DNA of 52,228 nt from Runella sp. (GTDB lineage Bacteria; Bacteroidota; Bacteroidia; Cytophagales; Spirosomataceae), in NCBI RefSeq assembly GCF_027484545.1, contig NZ_JAIXST010000338.1, positions 1 through 52,228 of the forward strand. Direction: 5' to 3'. Shown in pieces: positions 1 to 52,228 of the stretch. The position numbers and the translations under genes were made by a program. The notes under the pieces were generated by a model that saw only the letters and a list, made by a program, of their open reading frames with translations, was not told where the DNA came from and searched no databases. Each line of letters opens with the position of its first letter. The stretch's first letter is position 1.

Positions 1-279
1 CCGATAGGACGTGATAACAGCTTCCGTCCCGGCGAGGGTCGTCCAACTCAAAGAAAAATTCAGCTACATTCATTTCCCAAAGGTCGGGCTAACTTACCAC
101 TTCATGCAATTGCCCTAGGCCTGACAGGCTTATTCGAACAACTTCAACAAATAGAGTTAGATTGTGACAATCAACACTCTTTTGAGAAGATTTCTAACGC
201 TTTAACTCATTTCTTAACTGATTTCAAACAGAAACTTCCTTCTGTAATACGGCAATATCAAAAATTAACCGAATCATGA
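1..279 (+). CDS. 3' end of an unrecognised gene (partial)
   Basis: The first reading frame is open from base 1 to a TGA at 277-279, giving the last 92 residues of a protein that begins outside the window. The fragment has a basic Arg/Pro/Gly-rich start followed by Leu/Gln-rich, probably helical sequence ending in LTES. The stop overlaps the ATG of the next gene (ATGA), so the two are probably translationally coupled. That coupling to a LytTR response regulator suggests a signalling partner. The HSFPKG segment near residue 24 weakly resembles a histidine phosphotransfer helix, but the His-Lys spacing does not fit the usual HxxKG. Function is not assigned. Confidence 0.55.
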   Translation, partial: PIGRDNSFRPGEGRPTQRKIQLHSFPKGRANLPLHAIALGLTGLFEQLQQIELDCDNQHSFEKISNALTHFLTDFKQKLPSVIRQYQKLTES

Positions 280-947
280 CCCTGAAATGCCTGATTGTTG
301 ATGACGAATTAATGGCCCGAAAAGCGCTCGAAAGATTGTGTGACAAACGGAATGAATTGGAGGTAGCAGCCATTTGTGAGGATGCAGAAGAAGCCCTTAA
401 AGTTCTGAAAAGTCAAGAGATTGATCTCCTTTTTTTGGATGTTGAATTGCTCGGTCTAAACGGATTACAATTGCTTGACCAACTTCCGTATATGCCCTTG
501 GTCATCATGACAACCTCCAAAACCGAATATGCGTTCGATGCTTTTCAGTATCAGGTAAATGATTATTTAAAAAAGCCCATCACCCTGCCTCGATTCATGC
601 AGGCTATTGATAAAATTCTGGAGCAAAAAAATTCCGTTGCCGCAAAAACAGATACTTCTCCAAAAATTGATTCGAATGACATCTTTGTCAAAGAAGAAGG
701 TCGTTATATTCGTTTGGCTTATCAGGATATTTTATACATTGAAAACGTTGGAGACTACGCCAAAATCCGAACAAATCGGGGCAGTCACGTCATCTACACA
801 ACCATGAAAACCTTAGAAGAAAAATTACCCGTTTCTATCTTCTTCCGCGTACACCGAAGTTTTATTATTAATCTCTCCAAAATAGTGGATATTGAGGAGT
901 CAAATCTGGTCATTGAGGAGAAAGTAATTCCAATAAGCCGGAATTGA
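276..947 (+). CDS. LytTR-family response regulator, C-terminus probably frameshifted
   Basis: This is a 223-residue cytoplasmic two-component regulator. Residues 1-118 form a receiver domain, with acidic pocket D9-D10, phosphoacceptor D55 (in FLDVE) and conserved K100 (KKP). Residues about 135-223 form a LytTR DNA-binding domain (VKEEGRYIRL, FFRVHRSFIINLSKI). The start codon overlaps the stop of the preceding partial gene. The protein stops abruptly after PISRN. LytTR domains normally continue with a short helix ending in something like LMERINLL, and exactly that peptide is encoded 1 nt out of frame just downstream, ending at TAA 968-970. A deletion of 3n+1 bases (or a sequencing error) near 940 is therefore likely. 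Loss of about 8-12 terminal residues may or may not abolish DNA binding. Confidence 0.88.
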   Translation: MTLKCLIVDDELMARKALERLCDKRNELEVAAICEDAEEALKVLKSQEIDLLFLDVELLGLNGLQLLDQLPYMPLVIMTTSKTEYAFDAFQYQVNDYLKKPITLPRFMQAIDKILEQKNSVAAKTDTSPKIDSNDIFVKEEGRYIRLAYQDILYIENVGDYAKIRTNRGSHVIYTTMKTLEEKLPVSIFFRVHRSFIINLSKIVDIEESNLVIEEKVIPISRN

Positions 948-961
948 TGGAACGAATCAAT

Positions 962-1888
962 TTATTGTAAAACGGCCAACGCGTCCACACAGTCTTGGTC
1001 TATCGCTTTTTTGAGGGCATCCAGTCCATCAAATTTGAGCTCAGGACGAATGTATTTTACAAGTTCAACGGTTATTTTTTCACCGTAAATATCTTCCTTA
1101 AAGTTAAATATATACACTTCCTGCGTTCGTCCAATGCCACTAACGGTCGGGCGAAAACCGATACTCATTACTCCCTTAAACAGTTGTTCCCGCACCTTCA
1201 CCCAAACGGCGTAGATGCCATCGACAGGTATCAATTTGTACGATTCTGAAATTTGGACGTTGGCCGTCGGATAACCAATCGTGCGACCCAGTTGCCGACC
1301 TTTTACCACCAATCCTGAAAAGGAATAGTTACGACCCAAAAGTTCGTTGGCAACGTTGGTTTCTCCTTCCATTAAAGAGTGACGTATTTTGGTGGAACTT
1401 ACGGTTAAATGGTCAATTTCCTGACGGGGAATTTCTTCAATTTCAAATCCGTAACGCGGAGCATTTTGTTGAAGGTATTCAAAACTTCCTTCGCGATTGC
1501 GACCAAAATGATGGTCATATCCAATCACTAATCGTTTGGTACCGATTCTTTCCACTACTATCTGTTGAATAAACTCCTCCGACGACAGTTCGCTGAATTC
1601 GCGGGTAAAGGGAATGACGACTAAATGTTGCACTCCGTTTTGGCGCAATGATTCAATCTTTTCAGCTAACGTAGAAAGCAGTTTCAGGTTTTGACTGTCT
1701 TTGGAAACCACCATACGAGGATGAGGCCAAAACGTCAGAACGACCGTTTCACCCCCGTGTATTTCAGCTGCTTCGCGTAGGCGATTCAGTATTTTTTGAT
1801 GCCCCAAATGCACTCCGTCAAAGGTACCGCTGGTAACAATAGCATTTTGAAGCGGCTGAAAATCAACTATATCGTAATAAACATTCAT
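962..1888 (-). CDS. ribF: Bifunctional riboflavin kinase / FAD synthetase
   Basis: RibF phosphorylates riboflavin to FMN and adenylylates FMN to FAD in the cytoplasm. The N-terminal nucleotidyltransferase half carries SGTFDGVHLGHQ (about residues 20-31). The C-terminal flavokinase half starts near residue 180 and carries GRTIGYPTAN. At 308-310 residues the length is normal. Two in-frame ATGs exist, at 1894 and 1888; the second (MNVYYD) is preferred because it removes a two-residue extension, but either is possible. It is the last gene of the ftsX-DUF3098-uppP-truB-ribF run. It is separated from truB by a short spacer holding two nested 16-bp repeats, and its 3' end abuts the LytTR regulator on the other strand. 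Confidence 0.96.
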   Translation of the reverse strand: MNVYYDIVDFQPLQNAIVTSGTFDGVHLGHQKILNRLREAAEIHGGETVVLTFWPHPRMVVSKDSQNLKLLSTLAEKIESLRQNGVQHLVVIPFTREFSELSSEEFIQQIVVERIGTKRLVIGYDHHFGRNREGSFEYLQQNAPRYGFEIEEIPRQEIDHLTVSSTKIRHSLMEGETNVANELLGRNYSFSGLVVKGRQLGRTIGYPTANVQISESYKLIPVDGIYAVWVKVREQLFKGVMSIGFRPTVSGIGRTQEVYIFNFKEDIYGEKITVELVKYIRPELKFDGLDALKKAIDQDCVDALAVLQ

Positions 1889-1904
1889 TAGCATTAGCCC
1901 CTAA

Positions 1905-1936
1905 CCGCAGCGGCACGGTACGCCGCTGCGGGACCG
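1905..1936 (-). repeat. 16-bp GC-rich element (outer copy, split by another copy)
   Basis: Bases 1905-1914 plus 1931-1936 join into CCGCAGCGGCGGACCG once the inner 16 bp are removed. The reverse complement of that 16-mer, CGGTCCGCCGCTGCGG, is identical to the core of the copy at 51703-51718. It lies in the truB-ribF spacer. Confidence 0.8.
1915..1930 (+). repeat. 16-bp GC-rich element (inner, nested copy)
   Basis: ACGGTACGCCGCTGCG, form N5-(N)CGC-N4-GCG. It is inserted inside an oppositely oriented copy; precise removal of these 16 bases regenerates the complete outer element. Confidence 0.82.
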
Positions 1937-1960
1937 TCCCGAAATGGGAATTTTCAACTT

Positions 1961-2656
1961 TTAATTTATTCCTAATTCTTCCCTCTTTCTTTTCACAAAA
2001 TCATCTATTTCATCGGCATCTTTTAACCAAAAATCACCGATTCGAGTTCGGCAGAGTTCTCTCATATAGGCCCCTGATTGTACCAGCATTCCTACATCGC
2101 GCACTAAACTGCGAATGTAGGTACCTTTAGAACAGACGATTCGGAAACTAACTTCGGGAAAATTCGTATCGTCAATTTCAAAAACCGAGACAGTTACCGT
2201 GCGCGGTTTTATCTCCACAGCTTCGCCCCTTCGAGCTTTCTTGTAAAGGCGTTCTCCGCCCATTTTTACGGCAGAATAAATCGGAGGATATTGTTCAATC
2301 GTACCTGTCAATTGCTGAACTGCTGCGTTTAGTAATTCATGTGTGATGTGGTCGACAGGATATTCAGCGTTAAAAGTGGTTTCGAGGTCAACGGAAGGCG
2401 TAGTTTTTCCCAACACTAATTTCCCGGTATATTCTTTTTCGGCCCCTTGATAGGCATCTATTTCTTTGGTTTTCTTGCCCGTACAAAGTATCAGCAAACC
2501 AGTAGCCAAAGGATCCAAAGTTCCTGCGTGTCCGATTTTTTTAATCTTACAGGCCTTTTTTATCTTATTTACGGCGTCGAAAGAGGTCCAGATGAGAGGT
2601 TTATTCAACAAAATTACCTCCCCTTCTTCGGGCGTATTTGAAGTAGTTTCAGTCAT
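1961..2656 (-). CDS. truB: tRNA pseudouridine(55) synthase
   Basis: TruB isomerises U55 in the T-arm of tRNAs. The 231-residue protein has the family signature KIGHAGTLDPLATGLL, with the catalytic aspartate at D48, followed by the EKEYTGKLVLG and YPPIYSAVKMGGERLYKKAR segments typical of the TruB core. It is shorter than E. coli TruB because it lacks most of the C-terminal PUA-like extension, which is common in Bacteroidota. It starts 10 bp after uppP ends on the same strand, so co-transcription is very likely. Confidence 0.97.
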   Translation of the reverse strand: MTETTSNTPEEGEVILLNKPLIWTSFDAVNKIKKACKIKKIGHAGTLDPLATGLLILCTGKKTKEIDAYQGAEKEYTGKLVLGKTTPSVDLETTFNAEYPVDHITHELLNAAVQQLTGTIEQYPPIYSAVKMGGERLYKKARRGEAVEIKPRTVTVSVFEIDDTNFPEVSFRIVCSKGTYIRSLVRDVGMLVQSGAYMRELCRTRIGDFWLKDADEIDDFVKRKREELGIN

Positions 2657-2666
2657 TTATCAAGGT

Positions 2667-3461
2667 TTAAACTACCTGCAATTTATATCCCATCAGCAAT
2701 AACACTAAAATAGCTCCGCCAACGATGATACGGTACCAACCAAAAACACGGAAGCCGTATTTGGTCAGGAAATCAATAAAAAACTTGATAGCCAACATTG
2801 CTACCACAAAGGCAACCACATTTCCAATTGCCAAAATTTTAATCTGTTCGTCCGTCAAAACGAAACCGTCTTTGTACAAATCGTAGGCTTTCTTAGCCGT
2901 TGCTGCAAACATAGTAGGTACGGCCAGAAAAAAAGAAAATTCGGCAGCTGCTTTCCGTGAAAGTCGTTGTGACATACCTCCCACGATGGTTGCTCCCGAA
3001 CGCGATACGCCCGGTACCATGGCAAGGCATTGAAAAAAGCCAATTTTAAAGGCAGTCAGGTAATCTATTTCGTCTGAATCTTCAATGAAGGTTTTGGTAA
3101 ACCATTTATCTACAAACAACAGAATAATCCCTCCCACCAACAGCGAAATAGCTACTCCCAAAGGACTTTCGAGCAGGGCATCAATGGCATCGCTGAACAA
3201 TACTCCAAAAACAGCACTTGGAATAAAGGCCACGACGAGTTTGAAATAAAAGTCTAAGCTGCGAAAAAAGCGTTTGAAATACAGCACTACCACCGACAAA
3301 ATAGCCCCTAACTGAATGGCAACTGTAAAGAATTTAACAAAACGGTCGGAAGCAATTCCCATAAAAGAGGATGCCAAAATCATGTGACCCGTGGAAGAAA
3401 TAGGAAGATACTCCGTAATGCCTTCGATTACGGCAAGAATGAGTGCTTGGAGAAAATTCAT
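2667..3461 (-). CDS. uppP: Undecaprenyl-diphosphate phosphatase
   Basis: UppP/BacA dephosphorylates undecaprenyl pyrophosphate at the membrane, recycling the lipid carrier for peptidoglycan and other surface polymers. The 264-residue polytopic protein has the two signatures of the family: [14 protein letters not shown] near the N-terminus (glutamates E13 and E17, then the SSTGH loop) and [10 protein letters not shown] near residue 150 with the essential arginine. About eight hydrophobic segments are visible. It sits between DUF3098 and truB. Confidence 0.97.
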
Positions 3462-3549
3462 TGAATATAAGTTATGTTATTCAAGCAGTAAGAACTGACC
3501 AGCAAAAGTGCCTGCGAATCCACCCTGCGAATAACAGATAGACAGTTTG

Positions 3550-3765
3550 CTACTTCTCTGTTGAAGCAGGTTTACGAAGGATGGCAAAAAACTCTACAAC
3601 AAAACCCGACATGACGACTAAAGGACCAACGGTCAAGCCTAAAACACCGAAACCAAACTCGGCTGAATCCATACTCATAATGACAAAACCACCTAAAATC
3701 AGCACAATGCCGATAATCATAAAGGTGAAATTACTTTTACTAAAAGGAAGTGCGTTCTTTTTCAT
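3550..3765 (-). CDS. DUF3098 small membrane protein
   Basis: This 71-residue protein has two hydrophobic segments (about 14-31 and 41-61) joined by a short SMDSAEFGFG loop, the pattern of the Bacteroidota DUF3098 family. Function is unknown. Its conserved position directly after ftsX and before uppP suggests a cell-envelope role, but that is inference from context only. Confidence 0.88.
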   Translation of the reverse strand: MKKNALPFSKSNFTFMIIGIVLILGGFVIMSMDSAEFGFGVLGLTVGPLVVMSGFVVEFFAILRKPASTEK

Positions 3766-3820
3766 TTTAAAAATTTTATCTGTTTTTCGTTTTTATTCCC
3801 TGTTTGGTAATCGTTTCCGA

Positions 3821-4702
3821 TTAATATAAATCATCCAAAGCCATTCGCAAATACCTCGCCAAAGCCTGAAATGTACTGGCAATTCCAATTAAAGCCCCCA
3901 AAACAATGACGGCCAATAATAAGAATCCAAGTTTTTCATACTCCTGCAAAATGTGTAATCCTTCGATTTGGCGCAGTGCAATCTGTTGGAGTGCGACAAT
4001 CAGGCCCGCGGCAATGACCCCGCTGATCAAGCCCTGAACGGCTCCGTTTTTAAGAAAAGGCTTTTGAATGAATCCATCCGTAGCTCCTACCAACTGCATA
4101 CTCCGAATCAAGAATCGTTGAGAATACAAAGCCAAACGAATGGTATTGTTCATCAACAACACAATGATTATGAGCATTATAACCGCAAAAGTGGCCAAAA
4201 TAAGGTAAATCTTAGTGAGGTTTTTATTGATTTGGTCGGCTAAGTTTTCCTGATAAACTACCTCAAAAACGCCTTCTATCTTTTCTAACTCCGTTTTGAT
4301 TAGTTTGAGTTTGGTATCTTCAAAAAAGTCTTCCTGCAGTCGTACACGGTAGCTGTCATGAAGGGGATTTTCTCCCAAAAATGCCGTAAAATCTTCTTTC
4401 GTATCCGTAATAAATTCTTTGGCCGCTTCGTCTTTGGAGAAAAACAGTACCTGAGGCTTTCCCTCAATATTTAGTACAAAGGGTTTTACTGCAATCTTTT
4501 TTTGTACATCAGCAACTTGGGTAGAATCTAATTCTTTATCAAGCATCACCCGCACTTCGATGTTTTGCTTGATGATTGAAATCAATTTTTTGGACTGCAT
4601 AACCATCAATCCGCAGAAACCAATTAAAAACAAAGCAGCCGTAAGACTGGCAATAATCATGGCGTTGGGATAGCTACCAACTTTTTTCTTTTTAAGAGGC
4701 AT
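3821..4702 (-). CDS. ftsX: Cell-division ABC transporter permease FtsX
   Basis: FtsX is the membrane partner of the ATPase FtsE and couples division to activation of peptidoglycan hydrolases. The 293-residue protein has the expected layout: a basic N-terminus (PLKKKKVGSYPN), TM1 at about residues 17-37, an extracytoplasmic domain to about 160, then three TM segments in the C-terminal permease half. Segments such as IRSMQLVGATDGFIQKPFLKNG are characteristic. ftsE is not adjacent in this window. It is the first gene of the minus-strand run, with the divergent sensor kinase 176 bp away. Confidence 0.95.
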   Translation of the reverse strand: MPLKKKKVGSYPNAMIIASLTAALFLIGFCGLMVMQSKKLISIIKQNIEVRVMLDKELDSTQVADVQKKIAVKPFVLNIEGKPQVLFFSKDEAAKEFITDTKEDFTAFLGENPLHDSYRVRLQEDFFEDTKLKLIKTELEKIEGVFEVVYQENLADQINKNLTKIYLILATFAVIMLIIIVLLMNNTIRLALYSQRFLIRSMQLVGATDGFIQKPFLKNGAVQGLISGVIAAGLIVALQQIALRQIEGLHILQEYEKLGFLLLAVIVLGALIGIASTFQALARYLRMALDDLY

Positions 4703-4878
4703 AAAGTAAGTATAAAGTGTAGACGGGGTTTAAGTGAGAAAGTCAATTACCTTCATTTATAAACTCGACCATGAACCGTTGCAAAAATAGGTAATTATTT
4801 CAAGAACGAATTCAAATAGTGGATTCGTGAATAGTTTTTAAAGTTTTTTAACCAAATTGCCTACTTTACGAGTGCAAA

Positions 4879-7851
4879 ATGTTACCGACAAGAACCTTTA
4901 CCCTTCTGATTTTTTTGTTGTGGTGGTGCGTTGCGGCAGCGCAATTGCCCAATGACCTCATCTTCCAACGGTACTCTACCCGCGACGGACTTTCTGACAA
5001 TTACATTTTTAACGTGGTGGAAGACCGCCAGCATTTTATTTGGGCAGCTACGTTTCAGGGAGTTGATCGCTTAGACGGGGTCGATGTACGACACTATAGT
5101 TTAACAGACAGTACAAAAACCGATGCCCAGCCTTCCTCCGAAGTATTTATAGATGACAGAGGCGAAATTTGGGCTACCCGTAACGCCAATCTATTTAAAT
5201 ATGATCCCATCCAAGACCGATTTTTATTAAAATCAAATATGAAAAGTAACGAATTCAACGGTCTTAATAAAAAGGTAAAACAAAAATTTACGTTGCTAAA
5301 TGACATCCCTAACCGATGTTTTTGGATAGCCCGCGAAACCGGGCTCTACCGGTACGATTTGAATACTGAACATTTGGATACCACCGCCATCCGTTCATTC
5401 AGTACACCCTTTAAAATAATCAAGGTCAATCCCACTACCCTTATCATTGCGACCAATGAAGAATGGATAAGTTATGATATCTATACCCAGAAATGGTTTC
5501 GAGCGCCTAAACCCTCCACCGAATGGATCATCTACTCTACTAAGCCCAACCAATGGATTTACTGTGATACCGAACGAAGAATATGGGAAGTTAACTTTCG
5601 AAACGGGCAATTTTCACGTCCCCGGCTCACCGAAATCAATCCCGAACGTAAGGTAATCAGAAGCATTACAACTCTGCCCGACCAAACCGGCCCAAAGGTG
5701 TTGTGGTGCGGATTGGTCACGGGCGGATTGGCCCTACTGAACCCTGAAAACAAAAATGCCTACCGGGATTTCAATGCCCGTTGCAACGAAATCAACGGTT
5801 TTCATTACCGTAGAATCTTTCATATTTTTCAGGACAGCAAACACAACATTTGGTTAAGTACCGACCAAGGTCTTTACCGAGCCAACCCTACAAAATTTCG
5901 GATTCATAAAGAACTGTTTCCTTTTTTTAGAAAATACAACATCAGCAGGGTTCGGCAAATTGTTCAACATGCTTCCGAACCACACCTTGAGTGGGTAGCC
6001 AATTCGGAGTTCGGTTTGTTTTTGTACGATAAAGTGCAACAAAAAGTCATTAAATCTTTTGAAATGCCGGGGACAGGAATCACTCAAATCAAATATGATC
6101 GCTATAAAAGGCTTTGGGTATTGTCGATCAAATCATTGTTAATTATTGAGCCTGATTTACGCATACGAACCCTGCCGACAAAGCATTTAAAACCGGAATT
6201 GCTTTGTTGGAAAATTTTGTTTGACCGATTTGACAATGCCTGGATCGGTTCAGAAATCGGATTGTTAAAAGTTGATTTTCCGACTGAAAAAATAACGGCA
6301 TACATATCCGATACTACCAACCCACAATCCATCAGTCACACGTATGTATATGATGTAAAACTGCTGAACAAGCAAAAAATCGCCTTAGTTACTCCAAATG
6401 GATTGGATATTTTTGACGTTGAAGCCCAAAAAGTTGTTGAAAAAATCGGACCACGCCGGAATGTATTCGCTATGGATATTGATTCCGCTGAAACTATATG
6501 GGTGGCGTACAGCGATGAATTTTTAAAAATCAGCAATCATCAGGTTATTAATAGTTGGAAAAGCTATGGGAACAATAAAAAACTGCGGTTCAAGAACGGA
6601 TTGACCGTTGATAAAGCCGGCAAATTATGGATGAGTATCAGCGATGGCCTGCTTAATTTTGACCCTGTTACCGAAAATTTTCAATTATTTACGGAAAATG
6701 ATGGTCTGCTCAGCAATTATTTCTACGGTTTTATGTATGAAAACAACGGGAATCTTTACCTTAATCAGGAAGAAGGAGTCAATTATTTTGACCCTCTCCA
6801 AACTCGAAATACCCCTAAAATGTACGAGCCGATTTTGACAGATTTTGAGCTTTCAGAAAAGAGACAAAACATTGATTTTAGCGCAATAAAGAAACCATTT
6901 AAGGTCAATTACGACCAAAACATCATTACATTCCATTATTCAGTCGTCGAGTTTGAACATCCCGAAAAAATAACATTTCGCTATCAATTGGAAGGTTTTG
7001 ACCAAGTTTGGAAAAACGGCAACACCCACCGTGAAGTCAGCTATACAAATCTCACCGGTGGCTATTACACCTTCAAAGTACAGGCACTCAGTACCGACGG
7101 TGCTATTGCTTCTTACATTGCGGAGTTCCAAATTTTTGTCACTACCCCCTATTACCGAAGTTGGTGGTTTTTTGGGTTGCTTTTTGCGGGTATTACAGCC
7201 TTTTTCTACGGTCTGTATCGCTATCGCCTAAAACACATTCTAGAACTTCATCATTTACGTAATTCAATTTCCCGAGACTTGCACGACGAAGTAGGGTCGA
7301 CCTTGAGCAGTATTACAATGCTCAGTGAATCGGCTCAAAAATCCCTAAACATTGACGAAGCCCAAAGTCGAAAGTTCATGGAAAGCATAACCAAAAATGC
7401 ACAAAAGGTCTTGGAGAGCATGGATGACATTGTTTGGGCTATCAACCCCAAAGACGATACCCTCGAAAGTATCGTTTTGCGCACCAAGGAGTATGCCTAT
7501 ACCATAACCGAAACCAAAGGCATTCAACTTCGTTTTGACATCGGCCCTAACTTCCGAAAGCTCAAAATCCCGATGAAAACCCGACGGAATCTTTATCTAA
7601 TTTTAAAGGAAAGTATCAATAACACCGTCAAACATTCGGGGGGTACGGAATTGAAAATAGAATTAAGAATAGAAAAACGGGCCCTGAATTTGGTAGTTCG
7701 GGACAATGGTCAAGGGTTTGACCCGCTTAAACCTACGATGCGTAATGGTCTGGAAAATATGCGGCAACGTGCAAAAGAATTGAGCGGCACCATCCGAATA
7801 GACAGTCAACAAAACAGAGGAACTGACATTTATATTCACATGATTGGGTGA
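4879..7851 (+). CDS. Two-component sensor histidine kinase with beta-propeller and Y_Y_Y sensor
   Basis: This is a 990-residue one-TM sensor kinase. A signal peptide (about 1-21) is followed by two-component-propeller repeats to about residue 660 (for example DNYIFNVVEDRQHFIWAAT and NIWLSTDQGLYR), which form the periplasmic sensor. A Y_Y_Y domain covers about 690-758 and a TM segment about 762-782. The cytoplasmic part has a NarX-type dimerisation/phosphoacceptor motif SRDLHDEVGSTLSS with H802, then an ATPase domain with N-box (LKESINNTVKHSGG) and G-box (DNGQGFD, NGLENM). Unlike the SusR-type hybrids of Bacteroides it has no receiver or AraC part. Its partner regulator follows 82 bp downstream. 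The ligand is unknown; the downstream exported-protein genes are candidate targets. Confidence 0.94.
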   Translation: MLPTRTFTLLIFLLWWCVAAAQLPNDLIFQRYSTRDGLSDNYIFNVVEDRQHFIWAATFQGVDRLDGVDVRHYSLTDSTKTDAQPSSEVFIDDRGEIWATRNANLFKYDPIQDRFLLKSNMKSNEFNGLNKKVKQKFTLLNDIPNRCFWIARETGLYRYDLNTEHLDTTAIRSFSTPFKIIKVNPTTLIIATNEEWISYDIYTQKWFRAPKPSTEWIIYSTKPNQWIYCDTERRIWEVNFRNGQFSRPRLTEINPERKVIRSITTLPDQTGPKVLWCGLVTGGLALLNPENKNAYRDFNARCNEINGFHYRRIFHIFQDSKHNIWLSTDQGLYRANPTKFRIHKELFPFFRKYNISRVRQIVQHASEPHLEWVANSEFGLFLYDKVQQKVIKSFEMPGTGITQIKYDRYKRLWVLSIKSLLIIEPDLRIRTLPTKHLKPELLCWKILFDRFDNAWIGSEIGLLKVDFPTEKITAYISDTTNPQSISHTYVYDVKLLNKQKIALVTPNGLDIFDVEAQKVVEKIGPRRNVFAMDIDSAETIWVAYSDEFLKISNHQVINSWKSYGNNKKLRFKNGLTVDKAGKLWMSISDGLLNFDPVTENFQLFTENDGLLSNYFYGFMYENNGNLYLNQEEGVNYFDPLQTRNTPKMYEPILTDFELSEKRQNIDFSAIKKPFKVNYDQNIITFHYSVVEFEHPEKITFRYQLEGFDQVWKNGNTHREVSYTNLTGGYYTFKVQALSTDGAIASYIAEFQIFVTTPYYRSWWFFGLLFAGITAFFYGLYRYRLKHILELHHLRNSISRDLHDEVGSTLSSITMLSESAQKSLNIDEAQSRKFMESITKNAQKVLESMDDIVWAINPKDDTLESIVLRTKEYAYTITETKGIQLRFDIGPNFRKLKIPMKTRRNLYLILKESINNTVKHSGGTELKIELRIEKRALNLVVRDNGQGFDPLKPTMRNGLENMRQRAKELSGTIRIDSQQNRGTDIYIHMIG

Positions 7852-7872
7852 GCTTTCTTACTCAATCATGTG
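7837..7872 (+). promoter_or_regulatory. Inverted CAATCATGTG repeats spanning the kinase stop codon
   Basis: CACATGATTG (7837-7846) and CAATCATGTG (7863-7872) form a perfect 10-bp inverted repeat around the kinase TGA. It could be an attenuator hairpin between kinase and regulator, or a two-half-site protein operator. No U-tract follows, so a simple terminator is unlikely. The same motif recurs at 8580 and 8831. Confidence 0.5.
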
Positions 7873-7933
7873 ATATAAAGCAGAAATCAAACCCCTACCT
7901 TTACTTCTTAACTTACAAGCAAACAACCGACAC

Positions 7934-8572
7934 ATGTCTCAGTCGTATAACATCCGCGTAGTAATCGTTGACGACAACGACGATTTTCGCGAAGGTCTAT
8001 TCCATTTCCTGAATTTCAGCACGGGTTTTGAAGTAGTGGGGTGCTTTGCCAATCCAATCGATATCGTTGAAAACATTACACGCACACAGCCCGATGTTAT
8101 TCTGATGGACATAGACATGCCTCGTATTACGGGTATCGAAGCGGTAAAACTCCTGAAGGCCCATTTTAAACGTTTACATATCCTGATGTTGACGGTTTTT
8201 GAAGACGAAGACCGGGTATTTAAAGCCATGCAGGCAGGAGCAATTGGGTATTTGTTAAAAAAAACACCACCACAAAAAGTCCTGGAAGCGATTCAAGAAG
8301 TGATGGACGGAGGGGCTCCCATGTCTCCGTTAATTGCCCGAAAAGTAGTACAGTTCTTTTCCAAAACAGCGCCAGCCGATTATAATCTCACGCCCAAAGA
8401 ACTCGAAGTACTACGTTGGCTGGTGGAAGGACTCAGTTATAAACTGATTGCAGTAGAGCTCAAATTGAGTATTGACACCGTCAGAACGCACCTTAAAAAT
8501 ATTTACGACAAACTCCATGTCAAGTCAAATACCGAAGCCGTAGTCAAAGCCGTTCGTGACCGAATTGTGTAG
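7934..8572 (+). CDS. NarL/FixJ (LuxR-type) response regulator
   Basis: This 212-residue cytoplasmic regulator pairs with the upstream kinase. The receiver domain (about 5-125) has D13-D14, phosphoacceptor D59 (LMDIDMP) and conserved lysine (LLKKTPP). The C-terminal HTH_LuxR domain (about 148-210) carries LTPKELEVLRWLVEGLSYKLIA and SIDTVRTHLKNIYDKL. Pairing a NarX-type HisKA_3-like kinase with a LuxR-type regulator is the expected combination. Repeats of CCAATCATGTGA flank the gene on both sides and may be its own binding sites. Confidence 0.96.
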   Translation: MSQSYNIRVVIVDDNDDFREGLFHFLNFSTGFEVVGCFANPIDIVENITRTQPDVILMDIDMPRITGIEAVKLLKAHFKRLHILMLTVFEDEDRVFKAMQAGAIGYLLKKTPPQKVLEAIQEVMDGGAPMSPLIARKVVQFFSKTAPADYNLTPKELEVLRWLVEGLSYKLIAVELKLSIDTVRTHLKNIYDKLHVKSNTEAVVKAVRDRIV

Positions 8573-8948
8573 TCTACCCCAATCATGTGAGCAGTTTACA
8601 ATTTATGCCAAATAAAGTCTCGCCTTTTCTTATTGTGCCTTATTCCTAAGCAAATTCTTTCAACGAAAAATAATCGTTAAAAATCCTATAAAGCGTTTCT
8701 TATCAACGCCTTTAAAATTCTGTTTCTCCTTGCCGCCTTCGACTCAAAAAGCCGCTCATTTCCTCCGATTTCACGTAAAAAACTCTACTGAGTAGTTCTA
8801 CCTGCCTGAGCAAGTAGAATCCCTTTCACCCAATGATGTGATTTTTGACATCATTGAATTTCAGACCTTTGCTAAACCATCAGCTTTACTGTTTAGTATT
8901 TTCTGTCTTTCAAATTCTCTCACGAACACTCTAAAAACATTGCGAATA
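8573..8948 (+). other. 376-bp intergenic region with repeated motif and two hairpins
   Basis: No credible gene lies here. It holds CCCCAATCATGTGA (8577-8590), an inverted repeat at 8796-8819 (arms TTCTACCTGC and GCAAGTAGAA, one mismatch, 4-nt loop) and a perfect 9-bp inverted repeat at 8831-8857 (CAATGATGT and ACATCATTG). It probably contains the control region of the lipoprotein gene. No confident -33/-7 Bacteroidota promoter was found. Confidence 0.5.
8831..8857 (+). promoter_or_regulatory. CAATGATGT inverted repeat upstream of lipoprotein gene
   Basis: CAATGATGT at 8831 and ACATCATTG ending at 8857 form a perfect inverted repeat about 90 bp before the lipoprotein ATG. The left arm sits in TTTCACCCAATGATGTGA, almost the same as the motif at 7837-7872 and 8577-8590. 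Candidate operator for the adjacent LuxR-type regulator. Confidence 0.4.
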
Positions 8949-9575
8949 ATGAAAAAAATACTGCATTGGACACTTCTGTTGTTATTTACTTTTAGTTGTG
9001 CAAAAAAATCAGACGAGGTGGTTCCCATCAAGCCTTCTTTAGTGGGAAAGTGGACGATTAAATCGGCAAAAAACCTATCTGCTACGACATTGACAGCCAA
9101 GGCAAACGCGACCATTGAGTTTACCGACACAAAATATACGGTAAGCCAAACCCAACCTTTTGCCAACTATAAGAACACGACCAATCTCACCGAGTACCTG
9201 CGGTTTAAAAGCAATTCTACCTATAAACTGTTGCCCATTGACGAGGTTCAACCGTTGGTAGAGGCTGATTTGAAACTATTTTTTGGAAATAATATCACCA
9301 TCGCTTCCAAAAATATTACTGCTGTAATCGCACTTTACAAAAAAGAAGGTATCAATTATGTAACGATTCTAGATGGTGCGACAATCGTCACTACCAATAC
9401 GGCAGGTGGTACCGAAACGACTGATATTCCCGCCTTCGGCATCGTAAACTTTACTGCCACCGGGGTCACATTTGAAGAAATCAGCTTTGGTGACATTTTC
9501 CTTATCAATGACGCGAAGTACGTTCCCCAACTTCCCGCCGCCAATACCCGTGCTCAGATTCTGCTGGAGAAGTAA
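8949..9575 (+). CDS. Hypothetical lipoprotein
   Basis: This 208-residue predicted lipoprotein starts MKKILHWTLLLLFTFSC, with a lipobox cysteine at C17. An upstream GTG at 8838 extends the frame, but the residues added are not signal-like, so the ATG at 8949 is chosen. The body (VGKWTIKSAKN, then Thr/Asn-rich beta-type sequence) resembles the lipocalin-like 'VGKW' lipoproteins of Bacteroidota, though this is only a short-motif resemblance. It is the first gene after the two-component system and may be under its control. No enzymatic motif is seen. Confidence 0.72.
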   Translation: MKKILHWTLLLLFTFSCAKKSDEVVPIKPSLVGKWTIKSAKNLSATTLTAKANATIEFTDTKYTVSQTQPFANYKNTTNLTEYLRFKSNSTYKLLPIDEVQPLVEADLKLFFGNNITIASKNITAVIALYKKEGINYVTILDGATIVTTNTAGGTETTDIPAFGIVNFTATGVTFEEISFGDIFLINDAKYVPQLPAANTRAQILLEK

Positions 9576-9739
9576 ACAACTTTTAAGACTACCGCGCAAT
9601 GCTATATCGAAGAGGGAACTGCCATGTCGCTTGGCATTACTTTTAATGTATTGATTATTAAGCAATCCGTTAAACAATTTCGAAACGAAATAGAGTTGTT
9701 CTTGAGGCTTAAAAAGTTCATAATTTTGAAAATCCCCCA

Positions 9740-12464
9740 ATGAAAAAGTTCATTTCATCCTTACTGTTGGCCTTCTTATGCCCTGATACGCTATGTAAAA
9801 CCCCTCCCCACCGGCACAGGTGATGGTAGCTCTTGGGCCAATGCTTCGAGCAATTTGCAAGCCATGATAAACACGAGTGTTCCATCTGATGAGATTTGGG
9901 TGGCGGCAGGTACGTATTACCCAAGTGCTTTTCCAAGTGGCTGTACAACTTGCGGCACGGCCAGCGCCAGCAATCGTAATAACACTTTTCAGTTAAAATC
10001 AGGAGTTAAGATTTACGGCGGTTTTGCAGGAACAGAAACCGCCCGCATACTCCGAAACTCACACCTCAACGAAACCATTCTGAGCGGGGACTTTGGCGTG
10101 CTGAACGATGCGTTCGACAATGCTTACCACGTAGTAACCGCCATAGACTGCTCTAACATTACTACCTTAGAGCGTTTTACAATAAAGAATGGCAATGCCA
10201 ACGGTGCGACAAGTATTACAGTAGCTGGACGCACTTATTTTCGGAGTTGGGGCGGGGGCATACTTTGCGTTTATTCACCTATCAGAATAGCCCTTTGTGC
10301 TATTGTCGAAAATAGGGCTAATGATGGTGGGGGTATTCTCAATACAGCTTGTAACCCTTTTATCACCATCTCTGTTATCGCCCTCAATATCGCATTTGCA
10401 GGTGGTGGAGGTATTTATAACCACGAAGGTTCGGCAGCCGACATCAGGAATTGCACCATTATACAAAACACGGCAAGTGTGGCGGGAGGCGCTATGTACA
10501 ATTATAATTCCAATCCGTATCTCACCAATGTCATTATTTGGGATAATACAAGTGCCAGTTTACCGGGCATTGCCAACAACGGAAGTAGAGTTACAGGGTC
10601 TTCATGCAACTTACAGGATGGGTATGGCTCGCCTACTCTTCCCTGCAGCAATTGTTTCAGTGCAAACCCTCTGTTTATCAATGTAGATTTTCCGGAGGGG
10701 ATTGACGGAAAATGGGGTAGTCGCGACGACGGTCTGCGAATTACGGCTTGCAGCCCCGGCATTGATAAAGGGGTGAATGGTTCTACGGAAGGGATTGATA
10801 TGCCCAATCAAACCAGAGAAATAGATATTCCTTTTGTACCCAACACTATTCCAAGTATTTCATTGGATATCGGAGCTTACGAATACCAAAATACGAGACC
10901 TTCCAATCAAATTTTATACGTAAACGGGAGTCTTTCGACAGGGCTAAACGATGGCAGCAGTTGGGAAAATGCTTTCAGAGGAGCTACTGCTTTTGGTACT
11001 GCTTTACACTATGCCAACAATTGCGACAATAATACCATTTTAGTGGCCAAAGGAACGTATAAGCCGCATAGGTTACCGTTTGGGTTTTCGGGCAGCTATA
11101 CCAGCCGTAACTACACTTTTTCAATTAAAGGTGGGTTGAATATTTATGGTGGATTTTTGGGAACAGAAACACCTTCTGATTATTCATCCCAAAAAGCCCG
11201 ACAAAACGAAACCGTTCTTTCGGGCGATTTTGCGGGCGATGATGTAGTAACAGGTAGCGGTGGTACTTTAGCCATTAGTAATAATACTGAAAACGCCAAT
11301 CATGTTTTGATGGCTAATGCTGGAGTATATCAAGTCGTAATCAAGGGTTTTGCCATTAAAGGAGGCAGAAGTGGTGGGTTCAGAAGTTCAAATTACTTAA
11401 ATTCAGAATTTGAATTTTCTGATTGTACTTTCAAACATAACACCGCAAATCAAGGAGGTGCTATTTATTGTTTAACAACCTCTTCCTTGGTTTTAAGTAA
11501 CAACCTTTTTGACCGAAATCTGGCCACGAATGATGGTGGTGCTATTTATTTTTCACAAGATGGTGGTTTGGTAGTTAAAAACAACGTTTTTATGGGTAAC
11601 AGAGCTACTACGGGCGGAGGAGGAGCTGTATGGAATGACCTGGGTTTTGCGCAGTTTTATAATAATACTTTTTATAATAACGCGGCACAAGGGTCTGGTG
11701 GAGCGCTCCATACCTACGACCCCCAGATAGCAGGGGCTCCTATTGAGCTCTGTAAAGTCTATAATAACATTTTTTATAAAAATGCCATTGGAACTACCAC
11801 TGCTTCAACTTCCGCTGATTTTTATATTACTGGTGGCAATGCCCGAGATTTTAGAAACAATATCTTACAGTTTGCATCTTCGCAATACCTTACTAATAAT
11901 TCAAGTTCAAATAGCATTGGGTCAACAGCTGCCAATAACCTATTTGCGGTCAATCCCTTATTTGTCAGTGAACCTAATCTTCTTGGGCCAGATGGCATAG
12001 GCGGTACTGCCGATGATGGCTTCCGACTGCAACGAACCAGCCCCGCTGTGAATGCAGGGACTTACTCTTCTGCCCCCTCTTTTGATATTCTAAGTAATAG
12101 TCGCTACACATTTTTTGACATAGGGGCTTATGAATTTCAACCCAAAGAAGCCTGTCCGGACAACCGATACATAGCTGATGTACCTAACGAAGCCGGGACT
12201 TACTATGCAGGGATTCAGGGAAGCATCACAGTTGGTTTGCCTGAACCTCCCGATACTCCAAGGGTAAGTGCCGAACAGGCAACAACGGCCATCGGAGACG
12301 GCCATATCACATCAATCGGCACAGTGGTTACGGGCACCTCTGTGGTGTATGATGCCAGCAGGAGTATTACATTATTGCCCGGTTTTCAGGCCCAGACGGG
12401 TGCTACATTTCGTACCAACCTAAAAGGCTGCCCATTTTTTGAAAGTAGTCCAGTCCAAAAATAG
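9740..12464 (+). CDS. Exported double parallel-beta-helix protein, frameshifted near its 5' end
   Basis: The open frame runs from just after 9743 to 12464. Its only in-frame starts are a TTG at 9855 and an ATG at 9864, both inside a conserved domain. The natural start is ATG 9740, encoding signal peptide MKKFISSLLLAFLC in another frame, which hits TGA at 9821-9823. A +1-equivalent frame change between about 9770 and 9785 joins it to IRYVKPLPTGTGDGSSWANA. Two homologous modules follow (DGSSW at 9822 and 10944), each a right-handed beta helix ending in DIGAYEYQ/DIGAYEFQ. The C-terminus (SITLLPGFQAQTGATF) is a 3-coathanger-stack type domain shared with the gene at 12924. Probably a surface or secreted protein, possibly now a pseudogene. 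Confidence 0.75.
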
Positions 12465-12513
12465 AGTACATTCAGTGGCTTTAGCACAAAAAAACTCTAA
12501 TCATTCCCCTTTA

Positions 12514-12555
12514 ATGAAAAAAAACACTTTTTGCCTTCATTTTATAAAGTCATGA
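12514..12555 (+). CDS. Possible 13-codon leader ORF coupled to the LytTR gene
   Basis: ATG 12514 opens a 13-residue frame (MKKNTFCLHFIKS) whose TGA at 12553-12555 overlaps the ATG of the LytTR gene at 12552. The overlap could couple translation. No protein homology can be judged at this length, so chance is a serious alternative. Confidence 0.25.
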   Translation: MKKNTFCLHFIKS

Positions 12556-12893
12556 AGACACGCATTGAACTATGTCCACGATTGCAGTTACAACAGCCCA
12601 TCTACATCGGAGAGATTCTTTGGCTCGAAGGGATGGGAAACTATACGATGGTGTATTTGGAAGATGGCAATAAAATATTATCCTCAAAAACGCTACAACT
12701 TTTTAATAGGATATTGCCTGATGACACTTTTTTACGGGTCAACAAAAACAGGCTAATTACTACTAAATCAATTGACTACTGGGAACAATTTGGCAGTAGA
12801 ACGCTCAATATCAAGTTATTGAATGGAGAAATGCTTAAAGTATCACGACGGCGAATACGGTTCGTGAAAGCACATTTAAGGGTTGCGGCTTAA
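12552..12893 (+). CDS. Stand-alone LytTR DNA-binding regulator
   Basis: This 113-residue cytoplasmic protein is essentially a LytTR domain alone: EILWLEGMGNYTMVYLEDG, SSKTLQLFNRILPDDTFLRVNKNRLI and a C-terminal basic stretch KVSRRRIRFVKAHL. It has no receiver domain. ATG 12552 is preferred over the upstream TTG at 12531 because the LytTR sequence begins right after it. It lies between two large exported-protein genes with coathanger-type C-termini, so local control of that island is a reasonable inference. How it is activated without a receiver is not evident. Confidence 0.88.
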   Translation: MKTRIELCPRLQLQQPIYIGEILWLEGMGNYTMVYLEDGNKILSSKTLQLFNRILPDDTFLRVNKNRLITTKSIDYWEQFGSRTLNIKLLNGEMLKVSRRRIRFVKAHLRVAA

Positions 12894-12923
12894 ACCAATC
12901 AAACAAAATTGACAATTCAATCC

Positions 12924-15900
12924 ATGAAAAAATTTATACTTTTCTTTTCGGGCTTACTAATTTCACATTTGACCCTCTCTCAAACCAACATTACTTGCCA
13001 AGCCTATTACTTCAGTACTCCCAATCGCAACTTACCCAATGTAGCCGTAACAGCCCGCTCGGCTACAGGTGCCGTACTCGGCAGCTGCAACACGGGCAGC
13101 AGCGGCTCTTGTATCATCAGTGGCGCAACTGCCTTGCTGACAGCCTCTTTTCAGTTTACCAATGGCTATGTGCTCAATGAGCGGCTAACGAGTGGTGATA
13201 CCATCGTGAGGGCAGGGTTTGATGAAAGCTACGTGCGCGAGTCGCCTATCATCACCAGAGAAATAGAAGATGCGCCTTCGAGCTCTTACCCCGATGGCTT
13301 CGTTCAAACGGGGAACTACGTTTATTACCGTGCCTTTACGCCCAGTGATGGCTTTCAAGTGCGGCGACATAACGTACTCACCAATACACACGAAACAATC
13401 CCACTCCCATCGACGATTGCTATTGGCAATGTGACCCAAATTTGGTTGGCAGGAAGCAGGGTGTTAGTTTATGCCGATCGTCAGTTTTATATTATCACCA
13501 ATCCAACAACGCTCACTCCTACCATGTCGTCGGCTTTGTCGGGCATTCCTTTATCATCCGACCCTCGTGGAGCCCTCATGATGGAAGGAAATTACTTGTA
13601 TTTTTCCTCTTATCAAGGACTGACAGAGTTGGAAGTATCTACCAGCACATTTAGGGCCATTGATGTTGCGCCAAATGCCCATGCAGGTAATATCATTCAT
13701 GATTCTGGCACCAACTATATTTATTTTACAGCATCAGACAATGGCTTAGGTGGTAACCAGCAGTTATGGCGTGTATTTTACGGGGGCTATACGGCTACCA
13801 AAATCAGCAACATTAACAGCCCCAACGGAGCCAACATTACTGAAATTGTAAAATGGAACGGGCGGCTATATTTTTCTGCCGAAACTCCCGCTTTAGGCCG
13901 TGAATTGTACCGTACCACTGCTACTGGTACTGGCGTGGAGCTGTTTTTGGATATTGTAACAGGTAGCACCAGCAGCAATGTAATGAATCTAACACCCGCC
14001 TTCTCGACAGCCTTGGGTCAAAACGAGCTATATGCAGAAACACATCAATTGGGATTGGTGAGGATAAGCACCACAGGCGTAGTCAACCAAGTAGTAGATG
14101 CCGTAACTGGAAATGAAATAGTTGCGATTGATAAGATGATTTATACAGACTCCCGGGGCGTATTGTTTTGTAGAAAAGGAAGTGCAAGTGCTGTCTATGA
14201 ACATGTGTTTGGCAACCTCAATGCTACCAACCTCACAGCAGGTAATAATGTAGATTTCTATTATGGTTATAATGGCATAGAGATGATTCCTTTTGATAAC
14301 GGTATCTTATTCAAAGGTAAAAAACTGAACAATAACGATACTTATTTAGGCCAAATATCATATACCCCAATATTCGTTTTTGGAGTTACCTACTGGATTC
14401 GGTTTGTTAGCACTATTCGAACTTTTCCAAATACTCTCCTGCCCTCCCTTTTCAACCAGCCCAAATTAGCTAACCTCACGCAAGTAGGAAGTAGGGTTTA
14501 TTTTTCGGCCATGGGCGATGCCAGCAGGGGCTTTGAGCCGTGGTATTATACCAGCACCCCCTCCCCAACGACTGTCGAAACACCAGAAGTCAATACCCAA
14601 CCGCTCGGCATTACCAACTCGGACGATATGGAAAGCGTGTCGTATGGCAATTATTTATATTACAACGCAGAAAGTATCTCAGAGGCAGGTTTACGCAATA
14701 ATGGGATTGTTTACTTTAATGAATCCAACCAAAAAACGCTTGGCACTCAAAATGTAGAAAATTTTTCAAGGCTATTTGTATTTCCCGATATCACTTCACT
14801 CAAAATGGCGGGTTCGCGTATGTTTGCCACAAGAATGGAGCTATTTGGTACCAGTATTCAAAGTGTGGACTTAGCCACTAATGCTTCCTCTATTTCACCG
14901 CCTCCAACAGCAGATATAAGAGACCTTGACAATAGTTCTTCCATTGGCAATACCCTCTATTTCTTGTCTTTACCAAGAGCCCCAGGTAGCTCGTTCAGAA
15001 GGCTCTGGCGCAGCGATGGCACAGCCGCTGGCACCTCCACTATAGACACCGAAAATACCAGCTATACAGGTACTTATGCGTGGAATGGCGGCCTTTTTTA
15101 TACTAAAAATAATGGTGGTGGGGGCGGTGGTTTTTATCGTTATAATCCTACTACCAACGCTGCCAGTACCATCAGCACAGGCGGTGTATTTGTCTCAGAG
15201 TTTACTGAGTTTGCGAGTAGCTTGTATTTAAAGACCTCTACCGGGTCTGGTTTTGGTGCCTTGAAAAAAACAGATGGAACCACCATTAGCACCGTTGCAG
15301 TGGCAACCTATGGTTATGAGGATGTACAAATAAAGCTTGTTGGCAATCGGATGGTAGTAGCTGTAAAAAGCATAGCAACAGGCAACTGGAATATCAGAAG
15401 CAGTACCGATGGCACCAATTTTACAGAACATTTTACCAGCATTGCCAATTTGACATTGATTGGTGGTGCCAATGGCATTTTGCTCGGAGCAGTTGGGACG
15501 AGTAGCCGTAATTTGGTTCAATACAATCTCAGCAACAATACTTCCAGCGTACTGGGAACAGGTGCTTTCTATAATCTCAACCCTTCTCCTGCCATTGACG
15601 ATACCAACCCGGCTGCCCCTATATTTTATTTGGCAATGGCCCCTACTAGCACTTCCAGCTACTTTTTGTACAAAACTACCCTCACAACATCGGGAGCCAG
15701 TGCACTCACGGCTATAGGTAGTGCTTGGGTAAGAGTAATAAATAGAAAATCCAACCCTTGGCAAACGCTTCATCGAGTAGGCAAAAAAATCTTCTTCTTG
15801 GGCCAAGACGCCGACAAGTCACGTGGCATAGAGATGTGGGTTTATAACCCCGACCGCTGTACCAACGCCCTCACCTTGGCTTCTTATGACGAAGACCGCT

Positions 15901-16136
15901 ACAATAGCGAGCTTAATACGGAAGAATCGAAGCGCGAAATCCACTACCTGAGCAATACGACCATCACAGCCACCAACAAAATAACCAACGCTACGGTGCT
16001 GTATCGCGCAGGGCAGTCGGTTACGTTTTTGCCAGGATTTCAAGCTGGGCTATCTCCAGCTGATATGTACGCGCCAGCAGGAAAGGGCAGTTTTGAGGCG
16101 CAAATAGGCGGTTGTGGCACATTGGTGCCGAGGTGA
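12924..16136 (+). CDS. Large exported ELWxxDGT-repeat-like protein with coathanger C-terminus
   Basis: This 1070-residue protein starts at ATG 12924 (MKKFILFFSGLLISHLTLSQ), with signal peptide cleavage expected near residue 20; the upstream TTG at 12909 is rejected. The body has degenerate ELWxxDGT-type beta-propeller repeats (GRELYRTTATGTGVELF and RRLWRSDGTAAGT near residue 694) and many short beta segments. The last about 80 residues (ATVLYRAGQSVTFLPGFQA) match the C-terminal domain of the preceding beta-helix protein. Likely secreted or surface bound; ligand and function unknown. It lies 30 bp after the stand-alone LytTR gene. Confidence 0.85.
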   Translation: MKKFILFFSGLLISHLTLSQTNITCQAYYFSTPNRNLPNVAVTARSATGAVLGSCNTGSSGSCIISGATALLTASFQFTNGYVLNERLTSGDTIVRAGFDESYVRESPIITREIEDAPSSSYPDGFVQTGNYVYYRAFTPSDGFQVRRHNVLTNTHETIPLPSTIAIGNVTQIWLAGSRVLVYADRQFYIITNPTTLTPTMSSALSGIPLSSDPRGALMMEGNYLYFSSYQGLTELEVSTSTFRAIDVAPNAHAGNIIHDSGTNYIYFTASDNGLGGNQQLWRVFYGGYTATKISNINSPNGANITEIVKWNGRLYFSAETPALGRELYRTTATGTGVELFLDIVTGSTSSNVMNLTPAFSTALGQNELYAETHQLGLVRISTTGVVNQVVDAVTGNEIVAIDKMIYTDSRGVLFCRKGSASAVYEHVFGNLNATNLTAGNNVDFYYGYNGIEMIPFDNGILFKGKKLNNNDTYLGQISYTPIFVFGVTYWIRFVSTIRTFPNTLLPSLFNQPKLANLTQVGSRVYFSAMGDASRGFEPWYYTSTPSPTTVETPEVNTQPLGITNSDDMESVSYGNYLYYNAESISEAGLRNNGIVYFNESNQKTLGTQNVENFSRLFVFPDITSLKMAGSRMFATRMELFGTSIQSVDLATNASSISPPPTADIRDLDNSSSIGNTLYFLSLPRAPGSSFRRLWRSDGTAAGTSTIDTENTSYTGTYAWNGGLFYTKNNGGGGGGFYRYNPTTNAASTISTGGVFVSEFTEFASSLYLKTSTGSGFGALKKTDGTTISTVAVATYGYEDVQIKLVGNRMVVAVKSIATGNWNIRSSTDGTNFTEHFTSIANLTLIGGANGILLGAVGTSSRNLVQYNLSNNTSSVLGTGAFYNLNPSPAIDDTNPAAPIFYLAMAPTSTSSYFLYKTTLTTSGASALTAIGSAWVRVINRKSNPWQTLHRVGKKIFFLGQDADKSRGIEMWVYNPDRCTNALTLASYDEDRYNSELNTEESKREIHYLSNTTITATNKITNATVLYRAGQSVTFLPGFQAGLSPADMYAPAGKGSFEAQIGGCGTLVPR

Positions 16137-16169
16137 AACTTATCAAAATCTTAAATTAAACTATAACTC

Positions 16170-17264
16170 ATGAAATATTATTCTCTTTTTACTTTATTAA
16201 GCTTTGTAGCCTCTTTAAGCTTTGCACAGGACTTCAAAACCTACAGCAAATTTGATTTTATCTCGGGCGAGAAAGTAGTGGCTTTTGAGGATTTTGCCCA
16301 AGCGGCCATCGGCGATTTTCCTGTAAAGTGGAATTCAAATGGAAGTGGCGAAATTGTGAAAATCGAAGGAAAAGAAGGTAAATGGTTGCAGCTCAATGAT
16401 TCGACAATCTCTTTCCCTGATTTTATAAAAAACTTGCCCGAAAACTTTACGATGGAATTTAACTTAGCAGCCAATCCCGACCCTACTTACAAATATACGT
16501 TGCACCAACTTAATGTCGTGTTTACACCTGAGAACGACCCTGCTAAAATTTTCAGGCTAAACAATTCAAGCTTTGGTGCCTCCAATGTGGTTTTAATGCT
16601 TTACCCCAACAAAAGCAAGGGGTATTCTTCTCTCAATACTTTTGATGCCAGTCGTAAGCCCGTTATTAGAAACACTACCGATACAGACAAATTCTCTTTG
16701 TCGCTAAAACCGACTGTTAAAATTTCGATTTGGCGCCAGAAAACGCGTTTGCGAGTGTATTTTGATGAACAAAAACTGTGGGATATTCCGAGGGCATTTG
16801 AAGAAGGAGCTGCTTACAAAAAAGTAGTATTTGCGGTTCAGTCTTTTGGAAAAGGGCCGTATTATCTTTCAGAAATACGTTTGGCAGAAGGTGCACCAGA
16901 CACCCGCAACAAGCTAATGACCGAAGGGAAGTTCATCACTACGGGCATTTTGTTTGACAGCAATTCGGACAAAATCAAACCGGAGTCTTACGGTATACTC
17001 AAACAGATAGCCGCTGTATTGCAGGAAAATCCAACCCTGAAAGTACGCATTATCGGGCATACCGATTCTGAAGGAGAAGAAGCCGAAAATTTAGACCTCT
17101 CCAAACGTCGTGCCGCTTCTGTCAAAGCAAATTTGACCGGTGAATTCGGCATCGAATCCGACCGCCTCCAAACCGACGGAAAGGGAGAAACTCAGCCTAT
17201 AACCCCCAATACTACCCCCGAAGGTAAGGCCAACAACCGAAGAGTAGAGTTTATCAAAATGTAA
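16170..17264 (+). CDS. OmpA-family outer-membrane/peptidoglycan-binding protein
   Basis: This 364-residue protein has a signal peptide (MKYYSLFTLLSFVASLSFAQ), an N-terminal beta-rich region of about 230 residues resembling a concanavalin-like fold, and a C-terminal OmpA domain at about 255-362. The OmpA part shows FDSNSDKIKPES, VRIIGHTDSEGE and LSKRRAASVKANL, with the Asp/Arg residues that bind diaminopimelate in peptidoglycan. It starts 33 bp after the preceding exported protein. A role anchoring the envelope is the family expectation. Confidence 0.92.
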   Translation: MKYYSLFTLLSFVASLSFAQDFKTYSKFDFISGEKVVAFEDFAQAAIGDFPVKWNSNGSGEIVKIEGKEGKWLQLNDSTISFPDFIKNLPENFTMEFNLAANPDPTYKYTLHQLNVVFTPENDPAKIFRLNNSSFGASNVVLMLYPNKSKGYSSLNTFDASRKPVIRNTTDTDKFSLSLKPTVKISIWRQKTRLRVYFDEQKLWDIPRAFEEGAAYKKVVFAVQSFGKGPYYLSEIRLAEGAPDTRNKLMTEGKFITTGILFDSNSDKIKPESYGILKQIAAVLQENPTLKVRIIGHTDSEGEEAENLDLSKRRAASVKANLTGEFGIESDRLQTDGKGETQPITPNTTPEGKANNRRVEFIKM

Positions 17265-17280
17265 TTTTAAAACCATAAAA

Positions 17281-17724
17281 ATGAAAAAACTATTTGTTGT
17301 ATTTATCAGCTTGAATTTCATTGCGGCCACTTGTGGCAAAAAAGTAGAAGATGTAATCCCCACATTAGGAGCTGTTTCGATGAAGGTAAATGGTGCAAAC
17401 TGGACAGGGCAAGTGATTGCAATTATGATTGACAATGAAAGCTTGGTAGTAAATGCCGTCAATCCTACGGTTAGCAATCAAGAAACGGTGGGTATTGTTG
17501 TGGGAAAAGTTACCCAAACAGGCACATACAAAGTGAAAGGTAGAACGGGGAATGCGTTTATTTTTTCGAGTAAAGCCATTACCTATTCGGGCATCGAAGA
17601 TGGCGAAGTGACCGTAACGGCCATCAAAACGGCAGGTGGCAAGACCGTACCCAGCGGTACTTTTAAGGCCACCTGCATCGCTCCCAATGGCACAAAAATA
17701 GTGGTCACGGAAGGGAAGTTCTGA
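17281..17724 (+). CDS. Small predicted lipoprotein
   Basis: This 147-residue protein starts MKKLFVVFISLNFIAATCGKK, giving a lipobox cysteine at C18. The rest (MKVNGANWTG, then alternating short beta segments) resembles the Bacteroidota DUF6252-type lipoproteins, on a motif-level reading only. It follows the OmpA gene by 16 bp and is probably the last gene of its transcript, because a strong terminator lies 40 bp downstream. Confidence 0.75.
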   Translation: MKKLFVVFISLNFIAATCGKKVEDVIPTLGAVSMKVNGANWTGQVIAIMIDNESLVVNAVNPTVSNQETVGIVVGKVTQTGTYKVKGRTGNAFIFSSKAITYSGIEDGEVTVTAIKTAGGKTVPSGTFKATCIAPNGTKIVVTEGKF

Positions 17725-17764
17725 GCAGACTGTGAAAGTTTGAAACTAATCAATAAATAGACAA

Positions 17765-17800
17765 AAAAGGGCTGACAACCAGATGATTGTCAACCCTTTT
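17765..17800 (+). terminator. Bidirectional intrinsic terminator
   Basis: Arms AAAAGGGCTGACAA (17765-17778) and TTGTCAACCCTTTT (17787-17800) pair with one mismatch around an 8-nt loop. A-rich and T-rich ends flank them, suiting termination of both the lipoprotein gene and the convergent GMC gene. Confidence 0.85.
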
Positions 17801-17816
17801 GCTATTATTTACTTTC

Positions 17817-19529
17817 TTAGATATTCCCTTTCTTCTTCTCTTTTACGGCAAAGTCAGCAGCACGTGCCGTTAGCGCCATGTACGTCAGCGATGGGTTCAC
17901 GCAGGATGAGGAAACCATAAAAGCACCGTCTGTTACGAATACGTTTTTACAGGCATGAACTTGGTTGTTACCGTTCAAAACCGACGTTTTAGGGTCACGA
18001 CCCATCCGGGCGGTTCCCATTTCGTGAATCGCCATACCTAACCAAGAACCGCGATCGTTGGCTTTTACGTTCTTCACACCTGCTTTTTCGAGCATTTCAA
18101 CGGCGTCATTGGCCATATCAACGCGCATTTTCTTCTCGTTTTCTCTCAACTCAGCATCAAATACGACCAATGGCATTCCCCATTTGTCTTTGTCTTTGGG
18201 GTCGAGATACATTTTATTGTCGTGGTGTGGCAAGGTTTCGCCAAAACCGCCCAAGCCCATGGACCATGGCCCCGGTTTAGTGAGTTCATCCTTAAAGTCT
18301 GCCCCGAAACTTAATTCGGCCACGTTGCGCTGCCAGCTGGCACGGCTTCCGCCACCTTGGTAACCAAATCCGCGCAGATAATCGCGTTTATCACTGCCGA
18401 TGTTGCGGTAACGAGGCACATAGATACCGTTGGCACGACGACCGAAATAGTATTTATCATCGTCACCTTCCCATGTTCCGCTTGCTCCTATGCGGAAGTG
18501 GTGATCCATTAGGTTATGTCCTAACTCACCACTGTCATTTCCAAAACCGTTAGGGAAGCGATTGGAAGTTGAATTAAGCAATACAGCCGTTGAACCCAAT
18601 GCCGAACCGCACACAAAGATTAATCCTGCATTGTATATTTTTTCTTCCATGGTCACGGCATCAATGATGCGTACGCCCGTGGCCTTCTTTTTGTTTTCGT
18701 CATAAATCAAATTGGTTACTACTGATTCAGGACGCAATGTCAACAAGCCCGTTTTTACTGCCGGTGGCAATGTACACGACTGCGTACTGAAATAGGCACC
18801 AAACGGGCAACCCAAAGCACATTTGTTACGGTATTGACAGGCAGCACGACCGTTATTGATTTGAACCTGAGTAGGTTTCGACAAGTTGGCCACCCGCCCA
18901 ATCGTCATCGTACGACCCGGAAATTCTTTCTCAATACGTTTACGTACTTCTTTTTCCACGCAATACATGTCCATTGGCGGCAAAAATTCGCTGTCTGGCA
19001 ATTGGGGCAAACCCAATTTTTCGCCCGAGATACCTGCAATTTTTTCTACGTAGCTGTACCAAGGCGCAATGTCTTTGTAACGAATCGGCCAGTCAACAGC
19101 AATTCCGTCTTTAAGGTTGGCTTCAAAATCAATGTCACTCAACCGATACGACTGACGACCCCACATGATGGATTTCCCTCCGACAATATTGGGACGAAAC
19201 CAGTCAAAACGTTTTACTTCTTTGTACAATGAATCCGAATCATTCATCCAATATTTTTCCGACATCTCATTGTAGGGATAGTCACGGCTCAATTTTGGAT
19301 GGGATTCTTTTTGGTCCGTGGTCAACCGACCGTTGTAATTGGATTGCCAAGGATCTTTCATGGCGTTTTCGTAGCCCGTTACGTGCTCCAACTTGTGCCC
19401 TTTTTCAAGCATCAATACACGCAATCCTTTTTCTGTCAATTCTTTAGCTGCCCAGCCACCGCTAACTCCTGAGCCAATGACGATGGCATCGTAAGTCATT
19501 TCTTTTTGTGCATCTATATTAAGGTACAT
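17817..19529 (-). CDS. GMC-family FAD oxidoreductase
   Basis: This 570-residue flavoenzyme probably oxidises a sugar or alcohol. Features are an N-terminal dinucleotide-binding motif (IVIGSGVSGGWAAKEL), a GGKSIMWGRQS substrate/FAD loop, cysteines in ACQYRNKCALGCPFGAY, and a GMC C-terminal domain with HEMGTARMG and VNPSLTYMALT supplying the active-site His/Asn region. Start ATG 19529 is used; M11 (MTYDAIV) is an alternative. It is followed upstream on the same strand by a gluconate-dehydrogenase-subunit-3 protein, a standard pairing. No partner cytochrome c gene is adjacent. Confidence 0.93.
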   Translation of the reverse strand: MYLNIDAQKEMTYDAIVIGSGVSGGWAAKELTEKGLRVLMLEKGHKLEHVTGYENAMKDPWQSNYNGRLTTDQKESHPKLSRDYPYNEMSEKYWMNDSDSLYKEVKRFDWFRPNIVGGKSIMWGRQSYRLSDIDFEANLKDGIAVDWPIRYKDIAPWYSYVEKIAGISGEKLGLPQLPDSEFLPPMDMYCVEKEVRKRIEKEFPGRTMTIGRVANLSKPTQVQINNGRAACQYRNKCALGCPFGAYFSTQSCTLPPAVKTGLLTLRPESVVTNLIYDENKKKATGVRIIDAVTMEEKIYNAGLIFVCGSALGSTAVLLNSTSNRFPNGFGNDSGELGHNLMDHHFRIGASGTWEGDDDKYYFGRRANGIYVPRYRNIGSDKRDYLRGFGYQGGGSRASWQRNVAELSFGADFKDELTKPGPWSMGLGGFGETLPHHDNKMYLDPKDKDKWGMPLVVFDAELRENEKKMRVDMANDAVEMLEKAGVKNVKANDRGSWLGMAIHEMGTARMGRDPKTSVLNGNNQVHACKNVFVTDGAFMVSSSCVNPSLTYMALTARAADFAVKEKKKGNI

Positions 19530-19582
19530 TTCTTTTGCTGATTGTAAGGTAAAAAATAATTACTCCCCATTGGGGCAGGGGG

Positions 19583-20113
19583 CTAAAGTGCCCACGCTTT
19601 TTGTCCTGGCTTCAATGGAACACAGCCTTCAAAACGGCCTGGAATAGGCAGGTATTCCAACGCCTTGGTGGCTCCGATTTCGGAAGTAAAATAGCCGGTT
19701 ACCGTCAATTCTTTCATCCGAAGAAAGAAAGGCTTATTGCTCGCAGTCAGGGCTTTTACAGCGTCATTTTTTTGTTTGGCATCCAATTCCACAAAACTTT
19801 TACCGAAAGAAGAACGACTATCTGTGTTGAGTTGAGTGAGGCCCGAATAGAATTTTTCCTGATCGTCTTTGGGATAACAATCGCGCATAACGCGGACGAT
19901 AAACTTCTCAACCCCAGCGGCTTTTGCTCCGGGAGTGGAAGTAGTTGGAATGATGACGTCGGCTAAATCAGCCAACAACGCCTCCTGTTCGGCAGTAACG
20001 GGTACGCTTTCTCCAAAGTTAAGTATTTGGCCATTCACTCCTGCCATGGCAGGAACTGAAATCATGCCCCCCAAGAGGAGCGCAACGTGCTGGATAGCAT
20101 CTCTACGGTTCAT
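19583..20113 (-). CDS. Gluconate 2-dehydrogenase subunit 3 family protein
   Basis: This 176-residue protein begins MNRRDAIQHVALLLGG, a Tat-like twin-arginine signal. The mature part has the small-subunit pattern (LADLADVIIPTTSTPGAKAAGVEKF and FFLRMKELTVTGYFTS). In known enzymes this subunit escorts the FAD-binding GMC subunit to the periplasm. The GMC gene lies 53 bp downstream on the same strand, so the two very likely form one operon and one complex. The substrate cannot be read from sequence. Confidence 0.92.
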   Translation of the reverse strand: MNRRDAIQHVALLLGGMISVPAMAGVNGQILNFGESVPVTAEQEALLADLADVIIPTTSTPGAKAAGVEKFIVRVMRDCYPKDDQEKFYSGLTQLNTDSRSSFGKSFVELDAKQKNDAVKALTASNKPFFLRMKELTVTGYFTSEIGATKALEYLPIPGRFEGCVPLKPGQKAWAL

Positions 20114-20374
20114 GTTGTGTTACGGGTGGTTAAAGCTATATAAAGTACTGTCGTCAAAATTCTTACTAATTCCTCTGCTAAAAAAGTACACAGAGATAAT
20201 AATGGTTACTGACCGATTTAAAAAGCATGGACAAATTGGGTTTGAATCGATTGGCAGAAAACATGATAAACTGGAAGTAACTGCTTTAAATTCACGTAAC
20301 TATAAACGTAGAAACAAGGAAAATGTTTGAAAATTTAAGGTTAGGCCGCTCTTACAATCCGTAACAGTTATACC

Positions 20375-21697
20375 TTACCGTGCCACTTCAATCTTATACT
20401 TCTTCCCTTTCATTTTCTCATCCCTGATTTTCCCCAGCAATGACTTAATTTTTGAACGTTTGACGGCGGCAAAAGAGATAAAATCCTTGACTTCGATCAA
20501 CCCTAAGTCTCCTTTTTCAAGTTCGCCTTTTTGAGAAAAGAAGCCCACAATATCCACTTTATTGATCTTGTTTTTCTTGCCACCGCTGATATAAATTGTT
20601 ACAAATTCGGGTGGGTTGGGTAAGGGGTTATTTTTCGGAAGTTCGATAACTTCCAACGATTCTTCCAAGTAGCCGGGTCGAGGTTCGTCCTGATGAACAA
20701 TCAAATAGGAAGTACCAGAAGCGTGCATTCGGGCAGTACGGCCATTTCTGTGCACAAATTCGTGCTCATGCAAAGGTAAATGATAATGAATGACGTGTTT
20801 CATTTCGGGAATATCCAAGCCACGTGCTGCCAAATCGGTCGTAATCAAGTAATTGACACTGCCGTTCCTAAACTGAATCAACGCTTTTTCGCGGTCGTCC
20901 TGATTCATACCGCCGTGGTAAAACGTGGCAAAAATACCTTCGTGATTCAAGAAATCGCTGGTACGTTCGGCGGCCTCGCGGTGATTACAAAAAATCAAAG
21001 CGGATTCCGAATTCAGTGAGCAAATCAAGTCAAACAGCGTATACACTTTATCCTTTTCTTCTGAAATCACCACCTTCATTTCTAAGGCGGTTTTTTCTTC
21101 GTTTTCAGGAATAAAATTTAAAATTTTGGGAGAAGTCATCCCTACAAACCCAGGAATTTCAATGCCTGAAGTAGCCGAGACCAACACTCTTTTGGTAAGA
21201 TTACTTAAACCCCCGATGATAAAAGACATTTGCTCCTGAAAGCCCATTTCCAGCGATTTGTCAAACTCATCCAAAATCAACGTTTGGATACCGTCTAAAG
21301 CAAACGAATTTCGGGAAATATGATCGGCAATTCGACCGGGTGTACCTATCAATACCGCAGGCGGGTGGCTCAAATTATGAATTTCGGTTCCCATGGCGTG
21401 TCCGCCGTAGCACACATTTACTTTAAAACCCGTTCCCATTTTTTTCCAAACCTGTTCGATTTGAATGGCCAATTCGCGCGAAGGGGTCAAAATCAAACAC
21501 TGCACCGACGTTTTCCCGGGTTGAAGCAATTGCAAAACAGGCAAAAGAAACGCCAAGGTCTTGCCGGACCCCGTTGGTGCCAATAAAAGCAAATTAGTGT
21601 CGTGCGAAATGGCTTTCTGAGCCGCTTCCTGCATCGGATTCAGGGCCTCGATGCCCAGGTTTGAAAGAATTTGTGAAGGTTGTTGATTATTTTCCAT
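20375..21697 (-). CDS. DEAD-box-type RNA helicase with DbpA-like C-terminal domain
   Basis: This 440-residue ATP-dependent RNA helicase has motif I APTGSGKT (40-47), Ia (PSRELAIQ), Ib (TPGR), motif III (SATSG), helicase C-terminal motifs (FYHGGMNQDDREKAL, TDLAARGLDIP, HRNGRTARM), and a C-terminal 75-residue basic domain (ISGGKKNKINKVDIVGFF) like the RNA-binding domain of DbpA. Motif II is DEFD (about 142-145) rather than DEAD, keeping the DE pair needed for catalysis. A role in ribosome assembly or RNA remodelling is the family expectation. It is transcribed alone. Confidence 0.94.
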   Translation of the reverse strand: MENNQQPSQILSNLGIEALNPMQEAAQKAISHDTNLLLLAPTGSGKTLAFLLPVLQLLQPGKTSVQCLILTPSRELAIQIEQVWKKMGTGFKVNVCYGGHAMGTEIHNLSHPPAVLIGTPGRIADHISRNSFALDGIQTLILDEFDKSLEMGFQEQMSFIIGGLSNLTKRVLVSATSGIEIPGFVGMTSPKILNFIPENEEKTALEMKVVISEEKDKVYTLFDLICSLNSESALIFCNHREAAERTSDFLNHEGIFATFYHGGMNQDDREKALIQFRNGSVNYLITTDLAARGLDIPEMKHVIHYHLPLHEHEFVHRNGRTARMHASGTSYLIVHQDEPRPGYLEESLEVIELPKNNPLPNPPEFVTIYISGGKKNKINKVDIVGFFSQKGELEKGDLGLIEVKDFISFAAVKRSKIKSLLGKIRDEKMKGKKYKIEVAR

Positions 21698-21775
21698 TCG
21701 GTAAAGGTACGCCCTTACCTTGGGATTTGAAATTTGAATGTTTGCTGTGGGCGATAGGAAGGTTGCAAGTACTGA

Positions 21776-22615
21776 TTACGTCTCCACCTTCCCAAAAGCC
21801 CGTTCCGGAGACTGGCTTTCTTTCAAAAAGAAGGCATTGGGTGTCAGATTGGTAAATTCTTTAAAGTCTCGCACCAAGTGTTGATAATCATAATAACCCA
21901 AATCAATGGCAACGCTCAACCAATCTTTGTCAGGTTGAGCATTTTTGATTTTCATCGCATTTTCAAAACGCGCAATACGAGTGTATAACTTTGGACTTAC
22001 GCCCTCGCGTTCAACAAATTGGCGATAAAATTGCCGCTGACACAAACAGGCCTGATCGGCTAACCAATCCAATGAAACCGAAGAAGGATTTCGCAGAATT
22101 AACCGACTTACTTTGTCAATGGGGCGTTCTTCTTTTTTGGATTTTCGGATTAAATAAAGGAGAAAGTTTTCTACGACATCAATCATCTCCGTATAATGAC
22201 GGGTGTAGCTCAGGCGCTCGTTAACCAACTTGATTTCGTTAGAAAATACATCTTCCGCATCCACAAATCGGTTAGTCAACTCGTGCGCAGGAATGCCGGT
22301 TAGGCGAAACAAGGCACCCGGTTGAAATTGCACCTGAAAAACCATAAAATCACGCCCCACGTGACGGTTAGTAGCAATCGAATGTTGTCCATATAAACGC
22401 GAGCGTGCACTTTCTATCAATTTTCCATCAAACCCGTATTCTACCTTTTCGGAATCTTTTGGAAAAAACGACAGGCAGTTTTCGGCACGTGGCCAATAGG
22501 ATTTAACAGGCAACACCTTCATGGAAGTCGGAAACTCACAACCGACAATCTGCAATAACCTCACGTATTCGCGCAAGGCCGGGCCGGGAAGTCGATAATC
22601 ATAAATGGCTACCAT
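21776..22615 (-). CDS. AraC-family transcriptional regulator (first of three paralogs)
   Basis: This 279-residue regulator has an N-terminal sensing region of the DUF6597 kind (YDYRLPGPALREYVRLLQ, GALFRLTGIPAHELTNRF) and a C-terminal double helix-turn-helix at about 180-265 (SLDWLADQACLCQRQFYRQF, DWLSVAIDLGYYDYQHLVRDF). It is clearly related to the proteins at 26560 and 29220. It lies 18 bp downstream of a cupin gene on the same strand, so it may form an operon with it and control it. Confidence 0.93.
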   Translation of the reverse strand: MVAIYDYRLPGPALREYVRLLQIVGCEFPTSMKVLPVKSYWPRAENCLSFFPKDSEKVEYGFDGKLIESARSRLYGQHSIATNRHVGRDFMVFQVQFQPGALFRLTGIPAHELTNRFVDAEDVFSNEIKLVNERLSYTRHYTEMIDVVENFLLYLIRKSKKEERPIDKVSRLILRNPSSVSLDWLADQACLCQRQFYRQFVEREGVSPKLYTRIARFENAMKIKNAQPDKDWLSVAIDLGYYDYQHLVRDFKEFTNLTPNAFFLKESQSPERAFGKVET

Positions 22616-22633
22616 TGTTCGAGCAGTTTAAGT

Positions 22634-23176
22634 TTATTTTAAGGATAATCCCGGGCCTAAAACTGTCATACCGTGCACTTCGTGAATTTTTTCGGCTTGT
22701 TCTTTGGTCGGAGGCCCTTTTAATTCGTTCATTTTCAGGAAAAACTCTTCCATTTTGCCGGCAGGCTGTACGTAATAAATGATTTTACTTTTTTCCGAAA
22801 GCTGTATCCAGGTATGAGGTACTTTTCGAGGGGCGAAAACCGTATCTCCTGCCTTCACGGTAAATTTTTCATCGCCTACCTGAAACAAAAAATCTCCTTC
22901 AATGATAGAAAAAATCTCATCCTGATCGTGGTGTACGTGCAAAGACGGCCCTACTTTCTCGTTGCCAATATACTCAAAAACAGCCAATTGACCATTCGTA
23001 TCTTTACCCGAAATTTTAACATCATTCGGATTGACACCTTTATAGGGCGTATGAATGCCAAAGCGGGCATCACCGGCTTTGACGACAAAAGGTTTTGAGT
23101 TTAACATTGACAAAGATGGAAACTTAGTCAATGGCAGCATTAACGGAGCTGCAAATAAGAAGCTTCTGCGTTGCAT
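22634..23176 (-). CDS. Exported cupin-domain protein
   Basis: This 180-residue protein has a Tat-like start MQRRSFLFAAPLMLPL; ATG 23176 is preferred over an upstream TTG at 23200. A single cupin barrel occupies about residues 40-150, with metal-ligand type residues in GPSLHVHHDQDEIFSIIEGD (His/His/Glu) and HTWIQLSEKS. Single-domain cupins are mostly metal-dependent oxygenases or isomerases, but the substrate is not readable. Co-oriented with the AraC regulator just downstream. Confidence 0.88.
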   Translation of the reverse strand: MQRRSFLFAAPLMLPLTKFPSLSMLNSKPFVVKAGDARFGIHTPYKGVNPNDVKISGKDTNGQLAVFEYIGNEKVGPSLHVHHDQDEIFSIIEGDFLFQVGDEKFTVKAGDTVFAPRKVPHTWIQLSEKSKIIYYVQPAGKMEEFFLKMNELKGPPTKEQAEKIHEVHGMTVLGPGLSLK

Positions 23177-23346
23177 GATTTTGGGTTGTTTGTTCGACAA
23201 AATTCCAAAATCAAACGCAGGCCTTGGTGGGAAAAAATGGACATTTTTTGACGCTTCTGCCTGATTTATACTAACATTGGTAAATTATTAACGATTGATG
23301 CTTTTTTACTTACCACTATCCCTTATTCTGCTTTTAAAAACTGCCC

Positions 23347-25701
23347 ATGAATGTATTCAAAATAGTTTTCCTACTCAGTTTTGTATGTATTGCTTTCACT
23401 TCTGCCGGGCAAATAACCTTTTTCGTCTCTCCTACCGGCAATGATAGCAACATCGGCACTCTGCAAAAGCCTTTCAAAACGATAGCCCAAGCACTCGTTC
23501 GGGCCAAACAGGCCAAAGAAAAAAACGTAAAAATACAATTGAGAGATGGGACGTATTATGAAAGCAAAACCCTTGTATTAAATGCGAAAGAGGGTTTATT
23601 TTCTTCTTTGGAAATCACCAACTACCAAAACGAAAATGCAATCATTGACGGAGGCCAAAAGTTAAACCTCTCGTGGAAGCCTTTTGAAAAAGGTATTTAT
23701 CAGGCAGTTGTCCCACCAACTATTTCCTTTGAACAGCTATTCATCAACGGTCAACTACAGCACTTAGCGCGTTATCCCAACTACGACGCCAACGCCCGCG
23801 TATTTCACGGCACAGCCGCTGATGTCATTTCGCCTGAAAGAGTCAAAACGTGGAAAAATCCTACAGGCGGTTACGTACATGCACTCCATTCGGGGGAATG
23901 GGGCGGCTTTCATTATTTGATTACGGGGAAAGATGAAAAAGGAGAGTTGAAATTGGAAGGCGGTTGGCAAAACAATCGCCCTGCTCCCATGCACAAACAG
24001 CATCGTTTTGTAGAAAATATTTTCGAAGAATTGGACGTTCCCGGGGAATGGTATTTTGACAAATCAAGCCGAACTCTTTACTTTTTTCCGCCTACCAACC
24101 TCCATCTTCCAACGGCTTTGGTGGAAGTTTCTACGCTTAAAAATGTCATTGAATTGCACGGAACGCCCGAACAACCTTTGCGCAATGTTCATCTAAAAAA
24201 TCTTCATTTTGTCCATACTGAGCGCAGTTTTATGGACACCAAAGAACCCTTGGTTCGCAGTGATTGGACGTTTTACCGAGGCGGAGCCGTGCTTTTTGAC
24301 GGTACCGAAAACTGCAAAATCACCGATTGTGAATTCTCAAATTTAGGAGGAAATGCCATTGTGTTAAGCAATTACAATAAAAATGATACCATCAGCGGTT
24401 GCTACATTCACCACATTGGGGCGAGTGCGGTAGCGTTTGTGGGAGATTCCAAAGCAGTACGCTCTCCTTCTTTTCGCTATGAACTTTCGATTCTTTACGA
24501 AAAACTGGACAAAACGCCGGGACCGCAAACCAACAATTTCCCGCAGGAATGCACGGTATCGGATAACCTAATCCACGACGTGGGGCAAATGGAAAAACAG
24601 GCTACGGGGGTACAAATTGAACTGTCGGCTTCGATTTTGGTGAGTCATAACAGCATTTACAACACGCCGAGGGCGGGTATCAACATCGGCGACGGGGCTT
24701 GGGGAGGACATATCTTAGAGTTCAACGACGTATTTAACACTGTTTTGGAAACGGGCGACCACGGCGCGTTCAACTCCTGGGGGCGCGACCGATTTTGGTA
24801 CGCCAATCGTCACTACATGGACAGCCTCGTCGCTGTGCATCCTGAGTTAATATTGTTAGATGCTCAAAAACAGACCATTATCCGTAACAACCGCTTTCGT
24901 TGCGACCACGGCTGGGACATTGATTTGGACGACGGCTCCTCCAATTACCACATCTACAACAACGTTTGCCTCAACGGCGGCCTCAAACTTCGCGAAGGTT
25001 TTTACCGAAAAGTAGAGAATAACATCATGGTCAATAATTCCTTTCACCCGCACGTTTGGTTTAAAAACAGCGGGGACGAATTCAGGAATAACATTGTCAT
25101 GAAAAAATATTACCCGATACAAATCAAAGAGTGGGGTCCTGCCATTGACCAAAATCTGTTCCCGGATTCTTCCGCTTTGACATTGGCCCGCAAAAACAAT
25201 ACGGATGAAAATAGCGTCATCGGTAATCCTTTGTTTGTCAATACTTCAACAGGTGATTACACTGTAGCTTCCACTTCCCCTGCTTTTATAATCGGTTTCA
25301 AAAACTTTCCGATGAATGAGTTTGGCGTACAAAAGCCAGCTTTGAAAAAGTTGGCTTTGCATCCTCCAATTCCAACCCTACTCAACGCCCAATCCCTTTC
25401 CGGAAAAACCTCAACGGTCTCCTTTTTAGACGGAACCCTCAAAAACGTGGAGGGATTGGGCGATCGTTCAGCTTACGGATTGCCCGATGAAACGGGAATT
25501 ATTGTTCTCTCTACGGGTAATGGATTACTGAAAAAGTCAAGCTTACAGGAAAAAGATGTCATTCGAACGGCTGACAGAAAGGCAGTCAAAAACATAAACG
25601 AATTGCTGGATATTTATCAGGAAATCAACTGGCATGGCAAAATAGACCTTGAAGTTCTTCGCAATCAGCAGCTTATGAAGTTGGTGTTACTTCTAAAATA
25701 A
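23347..25701 (+). CDS. Exported right-handed beta-helix protein with PDZ-like C-terminus
   Basis: This 784-residue protein has a signal peptide (MNVFKIVFLLSFVCIAFTSAG). The sequence FFVSPTGNDSNIGTLQKPFKTI opens a pectate-lyase-like beta helix of about 600 residues (turns such as ENCKITDCEFSNLGGNAIVL and ECTVSDNLIHDVGQM). The last 70 residues (ETGIIVLSTGNGLLKKSSLQEKDVI, then a GKIDLEVLR strand) look like a PDZ fold. Such proteins are often polysaccharide lyases or glycosidases. No catalytic residues can be named with confidence. It is a single gene, convergent with the membrane protein at 25812. Confidence 0.88.
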   Translation: MNVFKIVFLLSFVCIAFTSAGQITFFVSPTGNDSNIGTLQKPFKTIAQALVRAKQAKEKNVKIQLRDGTYYESKTLVLNAKEGLFSSLEITNYQNENAIIDGGQKLNLSWKPFEKGIYQAVVPPTISFEQLFINGQLQHLARYPNYDANARVFHGTAADVISPERVKTWKNPTGGYVHALHSGEWGGFHYLITGKDEKGELKLEGGWQNNRPAPMHKQHRFVENIFEELDVPGEWYFDKSSRTLYFFPPTNLHLPTALVEVSTLKNVIELHGTPEQPLRNVHLKNLHFVHTERSFMDTKEPLVRSDWTFYRGGAVLFDGTENCKITDCEFSNLGGNAIVLSNYNKNDTISGCYIHHIGASAVAFVGDSKAVRSPSFRYELSILYEKLDKTPGPQTNNFPQECTVSDNLIHDVGQMEKQATGVQIELSASILVSHNSIYNTPRAGINIGDGAWGGHILEFNDVFNTVLETGDHGAFNSWGRDRFWYANRHYMDSLVAVHPELILLDAQKQTIIRNNRFRCDHGWDIDLDDGSSNYHIYNNVCLNGGLKLREGFYRKVENNIMVNNSFHPHVWFKNSGDEFRNNIVMKKYYPIQIKEWGPAIDQNLFPDSSALTLARKNNTDENSVIGNPLFVNTSTGDYTVASTSPAFIIGFKNFPMNEFGVQKPALKKLALHPPIPTLLNAQSLSGKTSTVSFLDGTLKNVEGLGDRSAYGLPDETGIIVLSTGNGLLKKSSLQEKDVIRTADRKAVKNINELLDIYQEINWHGKIDLEVLRNQQLMKLVLLLK

Positions 25702-25811
25702 GGACATTTTCTTAAAAAAATATCCAAAAAAAGCTTTTCGGTCTTCTTAGGCCTTATTGGCGTTCTCACCGCAAGGCAACTTTTTGGTGAAGTTGTTAAA
25801 AATCGTTGAAA

Positions 25812-26513
25812 TTACCCTTTCCCAAAGAAAAAATGCCAAATGCTGTCTAACAACGCTTGATTCCCAAAAAATAAATACGCAACGCTGCCCAAATGAGTGA
25901 CGTAATACCCAAGGCTGATAAGGTAAGGTGTATAGATTTTTCGAGTACGCCATTCGAGGAGAAGGAATAGGGCAAACAAGGCAAAAATGGTTTCTAAGGC
26001 CGGGCCCTGAATACGGGCAAACGCCGGGCCAACGAAACCTATAATCGTCATGACCATAAATCGAGCGTGGTAAGCGGGCTTTTTGCGATAATAAATTGCT
26101 AAACCATACATGACCACAAACACAATAGGGTCAAGCAGATTGGAGGCAAAAACCGGGAGGCTTTTTTCTCTGAGTTGTTCCTGACGAACAATCAATACAA
26201 AGGACAGTATCATCAGGGCCACCAATCCGTACGAAATTTTGCCCAACAGGCGGTGCCAATTGAGTTGTTTTTTAAGAATCAAAATCGGCTGCACAATGAG
26301 CATCAGCAACCATGCCATGATCATTAAAGCATGAAAGTGAGTAACCCACGTAATGGTAATCGGCACATTACCGATTGGGCTAACAACGCCCTCAAAGTCG
26401 GGGAATTCACCGAAATAGCTTTGGTAAAAGCAATAAATAACCAATACCGTAAAAATGCAAAGTAATAAGGCAGAAAGCGGTAGGTTTTTTCCATAAGGCC
26501 ATTTTTTCTTCAA
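25812..26513 (-). CDS. Polytopic membrane protein of unknown function
   Basis: This 233-residue protein has about six or seven hydrophobic segments. Conserved-looking histidines lie at or near membrane boundaries (VTHFHALMIMAW, NWHRLLGKISY, KPAYHARFMVM), which could bind haem or metal. I do not recognise the family with confidence. It lies 46 bp downstream of an AraC regulator on the same strand and is its likely operon partner. Confidence 0.75.
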   Translation of the reverse strand: MKKKWPYGKNLPLSALLLCIFTVLVIYCFYQSYFGEFPDFEGVVSPIGNVPITITWVTHFHALMIMAWLLMLIVQPILILKKQLNWHRLLGKISYGLVALMILSFVLIVRQEQLREKSLPVFASNLLDPIVFVVMYGLAIYYRKKPAYHARFMVMTIIGFVGPAFARIQGPALETIFALFALFLLLEWRTRKIYTPYLISLGYYVTHLGSVAYLFFGNQALLDSIWHFFFGKG

Positions 26514-26559
26514 AAATCTTGCCTTTTAGGAGGATATTGGTGGTAAAAAAACGACCAAT

Positions 26560-27405
26560 TTATCGAGTAGGGATGTGGTCGGTGACGATTCCCAATACAC
26601 GCTCGGGTGAATTTTTCTCCGCCTGCATCATTACATTGGGCGTGACGCCTGCAAACTGTTTGAAATCTTTGACCAAATGTTGGTAATCGTTATACCCTGT
26701 TTGAAGCGCAATACTTAGCCAATCAAGCGATGGATTGATTTGTTTGAGCGAAAATGCCTTGTCAAAACGACTGATACGCGCCAAAAATTTAGGACTGACA
26801 CCCATTCTTTCCATAAATTGCCTTTCCAATTGCCGTGGACTCCAACAAGCTTGGCTCGCCAGCCAGTCCAATGAAAAACGGGTTGGATTTTCGACCAACA
26901 ACTGCCCTATTGTACTCACCGGATTGGTGACTATTTTACTTTTTTGGACTTTCTTCCAAAGGTACGCTTCGGCAATGTTGATAATCTGTTGGTAGGCCCC
27001 TGCATTAGCCATCTGTTCATTGACAGTCTTAATTTCGTTGCCGATCACGCTTTGCGCATCTACATATTGATCCGTAATCAACGCCAACGGAACGCCGAAA
27101 ATCCGATACATTGCCCCCGGATGAAATACCACTTTGAGCATCATATAATCGTTAGTAATGTGTAGATTCAGTCGCGATACTTGCTGCCCCGATAAGTAGC
27201 AGGCAGTACGGTTAACTATCTCGTCCGTATGCTGATTCACACTCGTGAGTGTAGTTCGGGGATTAAAGGTCAGGCATTGTTCCGGGCATGGCGGGTAGGG
27301 TTTCATAAACGAAGCCTCACTCTGCCCCACTTTAAAATGCAGCAATAGGTATCTTTTGACAAACGGTTTTAAGTAAGGCGAAGGTAAGATATGTTCAAAA
27401 ACCAT
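26560..27405 (-). CDS. AraC-family transcriptional regulator (second paralog)
   Basis: This 281-residue regulator has an N-terminal sensor region (ILPSPYLKPFVKRYLLLHF, PGAMYRIFGVPLALITDQYVDA) and a C-terminal AraC domain (SLDWLASQACWSPRQLERQF, DWLSIALQTGYNDYQHLVKDF). It matches the regulators at 21776 and 29220 across the whole length. It is followed closely by the polytopic membrane protein at 25812, so local control of that gene is plausible. Confidence 0.93.
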   Translation of the reverse strand: MVFEHILPSPYLKPFVKRYLLLHFKVGQSEASFMKPYPPCPEQCLTFNPRTTLTSVNQHTDEIVNRTACYLSGQQVSRLNLHITNDYMMLKVVFHPGAMYRIFGVPLALITDQYVDAQSVIGNEIKTVNEQMANAGAYQQIINIAEAYLWKKVQKSKIVTNPVSTIGQLLVENPTRFSLDWLASQACWSPRQLERQFMERMGVSPKFLARISRFDKAFSLKQINPSLDWLSIALQTGYNDYQHLVKDFKQFAGVTPNVMMQAEKNSPERVLGIVTDHIPTR

Positions 27406-27480
27406 AGCATCAAATAACGACTGATGATTTTAAAAGTACAGCCTAAAATGCTATTTATCAATCATTTGAAAAACAATTGA

Positions 27481-28017
27481 TTAAACGGTAATTTTTGAAA
27501 TTGACTTTGGAACAAAGGCTGCCAAAGTTACCAACACAAAACCCAAAATAGAAAACCACTCCCTGCTCTGAAAATTCTTGATTACTTGCGGGTGCATTTC
27601 ATTGACTTTTGCCACTTGCTCGGCGGTAAGGTGCTGAAAATCTAAGGTTTCGATGTAGCGATTGATGGGGATCTGTTGATTGCCAGTCAGGAGTACATCG
27701 GCTATAAATAGTCCCAACGCACCTAAAATTAACCAAAATGACGGTGTTCGCCATTTTTTGATAAACAACAAAATGGTCAACACATAGCCCCACAAGATAA
27801 TGGGGCCGAATACTCCCATGCGCACTCGCATAAATCCGTCGGTAATTTGCCAAGATTTGGCCCAATCTACCGAATTCATCAAATCGCCTTTGGCATTGAT
27901 AATCCCAAAAACCAACGGGTTTATCATGCCCGAAAAATGTAACCCTGCGTAAATGCCCGAAATAAGAATGAGCAAATACAGCGCAACGAGGCGGATGGAG
28001 TTGATAAGTAGTATCAT
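27481..28017 (-). CDS. Four-TM membrane protein, DUF1772/anthrone-oxygenase-like
   Basis: This 178-residue protein has four hydrophobic segments (about 8-27, 72-88, 94-112 and 155-171) and the central motif QQIPINRYIETLD, which recalls the PxN motif of DUF1772-type proteins. Its ATG overlaps the stop of the 204-residue gene upstream (ATGA), so translation is coupled. It has a broken paralog at 28636. Substrate and activity are unknown. Confidence 0.78.
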   Translation of the reverse strand: MILLINSIRLVALYLLILISGIYAGLHFSGMINPLVFGIINAKGDLMNSVDWAKSWQITDGFMRVRMGVFGPIILWGYVLTILLFIKKWRTPSFWLILGALGLFIADVLLTGNQQIPINRYIETLDFQHLTAEQVAKVNEMHPQVIKNFQSREWFSILGFVLVTLAAFVPKSISKITV

Positions 28018-28628
28018 TGTGTAGTAAATTGGATTGAAGAAAGTTCTTTACTTCTTTGCCAAACCGCTATGCCCAATGCTATCCACGGAATACCCCAAAG
28101 CCCAATGACAGGAGCAGGTCTTGCACCAGTTAGAATAACTAACGGAAACATAAAAAGAAAAGGAAAACAACCTGCAATTAAAGGAATATAGCGTTTCCAG
28201 CCACTCCAAATTTTGGTTTTCAAGCTGGCAATTCCTACGAGTATCATGCCTAATCCACTCAAAAATGCTCCTAATGGGGCAAATGGCAAGGGCATCCAAC
28301 CACCTAAAAAATAAGATACTGCACCTGCCATTGATACAAAAAGAAAATTTCGTTTTGTGCCAAAGCCCGTTGGTTCGCCTACTTTCCAAAGTGAGTAAGC
28401 CCCAATAAACAGAAAAATGGTGGAAATAGTTAGCACCCAGAATTTTAGAGTTAATGGCAGTTTATCATCAATCAAATAGAGAAAAGGAAGTATCGTCTTC
28501 CCTTTTAAAGGCTCATCAACGGCATTTAAAAACCAAAAAGGAATGCCAAAATATATAAACCCTACGCCCATGCCCATGAAGCCGACCGCTGCTCGCTGCA
28601 TATACTGAATTTTTGTTTCGTTTGTCAT
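28014..28628 (-). CDS. Polytopic membrane protein of unknown function
   Basis: This 204-residue protein has about six hydrophobic segments and few charged residues outside the loops (GEPTGFGTKRN, KTKIWSGWKR). It overlaps the following DUF1772-like gene by 4 bp and starts 7 bp after the restored stop of the broken paralog upstream, so three small membrane-protein genes form one unit. I do not recognise its family. Confidence 0.75.
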   Translation of the reverse strand: MTNETKIQYMQRAAVGFMGMGVGFIYFGIPFWFLNAVDEPLKGKTILPFLYLIDDKLPLTLKFWVLTISTIFLFIGAYSLWKVGEPTGFGTKRNFLFVSMAGAVSYFLGGWMPLPFAPLGAFLSGLGMILVGIASLKTKIWSGWKRYIPLIAGCFPFLFMFPLVILTGARPAPVIGLWGIPWIALGIAVWQRSKELSSIQFTTQ

Positions 28629-28635
28629 TTTGTGT

Positions 28636-29151
28636 TTATAATTTAGATTTGTTGATTCGGGTCAAGAAAAAGGGTGTAAGGCAAAGAGAAAGGAAACTGA
28701 TAGTGCTATGAATAAATCGTTCATCAAAATTTGCAATTGCCTTCTTTTGAAATTCAGCCAGTTGTTTGGTTTACTGTTCGGTTATGGTCTGCAAATCCAA
28801 TTCGTTGATAAATGCGTTGATGGGCAATTGTTCGCGAAACGTAAAATTTATGTCAAGGGCAAAAGCAGCAAAAGCCAAGACTAGAAAAAGGAAGGTCAAA
28901 CTTTTCCAGTTTTTCACGAACAATAAAATCGTTATGGCAAATAGTATCATCATGGCAGGACCCATAATAGCCATTCGAGTGTGCATAAAAGTCCCATCCA
29001 CTATTTTCCAATATCTGGCATATTCAATGGGTGTGAGCTGTGTTTCGACAGGGCAAATTTTGTGGTTGAAAAGCATGCCTGCGTAAAAACCAACAAGTAC
29101 CAGAATCAAGTAAAGGAATAGTTTTTGAACAGTTTTGAAGATTACTATCAT
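28636..29151 (-). pseudogene. DUF1772-like membrane protein gene broken by an in-frame TAA
   Basis: From ATG 29151 the frame encodes a paralog of the 178-residue protein at 27481 (shared LYLILVLVGFYAG, WKIVDG, PINAFINELDLQ segments). It stops at TAA 28773-28771 after 126 residues. The same frame continues for 44 codons (TKQLAEFQKKAIANFDERF, then a hydrophobic stretch) to TAA 28638-28636, and that tail aligns with the C-terminal third of the paralog. A nonsense mutation, or a sequencing error, is the simplest reading. The fourth TM segment would be lost. The restored end lies 7 bp from the next gene's start, as expected for an operon. Confidence 0.82.
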
Positions 29152-29219
29152 TTTTGCGATTATTTTTTGCAAAAATGAGGAGAAGTTACGGGCGAAGCAT
29201 AGTAAAAAAACGACATGAT

Positions 29220-30011
29220 TTAGTAAATAATCGCATTTTCAAAATCAAAATGGGTCGGAACGAGCCCTGTAAACATTTTAAAATCTCGAAGCAAGTGATT
29301 TTGGTCAAAATAGCCACAATCGTAGGCAATTTTCAGCCAACTGTCTTTGGTATTTTGGTTTCTCATTTTCATAATTTGGTTGAAACGAATAATTCTGCTG
29401 AACAATTTTGGTGTTACACCTGTGCGTTCCAGAAATTTTCGTTCAAATTGTCTGCCGCTTAAACAAGCCTCATCTGCTAACTTATCTAAGGAAAAACCGC
29501 CAATTTGCTTACCCATTTGTTGCATAACTGAGTCAATTGGCAATTTATCAAATCTGTAATTAACGACTTTCTTCAATAAAAATAGCTCAGAAAACTTAAC
29601 CATTTCCTCAAAACTTTTGGCGTTGAGTATCTGCTCTCTTAATTCTTTGATGGGGCTACCCAAAACCAACGTAGATTCAACCCAACTATTCTCAAATACG
29701 GTCATTGGAATGCCGAATAAGCGATAAAAGCCACCTGTCTGAAAGATGATTTTAAACATCAAATAGTTGTTAGGTACCATCATATCTATGCGGCTGATCG
29801 ATTGCCCAATGATAATATTATCAGGCGGGGATTGAACAACTGTCCCCTCTTTTGATAAGGCAATGGGAGGGCTTTTTGGGTAGAAATAAATTGCCTGCTC
29901 GGGCGTAGGTGTATTCGAGCGTGGTACAGGATTTGAATGAGATACATACAAATACCAATATGCTTTTACAAAAGGCCGCAAGGCCGGATGTGGCGGTAAA
30001 ATTTGAACCAT
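29220..30011 (-). CDS. AraC-family transcriptional regulator (third paralog)
   Basis: This 263-residue regulator has an N-terminal sensor region (ILPPHPALRPFVKAYWYLYV, GGFYRLFGIPMTVFENSWVES) and a C-terminal AraC domain (SLDKLADEACLSGRQFERKF, SWLKIAYDCGYFDQNHLLRDF). It is related to those at 21776 and 26560. It heads a minus-strand run of small membrane proteins (28636, 28014, 27481) and is their probable regulator. Confidence 0.93.
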   Translation of the reverse strand: MVQILPPHPALRPFVKAYWYLYVSHSNPVPRSNTPTPEQAIYFYPKSPPIALSKEGTVVQSPPDNIIIGQSISRIDMMVPNNYLMFKIIFQTGGFYRLFGIPMTVFENSWVESTLVLGSPIKELREQILNAKSFEEMVKFSELFLLKKVVNYRFDKLPIDSVMQQMGKQIGGFSLDKLADEACLSGRQFERKFLERTGVTPKLFSRIIRFNQIMKMRNQNTKDSWLKIAYDCGYFDQNHLLRDFKMFTGLVPTHFDFENAIIY

Positions 30012-30104
30012 GGTAAGGCGGGGTCTATTTTTTAAAAATAGACCAAAAGCCCCTGATTTTCAAAAGAAAGGCAATTAATTGATTAAACGGTAACCGATGC
30101 TATA

Positions 30105-30902
30105 CTACACCGCCGTAAAACTGATTCCTGCGGCTTCATCGGCCAACTGACGGGCATTTTCTTTGCCCAAGTAGTTGTCAATTAAATAATGAGCTATGTA
30201 CAAAACCGGAGTTGTTAATAAAGCGATGCACCCTTTATAAATGTAATTGATGCTACCGACTTGCACGATTTGCGTCACCGACCAATTGCCGAATAAATAG
30301 AAGGCAATAAAAATGACGACGAAGCTATCCACCAATTGCGAAAACAGCGTGGAGCCCGTGGCTCGCAACCAAATGTATTTACTTCCCGTACGACGGCGCA
30401 GCCAGGAAAAAACAGTCACGTCCAATAACTGTCCAATCAAAAACGCGACAATGGAGCCAATCATGATACCCAAACCTTGTCGAAATATGGCATTAAATGC
30501 GCCGTCTATATTCATGGTATTACCAAGGCTGTCTTTGCTGTTTACTTCCAACCAAAATTGCGCAGGAGGCAGCGAAGTGGTTGAGTAAATCACGATGTAC
30601 ATGTAGGCAATAAACCCCGCCGTCAGGTACGAAATACGACGAACGCCTTTTTTGCCAAAATATTCGTTGATGATGTCGGAAGTAATAAAAACAATGGGCC
30701 AATTGACCACCCCCGCCGACATATTGAAATCCAGTTTTGTGCCAAATAAAGGCAATTGAGCCGGGGCAACTCCCAGAAGGGCTTCGACCGAGAAAATTTT
30801 CACTCCAATGATTTCGGCAATGAGCGCGTTGGTCAAAAAAAGACCGCACAAAAACAAAAACAAGAATTGTTTTTTCTGTTCAAAGGTAGCAGTAGAAGAC
30901 AT
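30105..30902 (-). CDS. yhhQ: Queuosine precursor transporter (YhhQ family)
   Basis: This 265-residue inner-membrane protein with about six TM segments imports 7-cyano- or 7-aminomethyl-7-deazaguanine for tRNA queuosine synthesis in characterised relatives. Diagnostic segments are FITSDIINEYFGKKGVRRISY, VTVFSWLRRRTGSKYIWLRA and GSTLFSQLVDSFVVIFIAF, the last holding the charged motif typical of the family. It is longer at the N-terminus than E. coli YhhQ, common in Bacteroidota. No queuosine biosynthesis gene is in the window. Confidence 0.93.
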   Translation of the reverse strand: MSSTATFEQKKQFLFLFLCGLFLTNALIAEIIGVKIFSVEALLGVAPAQLPLFGTKLDFNMSAGVVNWPIVFITSDIINEYFGKKGVRRISYLTAGFIAYMYIVIYSTTSLPPAQFWLEVNSKDSLGNTMNIDGAFNAIFRQGLGIMIGSIVAFLIGQLLDVTVFSWLRRRTGSKYIWLRATGSTLFSQLVDSFVVIFIAFYLFGNWSVTQIVQVGSINYIYKGCIALLTTPVLYIAHYLIDNYLGKENARQLADEAAGISFTAV

Positions 30903-30926
30903 AAAGTGGGTTGTATACGTTAATTT

Positions 30927-33020
30927 CTATCCGTTGAGGGTATTTAATTGCGTCCAAACATCATTTATGGTATGAACCGGCAAATTACAGGTTTTGTTAA
31001 AACATACGTAAATTGTTGTCAAATCATTCTTCGCAGTGCGTTCCTGCAACAGAGGTAAGTCAGACCTTGTCTGAGTTCCTACCACTATTTTATTAGGGAC
31101 AAAACGGGATTCCAGTTCTTTTCGGAGGGCATCAGCTTCTTTGCCCACGATGGCAATCTCAGCGGTCGGCTGCGTACGCAACGCGTACAAAGCCGCCCAA
31201 TTGGTCACCCATTGCACATCAGTCAAAAGCGCACGTTTCATCTTCAAAAGCATCCAATCGGCCAGTTTTACGTAGTCTCCATGGTCAAAAATAGTGCCCA
31301 GCCAATACAGATTTTGCGCCATAAGTGAGTTGGAAGCAGGAATCACATTATCAAACACCTCTTTTTTTCGAGCAATCAAGTCTTCGGCATTACTATCTGT
31401 AAAGTAAAACAGTTCATCTTCAGCATCGTAAAAATTTTCCACCACGTAGGCGGTCAATTTTAAGGCTTCGTCCAGCCATTCTTCTTGAAAAGTAGCTTGA
31501 TACAACCCAATGTAGGCATCCACTACGGTCGCATAGTCTTCCAAAAAGCCCACAATCGTTGCTTTGCCGTTTTTATAATTGTGCCAAAGCTGTTGGTTAG
31601 ACGTCATTTTCTCTTTCAGAAAACGGGCATTATTCAACGCCAGCGTTTTGAATTTTTCTTCTCCAAAAGCACGGTAAGCGTCCGTTAAGCCTTTCAGCAT
31701 CAATCCATTCCATGAAGCCAGTATTTTATCATCCAATCCCGGACGTATTCTGCTTTCGCGGGCGATGAAGAGTTTTTGGAGGGCATTTTTATATTGAATC
31801 CCTCCCCAACCCTCCGTGCGACGGTCCGACCCTATAAGGGAGGGGGACAAAGTAACTCCCTTCCCCTCAGAGGGTGAAGGGTTGGACGGTATGCCGCGCG
31901 GGAAGAGGGTTACCAAATGCAAATGATTATACCCATGCTCCCAGTTTCCGGAGGCTCTGATATTATATAATTTAGAAAACCACTCAAAATCGTCCCCCAA
32001 TATTAACTTCAATTCTGACTGTGTCCAAATATAGAATTTCCCTTCTACGCCCTCACTGTCAGCGTCTAAAGCAGAATAAAAGCCTCCTTCGGCACTTGCC
32101 ATTTCGCGTTCGAGCCAATCAATCGTTTCGTATACGCGGCTTTTGTAGAGTTCGTTTTTTGTCAGGGTGTAAGCTTCCGAATAAATACTCAACAATTGCC
32201 CGTTGTCGTACAGCATTTTCTCAAAGTGAGGAATAAACCACTCGTCATCTACCGAATAGCGCGCCCAACCACCCCCTACGTGGTCGTAAATTCCGCCTAA
32301 TGCAATCCGATTTAAGCTTAGTTCGATATGGCGTAACGCTTCGGGGTTTTGAGTAAGGGCATAATAGCGCAGTAAAAACTTATAAATCGAAGGCATCGGA
32401 AACTTGGGGGCTCGGTCCATCCCTCCTTTTTCCGTATCGAAATGTTGTTTCATTTTTTCAAACATTTCGTGCAAATCATCTATCGAAGGAACGGCTTCTC
32501 CTCTCTCCTGTCCCGGATACAAATCGTATTTTTCGGATTCTTTGATGAGCATATTGCTCGTAAATCCTTCCGCTGATTTTACAAGATCATCGTGATGATT
32601 TTCAAACGCATTTTTGACACTACGCAACAGTTGAACCCAATTTTGAGCCGGCAAATAGGTGACCCCATAAAAAGGCTTGGCATCGGGCATCAAAAAAACA
32701 TTCAGCGGCCAACCGCCGCGCGTACCCATTGCCTGCAAAGAGTCCATATAAATTGCATCCACGTCGGGACGCTCTTCTCTATCCACTTTGATGCACACAA
32801 AATCGGCATTCATCACCTCCGCAACTTGCTCTTTTTCAAAGCTTTCACGCTCCATGACGTGGCACCAATGGCACGCCGAATAGCCGATACTGACCAAAAT
32901 AGGCTTGTTTTCGGTACGGGCTTTGGTCAAAGCCTCTTCCCCCCACGGATACCAATCCACGGGATTATGAGCGTGTTGCTGTAAGTAAGGTGATGTTTCG
33001 TGTATGAGGCGATTGGGCAT
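30927..33020 (-). CDS. Thioredoxin-like DUF255 protein (YyaL / SPATA20 family) with inserted palindrome
   Basis: This 697-residue cytoplasmic protein has an N-terminal DUF255 thioredoxin-like domain ([29 protein letters not shown] with C50/C53) followed by a large alpha/alpha-barrel, N-acylglucosamine-epimerase-like part ([29 protein letters not shown]). ATG 33020 is chosen over TTG 33029. Residues about 371-408 ([14 protein letters not shown] and [10 protein letters not shown]) are encoded by a GC-rich palindromic repeat and are not part of the usual domain. It replaces or enlarges a surface loop while keeping the frame. Biochemical role of the family is poorly defined. Confidence 0.94.
31814..31829 (-). 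repeat. 16-bp GC-rich element
   Basis: CCGTGCGACGGTCCGA on the plus strand. Removing it rebuilds the perfect inverted repeat CCCTCCCT-ATA-AGGGAGGG. On the minus strand it has a CCGT-CGC-ACGG mini-stem, a compensated variant of the usual CCGC/GCGG stem. Exact phase is ambiguous by up to 2 bases. Confidence 0.7.
31886..31901 (+). repeat. Probable 16-bp GC-rich element (divergent)
   Basis: ACGGTATGCCGCGCGG begins ACGGT and has the family's composition, but lacks the N4 loop. Removal gives GGGTTGGGAAGAGGG, in keeping with the surrounding repeat. The weakest of the thirteen copies. Confidence 0.5.
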
Positions 33021-33052
33021 GGCTAACAATGGGTGAATGGTAAGATACTTAG

Positions 33053-33964
33053 TTAATATTCAATTTCGGCTGCCATCAAAAAATTGACATTTTTATACCG
33101 GTCTTCAAATTCAGGTTTAACTGCTTTAAATTCGTCTAAGCGAACCCATTTATCTTTAAAACTTTGCCAAGAATAACACCCTTCCAATTCTTTATTGCTT
33201 CCAATACTCATCGTAATCGTGTGCGTTTCTTTCTTAGTTTTTCCATCAGCATATTTTACTGAAACAGTCTCTTTTTTATAAGCATATACATCAGTAGGTA
33301 ACAATTGAAATCCAACAAAGAAACCATTTTCAGGAAGTTGCAAGTCATATTGGCTTACATCTACCTCAAACCACTTGCGTTTGTCAGATTGTACTACTAC
33401 TACTTCGGGAAGCAATTCTCGCCCGGGAGCGCCGGAAGCAATTACTTCATATAATTTCACTCGAAAAGGGACGCGATGTCCACCATCAAATCCAAGCACA
33501 AAATTATCAATGTAATAACGCACTTTTTTAATTTTACCTACTTGTTTATCAGGGTTTTGAATCTGAAAAGCGGCCTGCATCCCGGGCGCAAAACTCCATC
33601 CCATTTTACTGCCTTTTTGCCCACCCCACCATTCGCGTTTTAAGGCATTTTTGACCTTTACTTCCGCTAATTGAAGTGCCACTGCCTGCAACTGTACCTC
33701 GGATTTACTTTTAAGTTGCGCAGCTGAAAATTTTGCACTTCGATAACTCAAACAAAGAAAACTGACGGAATCACTTTCGTTCAAATCAATTTCAATAACG
33801 CCATTTTCATCTGCATTGTAAATCTTGAGGGTAGGAGAAACTACCACCGTTGCAAAAGAGACAGGCTCTTTACCTGATTTTATTTGCCCTTTCCACTGAA
33901 AACTTTGTTGGGCACTAACACTCAATGAAGCCGACCAGAAATAGATTAAAATTCTGTAATACAT
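33053..33964 (-). CDS. Exported protein with carboxypeptidase-like regulatory domain
   Basis: This 303-residue protein has a probable signal peptide ([19 protein letters not shown]). An N-terminal CarboxypepD_reg-like beta-sandwich of about 75 residues ([25 protein letters not shown]) is of the kind usually found at the start of TonB-dependent receptors or in surface proteins. The remainder ([47 protein letters not shown]) is beta-rich and resembles a jelly-roll. I cannot assign a function. It lies 33 bp upstream of the DUF255 gene on the same strand. Confidence 0.75.
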
Positions 33965-33988
33965 TCGAATAGGTAAAAAATGAGAATA

Positions 33989-34486
33989 TCACAATTTCTT
34001 CTCCATAATAAAATCTTCCATCAGAAAACCGTCACCGATGTCAATATCCTCATTACCAACTACTTTGAAGCCTACTTTTTCGTAAAATCCAACGGCTTTG
34101 TTGTAACGGTTGACGTTAAGCAAAAGTGACTCATTCCTATTTTCGACGGCTATTTCACCCACCCGATTGATAAGTGCCGCTCCTACTCCCTTTCCCTGAC
34201 TGGCAGGAAGCAAATAGATTTTATGAATTTTAGTTTTTGGCAAACCATTGTAATTCAGCTCATAAGAAGCGTAGCCCAAGTAACCGCTTTCGTCTTTAGC
34301 AATCAAGAAAACGTGTCCTTTTTCCTGAATTTGGCTCGTCAACGAAGGGATGCTGTACATCCAATCCAACATGTAATTGATTTGTTTTTCGGAGAGAATT
34401 TCCCAAAAAGTAATTGGCCAAGTTTCGTGAGCGATACGATTGATTTCGGGCAAATGGGCTTCCTCGGCAATACTAATCTCTACCAT
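33989..34486 (-). CDS. GNAT-family N-acetyltransferase
   Basis: This 165-residue protein with the GNAT acetyl-CoA fold shows motif A (IHKIYLLPASQGKGVGAALINRV, including the Q-x-x-G-x-G/A pyrophosphate loop), followed by NESLLLNVNRYNKAVGFYEKVGFKVVG, the usual C-terminal signature. The N-terminal part (HETWPITFWEILSEKQINYML) matches the subgroup often annotated as PaiA-like or ribosomal/polyamine acetyltransferases. The acceptor is unknown. Confidence 0.93.
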   Translation of the reverse strand: MVEISIAEEAHLPEINRIAHETWPITFWEILSEKQINYMLDWMYSIPSLTSQIQEKGHVFLIAKDESGYLGYASYELNYNGLPKTKIHKIYLLPASQGKGVGAALINRVGEIAVENRNESLLLNVNRYNKAVGFYEKVGFKVVGNEDIDIGDGFLMEDFIMEKKL

Positions 34487-34575
34487 TGTAAGTCGTAAGG
34501 GTTTTCTTTAAAACAGATTTTACCCTCCAAAGTTCCGATATAAAGTTGTCTACTTAGTAAAGTGCAAAGGTTAAA

Positions 34576-34591
34576 CGGGGCCGCCTGTGCG
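34576..34591 (+). repeat. 16-bp GC-rich element
   Basis: CGGGGCCGCCTGTGCG followed by G, form N5-CCGC-N4-GCG(G). It differs by one base from the copies at 51334 and 51629 (read on the minus strand). It lies in the AT-rich spacer between the GNAT gene and the sugar dehydrogenase gene. Confidence 0.8.
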
Positions 34592-34664
34592 GGTTAGTGT
34601 GTAAAGAAATTTCACCTTCATTATCAACTCATTGCAATTTATTATAGCAAGCTATTTTTCCATG

Positions 34665-35858
34665 CTACTTAAACTCCAATTGCTGAATTTTTCCCGTTTG
34701 GTAATTGAGCAAGTAAAGCTCACCCGCTTCATCTTCACCGAACGATGACAAAGAACCCACCAAACGCGTCAATAATGTATTAGTGGCCTGCTTCGAGGCT
34801 TCGTCATACTTTAGCGCCCAAACATTGCCGCTGACGTAATCACCATAAATGTACTGCCCCTTGATAGCCGAAAGGCGGGTGCCGTTGTACACATAACCGC
34901 CCGTAATCGAACGCCCTTCCGAAGTACCGTAGTCAAATACCGGCTCCACAAAACCCGTTCGATTACAGTTATTGTTGGGGCTATAACATACCTTGCCTTC
35001 GGCTACGCGCCACCCATAATTACCCCCTTTTTCCAAAATATCTACTTCTTCCCGCGCATTCTGGCCCACGTCGGCTATCCAAAACTTGCCCGTCGAACGG
35101 TCTTCGGTCACTTTCCAAGGATTACGAAGGCCGTAGGCATAAATTTCGGGGCGGGCATTGGCAGTTGTTTTAAAGGGATTATCGGGGGGAATGGCGTAAT
35201 TAAGGCCATTTGCTTTTGAATTAACATCAATCCGAAGCATTTTCCCCAACAAACTTCCCAAATTTTGGGAGTAGTTTTGCGGATCGCCACTGGAGCCACC
35301 GTCGCCTGTTGCAATGTACAAAAAGCCATCTTTTCCAAACAAAATACTACCCCCGTTATGATTAGCATAAGGCTGGTTGAAAGTCAGCAAAATTTCTTCC
35401 GAAGCTGGGTAGCCAATGGTTTTATTGGATTGAAAACGAGAAATCACCGATTGCAATTGACCACTAAATTGCCGGGTATAGTTAACAAAAAACTGTCCGT
35501 TTGTACTAAAATTGGGATGAAAAGCAATGCCCAACAAGCCCGTTTCGCCGCCGGCCGACACCCGCGTGCTAATGTCCAGAAATGTCTCCGCTTGGGTAAC
35601 GGCTGCCTCATTACGGAAAACTTTTACGAGGCCGCGTTGTTCTAACACAAACAATCGGTTGCTGCCGTCGCCCGCCGGCTTGAGTTCGACAGGGCTATTG
35701 AAACTTAAATTAGAAAAAGCGGGGGTAAGCTGCCAAGTGGCATTGGGATTGATTGTGGTCGTAGGCGGCGAATCGGAAGATGAGTTCCCGCACGACACAA
35801 TCCCGCCAATTCCACTACTGACCAAAAGCACAAACAAAAACTGAAGGATAGTTTTCAT
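34665..35858 (-). CDS. PQQ-dependent sugar dehydrogenase-like lipoprotein
   Basis: This 397-residue protein belongs to the glucose/sorbosone dehydrogenase beta-propeller family. It has a lipoprotein signal (MKTILQFLFVLLVSSGIGGIVSC, C23), then blades with RLFVLEQRGLVKVF, FVNYTRQFSG, NHNGGSILFGKDGFLYIATGD and GLRNPWKVT, the GDGG and RNPW segments being typical of the PQQ/Ca-binding fold. Probably periplasmic or surface exposed. Enzymatic use of PQQ is not shown by sequence alone; many family members are uncharacterised. Confidence 0.93.
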   Translation of the reverse strand: MKTILQFLFVLLVSSGIGGIVSCGNSSSDSPPTTTINPNATWQLTPAFSNLSFNSPVELKPAGDGSNRLFVLEQRGLVKVFRNEAAVTQAETFLDISTRVSAGGETGLLGIAFHPNFSTNGQFFVNYTRQFSGQLQSVISRFQSNKTIGYPASEEILLTFNQPYANHNGGSILFGKDGFLYIATGDGGSSGDPQNYSQNLGSLLGKMLRIDVNSKANGLNYAIPPDNPFKTTANARPEIYAYGLRNPWKVTEDRSTGKFWIADVGQNAREEVDILEKGGNYGWRVAEGKVCYSPNNNCNRTGFVEPVFDYGTSEGRSITGGYVYNGTRLSAIKGQYIYGDYVSGNVWALKYDEASKQATNTLLTRLVGSLSSFGEDEAGELYLLNYQTGKIQQLEFK

Positions 35859-36022
35859 GGGTCTTAAATTTAATGTGTGAAGAAAGTAAATGAAGTAGGA
35901 AATCTTTTACTTAAAAATAGTATGCCACTGCTATAACGAAAATCTTGTTGATTTTTTACATTTTAGAACCATAATTCACCTCATTTGTTCAAATTGCACC
36001 CCAAATTTTGACCCAAATACAC

Positions 36023-37138
36023 ATGACAGATGCAGTGATTATCGGAGGAGGATTGGCGGGACTCGTCAGCAGCATTGAACTGGCGCGTCGGGGGTTTTCA
36101 GTCATCGTAATCGAGCGAAAGCACTATCCCTTCCACCGCGTTTGCGGAGAGTACGTCTCTAATGAAGTACGTCCTTATTTGGAAGGTTTAGGATTAAAAA
36201 TCAACGAGTTGGGTGTCAAAGAAATACAGCGCTTTTGCTTTACTTCACCTTCGGGTCGTGTCTTGGAAACTGATTTAGATTTGGGTGGTTTTGGCATAAG
36301 TCGTTACAAACTGGATTATGCACTGTACGAATTAGCCCAAAAAGTCGGGGTGAAGTTTGTGTTGGGGGAAACCGTAGAAAGTGTCGAGTTCGCAAGTGAA
36401 GAGTGTCGAATTAAAACAAGCAACAAACTTGATTTTTCAGCCAAAATCGTTTTGGGTTCCTTTGGCAAAAATTCCAAAATGGACAAAGCACTCGACCGCG
36501 ATTTTACCCATAAAAAATCGCCGTATGTAGGGGTTAAGTATCATATTCGTACCGATTTTCCACAAGATTTAATTGCTCTGCACAATTTCAAAGATGGCTA
36601 CTGCGGCATCTCAGCCATTGAAGAAGATAAATATTGCTTATGCTACCTTACCACGCGCGATAATGTCCGAAAACACGGCAGCATCTCCGAAATGGAAAAA
36701 AATGTTTTGTGGAAAAACCCTCACCTCCACCGTATTTTCAACAAGTCAGAGTTTTTGTACGAGCGTCCCGAAGTCATCAATGAGTTTTCATTTTCTCCCA
36801 AAAAGACAGTTGAAAACCATATCCTGATGGTGGGTGATGCCGCAGGGCTGATTACGCCTTTGTGCGGAAACGGCATGGCCATTGCTATTCACGGCGGGAA
36901 AATCGCCGCTGAATTAACTGCCGATTTTCTCCACCAAAAAATCAATCGTCAACAATTGGAAGATTCTTACCAACAACTCTGGAAAGATGAATTTTCCGTT
37001 CGTCTGTGGATTGGACGTACCGTACAGCGATTGTTTGGCGATGAGTGGCTCTCCGAATTGGCACTCAGCAGCTTTTCCTTAGCCAAACCCTTGTTGCGGT
37101 TTGTCATTAGCAAAACACATGGAAAAGTGATTACGTAA
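36023..37138 (+). CDS. FAD-dependent oxidoreductase, geranylgeranyl-reductase-like
   Basis: This 371-residue flavoprotein has an N-terminal FAD motif (AVIIGGGLAGLVSSIELARRG), followed by IERKHYPFHRVCGEYVS, the second FAD contact at the C-terminal half (HILMVGDAAGLITPLCGNGMAIA), and a basic amphipathic tail. ATG 36023 is preferred to TTG 36008 because the Rossmann motif begins directly after it. Relatives reduce isoprenoid chains or hydroxylate aromatics; the substrate here is unknown. It is divergent from the sugar dehydrogenase gene and precedes the ABC transporter genes. Confidence 0.93.
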   Translation: MTDAVIIGGGLAGLVSSIELARRGFSVIVIERKHYPFHRVCGEYVSNEVRPYLEGLGLKINELGVKEIQRFCFTSPSGRVLETDLDLGGFGISRYKLDYALYELAQKVGVKFVLGETVESVEFASEECRIKTSNKLDFSAKIVLGSFGKNSKMDKALDRDFTHKKSPYVGVKYHIRTDFPQDLIALHNFKDGYCGISAIEEDKYCLCYLTTRDNVRKHGSISEMEKNVLWKNPHLHRIFNKSEFLYERPEVINEFSFSPKKTVENHILMVGDAAGLITPLCGNGMAIAIHGGKIAAELTADFLHQKINRQQLEDSYQQLWKDEFSVRLWIGRTVQRLFGDEWLSELALSSFSLAKPLLRFVISKTHGKVIT

Positions 37139-37205
37139 CCATTCATCCAAATTTTAGTCTACAATAAAGGACATAGAAGTTTATTGCATTCAAAATCATA
37201 TTTCG

Positions 37206-37982
37206 ATGGAAAAACAACCAATTGTGAGTTTACGGGGCGTTAAAAAATACTATGGCCGCGACCTTATTTTAAAAGGAATTGATTTGGACGTCTATGCCGG
37301 CGAAATCATCGGCTATATCGGCCCCAACGGCGCAGGAAAAAGTACCACCATCAAAATTTTGATTGGAATGATTCCCGATTTTGTGGGCGAAGTTCGGGTA
37401 TTGGGCTACGATATTAAGGAAGATGCCCTTGAGGTCAAAAAACGGATTGGTTACATTCCCGAAAATGCCATGCTATACGAAGTATTGACGCCCATGGAGT
37501 ACCTGCTTTTTATAGGACGTCTGCACAAAATGGAGGATGCGCTCATCGAACGCCGAGCTATGGAATTACTGGAAATATTTGGTTTACAGGCTCATACCGA
37601 TGTACGCATGAATACTTTCTCCAAAGGAATGCGCCAAAAAGTATTGCTCATTGCGGGACTGATTCACAATCCCGATGTCATCTTTCTCGACGAGCCACTC
37701 TCGGGTTTAGATGCCAACGCCGTAATTTTAGTCAAAGAAGTATTGGCAAAACTCAAAGCTGCGGGCAAAACCATTTTTTACAGTTCGCACATTATGGACG
37801 TCGTCGAGAAAATCTCCGACCGAATTGTGATTATCAATCAGGGAACGATTATCGCCAACGGCACTTTTGAAGAACTCAAAGCACAAGCCCAAACGGGCTC
37901 TTTGGAGAGTATTTTCCAAGGACTCACAGGCGACCACGAAAACGACCACCGCGCCGCCGACTTTTTACAAGCCTTGCGGTAA
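37206..37982 (+). CDS. ABC transporter ATP-binding protein
   Basis: This 258-residue ATPase has Walker A GPNGAGKST (39-47), a signature-type segment FSKGMRQKV, Walker B VIFLDEPLSGLD and the H-loop (YSSHIMDVVEKI), typical of the DrrA/ABC-2 export subfamily. The next gene on the strand is a large polytopic protein that is its likely membrane partner, 120 bp away. The spacer between them contains degenerate repeats and a 16-bp element. Substrate unknown. Confidence 0.95.
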   Translation: MEKQPIVSLRGVKKYYGRDLILKGIDLDVYAGEIIGYIGPNGAGKSTTIKILIGMIPDFVGEVRVLGYDIKEDALEVKKRIGYIPENAMLYEVLTPMEYLLFIGRLHKMEDALIERRAMELLEIFGLQAHTDVRMNTFSKGMRQKVLLIAGLIHNPDVIFLDEPLSGLDANAVILVKEVLAKLKAAGKTIFYSSHIMDVVEKISDRIVIINQGTIIANGTFEELKAQAQTGSLESIFQGLTGDHENDHRAADFLQALR

Positions 37983-38102
37983 TCTGTTAACCGTGTATCC
38001 GTTATCCGTTTACGGTTATCCGTAAATTCGTCATCGCACGTGCGCCCTCCGTCGTAATTCAATTCATTCGTCACTCGTCATTCGATAATTCGTCATTCCT
38101 TT
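37983..38102 (+). repeat. Degenerate short-word repeats between ABC ATPase and its membrane partner
   Basis: This 120-bp spacer consists of the words GTTATCCGT, TTACGG and ATTCGTCATT repeated with variation (ATCCGTTATCCGTTTACGG, then CATTCGTCACTCGTCATTCG). One 16-bp GC-rich element is embedded at 38035-38050. The pattern looks like an expanded intergenic repeat rather than a regulator site. It separates two genes that would normally be co-translated. Confidence 0.65.
38035..38050 (-). repeat. 16-bp GC-rich element
   Basis: Minus strand reads GGAGG-GCGC-ACGT-GCG, fitting N5-(N)CGC-N4-GCG. It is embedded in an AT-rich run of ATTCGTCAT words, so its composition stands out sharply. It differs from type-2 copies at about four positions. 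Confidence 0.65.
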
Positions 38103-39770
38103 ATGATTAAAGCAGTTTTACGTATTCTGGACGCTACTAAAGGCTTTTTCCGCTGGCTGGGGGCTGATTATGAGATTCTTCGACACATTGTTGAACTCAA
38201 ATTTATTATGCAGAACCGCCGTCCTATGGCGGCTTTTTCAAACTATAATTCTCGCAATGCCAACCAAGACCCCAACAATTCATTTTGGTGGATGGTTGGA
38301 ATTTTAAGCTTTTTCGGGCTATTCATGGGGATTTTACTGTTTGTGGTTGATGTCCCCTACTATGCCTACAGCCTTCCGTTTGCCTACATCATGATTATGT
38401 CGATGATGACCTTGGTGACTGATTTTTCCACGTTATTACTTGATACAACCGATAACGCAATACTCCTCCCCCGCCCCGTCAATAGCCGTACTATTTTGCT
38501 GGCAAGGTTGGTACACATTACCACCTATGTATTGATTTTGTCCTTTGGGATTGCATTTTTCACTATCGTTTTTACGCTTTTCAAATACGGCATTATTGCT
38601 TTTTTAGCCTGCATCATTTCCGTGATTTTGTTAGCCATTTTATCGGTATTCTTCACTGCCTTGCTGTATATCTTGTTGATGAAATTTACGAGTGAAGAAC
38701 GCCTCAAGGATATTATCAGTTATTTCCAAATCGCCTTTACGATGCTGGTTACGGTGGGTTATCAACTGGTTGGGCGAGTTTTTGACTGGCTTGATTTGGA
38801 AAATTTACAAACGACCGTTCAGGCCTGGCATTATGCTTTACCTCCATTGTGGATGAGCGGTGCCATGGAAATGGCCATTAAGTACAACTTTTCTTTTGGG
38901 TACTTTGCCGTACTTGCCGTACTTGTGCCGTTAGCGTCATTGTGGGTATTGGTTCGATTTTTAGCGCCTGGTTACAATGAAAAAATTGCTCAATTGGGTA
39001 CGGGTGACGGAGGTGGTGCAGAAAAAACAGTCAATCAAAAGCGGCACGGATTTGTAAGTTGGTTGGCTTCCAAAGTCACTTCAACCCCGCTTGAAAAAGC
39101 AACTTTTGAATTATCCTGGAAAGTCACCTCACGCGACCGGCGCTTTAAAATGCGTACGTACCCAAGCCTTGGTTCGCTTATCCCTATGGTATTTATTCTG
39201 GGCAAAAACATCTTCGACCCTTCTGAGTGGCAAAATCTATCGGGTGGTTATTCCTTTTTACTGATTGCTTACATGGGTCATATTATCAGTGCCACGTTTC
39301 ACAGTCAAACTATTTTCAGTGAAGATTTTAAAGCTGCCTGGGTCTATTTTGCTACCCCTAACGACTCCCCGCGCGATGTTGTGATGGGCAATATCAAGGC
39401 CGTTTTATTGAAATTTTATACGCCTTTTTATCTCTTAATTTCGGGTTTTATCCTGTTCATTTGGGGGCCAAAAGCCGTGGATGATCTGGTTTTGGCCTAT
39501 CTGATGTCGTGGTGTCTGACCTTCTTTGAAATCATCAGCAGTTCCCATCTTAAACTGCCTTTTGCCAAAAGCCCCGCCGAACAAAAAGAAGCGGGCCAAA
39601 GTATGCAAATTCTGGTTTTTCTTCTTTTGTTACCCCTGTGTGGCTTCGGGCATTGGGGGCTTACCTTTATCCCTTATGCCCTACCGGTGGCTTGCGTTTT
39701 TGCCTTCTTTTTAGCCCGAATGTTATACCAAAGATACGATAAATTGACTTGGGAAAAATTTGACCTTTAA
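38103..39770 (+). CDS. Large polytopic membrane protein, probable ABC-2 transporter partner
   Basis: This 555-residue protein has about 11-12 hydrophobic segments. A cytoplasmic loop near residues 300-350 (GDGGGAEKTVNQKRHGFVSW) divides it into two membrane halves. It has no ATPase or enzyme motif. Its position directly after an ATP-binding subunit in the same direction makes it the most likely permease of that system. The sequence itself does not match a classic ABC-2 signature that I can recognise. Confidence 0.75.
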   Translation: MIKAVLRILDATKGFFRWLGADYEILRHIVELKFIMQNRRPMAAFSNYNSRNANQDPNNSFWWMVGILSFFGLFMGILLFVVDVPYYAYSLPFAYIMIMSMMTLVTDFSTLLLDTTDNAILLPRPVNSRTILLARLVHITTYVLILSFGIAFFTIVFTLFKYGIIAFLACIISVILLAILSVFFTALLYILLMKFTSEERLKDIISYFQIAFTMLVTVGYQLVGRVFDWLDLENLQTTVQAWHYALPPLWMSGAMEMAIKYNFSFGYFAVLAVLVPLASLWVLVRFLAPGYNEKIAQLGTGDGGGAEKTVNQKRHGFVSWLASKVTSTPLEKATFELSWKVTSRDRRFKMRTYPSLGSLIPMVFILGKNIFDPSEWQNLSGGYSFLLIAYMGHIISATFHSQTIFSEDFKAAWVYFATPNDSPRDVVMGNIKAVLLKFYTPFYLLISGFILFIWGPKAVDDLVLAYLMSWCLTFFEIISSSHLKLPFAKSPAEQKEAGQSMQILVFLLLLPLCGFGHWGLTFIPYALPVACVFAFFLARMLYQRYDKLTWEKFDL

Positions 39771-39948
39771 TGACAATTGATAACTCAAAACAGTAAAATT
39801 TCCTTCTAAATCCTCATTCCAAAAGGATACAGTCCTATTTTTGGCAAACAAATTGCAGATTCTTGCCTTATCCAATCAAGAAAATGGTTGGTTTACGGTA
39901 TATTTCGCACTGTAATTACTTTTCTAATCATTTCCATTATTAAAATCA

Positions 39949-40938
39949 ATGCAGTTTTTCAAAAAAGTCCTCTTTTTTTGTGTAATCTGCGGGTCGACAA
40001 TAGCCCAGCAGAAGCTTGAAAATTATACGCAGTCCATCTCTGGCAGCGATGTGAAGTACGATTTAGTAGCGATTCAGGGCGGCGAATTTACGATGGGCAG
40101 CCCCGCCAAAGAAAAAGGCCGTAAAGAAGATGAAGGCCCCCAACATAAAACAAAAGTCGAACCTTTTTGGATGGGCAAGTACGAAATCACTTGGGATTTG
40201 TACGACCTGTTTACCACCAAAAACATCGAAATTGAGATGGCTAAACGCCATCCGGACCCCGAGAACAGCCTTACTAAGACCGACGGCAGTACTCGCCCAA
40301 GTCCCGCTTATGTAGACATGTCATTTGGGATGGGACGTGCGAGCTACCCGGCCATTAACATGACCCAATACGCGGCCATTTATTTTTGCAAATGGCTTTA
40401 TCAAAAAACGGGTGTTTTTTATCGCCTGCCTACCGAAGCCGAATGGGAATATGCCTGCCGCGCAGGTACCACCACGGCCTATTCCTTTGGAGATGATGCG
40501 AAGCAGTTGGACGAGCACGGCTGGTACAAAAGCAACAGCGGAGCGGCGTACAAAAAAATCGGCACAAAGAAGCCTAATCCTTGGGGACTGTACGACATGC
40601 ACGGCAATGTTATGGAATGGACCCTTGACCAATACGCCAAAGACTATTACGCAAAAAAAGCCAATGGCGAAGCAAAAGAAGCTTTCTTAAAAGTAACGGA
40701 ACTGTATCCTACTTCCGTACGCGGCGGTTCATGGGACGACGATGCCTTGGTGTGTCGCAGTGCCTCTCGCATCCCCTCTGCGGCTGATTGGAAGATTATT
40801 GATCCCCAAAGTCCCAAAAGTGAATGGTGGATGACAAGCGCCTCCTTTGTTGGATTCAGAATTGTAAGACCCCTCAAAATCCCTTCCAAAGAAGAGATAG
40901 AGGCGTACTACAATCCACCTTTAATTGAAGATTATTAA
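39949..40938 (+). CDS. SUMF1/formylglycine-generating-enzyme-like exported protein
   Basis: This 329-residue protein has a signal peptide (MQFFKKVLFFCVICGSTIAQ) and an FGE-sulfatase domain: LVAIQGGEFTMGSPAKEKGRKEDEGP, FWMGKYEITWDLY, FYRLPTEAEWEYACRAGTTTAYSFGD, NPWGLYDMHGNVMEWTLD and RGGSWDDDALVCRSASR. The family includes true sulfatase activators and many members with other or no catalytic roles. Only one cysteine lies near the C-terminal active-site region, so FGE activity is doubtful. The following Gfo/Idh gene in the same direction suggests carbohydrate metabolism. Confidence 0.92.
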   Translation: MQFFKKVLFFCVICGSTIAQQKLENYTQSISGSDVKYDLVAIQGGEFTMGSPAKEKGRKEDEGPQHKTKVEPFWMGKYEITWDLYDLFTTKNIEIEMAKRHPDPENSLTKTDGSTRPSPAYVDMSFGMGRASYPAINMTQYAAIYFCKWLYQKTGVFYRLPTEAEWEYACRAGTTTAYSFGDDAKQLDEHGWYKSNSGAAYKKIGTKKPNPWGLYDMHGNVMEWTLDQYAKDYYAKKANGEAKEAFLKVTELYPTSVRGGSWDDDALVCRSASRIPSAADWKIIDPQSPKSEWWMTSASFVGFRIVRPLKIPSKEEIEAYYNPPLIEDY

Positions 40939-40994
40939 TAGTTATAAATTTTACCAATAATCCACAGTTCCCAATACATAAACCTTTTCTAAAT

Positions 40995-42341
40995 ATGGAA
41001 ACCAATCGCCGAGAGTTCCTCAAAACCTCAAGCTTATTTACGGGCGGAGCACTGCTGAGCAGTCTGCCTTTTTCATCGTATGGGTATCACAACTCCAACG
41101 ATGATGTTATTAAAATCGCACTCATTGGTTGCGGTGGACGCGGCACAGGTGCTGCTGCTCAGGCATTAAGCACCAAGCAAAATGTAAAGCTCGTTGCAAT
41201 GGCCGATGCTTTTTCGGATCGCCTGGAGGGCGCCTACACGGCCCTGACCAAACGTAAATACAAAAATGACGCGGGAGAAGAAGTAAATGTAGCGTCTAAA
41301 ATTGACGTTCCTAAGGAAAGAATGTTTGTAGGTTTAGAAGCTTACAAGCAGGCAATTGCTTTGGCCGATGTCGTTATTTTGGCTACGCCTCCCGGTTTCC
41401 GCCCTTGGCATTTTGAAGAAGCCGTTAAACAGAACAAGCACATATTCATGGAAAAACCTGTAGCGACGGATGGACCGGGTGTGCGTAAAGTATTGGAGGT
41501 TGCCGAAGAAGCCAAACGCAAAAAATTGAACGTAGTAGTAGGTCTTCAACGCCACTATCAGCGCAATTACCGTGAAGCGATGGATCGCATCCACGACGGC
41601 AAAATCGGTGATATTGTGGGCGGAAGTGTATACTGGGTTTCCGGTGGCGTATGGAATAATCCACGCAAACCGGGTCAAACCGAAATGGAATACCAAATGC
41701 GTAACTGGTACTATTTCAACTGGTTGTGCGGTGACCATATTACAGAACAACACATTCACAACATCGACGTAGCCAACTGGGTAAAACAGGGGTATCCTAC
41801 CGAAGCCCGCGGCACAGGCGGACGCCAGGTTCGTACCGGAAAAGAGTTCGGCGAAATTTTTGACCACCACATTGTAGATTTCACCTACGGCGACGGAGCC
41901 ATCATCAATAGCCAATGCCGCCACTACGAAGGAACCTACAGTATTGTAGATGAGAAGTTTTTGGGAACCAAAGGCCGTATCGACAGCTTTAACGGTAACA
42001 ATACAGTATTAAAAGCCTATAAAGGCGGCAAGGTATTATACGCTCACGAAGGAAAAGGTGACAGAAACCCTTATCAAGTAGAGCATGACGAATTGTTTGA
42101 AACCATTGCCAAAGGCGAATACAAATTTGCTGATGCTGAAAACGGCGCTAAAAGTACGCTGACTTCCATCATGGGACGGATGGCTACTTACTCAGGTAAA
42201 GTCATTAAATGGGAAGAAGCTCTTAATTCAAATATCAGTCTGTTCCCCGAAAAATTAGCTTGGGATGCCCTTCCTAAGTTATTACCGGGCGCAGATGGCT
42301 ACTATCCCGTAGCTGTACCGGGCAAGACCATTGTAGTATAG
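40995..42341 (+). CDS. Gfo/Idh/MocA-family oxidoreductase with Tat signal
   Basis: This 448-residue NAD(P)-dependent oxidoreductase starts METNRREFLKTSSLFTGG, a twin-arginine (Tat) signal common in Bacteroidota exported members. A Rossmann domain (IALIGCGGRGTGAAAQAL) is followed by HIFMEKPVATDGPG, where the EKP lysine is catalytic, and a C-terminal domain with WYYFNWLCGDHITEQHIHNID. It probably acts on sugars or cyclitols in the periplasm. It lies 56 bp after the SUMF1-type gene, so a shared transcript is likely. Confidence 0.94.
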   Translation: METNRREFLKTSSLFTGGALLSSLPFSSYGYHNSNDDVIKIALIGCGGRGTGAAAQALSTKQNVKLVAMADAFSDRLEGAYTALTKRKYKNDAGEEVNVASKIDVPKERMFVGLEAYKQAIALADVVILATPPGFRPWHFEEAVKQNKHIFMEKPVATDGPGVRKVLEVAEEAKRKKLNVVVGLQRHYQRNYREAMDRIHDGKIGDIVGGSVYWVSGGVWNNPRKPGQTEMEYQMRNWYYFNWLCGDHITEQHIHNIDVANWVKQGYPTEARGTGGRQVRTGKEFGEIFDHHIVDFTYGDGAIINSQCRHYEGTYSIVDEKFLGTKGRIDSFNGNNTVLKAYKGGKVLYAHEGKGDRNPYQVEHDELFETIAKGEYKFADAENGAKSTLTSIMGRMATYSGKVIKWEEALNSNISLFPEKLAWDALPKLLPGADGYYPVAVPGKTIVV

Positions 42342-42369
42342 ATAGCTTATTGCCGTTTTAAAGTTTAGG

Positions 42370-42385
42370 CGGGGCCGCCCCTGCG
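42370..42385 (+). repeat. 16-bp GC-rich element inside a tandem repeat
   Basis: CGGGG-CCGC-CCCT-GCG. The bases on its two sides (AAGTTTAGG and GTTTACTGTTTAAAA) join into a sequence that recurs just downstream, uninterrupted, as AAGTTTAGGGTTTACCG and so on. The insertion is therefore exactly 16 bp. Confidence 0.88.
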
Positions 42386-42404
42386 GTTTACTGTTTAAAA
42401 GTTT

Positions 42405-42479
42405 AGGGTTTACCGTTTAAAAGTTTACAGTTCAGCATTATTTAATAGTGCTAATCGTAAACTTTAAACCGTAAACCCT
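42405..42479. terminator. Long hairpin between convergent genes
   Basis: Bases 42405-42428 (AGGGTTTACCGTTTAAAAG and following) are nearly complementary to 42457-42479 (GTAAACTTTAAACCGTAAAC and following), about 23 paired bases with one bulge and one mismatch around a 28-nt loop. It lies between the Gfo/Idh gene (+) and the secreted glycosidase-like gene (-) and probably ends transcription from both. Confidence 0.7.
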
Positions 42480-42490
42480 ACTTATTTTAT

Positions 42491-45400
42491 TTATTCCGTC
42501 TTCAGAATCTTAATTACTTTATTTGGGAAATCAGGGTTTTGAACCTGTAACAGATACATCCCTTTCGACAATTGAAGTGCTTCTAAGTTCAAATCCGCCT
42601 GCTGCTTTTCCCAATTTACGTCTCTTACCACCATACTCTGCCCCGAAAGGTTAACTACTGAGAACGTAGTAGATGCCGGTGTATACTCATTCGGGATTGC
42701 AATTTTCAATGTAGTTGCAAAAGGATTGGGATACGGCAGCCATACTCCTGTTTCCGTCGTCTCTATTTCTCCAATCCGGTTGCTGTTTGTACTCACCAGT
42801 TCAAACTGAATCGTACTTTCTCCCGCCGATTGGTTATTTCTAATTCCCTTTACTTTCAACGTATAGATACCCGGCACAGAACTAAAGCCTCCATTGTCAT
42901 CAAATAACCCAAAAGGAGAGCCATTATCCGTATAATTGGCAACTGTAGGACCGGTCATTGTAAATTCAATACGATTAACCGCAGGACTCGCCTCGACGAA
43001 AATGTTAATAAACGTTGGAATGGACGATACAGGTATTTTATCATTATTTCGCACAGTCCGTACAAAAGCACGGGAAGACGACCCACCTGCCTTGAATAAA
43101 CTAAAGGCAAAATCAGTAGCTATGGCTGATGGATTTATTACTTTAATAACAAAATAATCTTCTACGGATGCTCCCTGATTATCAACGGCTCTAACCGTAA
43201 CCGTATAATTCCCGACCATAGTTGGTGTACCCGTTACTTTTCCTCCCTGAAATACCAGTCCGGGTGGCAGATTTCTGACAAAAATTCCATACAATGAACC
43301 GTCCCTATCTCGAAATGTACTGATTGGAATCTCTAAGCTGAAGGGTTGACCCACAGTGGCATTTTGATCTGCAATAGGGTTTACTACAACCGGTGGAACG
43401 TTATTGTTGGGTAAACTTATCGTTATCAGAAAAGCAGTATCTGTAAATGCTCCTACAGCATCATACCCGCGTACCGTCACTTTAAATTCTCCTGCAACAG
43501 TTGGTATCCCAAAAATCACTCCGTTGTTAATGTTTAATCCTGTTGGCAAATTTAATACTTCAGTCCGGACAGCACTTCCTTCAGGGTCACGAAATATAGT
43601 TGTAGGCAGCGTATACGTAAACGATACTCCAACCTTTCCTAATTGATTGGGAATAGCAGTATCAACCACCGGCGGTAAATTTGCCAATGTTTCTTTTACC
43701 ACTAACCGGAAGGGCGTTTCTCCCCAAGCACCTTCATTGTCAACAGCCCTTATGAGAATTCGATAATCTCCTGCTACGGTAGCTTTTCCCGTAAGTTTTC
43801 CATTTAAAAGGCTTATTCCTGAAGGTGTATTCTGAGCAACAATACGTACTACATACCCATCAACGTCCTTAAAAAGACTAACGGGAATATTGTACTCATA
43901 AGCTTGTTGCACAATAATCGTTTGGTCCGGTATAACCAATGTAGCAACAGGGCTTTGATTTACAGCCGTTACTTTTAACACAAATTGTGTTTTAACAGAC
44001 GCATTTTCATTATCAAATGCCTCAACCGTAACTGTAAAATCCCCTGCTTGGGTAGGAGTTCCGTTCATTTGCCAACCATTTGCTTTTATCCCCGCCGGGA
44101 GTCCCGTAAATACCAAACGTGCGATTTGTCCATCTTTATCCTGAAATGTATTAGCCGGAACCTGATAATTATATGAACTGCTCGTTGTAGTCTGTTGGTC
44201 AGCTATTTGGCTAACAACTACTGGAGCCTGATTGATGCGTTGTTTAACAACTACAAAATTAAACACCGTTCGCCCAATCATATTGGTGACGGTAATTGTA
44301 GTGGAATTATACGATTCAAGTACCAACTCATAACTACCCACCTTGAGAGTAGTCCCGCCATCATCTCCGTATAGAGCAAAGGGAGCATCCGTTTCAGTTC
44401 TTGTTTGAGTGATTGCTCCTGAAAGTTTCATTGCTACGGCTTTAGCTGAAGCATCGGGTGTGGCGAAAAAATTAACGGCGAAGCCAAGTGCATCGATATT
44501 CAAGGTATCCTTATTTTTAAGAGCACGAATGAGCGTTCGGCTCAAAAAATTACCCGCTTTATACAATGAAAGCCCTGCTTCCTTTTGAGGAACTACCTTG
44601 AGCGTAAAAGTTGTACTCGTTGAGGCATCGTATAAATCTGTTGCTTTCACCGTTACCACATAATTTCCTATTAACGCGGTATTTCCTTTGATGGTATTTT
44701 TATCCAGGAATAATCCGACAGGAAGCCCTGTCACTTCATAAAACTCAATGGTGCCATCCGGATCCTGAAACGTATTATCGGGAATCGGATACAAAGCATC
44801 AATACCAGAAGTTACACTGTAATCTTTAAGTGGATTTTTGATAATGGGGGGTTGGTTCACCTCGGGCTCTCCCAAAAGATCTTCAATCAATTTGATTTCC
44901 ACGGGGCCAGACGCTTTCTTCTCTTCCCATCGACTCACATATCCTGGAAGATAATACCCGCTTGTCCGCACTAATTCTGAGAGCTTTACCACCATTTTTT
45001 GCACAGTCACGACGGGTGTCATGGGCTTTTTGAGCCAATTATTCAGCACCGATTTAATACTCGGTGCAAACCAGTCAATGTCACCAGTGCTGTTAGCCAC
45101 AATATTGACCAATTTGCATCCTCCTTCAAAATGTTGATTGAGCATTACTTCCATTCCATACTGCGACATACCCGGTTCACGAAAAGCTTCGTTCATAATC
45201 CACTTATCTGCTCCCATGCTTCCTCTCAATACATCAGCGCTGAAAAAGTGATTATAAAATTGAGAATCATTGATTTTTGTGCCGTCAGTAGTACGGGCTA
45301 AATCTTTAAAAGCAAACGTACCGCGACGAAAACTCAACCCATCGTGTACCGAGCCAAAATCGTTAACTACTTTGTATTCACTATTAACACCTTTGGCAGT

Positions 45401-46261
45401 ACGGCTTACTCCATCCAAAAAATTCTTCAACATCGTATGCCGATAAATATACCAATCTGACCATCTTTTGTTTTCGGGGTGAGGGTAATCGGTAGTGACA
45501 GGCTGAATATCCTTTATTTTACTGTAGTCTGATTTCCACGTATCATTAATAGTTTTGAGATTACCATAACGTGTTTGAAGCCAATCTCTAAAGCCCGTTA
45601 ACATGGAAGGAGCAATATCATAAAGTGATACATAAGAATTTCCAAAACCCAAGCCTCCGTCTGGTTCGTAACCTTCATAGTGATAGCCGGCTTCCTGTGT
45701 TGTTGTTGTTGTTGCCGCCAAACATAAGATACGACCTTCCTGCTGATAGGGCTGATAGCGCTCACAAACCTCTTTTACAAAACCCAGCGCTTTGTCGACC
45801 GCAGGCTGATAGGACATACTGAAAATATCCTTTAAAGTACGCCCCTGCTGATCTTTTGCCGCTTCGCTTTCGGGCCAAAACCCTTCCGAACGATTACAAC
45901 AGCGGGCCAAATGAATCCGAAGAAAGATTTTAAGTCCTAACTCTTTACAGAGTTGAATTTGATTGTCAAATTGTTGCCAATTGGCTGAAGTGCTTGTCTT
46001 TTCATGCACAACATCCCATCTGACAGTTATCATGGCAGCATTACAACCCTGTTTAGCCGCTTCACGAATCACACCCAGGCCTTGCTCTGCCCCCTCGGTA
46101 GTATTGAGCAATGCCACACATAAATAACGTTGATTATCTTCGGCTAAAACAACAGTATGAGTTGAGGCAACAATGGGTAAATCAGGACTGTTTTTCGCAT
46201 AGGTTTTGACAGTAGCAACCCATGCAAGCACACACAAAATTCTTGCTACACGTTTAATCAT
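42491..46261 (-). CDS. Type-IX-secreted glycosidase-like protein with cadherin-like repeats
   Basis: This 1256-residue protein starts at ATG 46261 (MIKRVARILCVLAWVATVKTYA signal); an ATG at 46297 adds 12 residues and is less signal-like. The N-terminal domain, about 25-440, resembles glycoside hydrolase family 42 barrels (GLKIFLRIHLARC, GFRDWLQTRYGNL, INDTWKSDYSKI). Five cadherin/Ig-like repeats begin with NQPP, NQAP, NQSP, NLPP and NVPP near 472, 679, 768, 860 and 953. Two related modules (LSLYKAG near 564, FSLFKAG near 1049) contain GDDGG/DDNGG. The end (YPNPFATTLKIAIPNE and KGMYLLQVQ) is a type A T9SS sorting domain. Catalytic residues are not assigned. Confidence 0.88.
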   Translation of the reverse strand: MIKRVARILCVLAWVATVKTYAKNSPDLPIVASTHTVVLAEDNQRYLCVALLNTTEGAEQGLGVIREAAKQGCNAAMITVRWDVVHEKTSTSANWQQFDNQIQLCKELGLKIFLRIHLARCCNRSEGFWPESEAAKDQQGRTLKDIFSMSYQPAVDKALGFVKEVCERYQPYQQEGRILCLAATTTTTQEAGYHYEGYEPDGGLGFGNSYVSLYDIAPSMLTGFRDWLQTRYGNLKTINDTWKSDYSKIKDIQPVTTDYPHPENKRWSDWYIYRHTMLKNFLDGVSRTAKGVNSEYKVVNDFGSVHDGLSFRRGTFAFKDLARTTDGTKINDSQFYNHFFSADVLRGSMGADKWIMNEAFREPGMSQYGMEVMLNQHFEGGCKLVNIVANSTGDIDWFAPSIKSVLNNWLKKPMTPVVTVQKMVVKLSELVRTSGYYLPGYVSRWEEKKASGPVEIKLIEDLLGEPEVNQPPIIKNPLKDYSVTSGIDALYPIPDNTFQDPDGTIEFYEVTGLPVGLFLDKNTIKGNTALIGNYVVTVKATDLYDASTSTTFTLKVVPQKEAGLSLYKAGNFLSRTLIRALKNKDTLNIDALGFAVNFFATPDASAKAVAMKLSGAITQTRTETDAPFALYGDDGGTTLKVGSYELVLESYNSTTITVTNMIGRTVFNFVVVKQRINQAPVVVSQIADQQTTTSSSYNYQVPANTFQDKDGQIARLVFTGLPAGIKANGWQMNGTPTQAGDFTVTVEAFDNENASVKTQFVLKVTAVNQSPVATLVIPDQTIIVQQAYEYNIPVSLFKDVDGYVVRIVAQNTPSGISLLNGKLTGKATVAGDYRILIRAVDNEGAWGETPFRLVVKETLANLPPVVDTAIPNQLGKVGVSFTYTLPTTIFRDPEGSAVRTEVLNLPTGLNINNGVIFGIPTVAGEFKVTVRGYDAVGAFTDTAFLITISLPNNNVPPVVVNPIADQNATVGQPFSLEIPISTFRDRDGSLYGIFVRNLPPGLVFQGGKVTGTPTMVGNYTVTVRAVDNQGASVEDYFVIKVINPSAIATDFAFSLFKAGGSSSRAFVRTVRNNDKIPVSSIPTFINIFVEASPAVNRIEFTMTGPTVANYTDNGSPFGLFDDNGGFSSVPGIYTLKVKGIRNNQSAGESTIQFELVSTNSNRIGEIETTETGVWLPYPNPFATTLKIAIPNEYTPASTTFSVVNLSGQSMVVRDVNWEKQQADLNLEALQLSKGMYLLQVQNPDFPNKVIKILKTE

Positions 46262-46502
46262 TTGGATATATTTTTGAATGAGGAGGTATCTCCACATTCA
46301 AATTAGCAAGAACCGTGCAAAAAAACCAAAAAGTTTTAAAATAGCCTTAAAATAGCCGTTTTGAAATTTTTTGGTTGCCAATCGGAATGTTAATAATGAT
46401 TTAATCGGTAACAGTGTATACTAAAAACGTACTTAAGCACCGAACTTAAAGAAAGAAAATCAAATGGCACAATTTTTGCTACAACGGCAGGCGGAATTCT
46501 TA

Positions 46503-48809
46503 TTACTCTTTTTTTACCGACTTTTTGATTTCCACAACCACTGTTTTAGAAGTAGGAGTCATGCTTCTATCGGCAAAACTGTCAATAGGAACCAAGGTAT
46601 TTGTTTCGGGAAAATAAGTGGCAATACAACGTTCTGGAATTGAATATGGTACTACAATAAATCTCGGTGCTTCCCGCTCAACTCCACCGTAAAAGTTGTA
46701 CAAATCAACCACCGTCCCTGCTTTTAATCCTGCCTTCTCAATGTCTTTTTCATTCATCAATACGACACGTCTTTCGTTATAGATGCCCCGATAACGGTCA
46801 CTGAGACCATAAATCGTGGTATTGAATTGGTCATGGCTTCGTATGGTCATCATCAGGTATTCCTTATCCGACAATTTAAAAGGAACGTAGTGATTCACAC
46901 TAAATCGCGCTTTTCCAATGGAAGTTTTAAAATTTCCATCCCGCGCTCCGTTCGGCAAATAAAATCCTCCAAGAATACGGACGCGTTCGTTGTAACGTTC
47001 AAACCCGGGGATCGTTTTTTCAATCGCTTCGCGAATATGGTCGTAATTGAGAAGTAGCTTATCCCAGTTCACTTTCGATTTTGTGCCCAACGTGGCATTT
47101 GCCAATCGTCTGACAATGTCGGGTTCGCTCAAAAGTTGGTCCGAGACGGGCTGCAGCTTTCCTTTCGATTGATGAACCACCCCCATCGAATTTTCAACAC
47201 TGACAAACTGTACTTTCCCGTTTTGAATATCTTTATCCGTACGTCCCAAACAAGGCAAAATCAAGGCTTCTTGTCCCGTCACCAAATGACTTCGGTTGAG
47301 CTTAGTAGAAACATGTGCCGTCAAACTGCAATTTCGCAGCGCTTTTGCGGTATAAACGGTATCGGGCGTAGCCGACAGAAAATTTCCGCCCATCGCAAAA
47401 AAGACCGTTGCTTTCCCTTCATGCATCGCCTTAATAGCATCTACGGTATTGTAGCCATGTTGGCGGGGCGGTTCAAAACCAAACTGTTTTTTCAGGCTGT
47501 CCAAAAAAGCTTTGGGCGGTTCTTCCCAAATCCCCATCGTACGGTCACCCTGCACATTGCTGTGTCCGCGTACGGGACAAGTTCCTGCGCCCGGCTTTCC
47601 AATGGAGCCTTTGAGTAACAAAAGATTGACGACTTCCCGAATATTGTCTACCGCATTTTTGTGCTGTGTCAACCCCATTGCCCAGCATACAATGATTTTT
47701 TGAGAGGAAATCACCAATTCTGCCGCTTCGTTCATTTCATCAATGGTTAATCCGCAATCTTTTGAAAGCTGTGCAACATCACAGGTTTTTAAATCTTCCA
47801 AAAGTTCTTCAACTCCTTCGGTTTTTTCCCGAATAAATTCCCAATCAAACACTCCTCCCCGTTGCTGTTCCGTATCGTACATCAATTTCAGAATTGCTTT
47901 AAAAAGAGGCACATCCCCGTTGAGGCGTACTTGAAGAAATAAATCAGAAAGTGATGTTTTTCCACCCAACAATCCTAAAGCAGTTTGAGGATTGCTGTAG
48001 GCCACCAAACCTGTCTCATGCAATGGATTGACTGACAAAATCTTAGCACCATTTTTCTTCGCTTTTTCCAAAGCCGTCAGCATTCGAGGGTGATTAGTTC
48101 CCGGATTTTGTCCTGCAATAATTATCAAGTCAGCAATGTATAAATCCTCTAATTTAACCGATCCTTTTCCAATGCCGAGCGTTTCATTGAGTGCTACGCC
48201 ACTCGACTCATGGCACATATTGGAGCAATCGGGAAGATTATTTGTCCCGTATTCCCGAACAAAAAGCTGATACAGAAAAGCCGCTTCATTACTTGTTCGA
48301 CCGGAGGTATAAAATATCGCCTCATTGGGCGAATTTAGTCGATTCAGATGTTGTGCTATTTTTCCAAACGCTTCTTCCCACTCAATTAGCTGATAGTGTG
48401 TTGCCTCTTTGGGCTTATACATGGGCTGGGCAATTCTCCCCTCCTGACTCAACTCATAATCACTCCAAGCACCCAACTGTTTAATGGAATGTTGAGCAAA
48501 AAACTCCGCTGTCAGGCGTTTGGTGGTTGCTTCTTCGGCTACCGCTTTTGCGCCATTTTCGCAGTATTCAGCAATGGCAGAACGCTCATCGTCGGGGTCG
48601 GGCCATGCACAACTGGGGCAGTCAAATCCATCTTTTTGATTGAGATTCAGCAAAGCTTTCATTCCACGCCCCACGTTCATTGCCCCAAACACATGCTTAG
48701 CTGAGCTTATCACTGCGGACAGTCCAACAGCTACTTCTTGAGGAGCTTCGACTTTTAATCCCGTGAAATTTTCGGGAGTCAACTCCGTATCGGCAGTTTC
48801 TTTTTTCAT
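46503..48809 (-). CDS. FdhF/YdeP-family molybdopterin oxidoreductase
   Basis: This 768-residue protein belongs to the YdeP group of formate-dehydrogenase-like enzymes. It has FDCPSCAWPDPDDERS near residue 58, the molybdopterin-binding core (FYTSGRTSNEAAFLYQLFVREYGTNNLPDCSNMCHESSG, in parts), GQNPGTNHPRML, and a C-terminal molydopterin-dinucleotide domain (MMTIRSHDQFNTTIYG). The usual N-terminal 4Fe-4S CxxC-type cluster ligands of FdhF are reduced to CPSC. In E. coli YdeP is linked to acid resistance; the substrate is not known. It is separate from sufB by a terminator. Confidence 0.93.
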   Translation of the reverse strand: MKKETADTELTPENFTGLKVEAPQEVAVGLSAVISSAKHVFGAMNVGRGMKALLNLNQKDGFDCPSCAWPDPDDERSAIAEYCENGAKAVAEEATTKRLTAEFFAQHSIKQLGAWSDYELSQEGRIAQPMYKPKEATHYQLIEWEEAFGKIAQHLNRLNSPNEAIFYTSGRTSNEAAFLYQLFVREYGTNNLPDCSNMCHESSGVALNETLGIGKGSVKLEDLYIADLIIIAGQNPGTNHPRMLTALEKAKKNGAKILSVNPLHETGLVAYSNPQTALGLLGGKTSLSDLFLQVRLNGDVPLFKAILKLMYDTEQQRGGVFDWEFIREKTEGVEELLEDLKTCDVAQLSKDCGLTIDEMNEAAELVISSQKIIVCWAMGLTQHKNAVDNIREVVNLLLLKGSIGKPGAGTCPVRGHSNVQGDRTMGIWEEPPKAFLDSLKKQFGFEPPRQHGYNTVDAIKAMHEGKATVFFAMGGNFLSATPDTVYTAKALRNCSLTAHVSTKLNRSHLVTGQEALILPCLGRTDKDIQNGKVQFVSVENSMGVVHQSKGKLQPVSDQLLSEPDIVRRLANATLGTKSKVNWDKLLLNYDHIREAIEKTIPGFERYNERVRILGGFYLPNGARDGNFKTSIGKARFSVNHYVPFKLSDKEYLMMTIRSHDQFNTTIYGLSDRYRGIYNERRVVLMNEKDIEKAGLKAGTVVDLYNFYGGVEREAPRFIVVPYSIPERCIATYFPETNTLVPIDSFADRSMTPTSKTVVVEIKKSVKKE

Positions 48810-48821
48810 CCTATGTTAAAC

Positions 48822-48865
48822 AAAAAAAAGGTGGTACGACTATTTGCTTAAAAAGTCATACCACC
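48822..48865 (-). terminator. Intrinsic terminator after sufB
   Basis: On the minus strand GGTGGTATGACT (48865-48854) pairs with AGTCGTACCACC (48841-48830), one mismatch and a 12-nt loop, followed by eight T residues. It ends the sufB transcript before the FdhF/YdeP gene. Confidence 0.88.
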
Positions 48866-48893
48866 CTCTGTTATTACTATTTCTAACCTCTTT

Positions 48894-50339
48894 TTACCCT
48901 ACCGACCCTTCCAAGCTTATTTCAAGCAGTTTTTGGGCTTCCACTGCAAACTCCATAGGCAATTGATTCAAGACTTCTTTCACGTAGCCATTCACAATCA
49001 ATGCCACCGCCTGTTCGGTCGGAATACCGCGCTGATTACAATAAAACAATTGATCTTCTCCGATTTTTGACGTCGTAGCTTCGTGTTCTACCGTTGCGCT
49101 TGTGTTGTTTACTTCAATATAAGGAAATGTATGTGCTCCGCAGGTATCACCAATCAATAGCGAATCGCATTGCGAGAAATTACGGGCATTTTCGGCACGT
49201 TTGAATACCTGCACCAATCCACGGTACGAGTTCTGGCTTTTCCCTACGGAAATACCTTTTGATACGATACGACTCTTGGTGTTTTTACCAATGTGAATCA
49301 TTTTCGTACCTGTATCAGCCTGTTGCATATTGTTGGTAACGGCCACCGAATAAAATTCCCCGATGGAGTGATCGCCTTTCAGAATCACCGAAGGATACTT
49401 CCAGGTAATAGCCGAACCGGTTTCTACCTGTGTCCACGAGATTTTTGAATAGGCTCCTTCGCAGATACCACGTTTAGTAACGAAGTTATAAATCCCGCCT
49501 TTTCCGTCTTTATCGCCTGGATACCAGTTTTGAACGGTGCTGTATTTTACTTCGGCGCGTTCGTGGGCTATGATTTCCACTACGGCTGCATGCAATTGAT
49601 TTTCGTCACGCATTGGAGCCGTACACCCTTCCAGATAACTTACGTACGAACCTTCGTCGGCAATAATAAGCGTCCGCTCAAATTGCCCTGTACCGGCTGC
49701 ATTGATACGAAAATAAGTCGAAAGTTCCATTGGGCAACGTACGCCTTTGGGAATATAACAAAACGAGCCGTCGGAAAATACGGCAGCATTGAGTGCTGAA
49801 AAGAAATTGTCTTTGGGAGGAACTACCGAACCGAGGTATTTTTTCACCAATTCCGGGTGTTCCTGAATGGCTTCGCTGATGGCACAAAAAATGATTCCCT
49901 GTTTTTTAAGTTCTGTTTTAAAGGTAGTAGTCACCGAAACTGAGTCAATAACAGCATCTACGGCTACTCCGGATAATCTTTTTTGTTCGTTCAATGAGAT
50001 ACCCAAACGTTCAAAAGTACGGCGCAATTCGGGGTCAATTTCATCCAAAGAACCTACTTCTATTTTCTGTTTAGGAGCAGAATAGTATTTAATGCCTTGG
50101 TAATCAATCGGTGGATAATGAACGTTTGGCCATTTTGGTTCGGTCATCCCCTGCCACATACGGAAAGCCTTCAAACGCCACTCCGTCATCCATTCAGGTT
50201 CATTTTTCTTTGCCGAAATCCACCGGACAGTATCCTCGGTCACACCCGGTGCAGCTTCATCGGCCTCAATGTCGGTTACGAAGCCGTACTTATATTCAGA
50301 GTTGGTAATTTCTTCTAATAATTCTACCTCTTTGCTCAT
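48894..50339 (-). CDS. sufB: Fe-S cluster assembly scaffold protein SufB
   Basis: SufB forms the SufBC2D scaffold that builds iron-sulfur clusters in the cytoplasm. The 481-residue protein is full length and shows the family signature segments [74 protein letters not shown] and the C-terminal [22 protein letters not shown]. sufC, sufD and sufS are not beside it: a terminator follows directly downstream and the upstream gene is on the other strand, so sufB is monocistronic here. Confidence 0.97.
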
Positions 50340-50568
50340 CGCTATGTGTGCGGTTAATTCTATATTTTCAACAAAAATCAGGAACCTTCTGTTCTAATCG
50401 GGGTACAAATATCTTAAAAATATTCTAAATAAGGACAAAGCCGTTTTTGACAGTCTTCAGATTTTTTACCGTTTGATAAGTTTCGTATACAACCATCTTC
50501 AAAAAAACATACTGTTGCTCTGCTTACTTCAACGTTAAAACGTGTGACAACCCTTAAAACCGAAAAAA

Positions 50569-50787
50569 ATGAATACGATATTGGTTGTTGAATCTATTCC
50601 GCTATTGCGCAGTATGTTATGTCAGCTTATTTCCAATATTCCGAACATCAATATCTCCATTGTGACTTTAGAATATGAGGCACTTGCCCCTGCCCTATCC
50701 CTGAAACCGGATTGGGTTTGGTTGGATGGAACCAATCCGCTTATCAAAAGCAGAAACTACCTTAAAAATCTTAAAAAATTAACTTAA
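50569..50787 (+). pseudogene. Truncated receiver-domain protein
   Basis: This 72-residue frame (ILVVESIPLLRSMLCQLISN, then ALSLKPDWVWLDGTN) follows a response-regulator receiver domain from the first strand to the phosphoacceptor region: the pocket acids are altered to E-S, and D55 of WLD aligns with the phosphorylation site. A full receiver needs about 120 residues, so about 50 are missing. The end lies 18 bp before the IS982-type remnant, suggesting truncation by that insertion. It may be non-functional. Confidence 0.55.
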
Positions 50788-50804
50788 CGTGAACTTTTCA
50801 ATAC

Positions 50805-51180
50805 CTACGCAGCCATTGGGGGGCAGTACTGCCTCAATTCCAATGGTGCTGTAATCTTAACTTTGGGTTTTCTTTGGTAAAAAGAATAGGCACAGATAGC
50901 TGCCAATGAATGCGTAAAAGCATTAGTAGCTTTTCGATGCCTTGTGTGTTCAAGCTCCATTACATTTTTTTGAATACCGATTACGGTTTCAATAATGGGT
51001 CTTTTTTTAGCCATCTTTTGGGCTTGTAAAGGAATTTCTTTGACCGATTTTTTCTTTGCATTATTACGTGGTTTGGCAAAGAAATCAATCGTATTGTCAT
51101 ATTCGACAAAGGCTAATTTAGCCTCCGCATCGGCCTTTAGATTTGTGCGATGTAAAAATTCCAAGAAAATCATAACTTGG
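50805..51180 (-). pseudogene. C-terminal remnant of an IS982-type transposase
   Basis: On the minus strand, about 110 residues match the end of IS982-family transposases: DNTIDFFAKPRNNAKKK, MAKKRPIIETVIGIQKNVME, LEHTRHRKATNAFTHSLAAI and AYSFYQRKPKV, ending in TAG at 50805-50807. The N-terminal two thirds are absent; the frame stops making sense near 51150-51190, where IS110-type sequence begins. The copy cannot be active. Confidence 0.75.
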
Positions 51181-51183
51181 AAC

Positions 51184-51415
51184 ACTCTCAAAATGAGAGT
51201 AAGTCAGCACCAACAGGGTTGCCTTACCGCCTTCGGCTGAGCAAGACTCATGGATCGATTTAAGTCCCTGTTGGTTTACTGTAACACAGTACTCAGCGGG
51301 GTGGCCCGAGCCATAGAAATTCGGGTTCAAGACCGCACGGGCGGCCCCGCCATGAGCAAGGTATTGAGTGTGCGACAGCTTGCTGGCTTGAGTAAAAATA
51401 AACTCATTCAAAATT
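51184..51415 (+). ncRNA. Non-coding IS110 left end, candidate bridge-RNA region
   Basis: About 230 bp with no credible gene precede the IS110-type transposase start. It contains several inverted repeats: ACTCTC/GAGAGT (51185-51200), ACCAACAGGG/CCCTGTTGGT (51209-51218 with 51266-51275) and CCCGA/TCGGG (51305-51309 with 51321-51325). IS110-group elements are known to encode a structured bridge RNA in this position, guiding target choice. The assignment is by position and structure only. One 16-bp element has inserted at 51334-51349. Confidence 0.4.
51334..51349 (-). repeat. 16-bp GC-rich element
   Basis: CGCACGGGCGGCCCCG on the plus strand; the minus strand reads CGGGG-CCGC-CCGT-GCG. Identical to the copy at 51629-51644 although the flanks differ. 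It lies in the IS110 leader. Confidence 0.8.
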
Positions 51416-51426
51416 ATGGAAACATT

Positions 51427-51442
51427 GCGGTCCGCCGCCGCG
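51427..51442 (+). repeat. 16-bp GC-rich element in IS110
   Basis: GCGGT-CCGC-CGCC-GCG. Removal gives ATG-GAA-ACA-TTG-TCA-TTT, the expected start of the IS110 frame (METLSFFIGID). Phase may shift by one base. Confidence 0.88.
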
Positions 51443-51628
51443 GTCATTTTTTATTGGTATTGACATTTCAAAAGCTACGCTTGATTTTGCCGTTGTTGTC
51501 GCTAACAAATTGCTGTTTCATTTTCAATCAAGCAATGATAAAAAAGGGATTGAAACATTTATCAAACAATTAAAGACTCAATGCCCTGATGCGAATTTTA
51601 CCAATAGCTTGTACTGCATGGAGCATAC

Positions 51629-51644
51629 CGCACGGGCGGCCCCG
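51629..51644 (-). repeat. 16-bp GC-rich element in IS110
   Basis: CGCACGGGCGGCCCCG on the plus strand. Removal restores CAT-ACA-GGT-ATT-TAC, the conserved MEHTGIY motif of IS110 transposases. The best defined boundary of the five insertions in the gene. Confidence 0.9.
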
Positions 51645-51701
51645 AGGTATTTACAACAATCATCTTTTGAACTTTTTACATTCAAAACAGGCAAAGATTT
51701 G

Positions 51702-51717
51702 ACGGTCCGCCGCTGCG
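51702..51717 (+). repeat. 16-bp GC-rich element in IS110
   Basis: ACGGT-CCGC-CGCT-GCG. Removal restores ATT-TGG-CTT-GAG-CAC, giving IWLEHPIHIK in the expected place. Confidence 0.9.
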
Positions 51718-51816
51718 GCTTGAGCACCCCATTCACATCAAAGACAGCTTGGGTATGGTTCGGGGCAAGAACGATAAAGTTGATGCCCAAAGAATTGCTA
51801 CTTATGCCTACAAAAT

Positions 51817-51832
51817 CGGAGCGCCGACGCGG
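51817..51832 (+). repeat. 16-bp GC-rich element in IS110
   Basis: CGGAGCGCCGACGCGG (phase may be 51816-51831, TCGGA-GCGC-CGAC-GCG). Removal restores AAA-ATC-CGC-GAT-GAG, giving the conserved RDEVRLWVPK segment. Confidence 0.88.
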
Positions 51833-52049
51833 CCGCGATGAGGTGCGTTTATGGGTACCAAAACACGATATCATCCAAAAACTTGATAGACTCACAGCAC
51901 CTCGCAATAGGCTCATCAAAGTTGGGAAAATGATGCAATCCCCCTTGACAGATTGTAAAGATTTTATTTCCAAAAAAGACCTTAGCGAGGCAAAAAAAGC
52001 CTGTCAAAGTACGATGCAAGCGCTTGATAAAGATATTAAAAAGGTCAAT

Positions 52050-52065
52050 CGCAGCGGCGAACCGT
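52050..52065 (-). repeat. 16-bp GC-rich element in IS110
   Basis: CGCAGCGGCGAACCGT on the plus strand; the minus strand reads ACGGT-TCGC-CGCT-GCG then A, so the outer stem pair is T-A instead of C-G. Removal restores GTC-AAT-CAA-GAT, giving KKVNQDIQNTI. Confidence 0.9.
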
Positions 52066-52228
52066 CAAGATATTCAAAACACGATTCAGAGCGACCCTTA
52101 TTTAAAAGAACCGCACGGATTGTTATGGTTATTCCAAACAATAAATCAATTCTTTTGCAAGGATATTTAGGCGGCATTTTTAATTATTGGTTCGGATTTT
52201 ACAAAGTTATCCACATAAGGCCTTTGAC

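What the first reader, a model, noticed from the sequence alone, without database searches (positions are those of the whole stretch)
1905..52065. A family of exactly 16-bp GC-rich insertions scattered through the window
Thirteen copies: 1905-1936 (split), 1915, 31814, 31886, 34576, 38035, 42370, 51334, 51427, 51629, 51702, 51817, 52050. Seen directly: length is constant at 16 while sequence varies (ACGGT-CCGC-CGCT-GCG type and CGGGG-CCGC-CCGT-GCG type), both orientations occur, and most fit N5-(N)CGC-N4-GCG. That can form a 3-4 bp stem with a 4-nt loop; two copies keep pairing through changed base pairs (T-A at 52049, CCGT/ACGG at 31814). 16 is not a multiple of 3, so coding insertions would be lethal, and copies sit in spacers, a dead IS or repeats. 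No constant target duplication is visible. Inference: an element too short to code, mobilised in trans or templated by a length-measuring enzyme or a structured nucleic acid. The nearest analogy I know is the GC clusters of yeast mitochondria; I know no bacterial equivalent.
Basis: partly seen in the sequence, partly recalled or inferred. Interest (0 to 1): 0.95.

Follow-up and report, generated by a model that had tools for sequence, protein, structure and literature searches.

The report
Sixteen-base self-folding mobile DNA units
Genomes of one family of environmental bacteria carry many copies of a 16-base, GC-rich DNA unit that folds on itself and has jumped cleanly into new places, which would make it one of the smallest mobile DNA elements described; what moves it is unknown.

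Summary
Ten of the 13 listed places belong to one family (nine, one split copy read); one copy was missed. In 631 kb of this genome the motif occurs 99 times against 4 reversed. It is abundant in many, not all, of 222 Spirosomataceae genomes and near control in most of the rest of the order.

Empty sites prove insertion. Among indels longer than 3 bp, 16 bp dominates: 43 independent sites against at most 7 for any other length, without target duplication. The window's broken IS110 copy has six units, each a 16-bp gap in a 72-77% identical copy of another genus, and one shared unit.

At 81 independent verified sites four base pairs covary beyond all 5000 permutations. One links loop base 11 to the flanking target base. 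The unit is a pseudoknot-like fold of 17 nt counting that base.

No mobiliser was found. Reverse transcriptase and two REP-transposase groups are each undetected in some unit-rich genomes; REP-transposase genes mostly carry other repeats. It behaves like a REP element but fails REP's defining features.

The parts
1906..1914 (+). left part of an outer unit (CGCA GCGG C / GGA CCGT), split by the unit at 1915-1930; right part 1931-1937
   Evidence: sequence; nested insertion read directly
1915..1930 (-). inner unit CGCA GCGG CGTA CCGT, inserted inside the outer unit
   Evidence: 6 of 7 pairs counting one G.T; base 0:11 does not pair
1931..1937 (+). right part of the outer split unit
   Evidence: sequence
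34576..34591 (-). unit CGCA CAGG CGGC CCCG
   Evidence: 6 of 7 pairs
42370..42385 (-). unit CGCA GGGG CGGC CCCG
   Evidence: 6 of 7 pairs
   Evidence: 7 of 7 pairs; 16-bp gap in the homologous IS copy of G018 (L411)
51334..51349 (+). unit CGCA CGGG CGGC CCCG (commonest type)
   Evidence: 7 of 7 pairs; 16-bp gap in L411
51427..51442 (-). unit CGCG GCGG CGGA CCGC
   Evidence: 7 of 7 pairs; 16-bp gap in L411
51629..51644 (+). unit CGCA CGGG CGGC CCCG, shared at the same place with the IS copy in L411
   Evidence: alignment
51702..51717 (-). unit CGCA GCGG CGGA CCGT
   Evidence: net 16-bp gap in L411 (gap placed a few bases off in the alignment)
   Evidence: 6 of 7 pairs; 16-bp gap in L411
52050..52065 (+). 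unit CGCA GCGG CGAA CCGT, target base T with loop base A
   Evidence: 16-bp gap in L411
51154..52117 (+). IS110-type transposase remnant that carries seven units; broken by them
   Evidence: aligned with L411 in two pieces, 77.1% and 71.6%; PF01548 DEDD_Tnp_IS110 E 2e-4, 21.6 bits, below the curated cut-off of 29

Best explanation
SHOWN: a dispersed element of 16 bp (17 nt counting the flanking base that belongs to its fold) has inserted repeatedly and cleanly into new places in Spirosomataceae genomes, in both orientations, also inside itself, without target duplication. On one strand it reads N0 | NGCR NNGG CNNN CCNN | Y. Bases 0-2 pair with 9-11 and bases 5-8 with 13-16. C3 and G8 are nearly invariant and could add a pair. 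It lands mostly after A-Y (or G-Y), and the base just upstream pairs with loop base 11. INFERRED: the unit acts as a folded single strand that carries its own recognition: the loop reads the junction (target base -1 and its own first bases). A trans-acting nuclease or strand-transferase, in the manner of HUH enzymes on REP or IS200/IS605 ends, cuts at the ends of the fold and joins the unit into a target. Fixed length follows because both ends are flush with the two short helices. The base at -1 is mostly selected to match, and is sometimes replaced by the unit's own base. The enzyme is unknown.
For: Excess over control. Empty sites, 16-bp dominance, no duplication; after merging entries with similar flanks, 43 independent 16-bp sites, 42 with the unit register. 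Distinct 16-bp inserts with 4-nt lead, 4-bp stem and 4-nt loop (either strand, register free within 4 bases): 34 of 34, shuffled inserts mean 6.2, max 12. Covariation in a register set by sequence alone: at 81 independent sites 0:11 72 (permuted mean 51.3), 1:10 79 (56.2), 5:16 74 (37.3), 6:15 78 (32.9), each beyond all 5000 permutations; the same at 111 entries and in 55 distinct units. Target coupling: -1 x 11 C-G 80 and T-A 15 of 117 entries; base -2 is G in 16 of 24 with T12 and A in 54 of 65 with C12 (related copies counted apart). Base -1 differs between filled and empty in 5 of 23 closest pairs, mean of other columns 0.87, highest 3. Nested and tandem copies. Depletion from long ORFs.
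Against: No enzyme identified. Y1, RAYT and RT genes each go undetected in some unit-bearing genomes, although Pfam's Y1 model misses some RAYTs. No orientation bias by replichore in the complete genome G212, where elements that use the lagging-strand template are expected to show one. Strand of the fold is undecided: G.T exceeds A.C at 5:16 (28 to 10), but A.C-type exceeds G.T at 0:11 (21 to 5) (a loose set of 397 with 59 in the control). Replacement of base -1 is a modest excess: at the 0.8 identity level 28 of 82, against a mean of 14 and a maximum of 18 for columns of the same codon phase; of 24 changes, 17 end in a pair with base 11 and 7 do not. 16 of 133 entries with a 16-bp gap did not fit the register in the looser set. 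Some verified differences are 15 or 14 bp (7 and 3 sites). Permutations do not correct for shared descent of units. The fold energy alone is not unusual.
Confidence: 0.6

Rival explanations
1. The units are REP elements moved by a RAYT (TnpA-REP) that the cell carries.
For: Short hairpins with a 5' lead in many, mostly intergenic copies. RAYTs are common in the family. In G212 and G215 RAYT genes have units close on both sides. One subclass-2.6-like RAYT gene (L555, G025) has a variant unit (GCCA GCGG GCGA CCGT) 39 bp upstream.
Against: In G212 and G215 the units sit inside GTAG-type repeats that flank that RAYT. Of 20 RAYT regions of that group fetched, four showed units with a CGC lead: two nested in flanking repeats, one at +92 bp (L662), one about 2 kb away (L659). 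Of the other group, 33 loci (about 30 genes) were scanned: 2 had a match to the fold (L555 as above, L552 at 965 bp), and most had other repeats shared between their flanks. The lead is not GTAG. Each group is undetected in some unit-rich genomes, for example G210 and G020.
Confidence: 0.2
2. A short RNA is copied into target sites by a reverse transcriptase.
For: Fixed length, fold-preserving changes, and a base at -1 sometimes replaced by the unit's own.
Against: RVT_1 was found at E 0.001 or better in 101 of 222 family genomes; G018, G020, G005, G019, G197, G167, G207, G209, G211, G218 and G226 are not among them though they hold 28 to 120 motif copies.
Confidence: 0.07
3. The 16 bp is a scar left when a larger transposon or IS leaves.
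For: Clean 16-bp difference; many sites lie in IS remnants.
Against: Scars would share one or a few end sequences. Here 55 distinct unit sequences keep four covarying pairs, units nest inside one another and stand in tandem at exact 16-bp spacing, and the two pairings are not symmetric about a centre as terminal repeats would be. No parent element was noticed at the sites examined; none was searched for systematically.
Confidence: 0.08
4. Replication template-switching or inverted-repeat correction makes the units without a dedicated system.
For: Pairing of flanking base and loop resembles inverted-repeat correction; no enzyme is found.
Against: Does not give one dominant length, many near-identical dispersed copies, or near-confinement to one family.
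Confidence: 0.05

Closest known systems
REP / REPIN elements with RAYT (TnpA-REP) transposases
   Same: short non-coding hairpin with a 5' lead, many dispersed copies, mostly between genes, stem changes that keep pairing
   Different: 16-17 nt instead of 20-40 (PMC3733652) or 21-65 (PMC6006769); 4-bp stems instead of mostly 6-9, range 5-13 (PMC3733652); lead NGCR instead of GTAG/GTGG (or CGTC); second pairing between lead plus target base and loop; no cognate RAYT locus found; single-unit insertion shown by empty sites
IS200/IS605 ends (IS608 target recognition by base pairing)
   Same: no target duplication (recalled for the family); an internal short sequence reads the junction by base pairing
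   Different: no gene and no two ends, reading sequence lies in the loop, target only about two bases, no replichore bias in the one complete genome tested
CGTC-tagged REPs / Rickettsia palindromic elements
   Same: short palindromic repeats without a known dedicated transposase (PMC3733652, passages)
   Different: size, tag and fold
GC clusters of yeast mitochondria and other organelle hairpin elements
   Same: GC-rich hairpins mobile in AT-rich DNA (recalled; papers seen only in listings)
   Different: organelle, longer (recalled), not compared here

Membership tests
REP element | GTAG/GTGG (or CGTC) tetranucleotide at the foot of the hairpin | tested here: not met
   lead is NGCR, mostly CGCA/CGCG
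REP element | cognate RAYT gene flanked by the repeat | tested here: not met
   the two flanked cases (G212, G215) are units nested in another, GTAG-type repeat; single units near two further RAYTs (L662, L555)
REP element | length about 20-65 nt with stem of 5-13 bp | tested here: not met
   16-bp inserts, 4-bp stem
REP element | many dispersed, mostly intergenic copies | tested here: met
IS200/IS605 family | Y1 transposase encoded by or beside the element | tested here: not met
   20 Y1 regions (116,849 bases) from G000, G018, G005, G019 and G012: 3 motif hits against 1 in the control; the only close one lies at the 3' end of a Y1 gene in L442
IS200/IS605 family | no target duplication, landing 3' of a fixed tetra- or pentanucleotide | tested here: inconclusive
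   no duplication (met); target is only about A-Y
IS200/IS605 family | orientation follows replication direction | tested here: not met
   99 units of G212: best two-arm split 17, shuffle mean 20.7, 238 of 300 shuffles reach it; rearrangements could hide a bias
Retro-element | reverse transcriptase in carriers | tested here: not met
   by the RVT_1 model only
HUH-type mobility in general | covalent cutting and joining of the folded strand by a tyrosine nuclease | not testable with these tools
   needs biochemistry

The most novel reading that the evidence does not exclude
A 17-nt single-stranded pseudoknot is a complete mobile element: its fold sets its length, its loop reads the target base (and weakly the base before it) so that changing two loop letters changes where it lands, and it can replace one target base as it enters. 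It is moved in trans by an activity of Spirosomataceae that is not any described transposase class, which would make it the smallest self-guided mobile element known.
Probability: 0.4. Interest if true: 0.97.

Novelty: new variant of a known kind. Interest (0 to 1): 0.88.

Why it matters
How short bacterial hairpin repeats spread is an open question (PMC8266576, abstract). Here single-unit insertions are visible with their empty sites, the unit is small enough to test every base, and its sequence variants predict which base it will land beside. That makes the dispersal mechanism directly testable. If the unit carries its own target reading in 17 nt, it sets a new lower size for mobile DNA and offers a very small insertion tag. 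It also explains GC-rich 16-bp frameshifts in these genomes, which annotation could take for errors.

Tried and rejected
One search failed (BLAST gap settings) and was repeated with others. Self-comparison of the first 631 kb of G000 then gave only 105 alignments and no 16-bp indel; empty sites came from genus g5 instead. Raw indel counts (16 bp: 45, 53, sets that overlap) count some sites more than once through shifted gaps; one search merges them (30, 37, and 43 together). Exact 16-mer scans of genome contigs and viral contigs mostly hit what look like GC-rich genomes and were used only to read record titles. An 18-mer gave only 4 viral hits. Rfam: no match at gathering score in the window, L411 and L578. 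Genes beside units: IS110 and IS3-type transposases recur most widely (named by eye), read as targets or carriers; part of that sample was chosen through IS flanks. Inside ORFs, units read in the ORF's sense 29 times and against it 12 times (rough strand call), not explained. A replichore bias was sought and not found. A RAYT between two units in G212 looked like the source; its flanks showed the units to be nested in another repeat. Pair rules alone, without the fixed letters, are not specific: 15 hits in the window against 17 in the control. Literature: the rows shown by searches hold no paper on these units in this family; the library holds open-licence papers only.
Full report
SETTING. The window is contig C132 of an assembly of 7,122,131 bases in 354 contigs. 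Its family is Spirosomataceae: contig lengths tie G005 to a Spirosomataceae MAG, G034 to Lacihabitans and G018 to a 'Cytophagia bacterium' MAG. Window GC is about 43%.

THE OBSERVATION. I read each listed place on both strands. Nine of 13 fit one family by script; a tenth, at 1905, is a unit split by the 1915 copy, one unit inside another (read); 31814, 31886 and 38035 do not fit; 51297-51312 was missed. The first consensus has 11 matches in the window (up to 3 mismatches) against a shuffle mean of 2.32, the second 6 against 1.65. In the genome the first consensus (up to 2 mismatches) has 207 matches against 31 in the reversed control, and the commonest 16-mer with at most one mismatch 126 against 0.

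ANATOMY. In 630,980 bases (window plus 40 stretches, most chosen because they held hits, so not a random sample) CGCNNNGGCGNNCCNN occurs 99 times against 4 reversed. On this strand the unit is a 4-nt lead, a 4-bp stem, a 4-nt loop and the other stem half. Sequence preference stops sharply at the ends, apart from AC before and Y after. Inserts found without any motif showed further leads (GG, AG, TG) with matching loops (CC, CT, CA).

INSERTION. All-against-all alignment of 296 sequences (1.65 Mb) gave 16-bp indels 45 times, 15 bp 7, 32 bp 6, and 4 or fewer of any other length of 10 or more; 1, 2 and 3 bp gave 51, 16 and 7. A second, overlapping set of 109 sequences (1.01 Mb) gave 53 of 16 bp, 10 of 15, 5 of 14 and 61 of 1 bp. 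Some sites are counted more than once there. Merged by similar flanks, both sets hold 43 independent 16-bp sites, 42 of them with the unit register, then 7 of 15 bp, 5 of 4, 4 of 10, and 3 or fewer of each other length from 5 bp up. Of 42 strictly anchored filled/empty pairs, 39 differ by exactly 16. In genus g5 IS copies with and without units differ by one flush 16-bp gap, at up to 98-100% identity in the 46 bases scored around it. In the window, the IS110 remnant and its homologue in G018 (77.1% and 71.6% over two pieces) differ by six units present only in the window and one only in G018, and they share one. No duplication of target bases is seen.

FOLD AND TARGET. With the register set by fixed letters that use none of the four tested pairs, Watson-Crick counts at 81 independent sites are 0:11 72, 1:10 79, 5:16 74, 6:15 78; no permutation of 5000 reaches any of them. 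At all 111 entries they are 97, 107, 101 and 108 (2000 permutations). Permutation ignores shared descent, so this is not a probability. Base 0 is the flanking base, so the loop reads the junction. Base 12 equals base 5 in 93 of 111 entries. Base -2 goes with base 12, a hint of further target reading. In the DNA fold prediction the hairpin 0-3/8-11 is the more stable one (three units tried); G8 is shared with the other stem, so the two pairings overlap by one base. In the closest filled/empty pairs base -1 differs in 5 of 23 cases, against a mean of 0.87 and a maximum of 3 in other columns, and in 4 of the 5 the filled base pairs with base 11. Because many sites lie at a third codon position, the excess is smaller at lower identity (28 of 82, same-phase mean 14.1, maximum 18), and 7 of 24 changes do not end in a pair. 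I read this as mostly selection of a matching base and sometimes replacement.

DISTRIBUTION. ACCGCRNNGGCGNNCC in 222 family genomes (172 with at least one match, many near control): G000 125 (control 0), G018 120 (4), G166 108 (2), G212 99 (1), G243 84 (8), while G242 of the same genus as G243 has 2 (3) and several genera of few genomes have none. Among 390 genomes drawn from the order, other families stay near control except G052 (60 against 6), G267 (20 against 1), G289 (21 against 3) and, weakly, G348 (6 against 1) and G440 (5 against 0). Units avoid long ORFs: 57 of 98 lie outside, where 13.5% of the sample lies.

WHO MOVES THEM. Y1_Tnp matches 50 of 59 relatives, with and without units. 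The 20 Y1 regions fetched hold 3 motif hits; the only close one lies at the end of a Y1 gene in G005. RAYTs like subclass 2.6 (my assignment, from motifs in passages of PMC6006769) are in 110 of 222 genomes at E 1e-8, not in G210, G020 or G167; most have other flanking repeats, one has a variant unit 39 bp upstream. A second RAYT group is in 89 of 222 at E 1e-10, not in G018, G020 or G210; two of its 20 fetched loci have units nested in GTAG repeats. RVT_1 is in 101 of 222. Lists of genomes without a match are cut short in these outputs; absence is read from the lists of genomes with a match. Pfam's Y1 model does not score one of these RAYTs, so a diverged HUH enzyme could be missed.

READING. 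Insertion, length, fold and target pairing are shown. Movement as a folded single strand by a trans-acting enzyme is inferred. The unit works like a REP but is not filed as one, since the tetranucleotide, the cognate RAYT and the size were tested and not met. Papers seen: PMC3733652 and PMC6006769 (passages), PMC8266576 (abstract, outline, one section); others in listings only.

Noticed in passing
L408-L427 (G018), e.g. L426 6283: A dispersed repeat of G018 (with ...AAGTAGTTGGGCAGAAATAG...) carries 1, 3 or 5 head-to-tail units in different copies: tandem growth in exact 16-bp steps.
   Followed up: partly
L646-L665 (genera g5, g9, g3, g48): RAYT genes, several flanked by GTAG repeats (GTAGAGACGC...GCGTCTCTAC); in G212 and G215 units have landed in these repeats.
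   Followed up: partly
L616, L617, L622, L625, L626, L627, L633: Another RAYT group has a 16-mer of similar layout (mostly CACA AGGG TCGC CCCT) beside or inside the gene; by eye it looks like part of a GTAG repeat, not tested.
   Followed up: no
L433, L444, L546-L575: Subclass-2.6-like RAYT genes often have their own inverted flanking hairpins, e.g. GTCGGGATTTGCAATCCCGAC.
   Followed up: no
L646:1826-2416: This RAYT has no Pfam match at 0.01, so Pfam-based surveys can undercount RAYTs.
   Followed up: no
window 50805-51191: Transposase fragment with a DDE domain (PF13612) next to the IS110 remnant; IS pieces pile up at the contig end.
   Followed up: no
G052, G267, G289, G348, G440: Isolated genomes in other families of the order carry an excess of the motif, suggesting horizontal spread or a wider old range.
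   Followed up: no
G187: Thirteen reverse transcriptase matches in one 4.1 Mb genome, several with identical scores, probably a multiplied intron.
   Followed up: no
L442:428 (G005): A unit sits at the 3' end of a Y1 transposase gene, where the Pfam match breaks off.
   Followed up: no
units inside ORFs of G000: Units within long ORFs read in the ORF's sense 29 times and against it 12 times.
   Followed up: no
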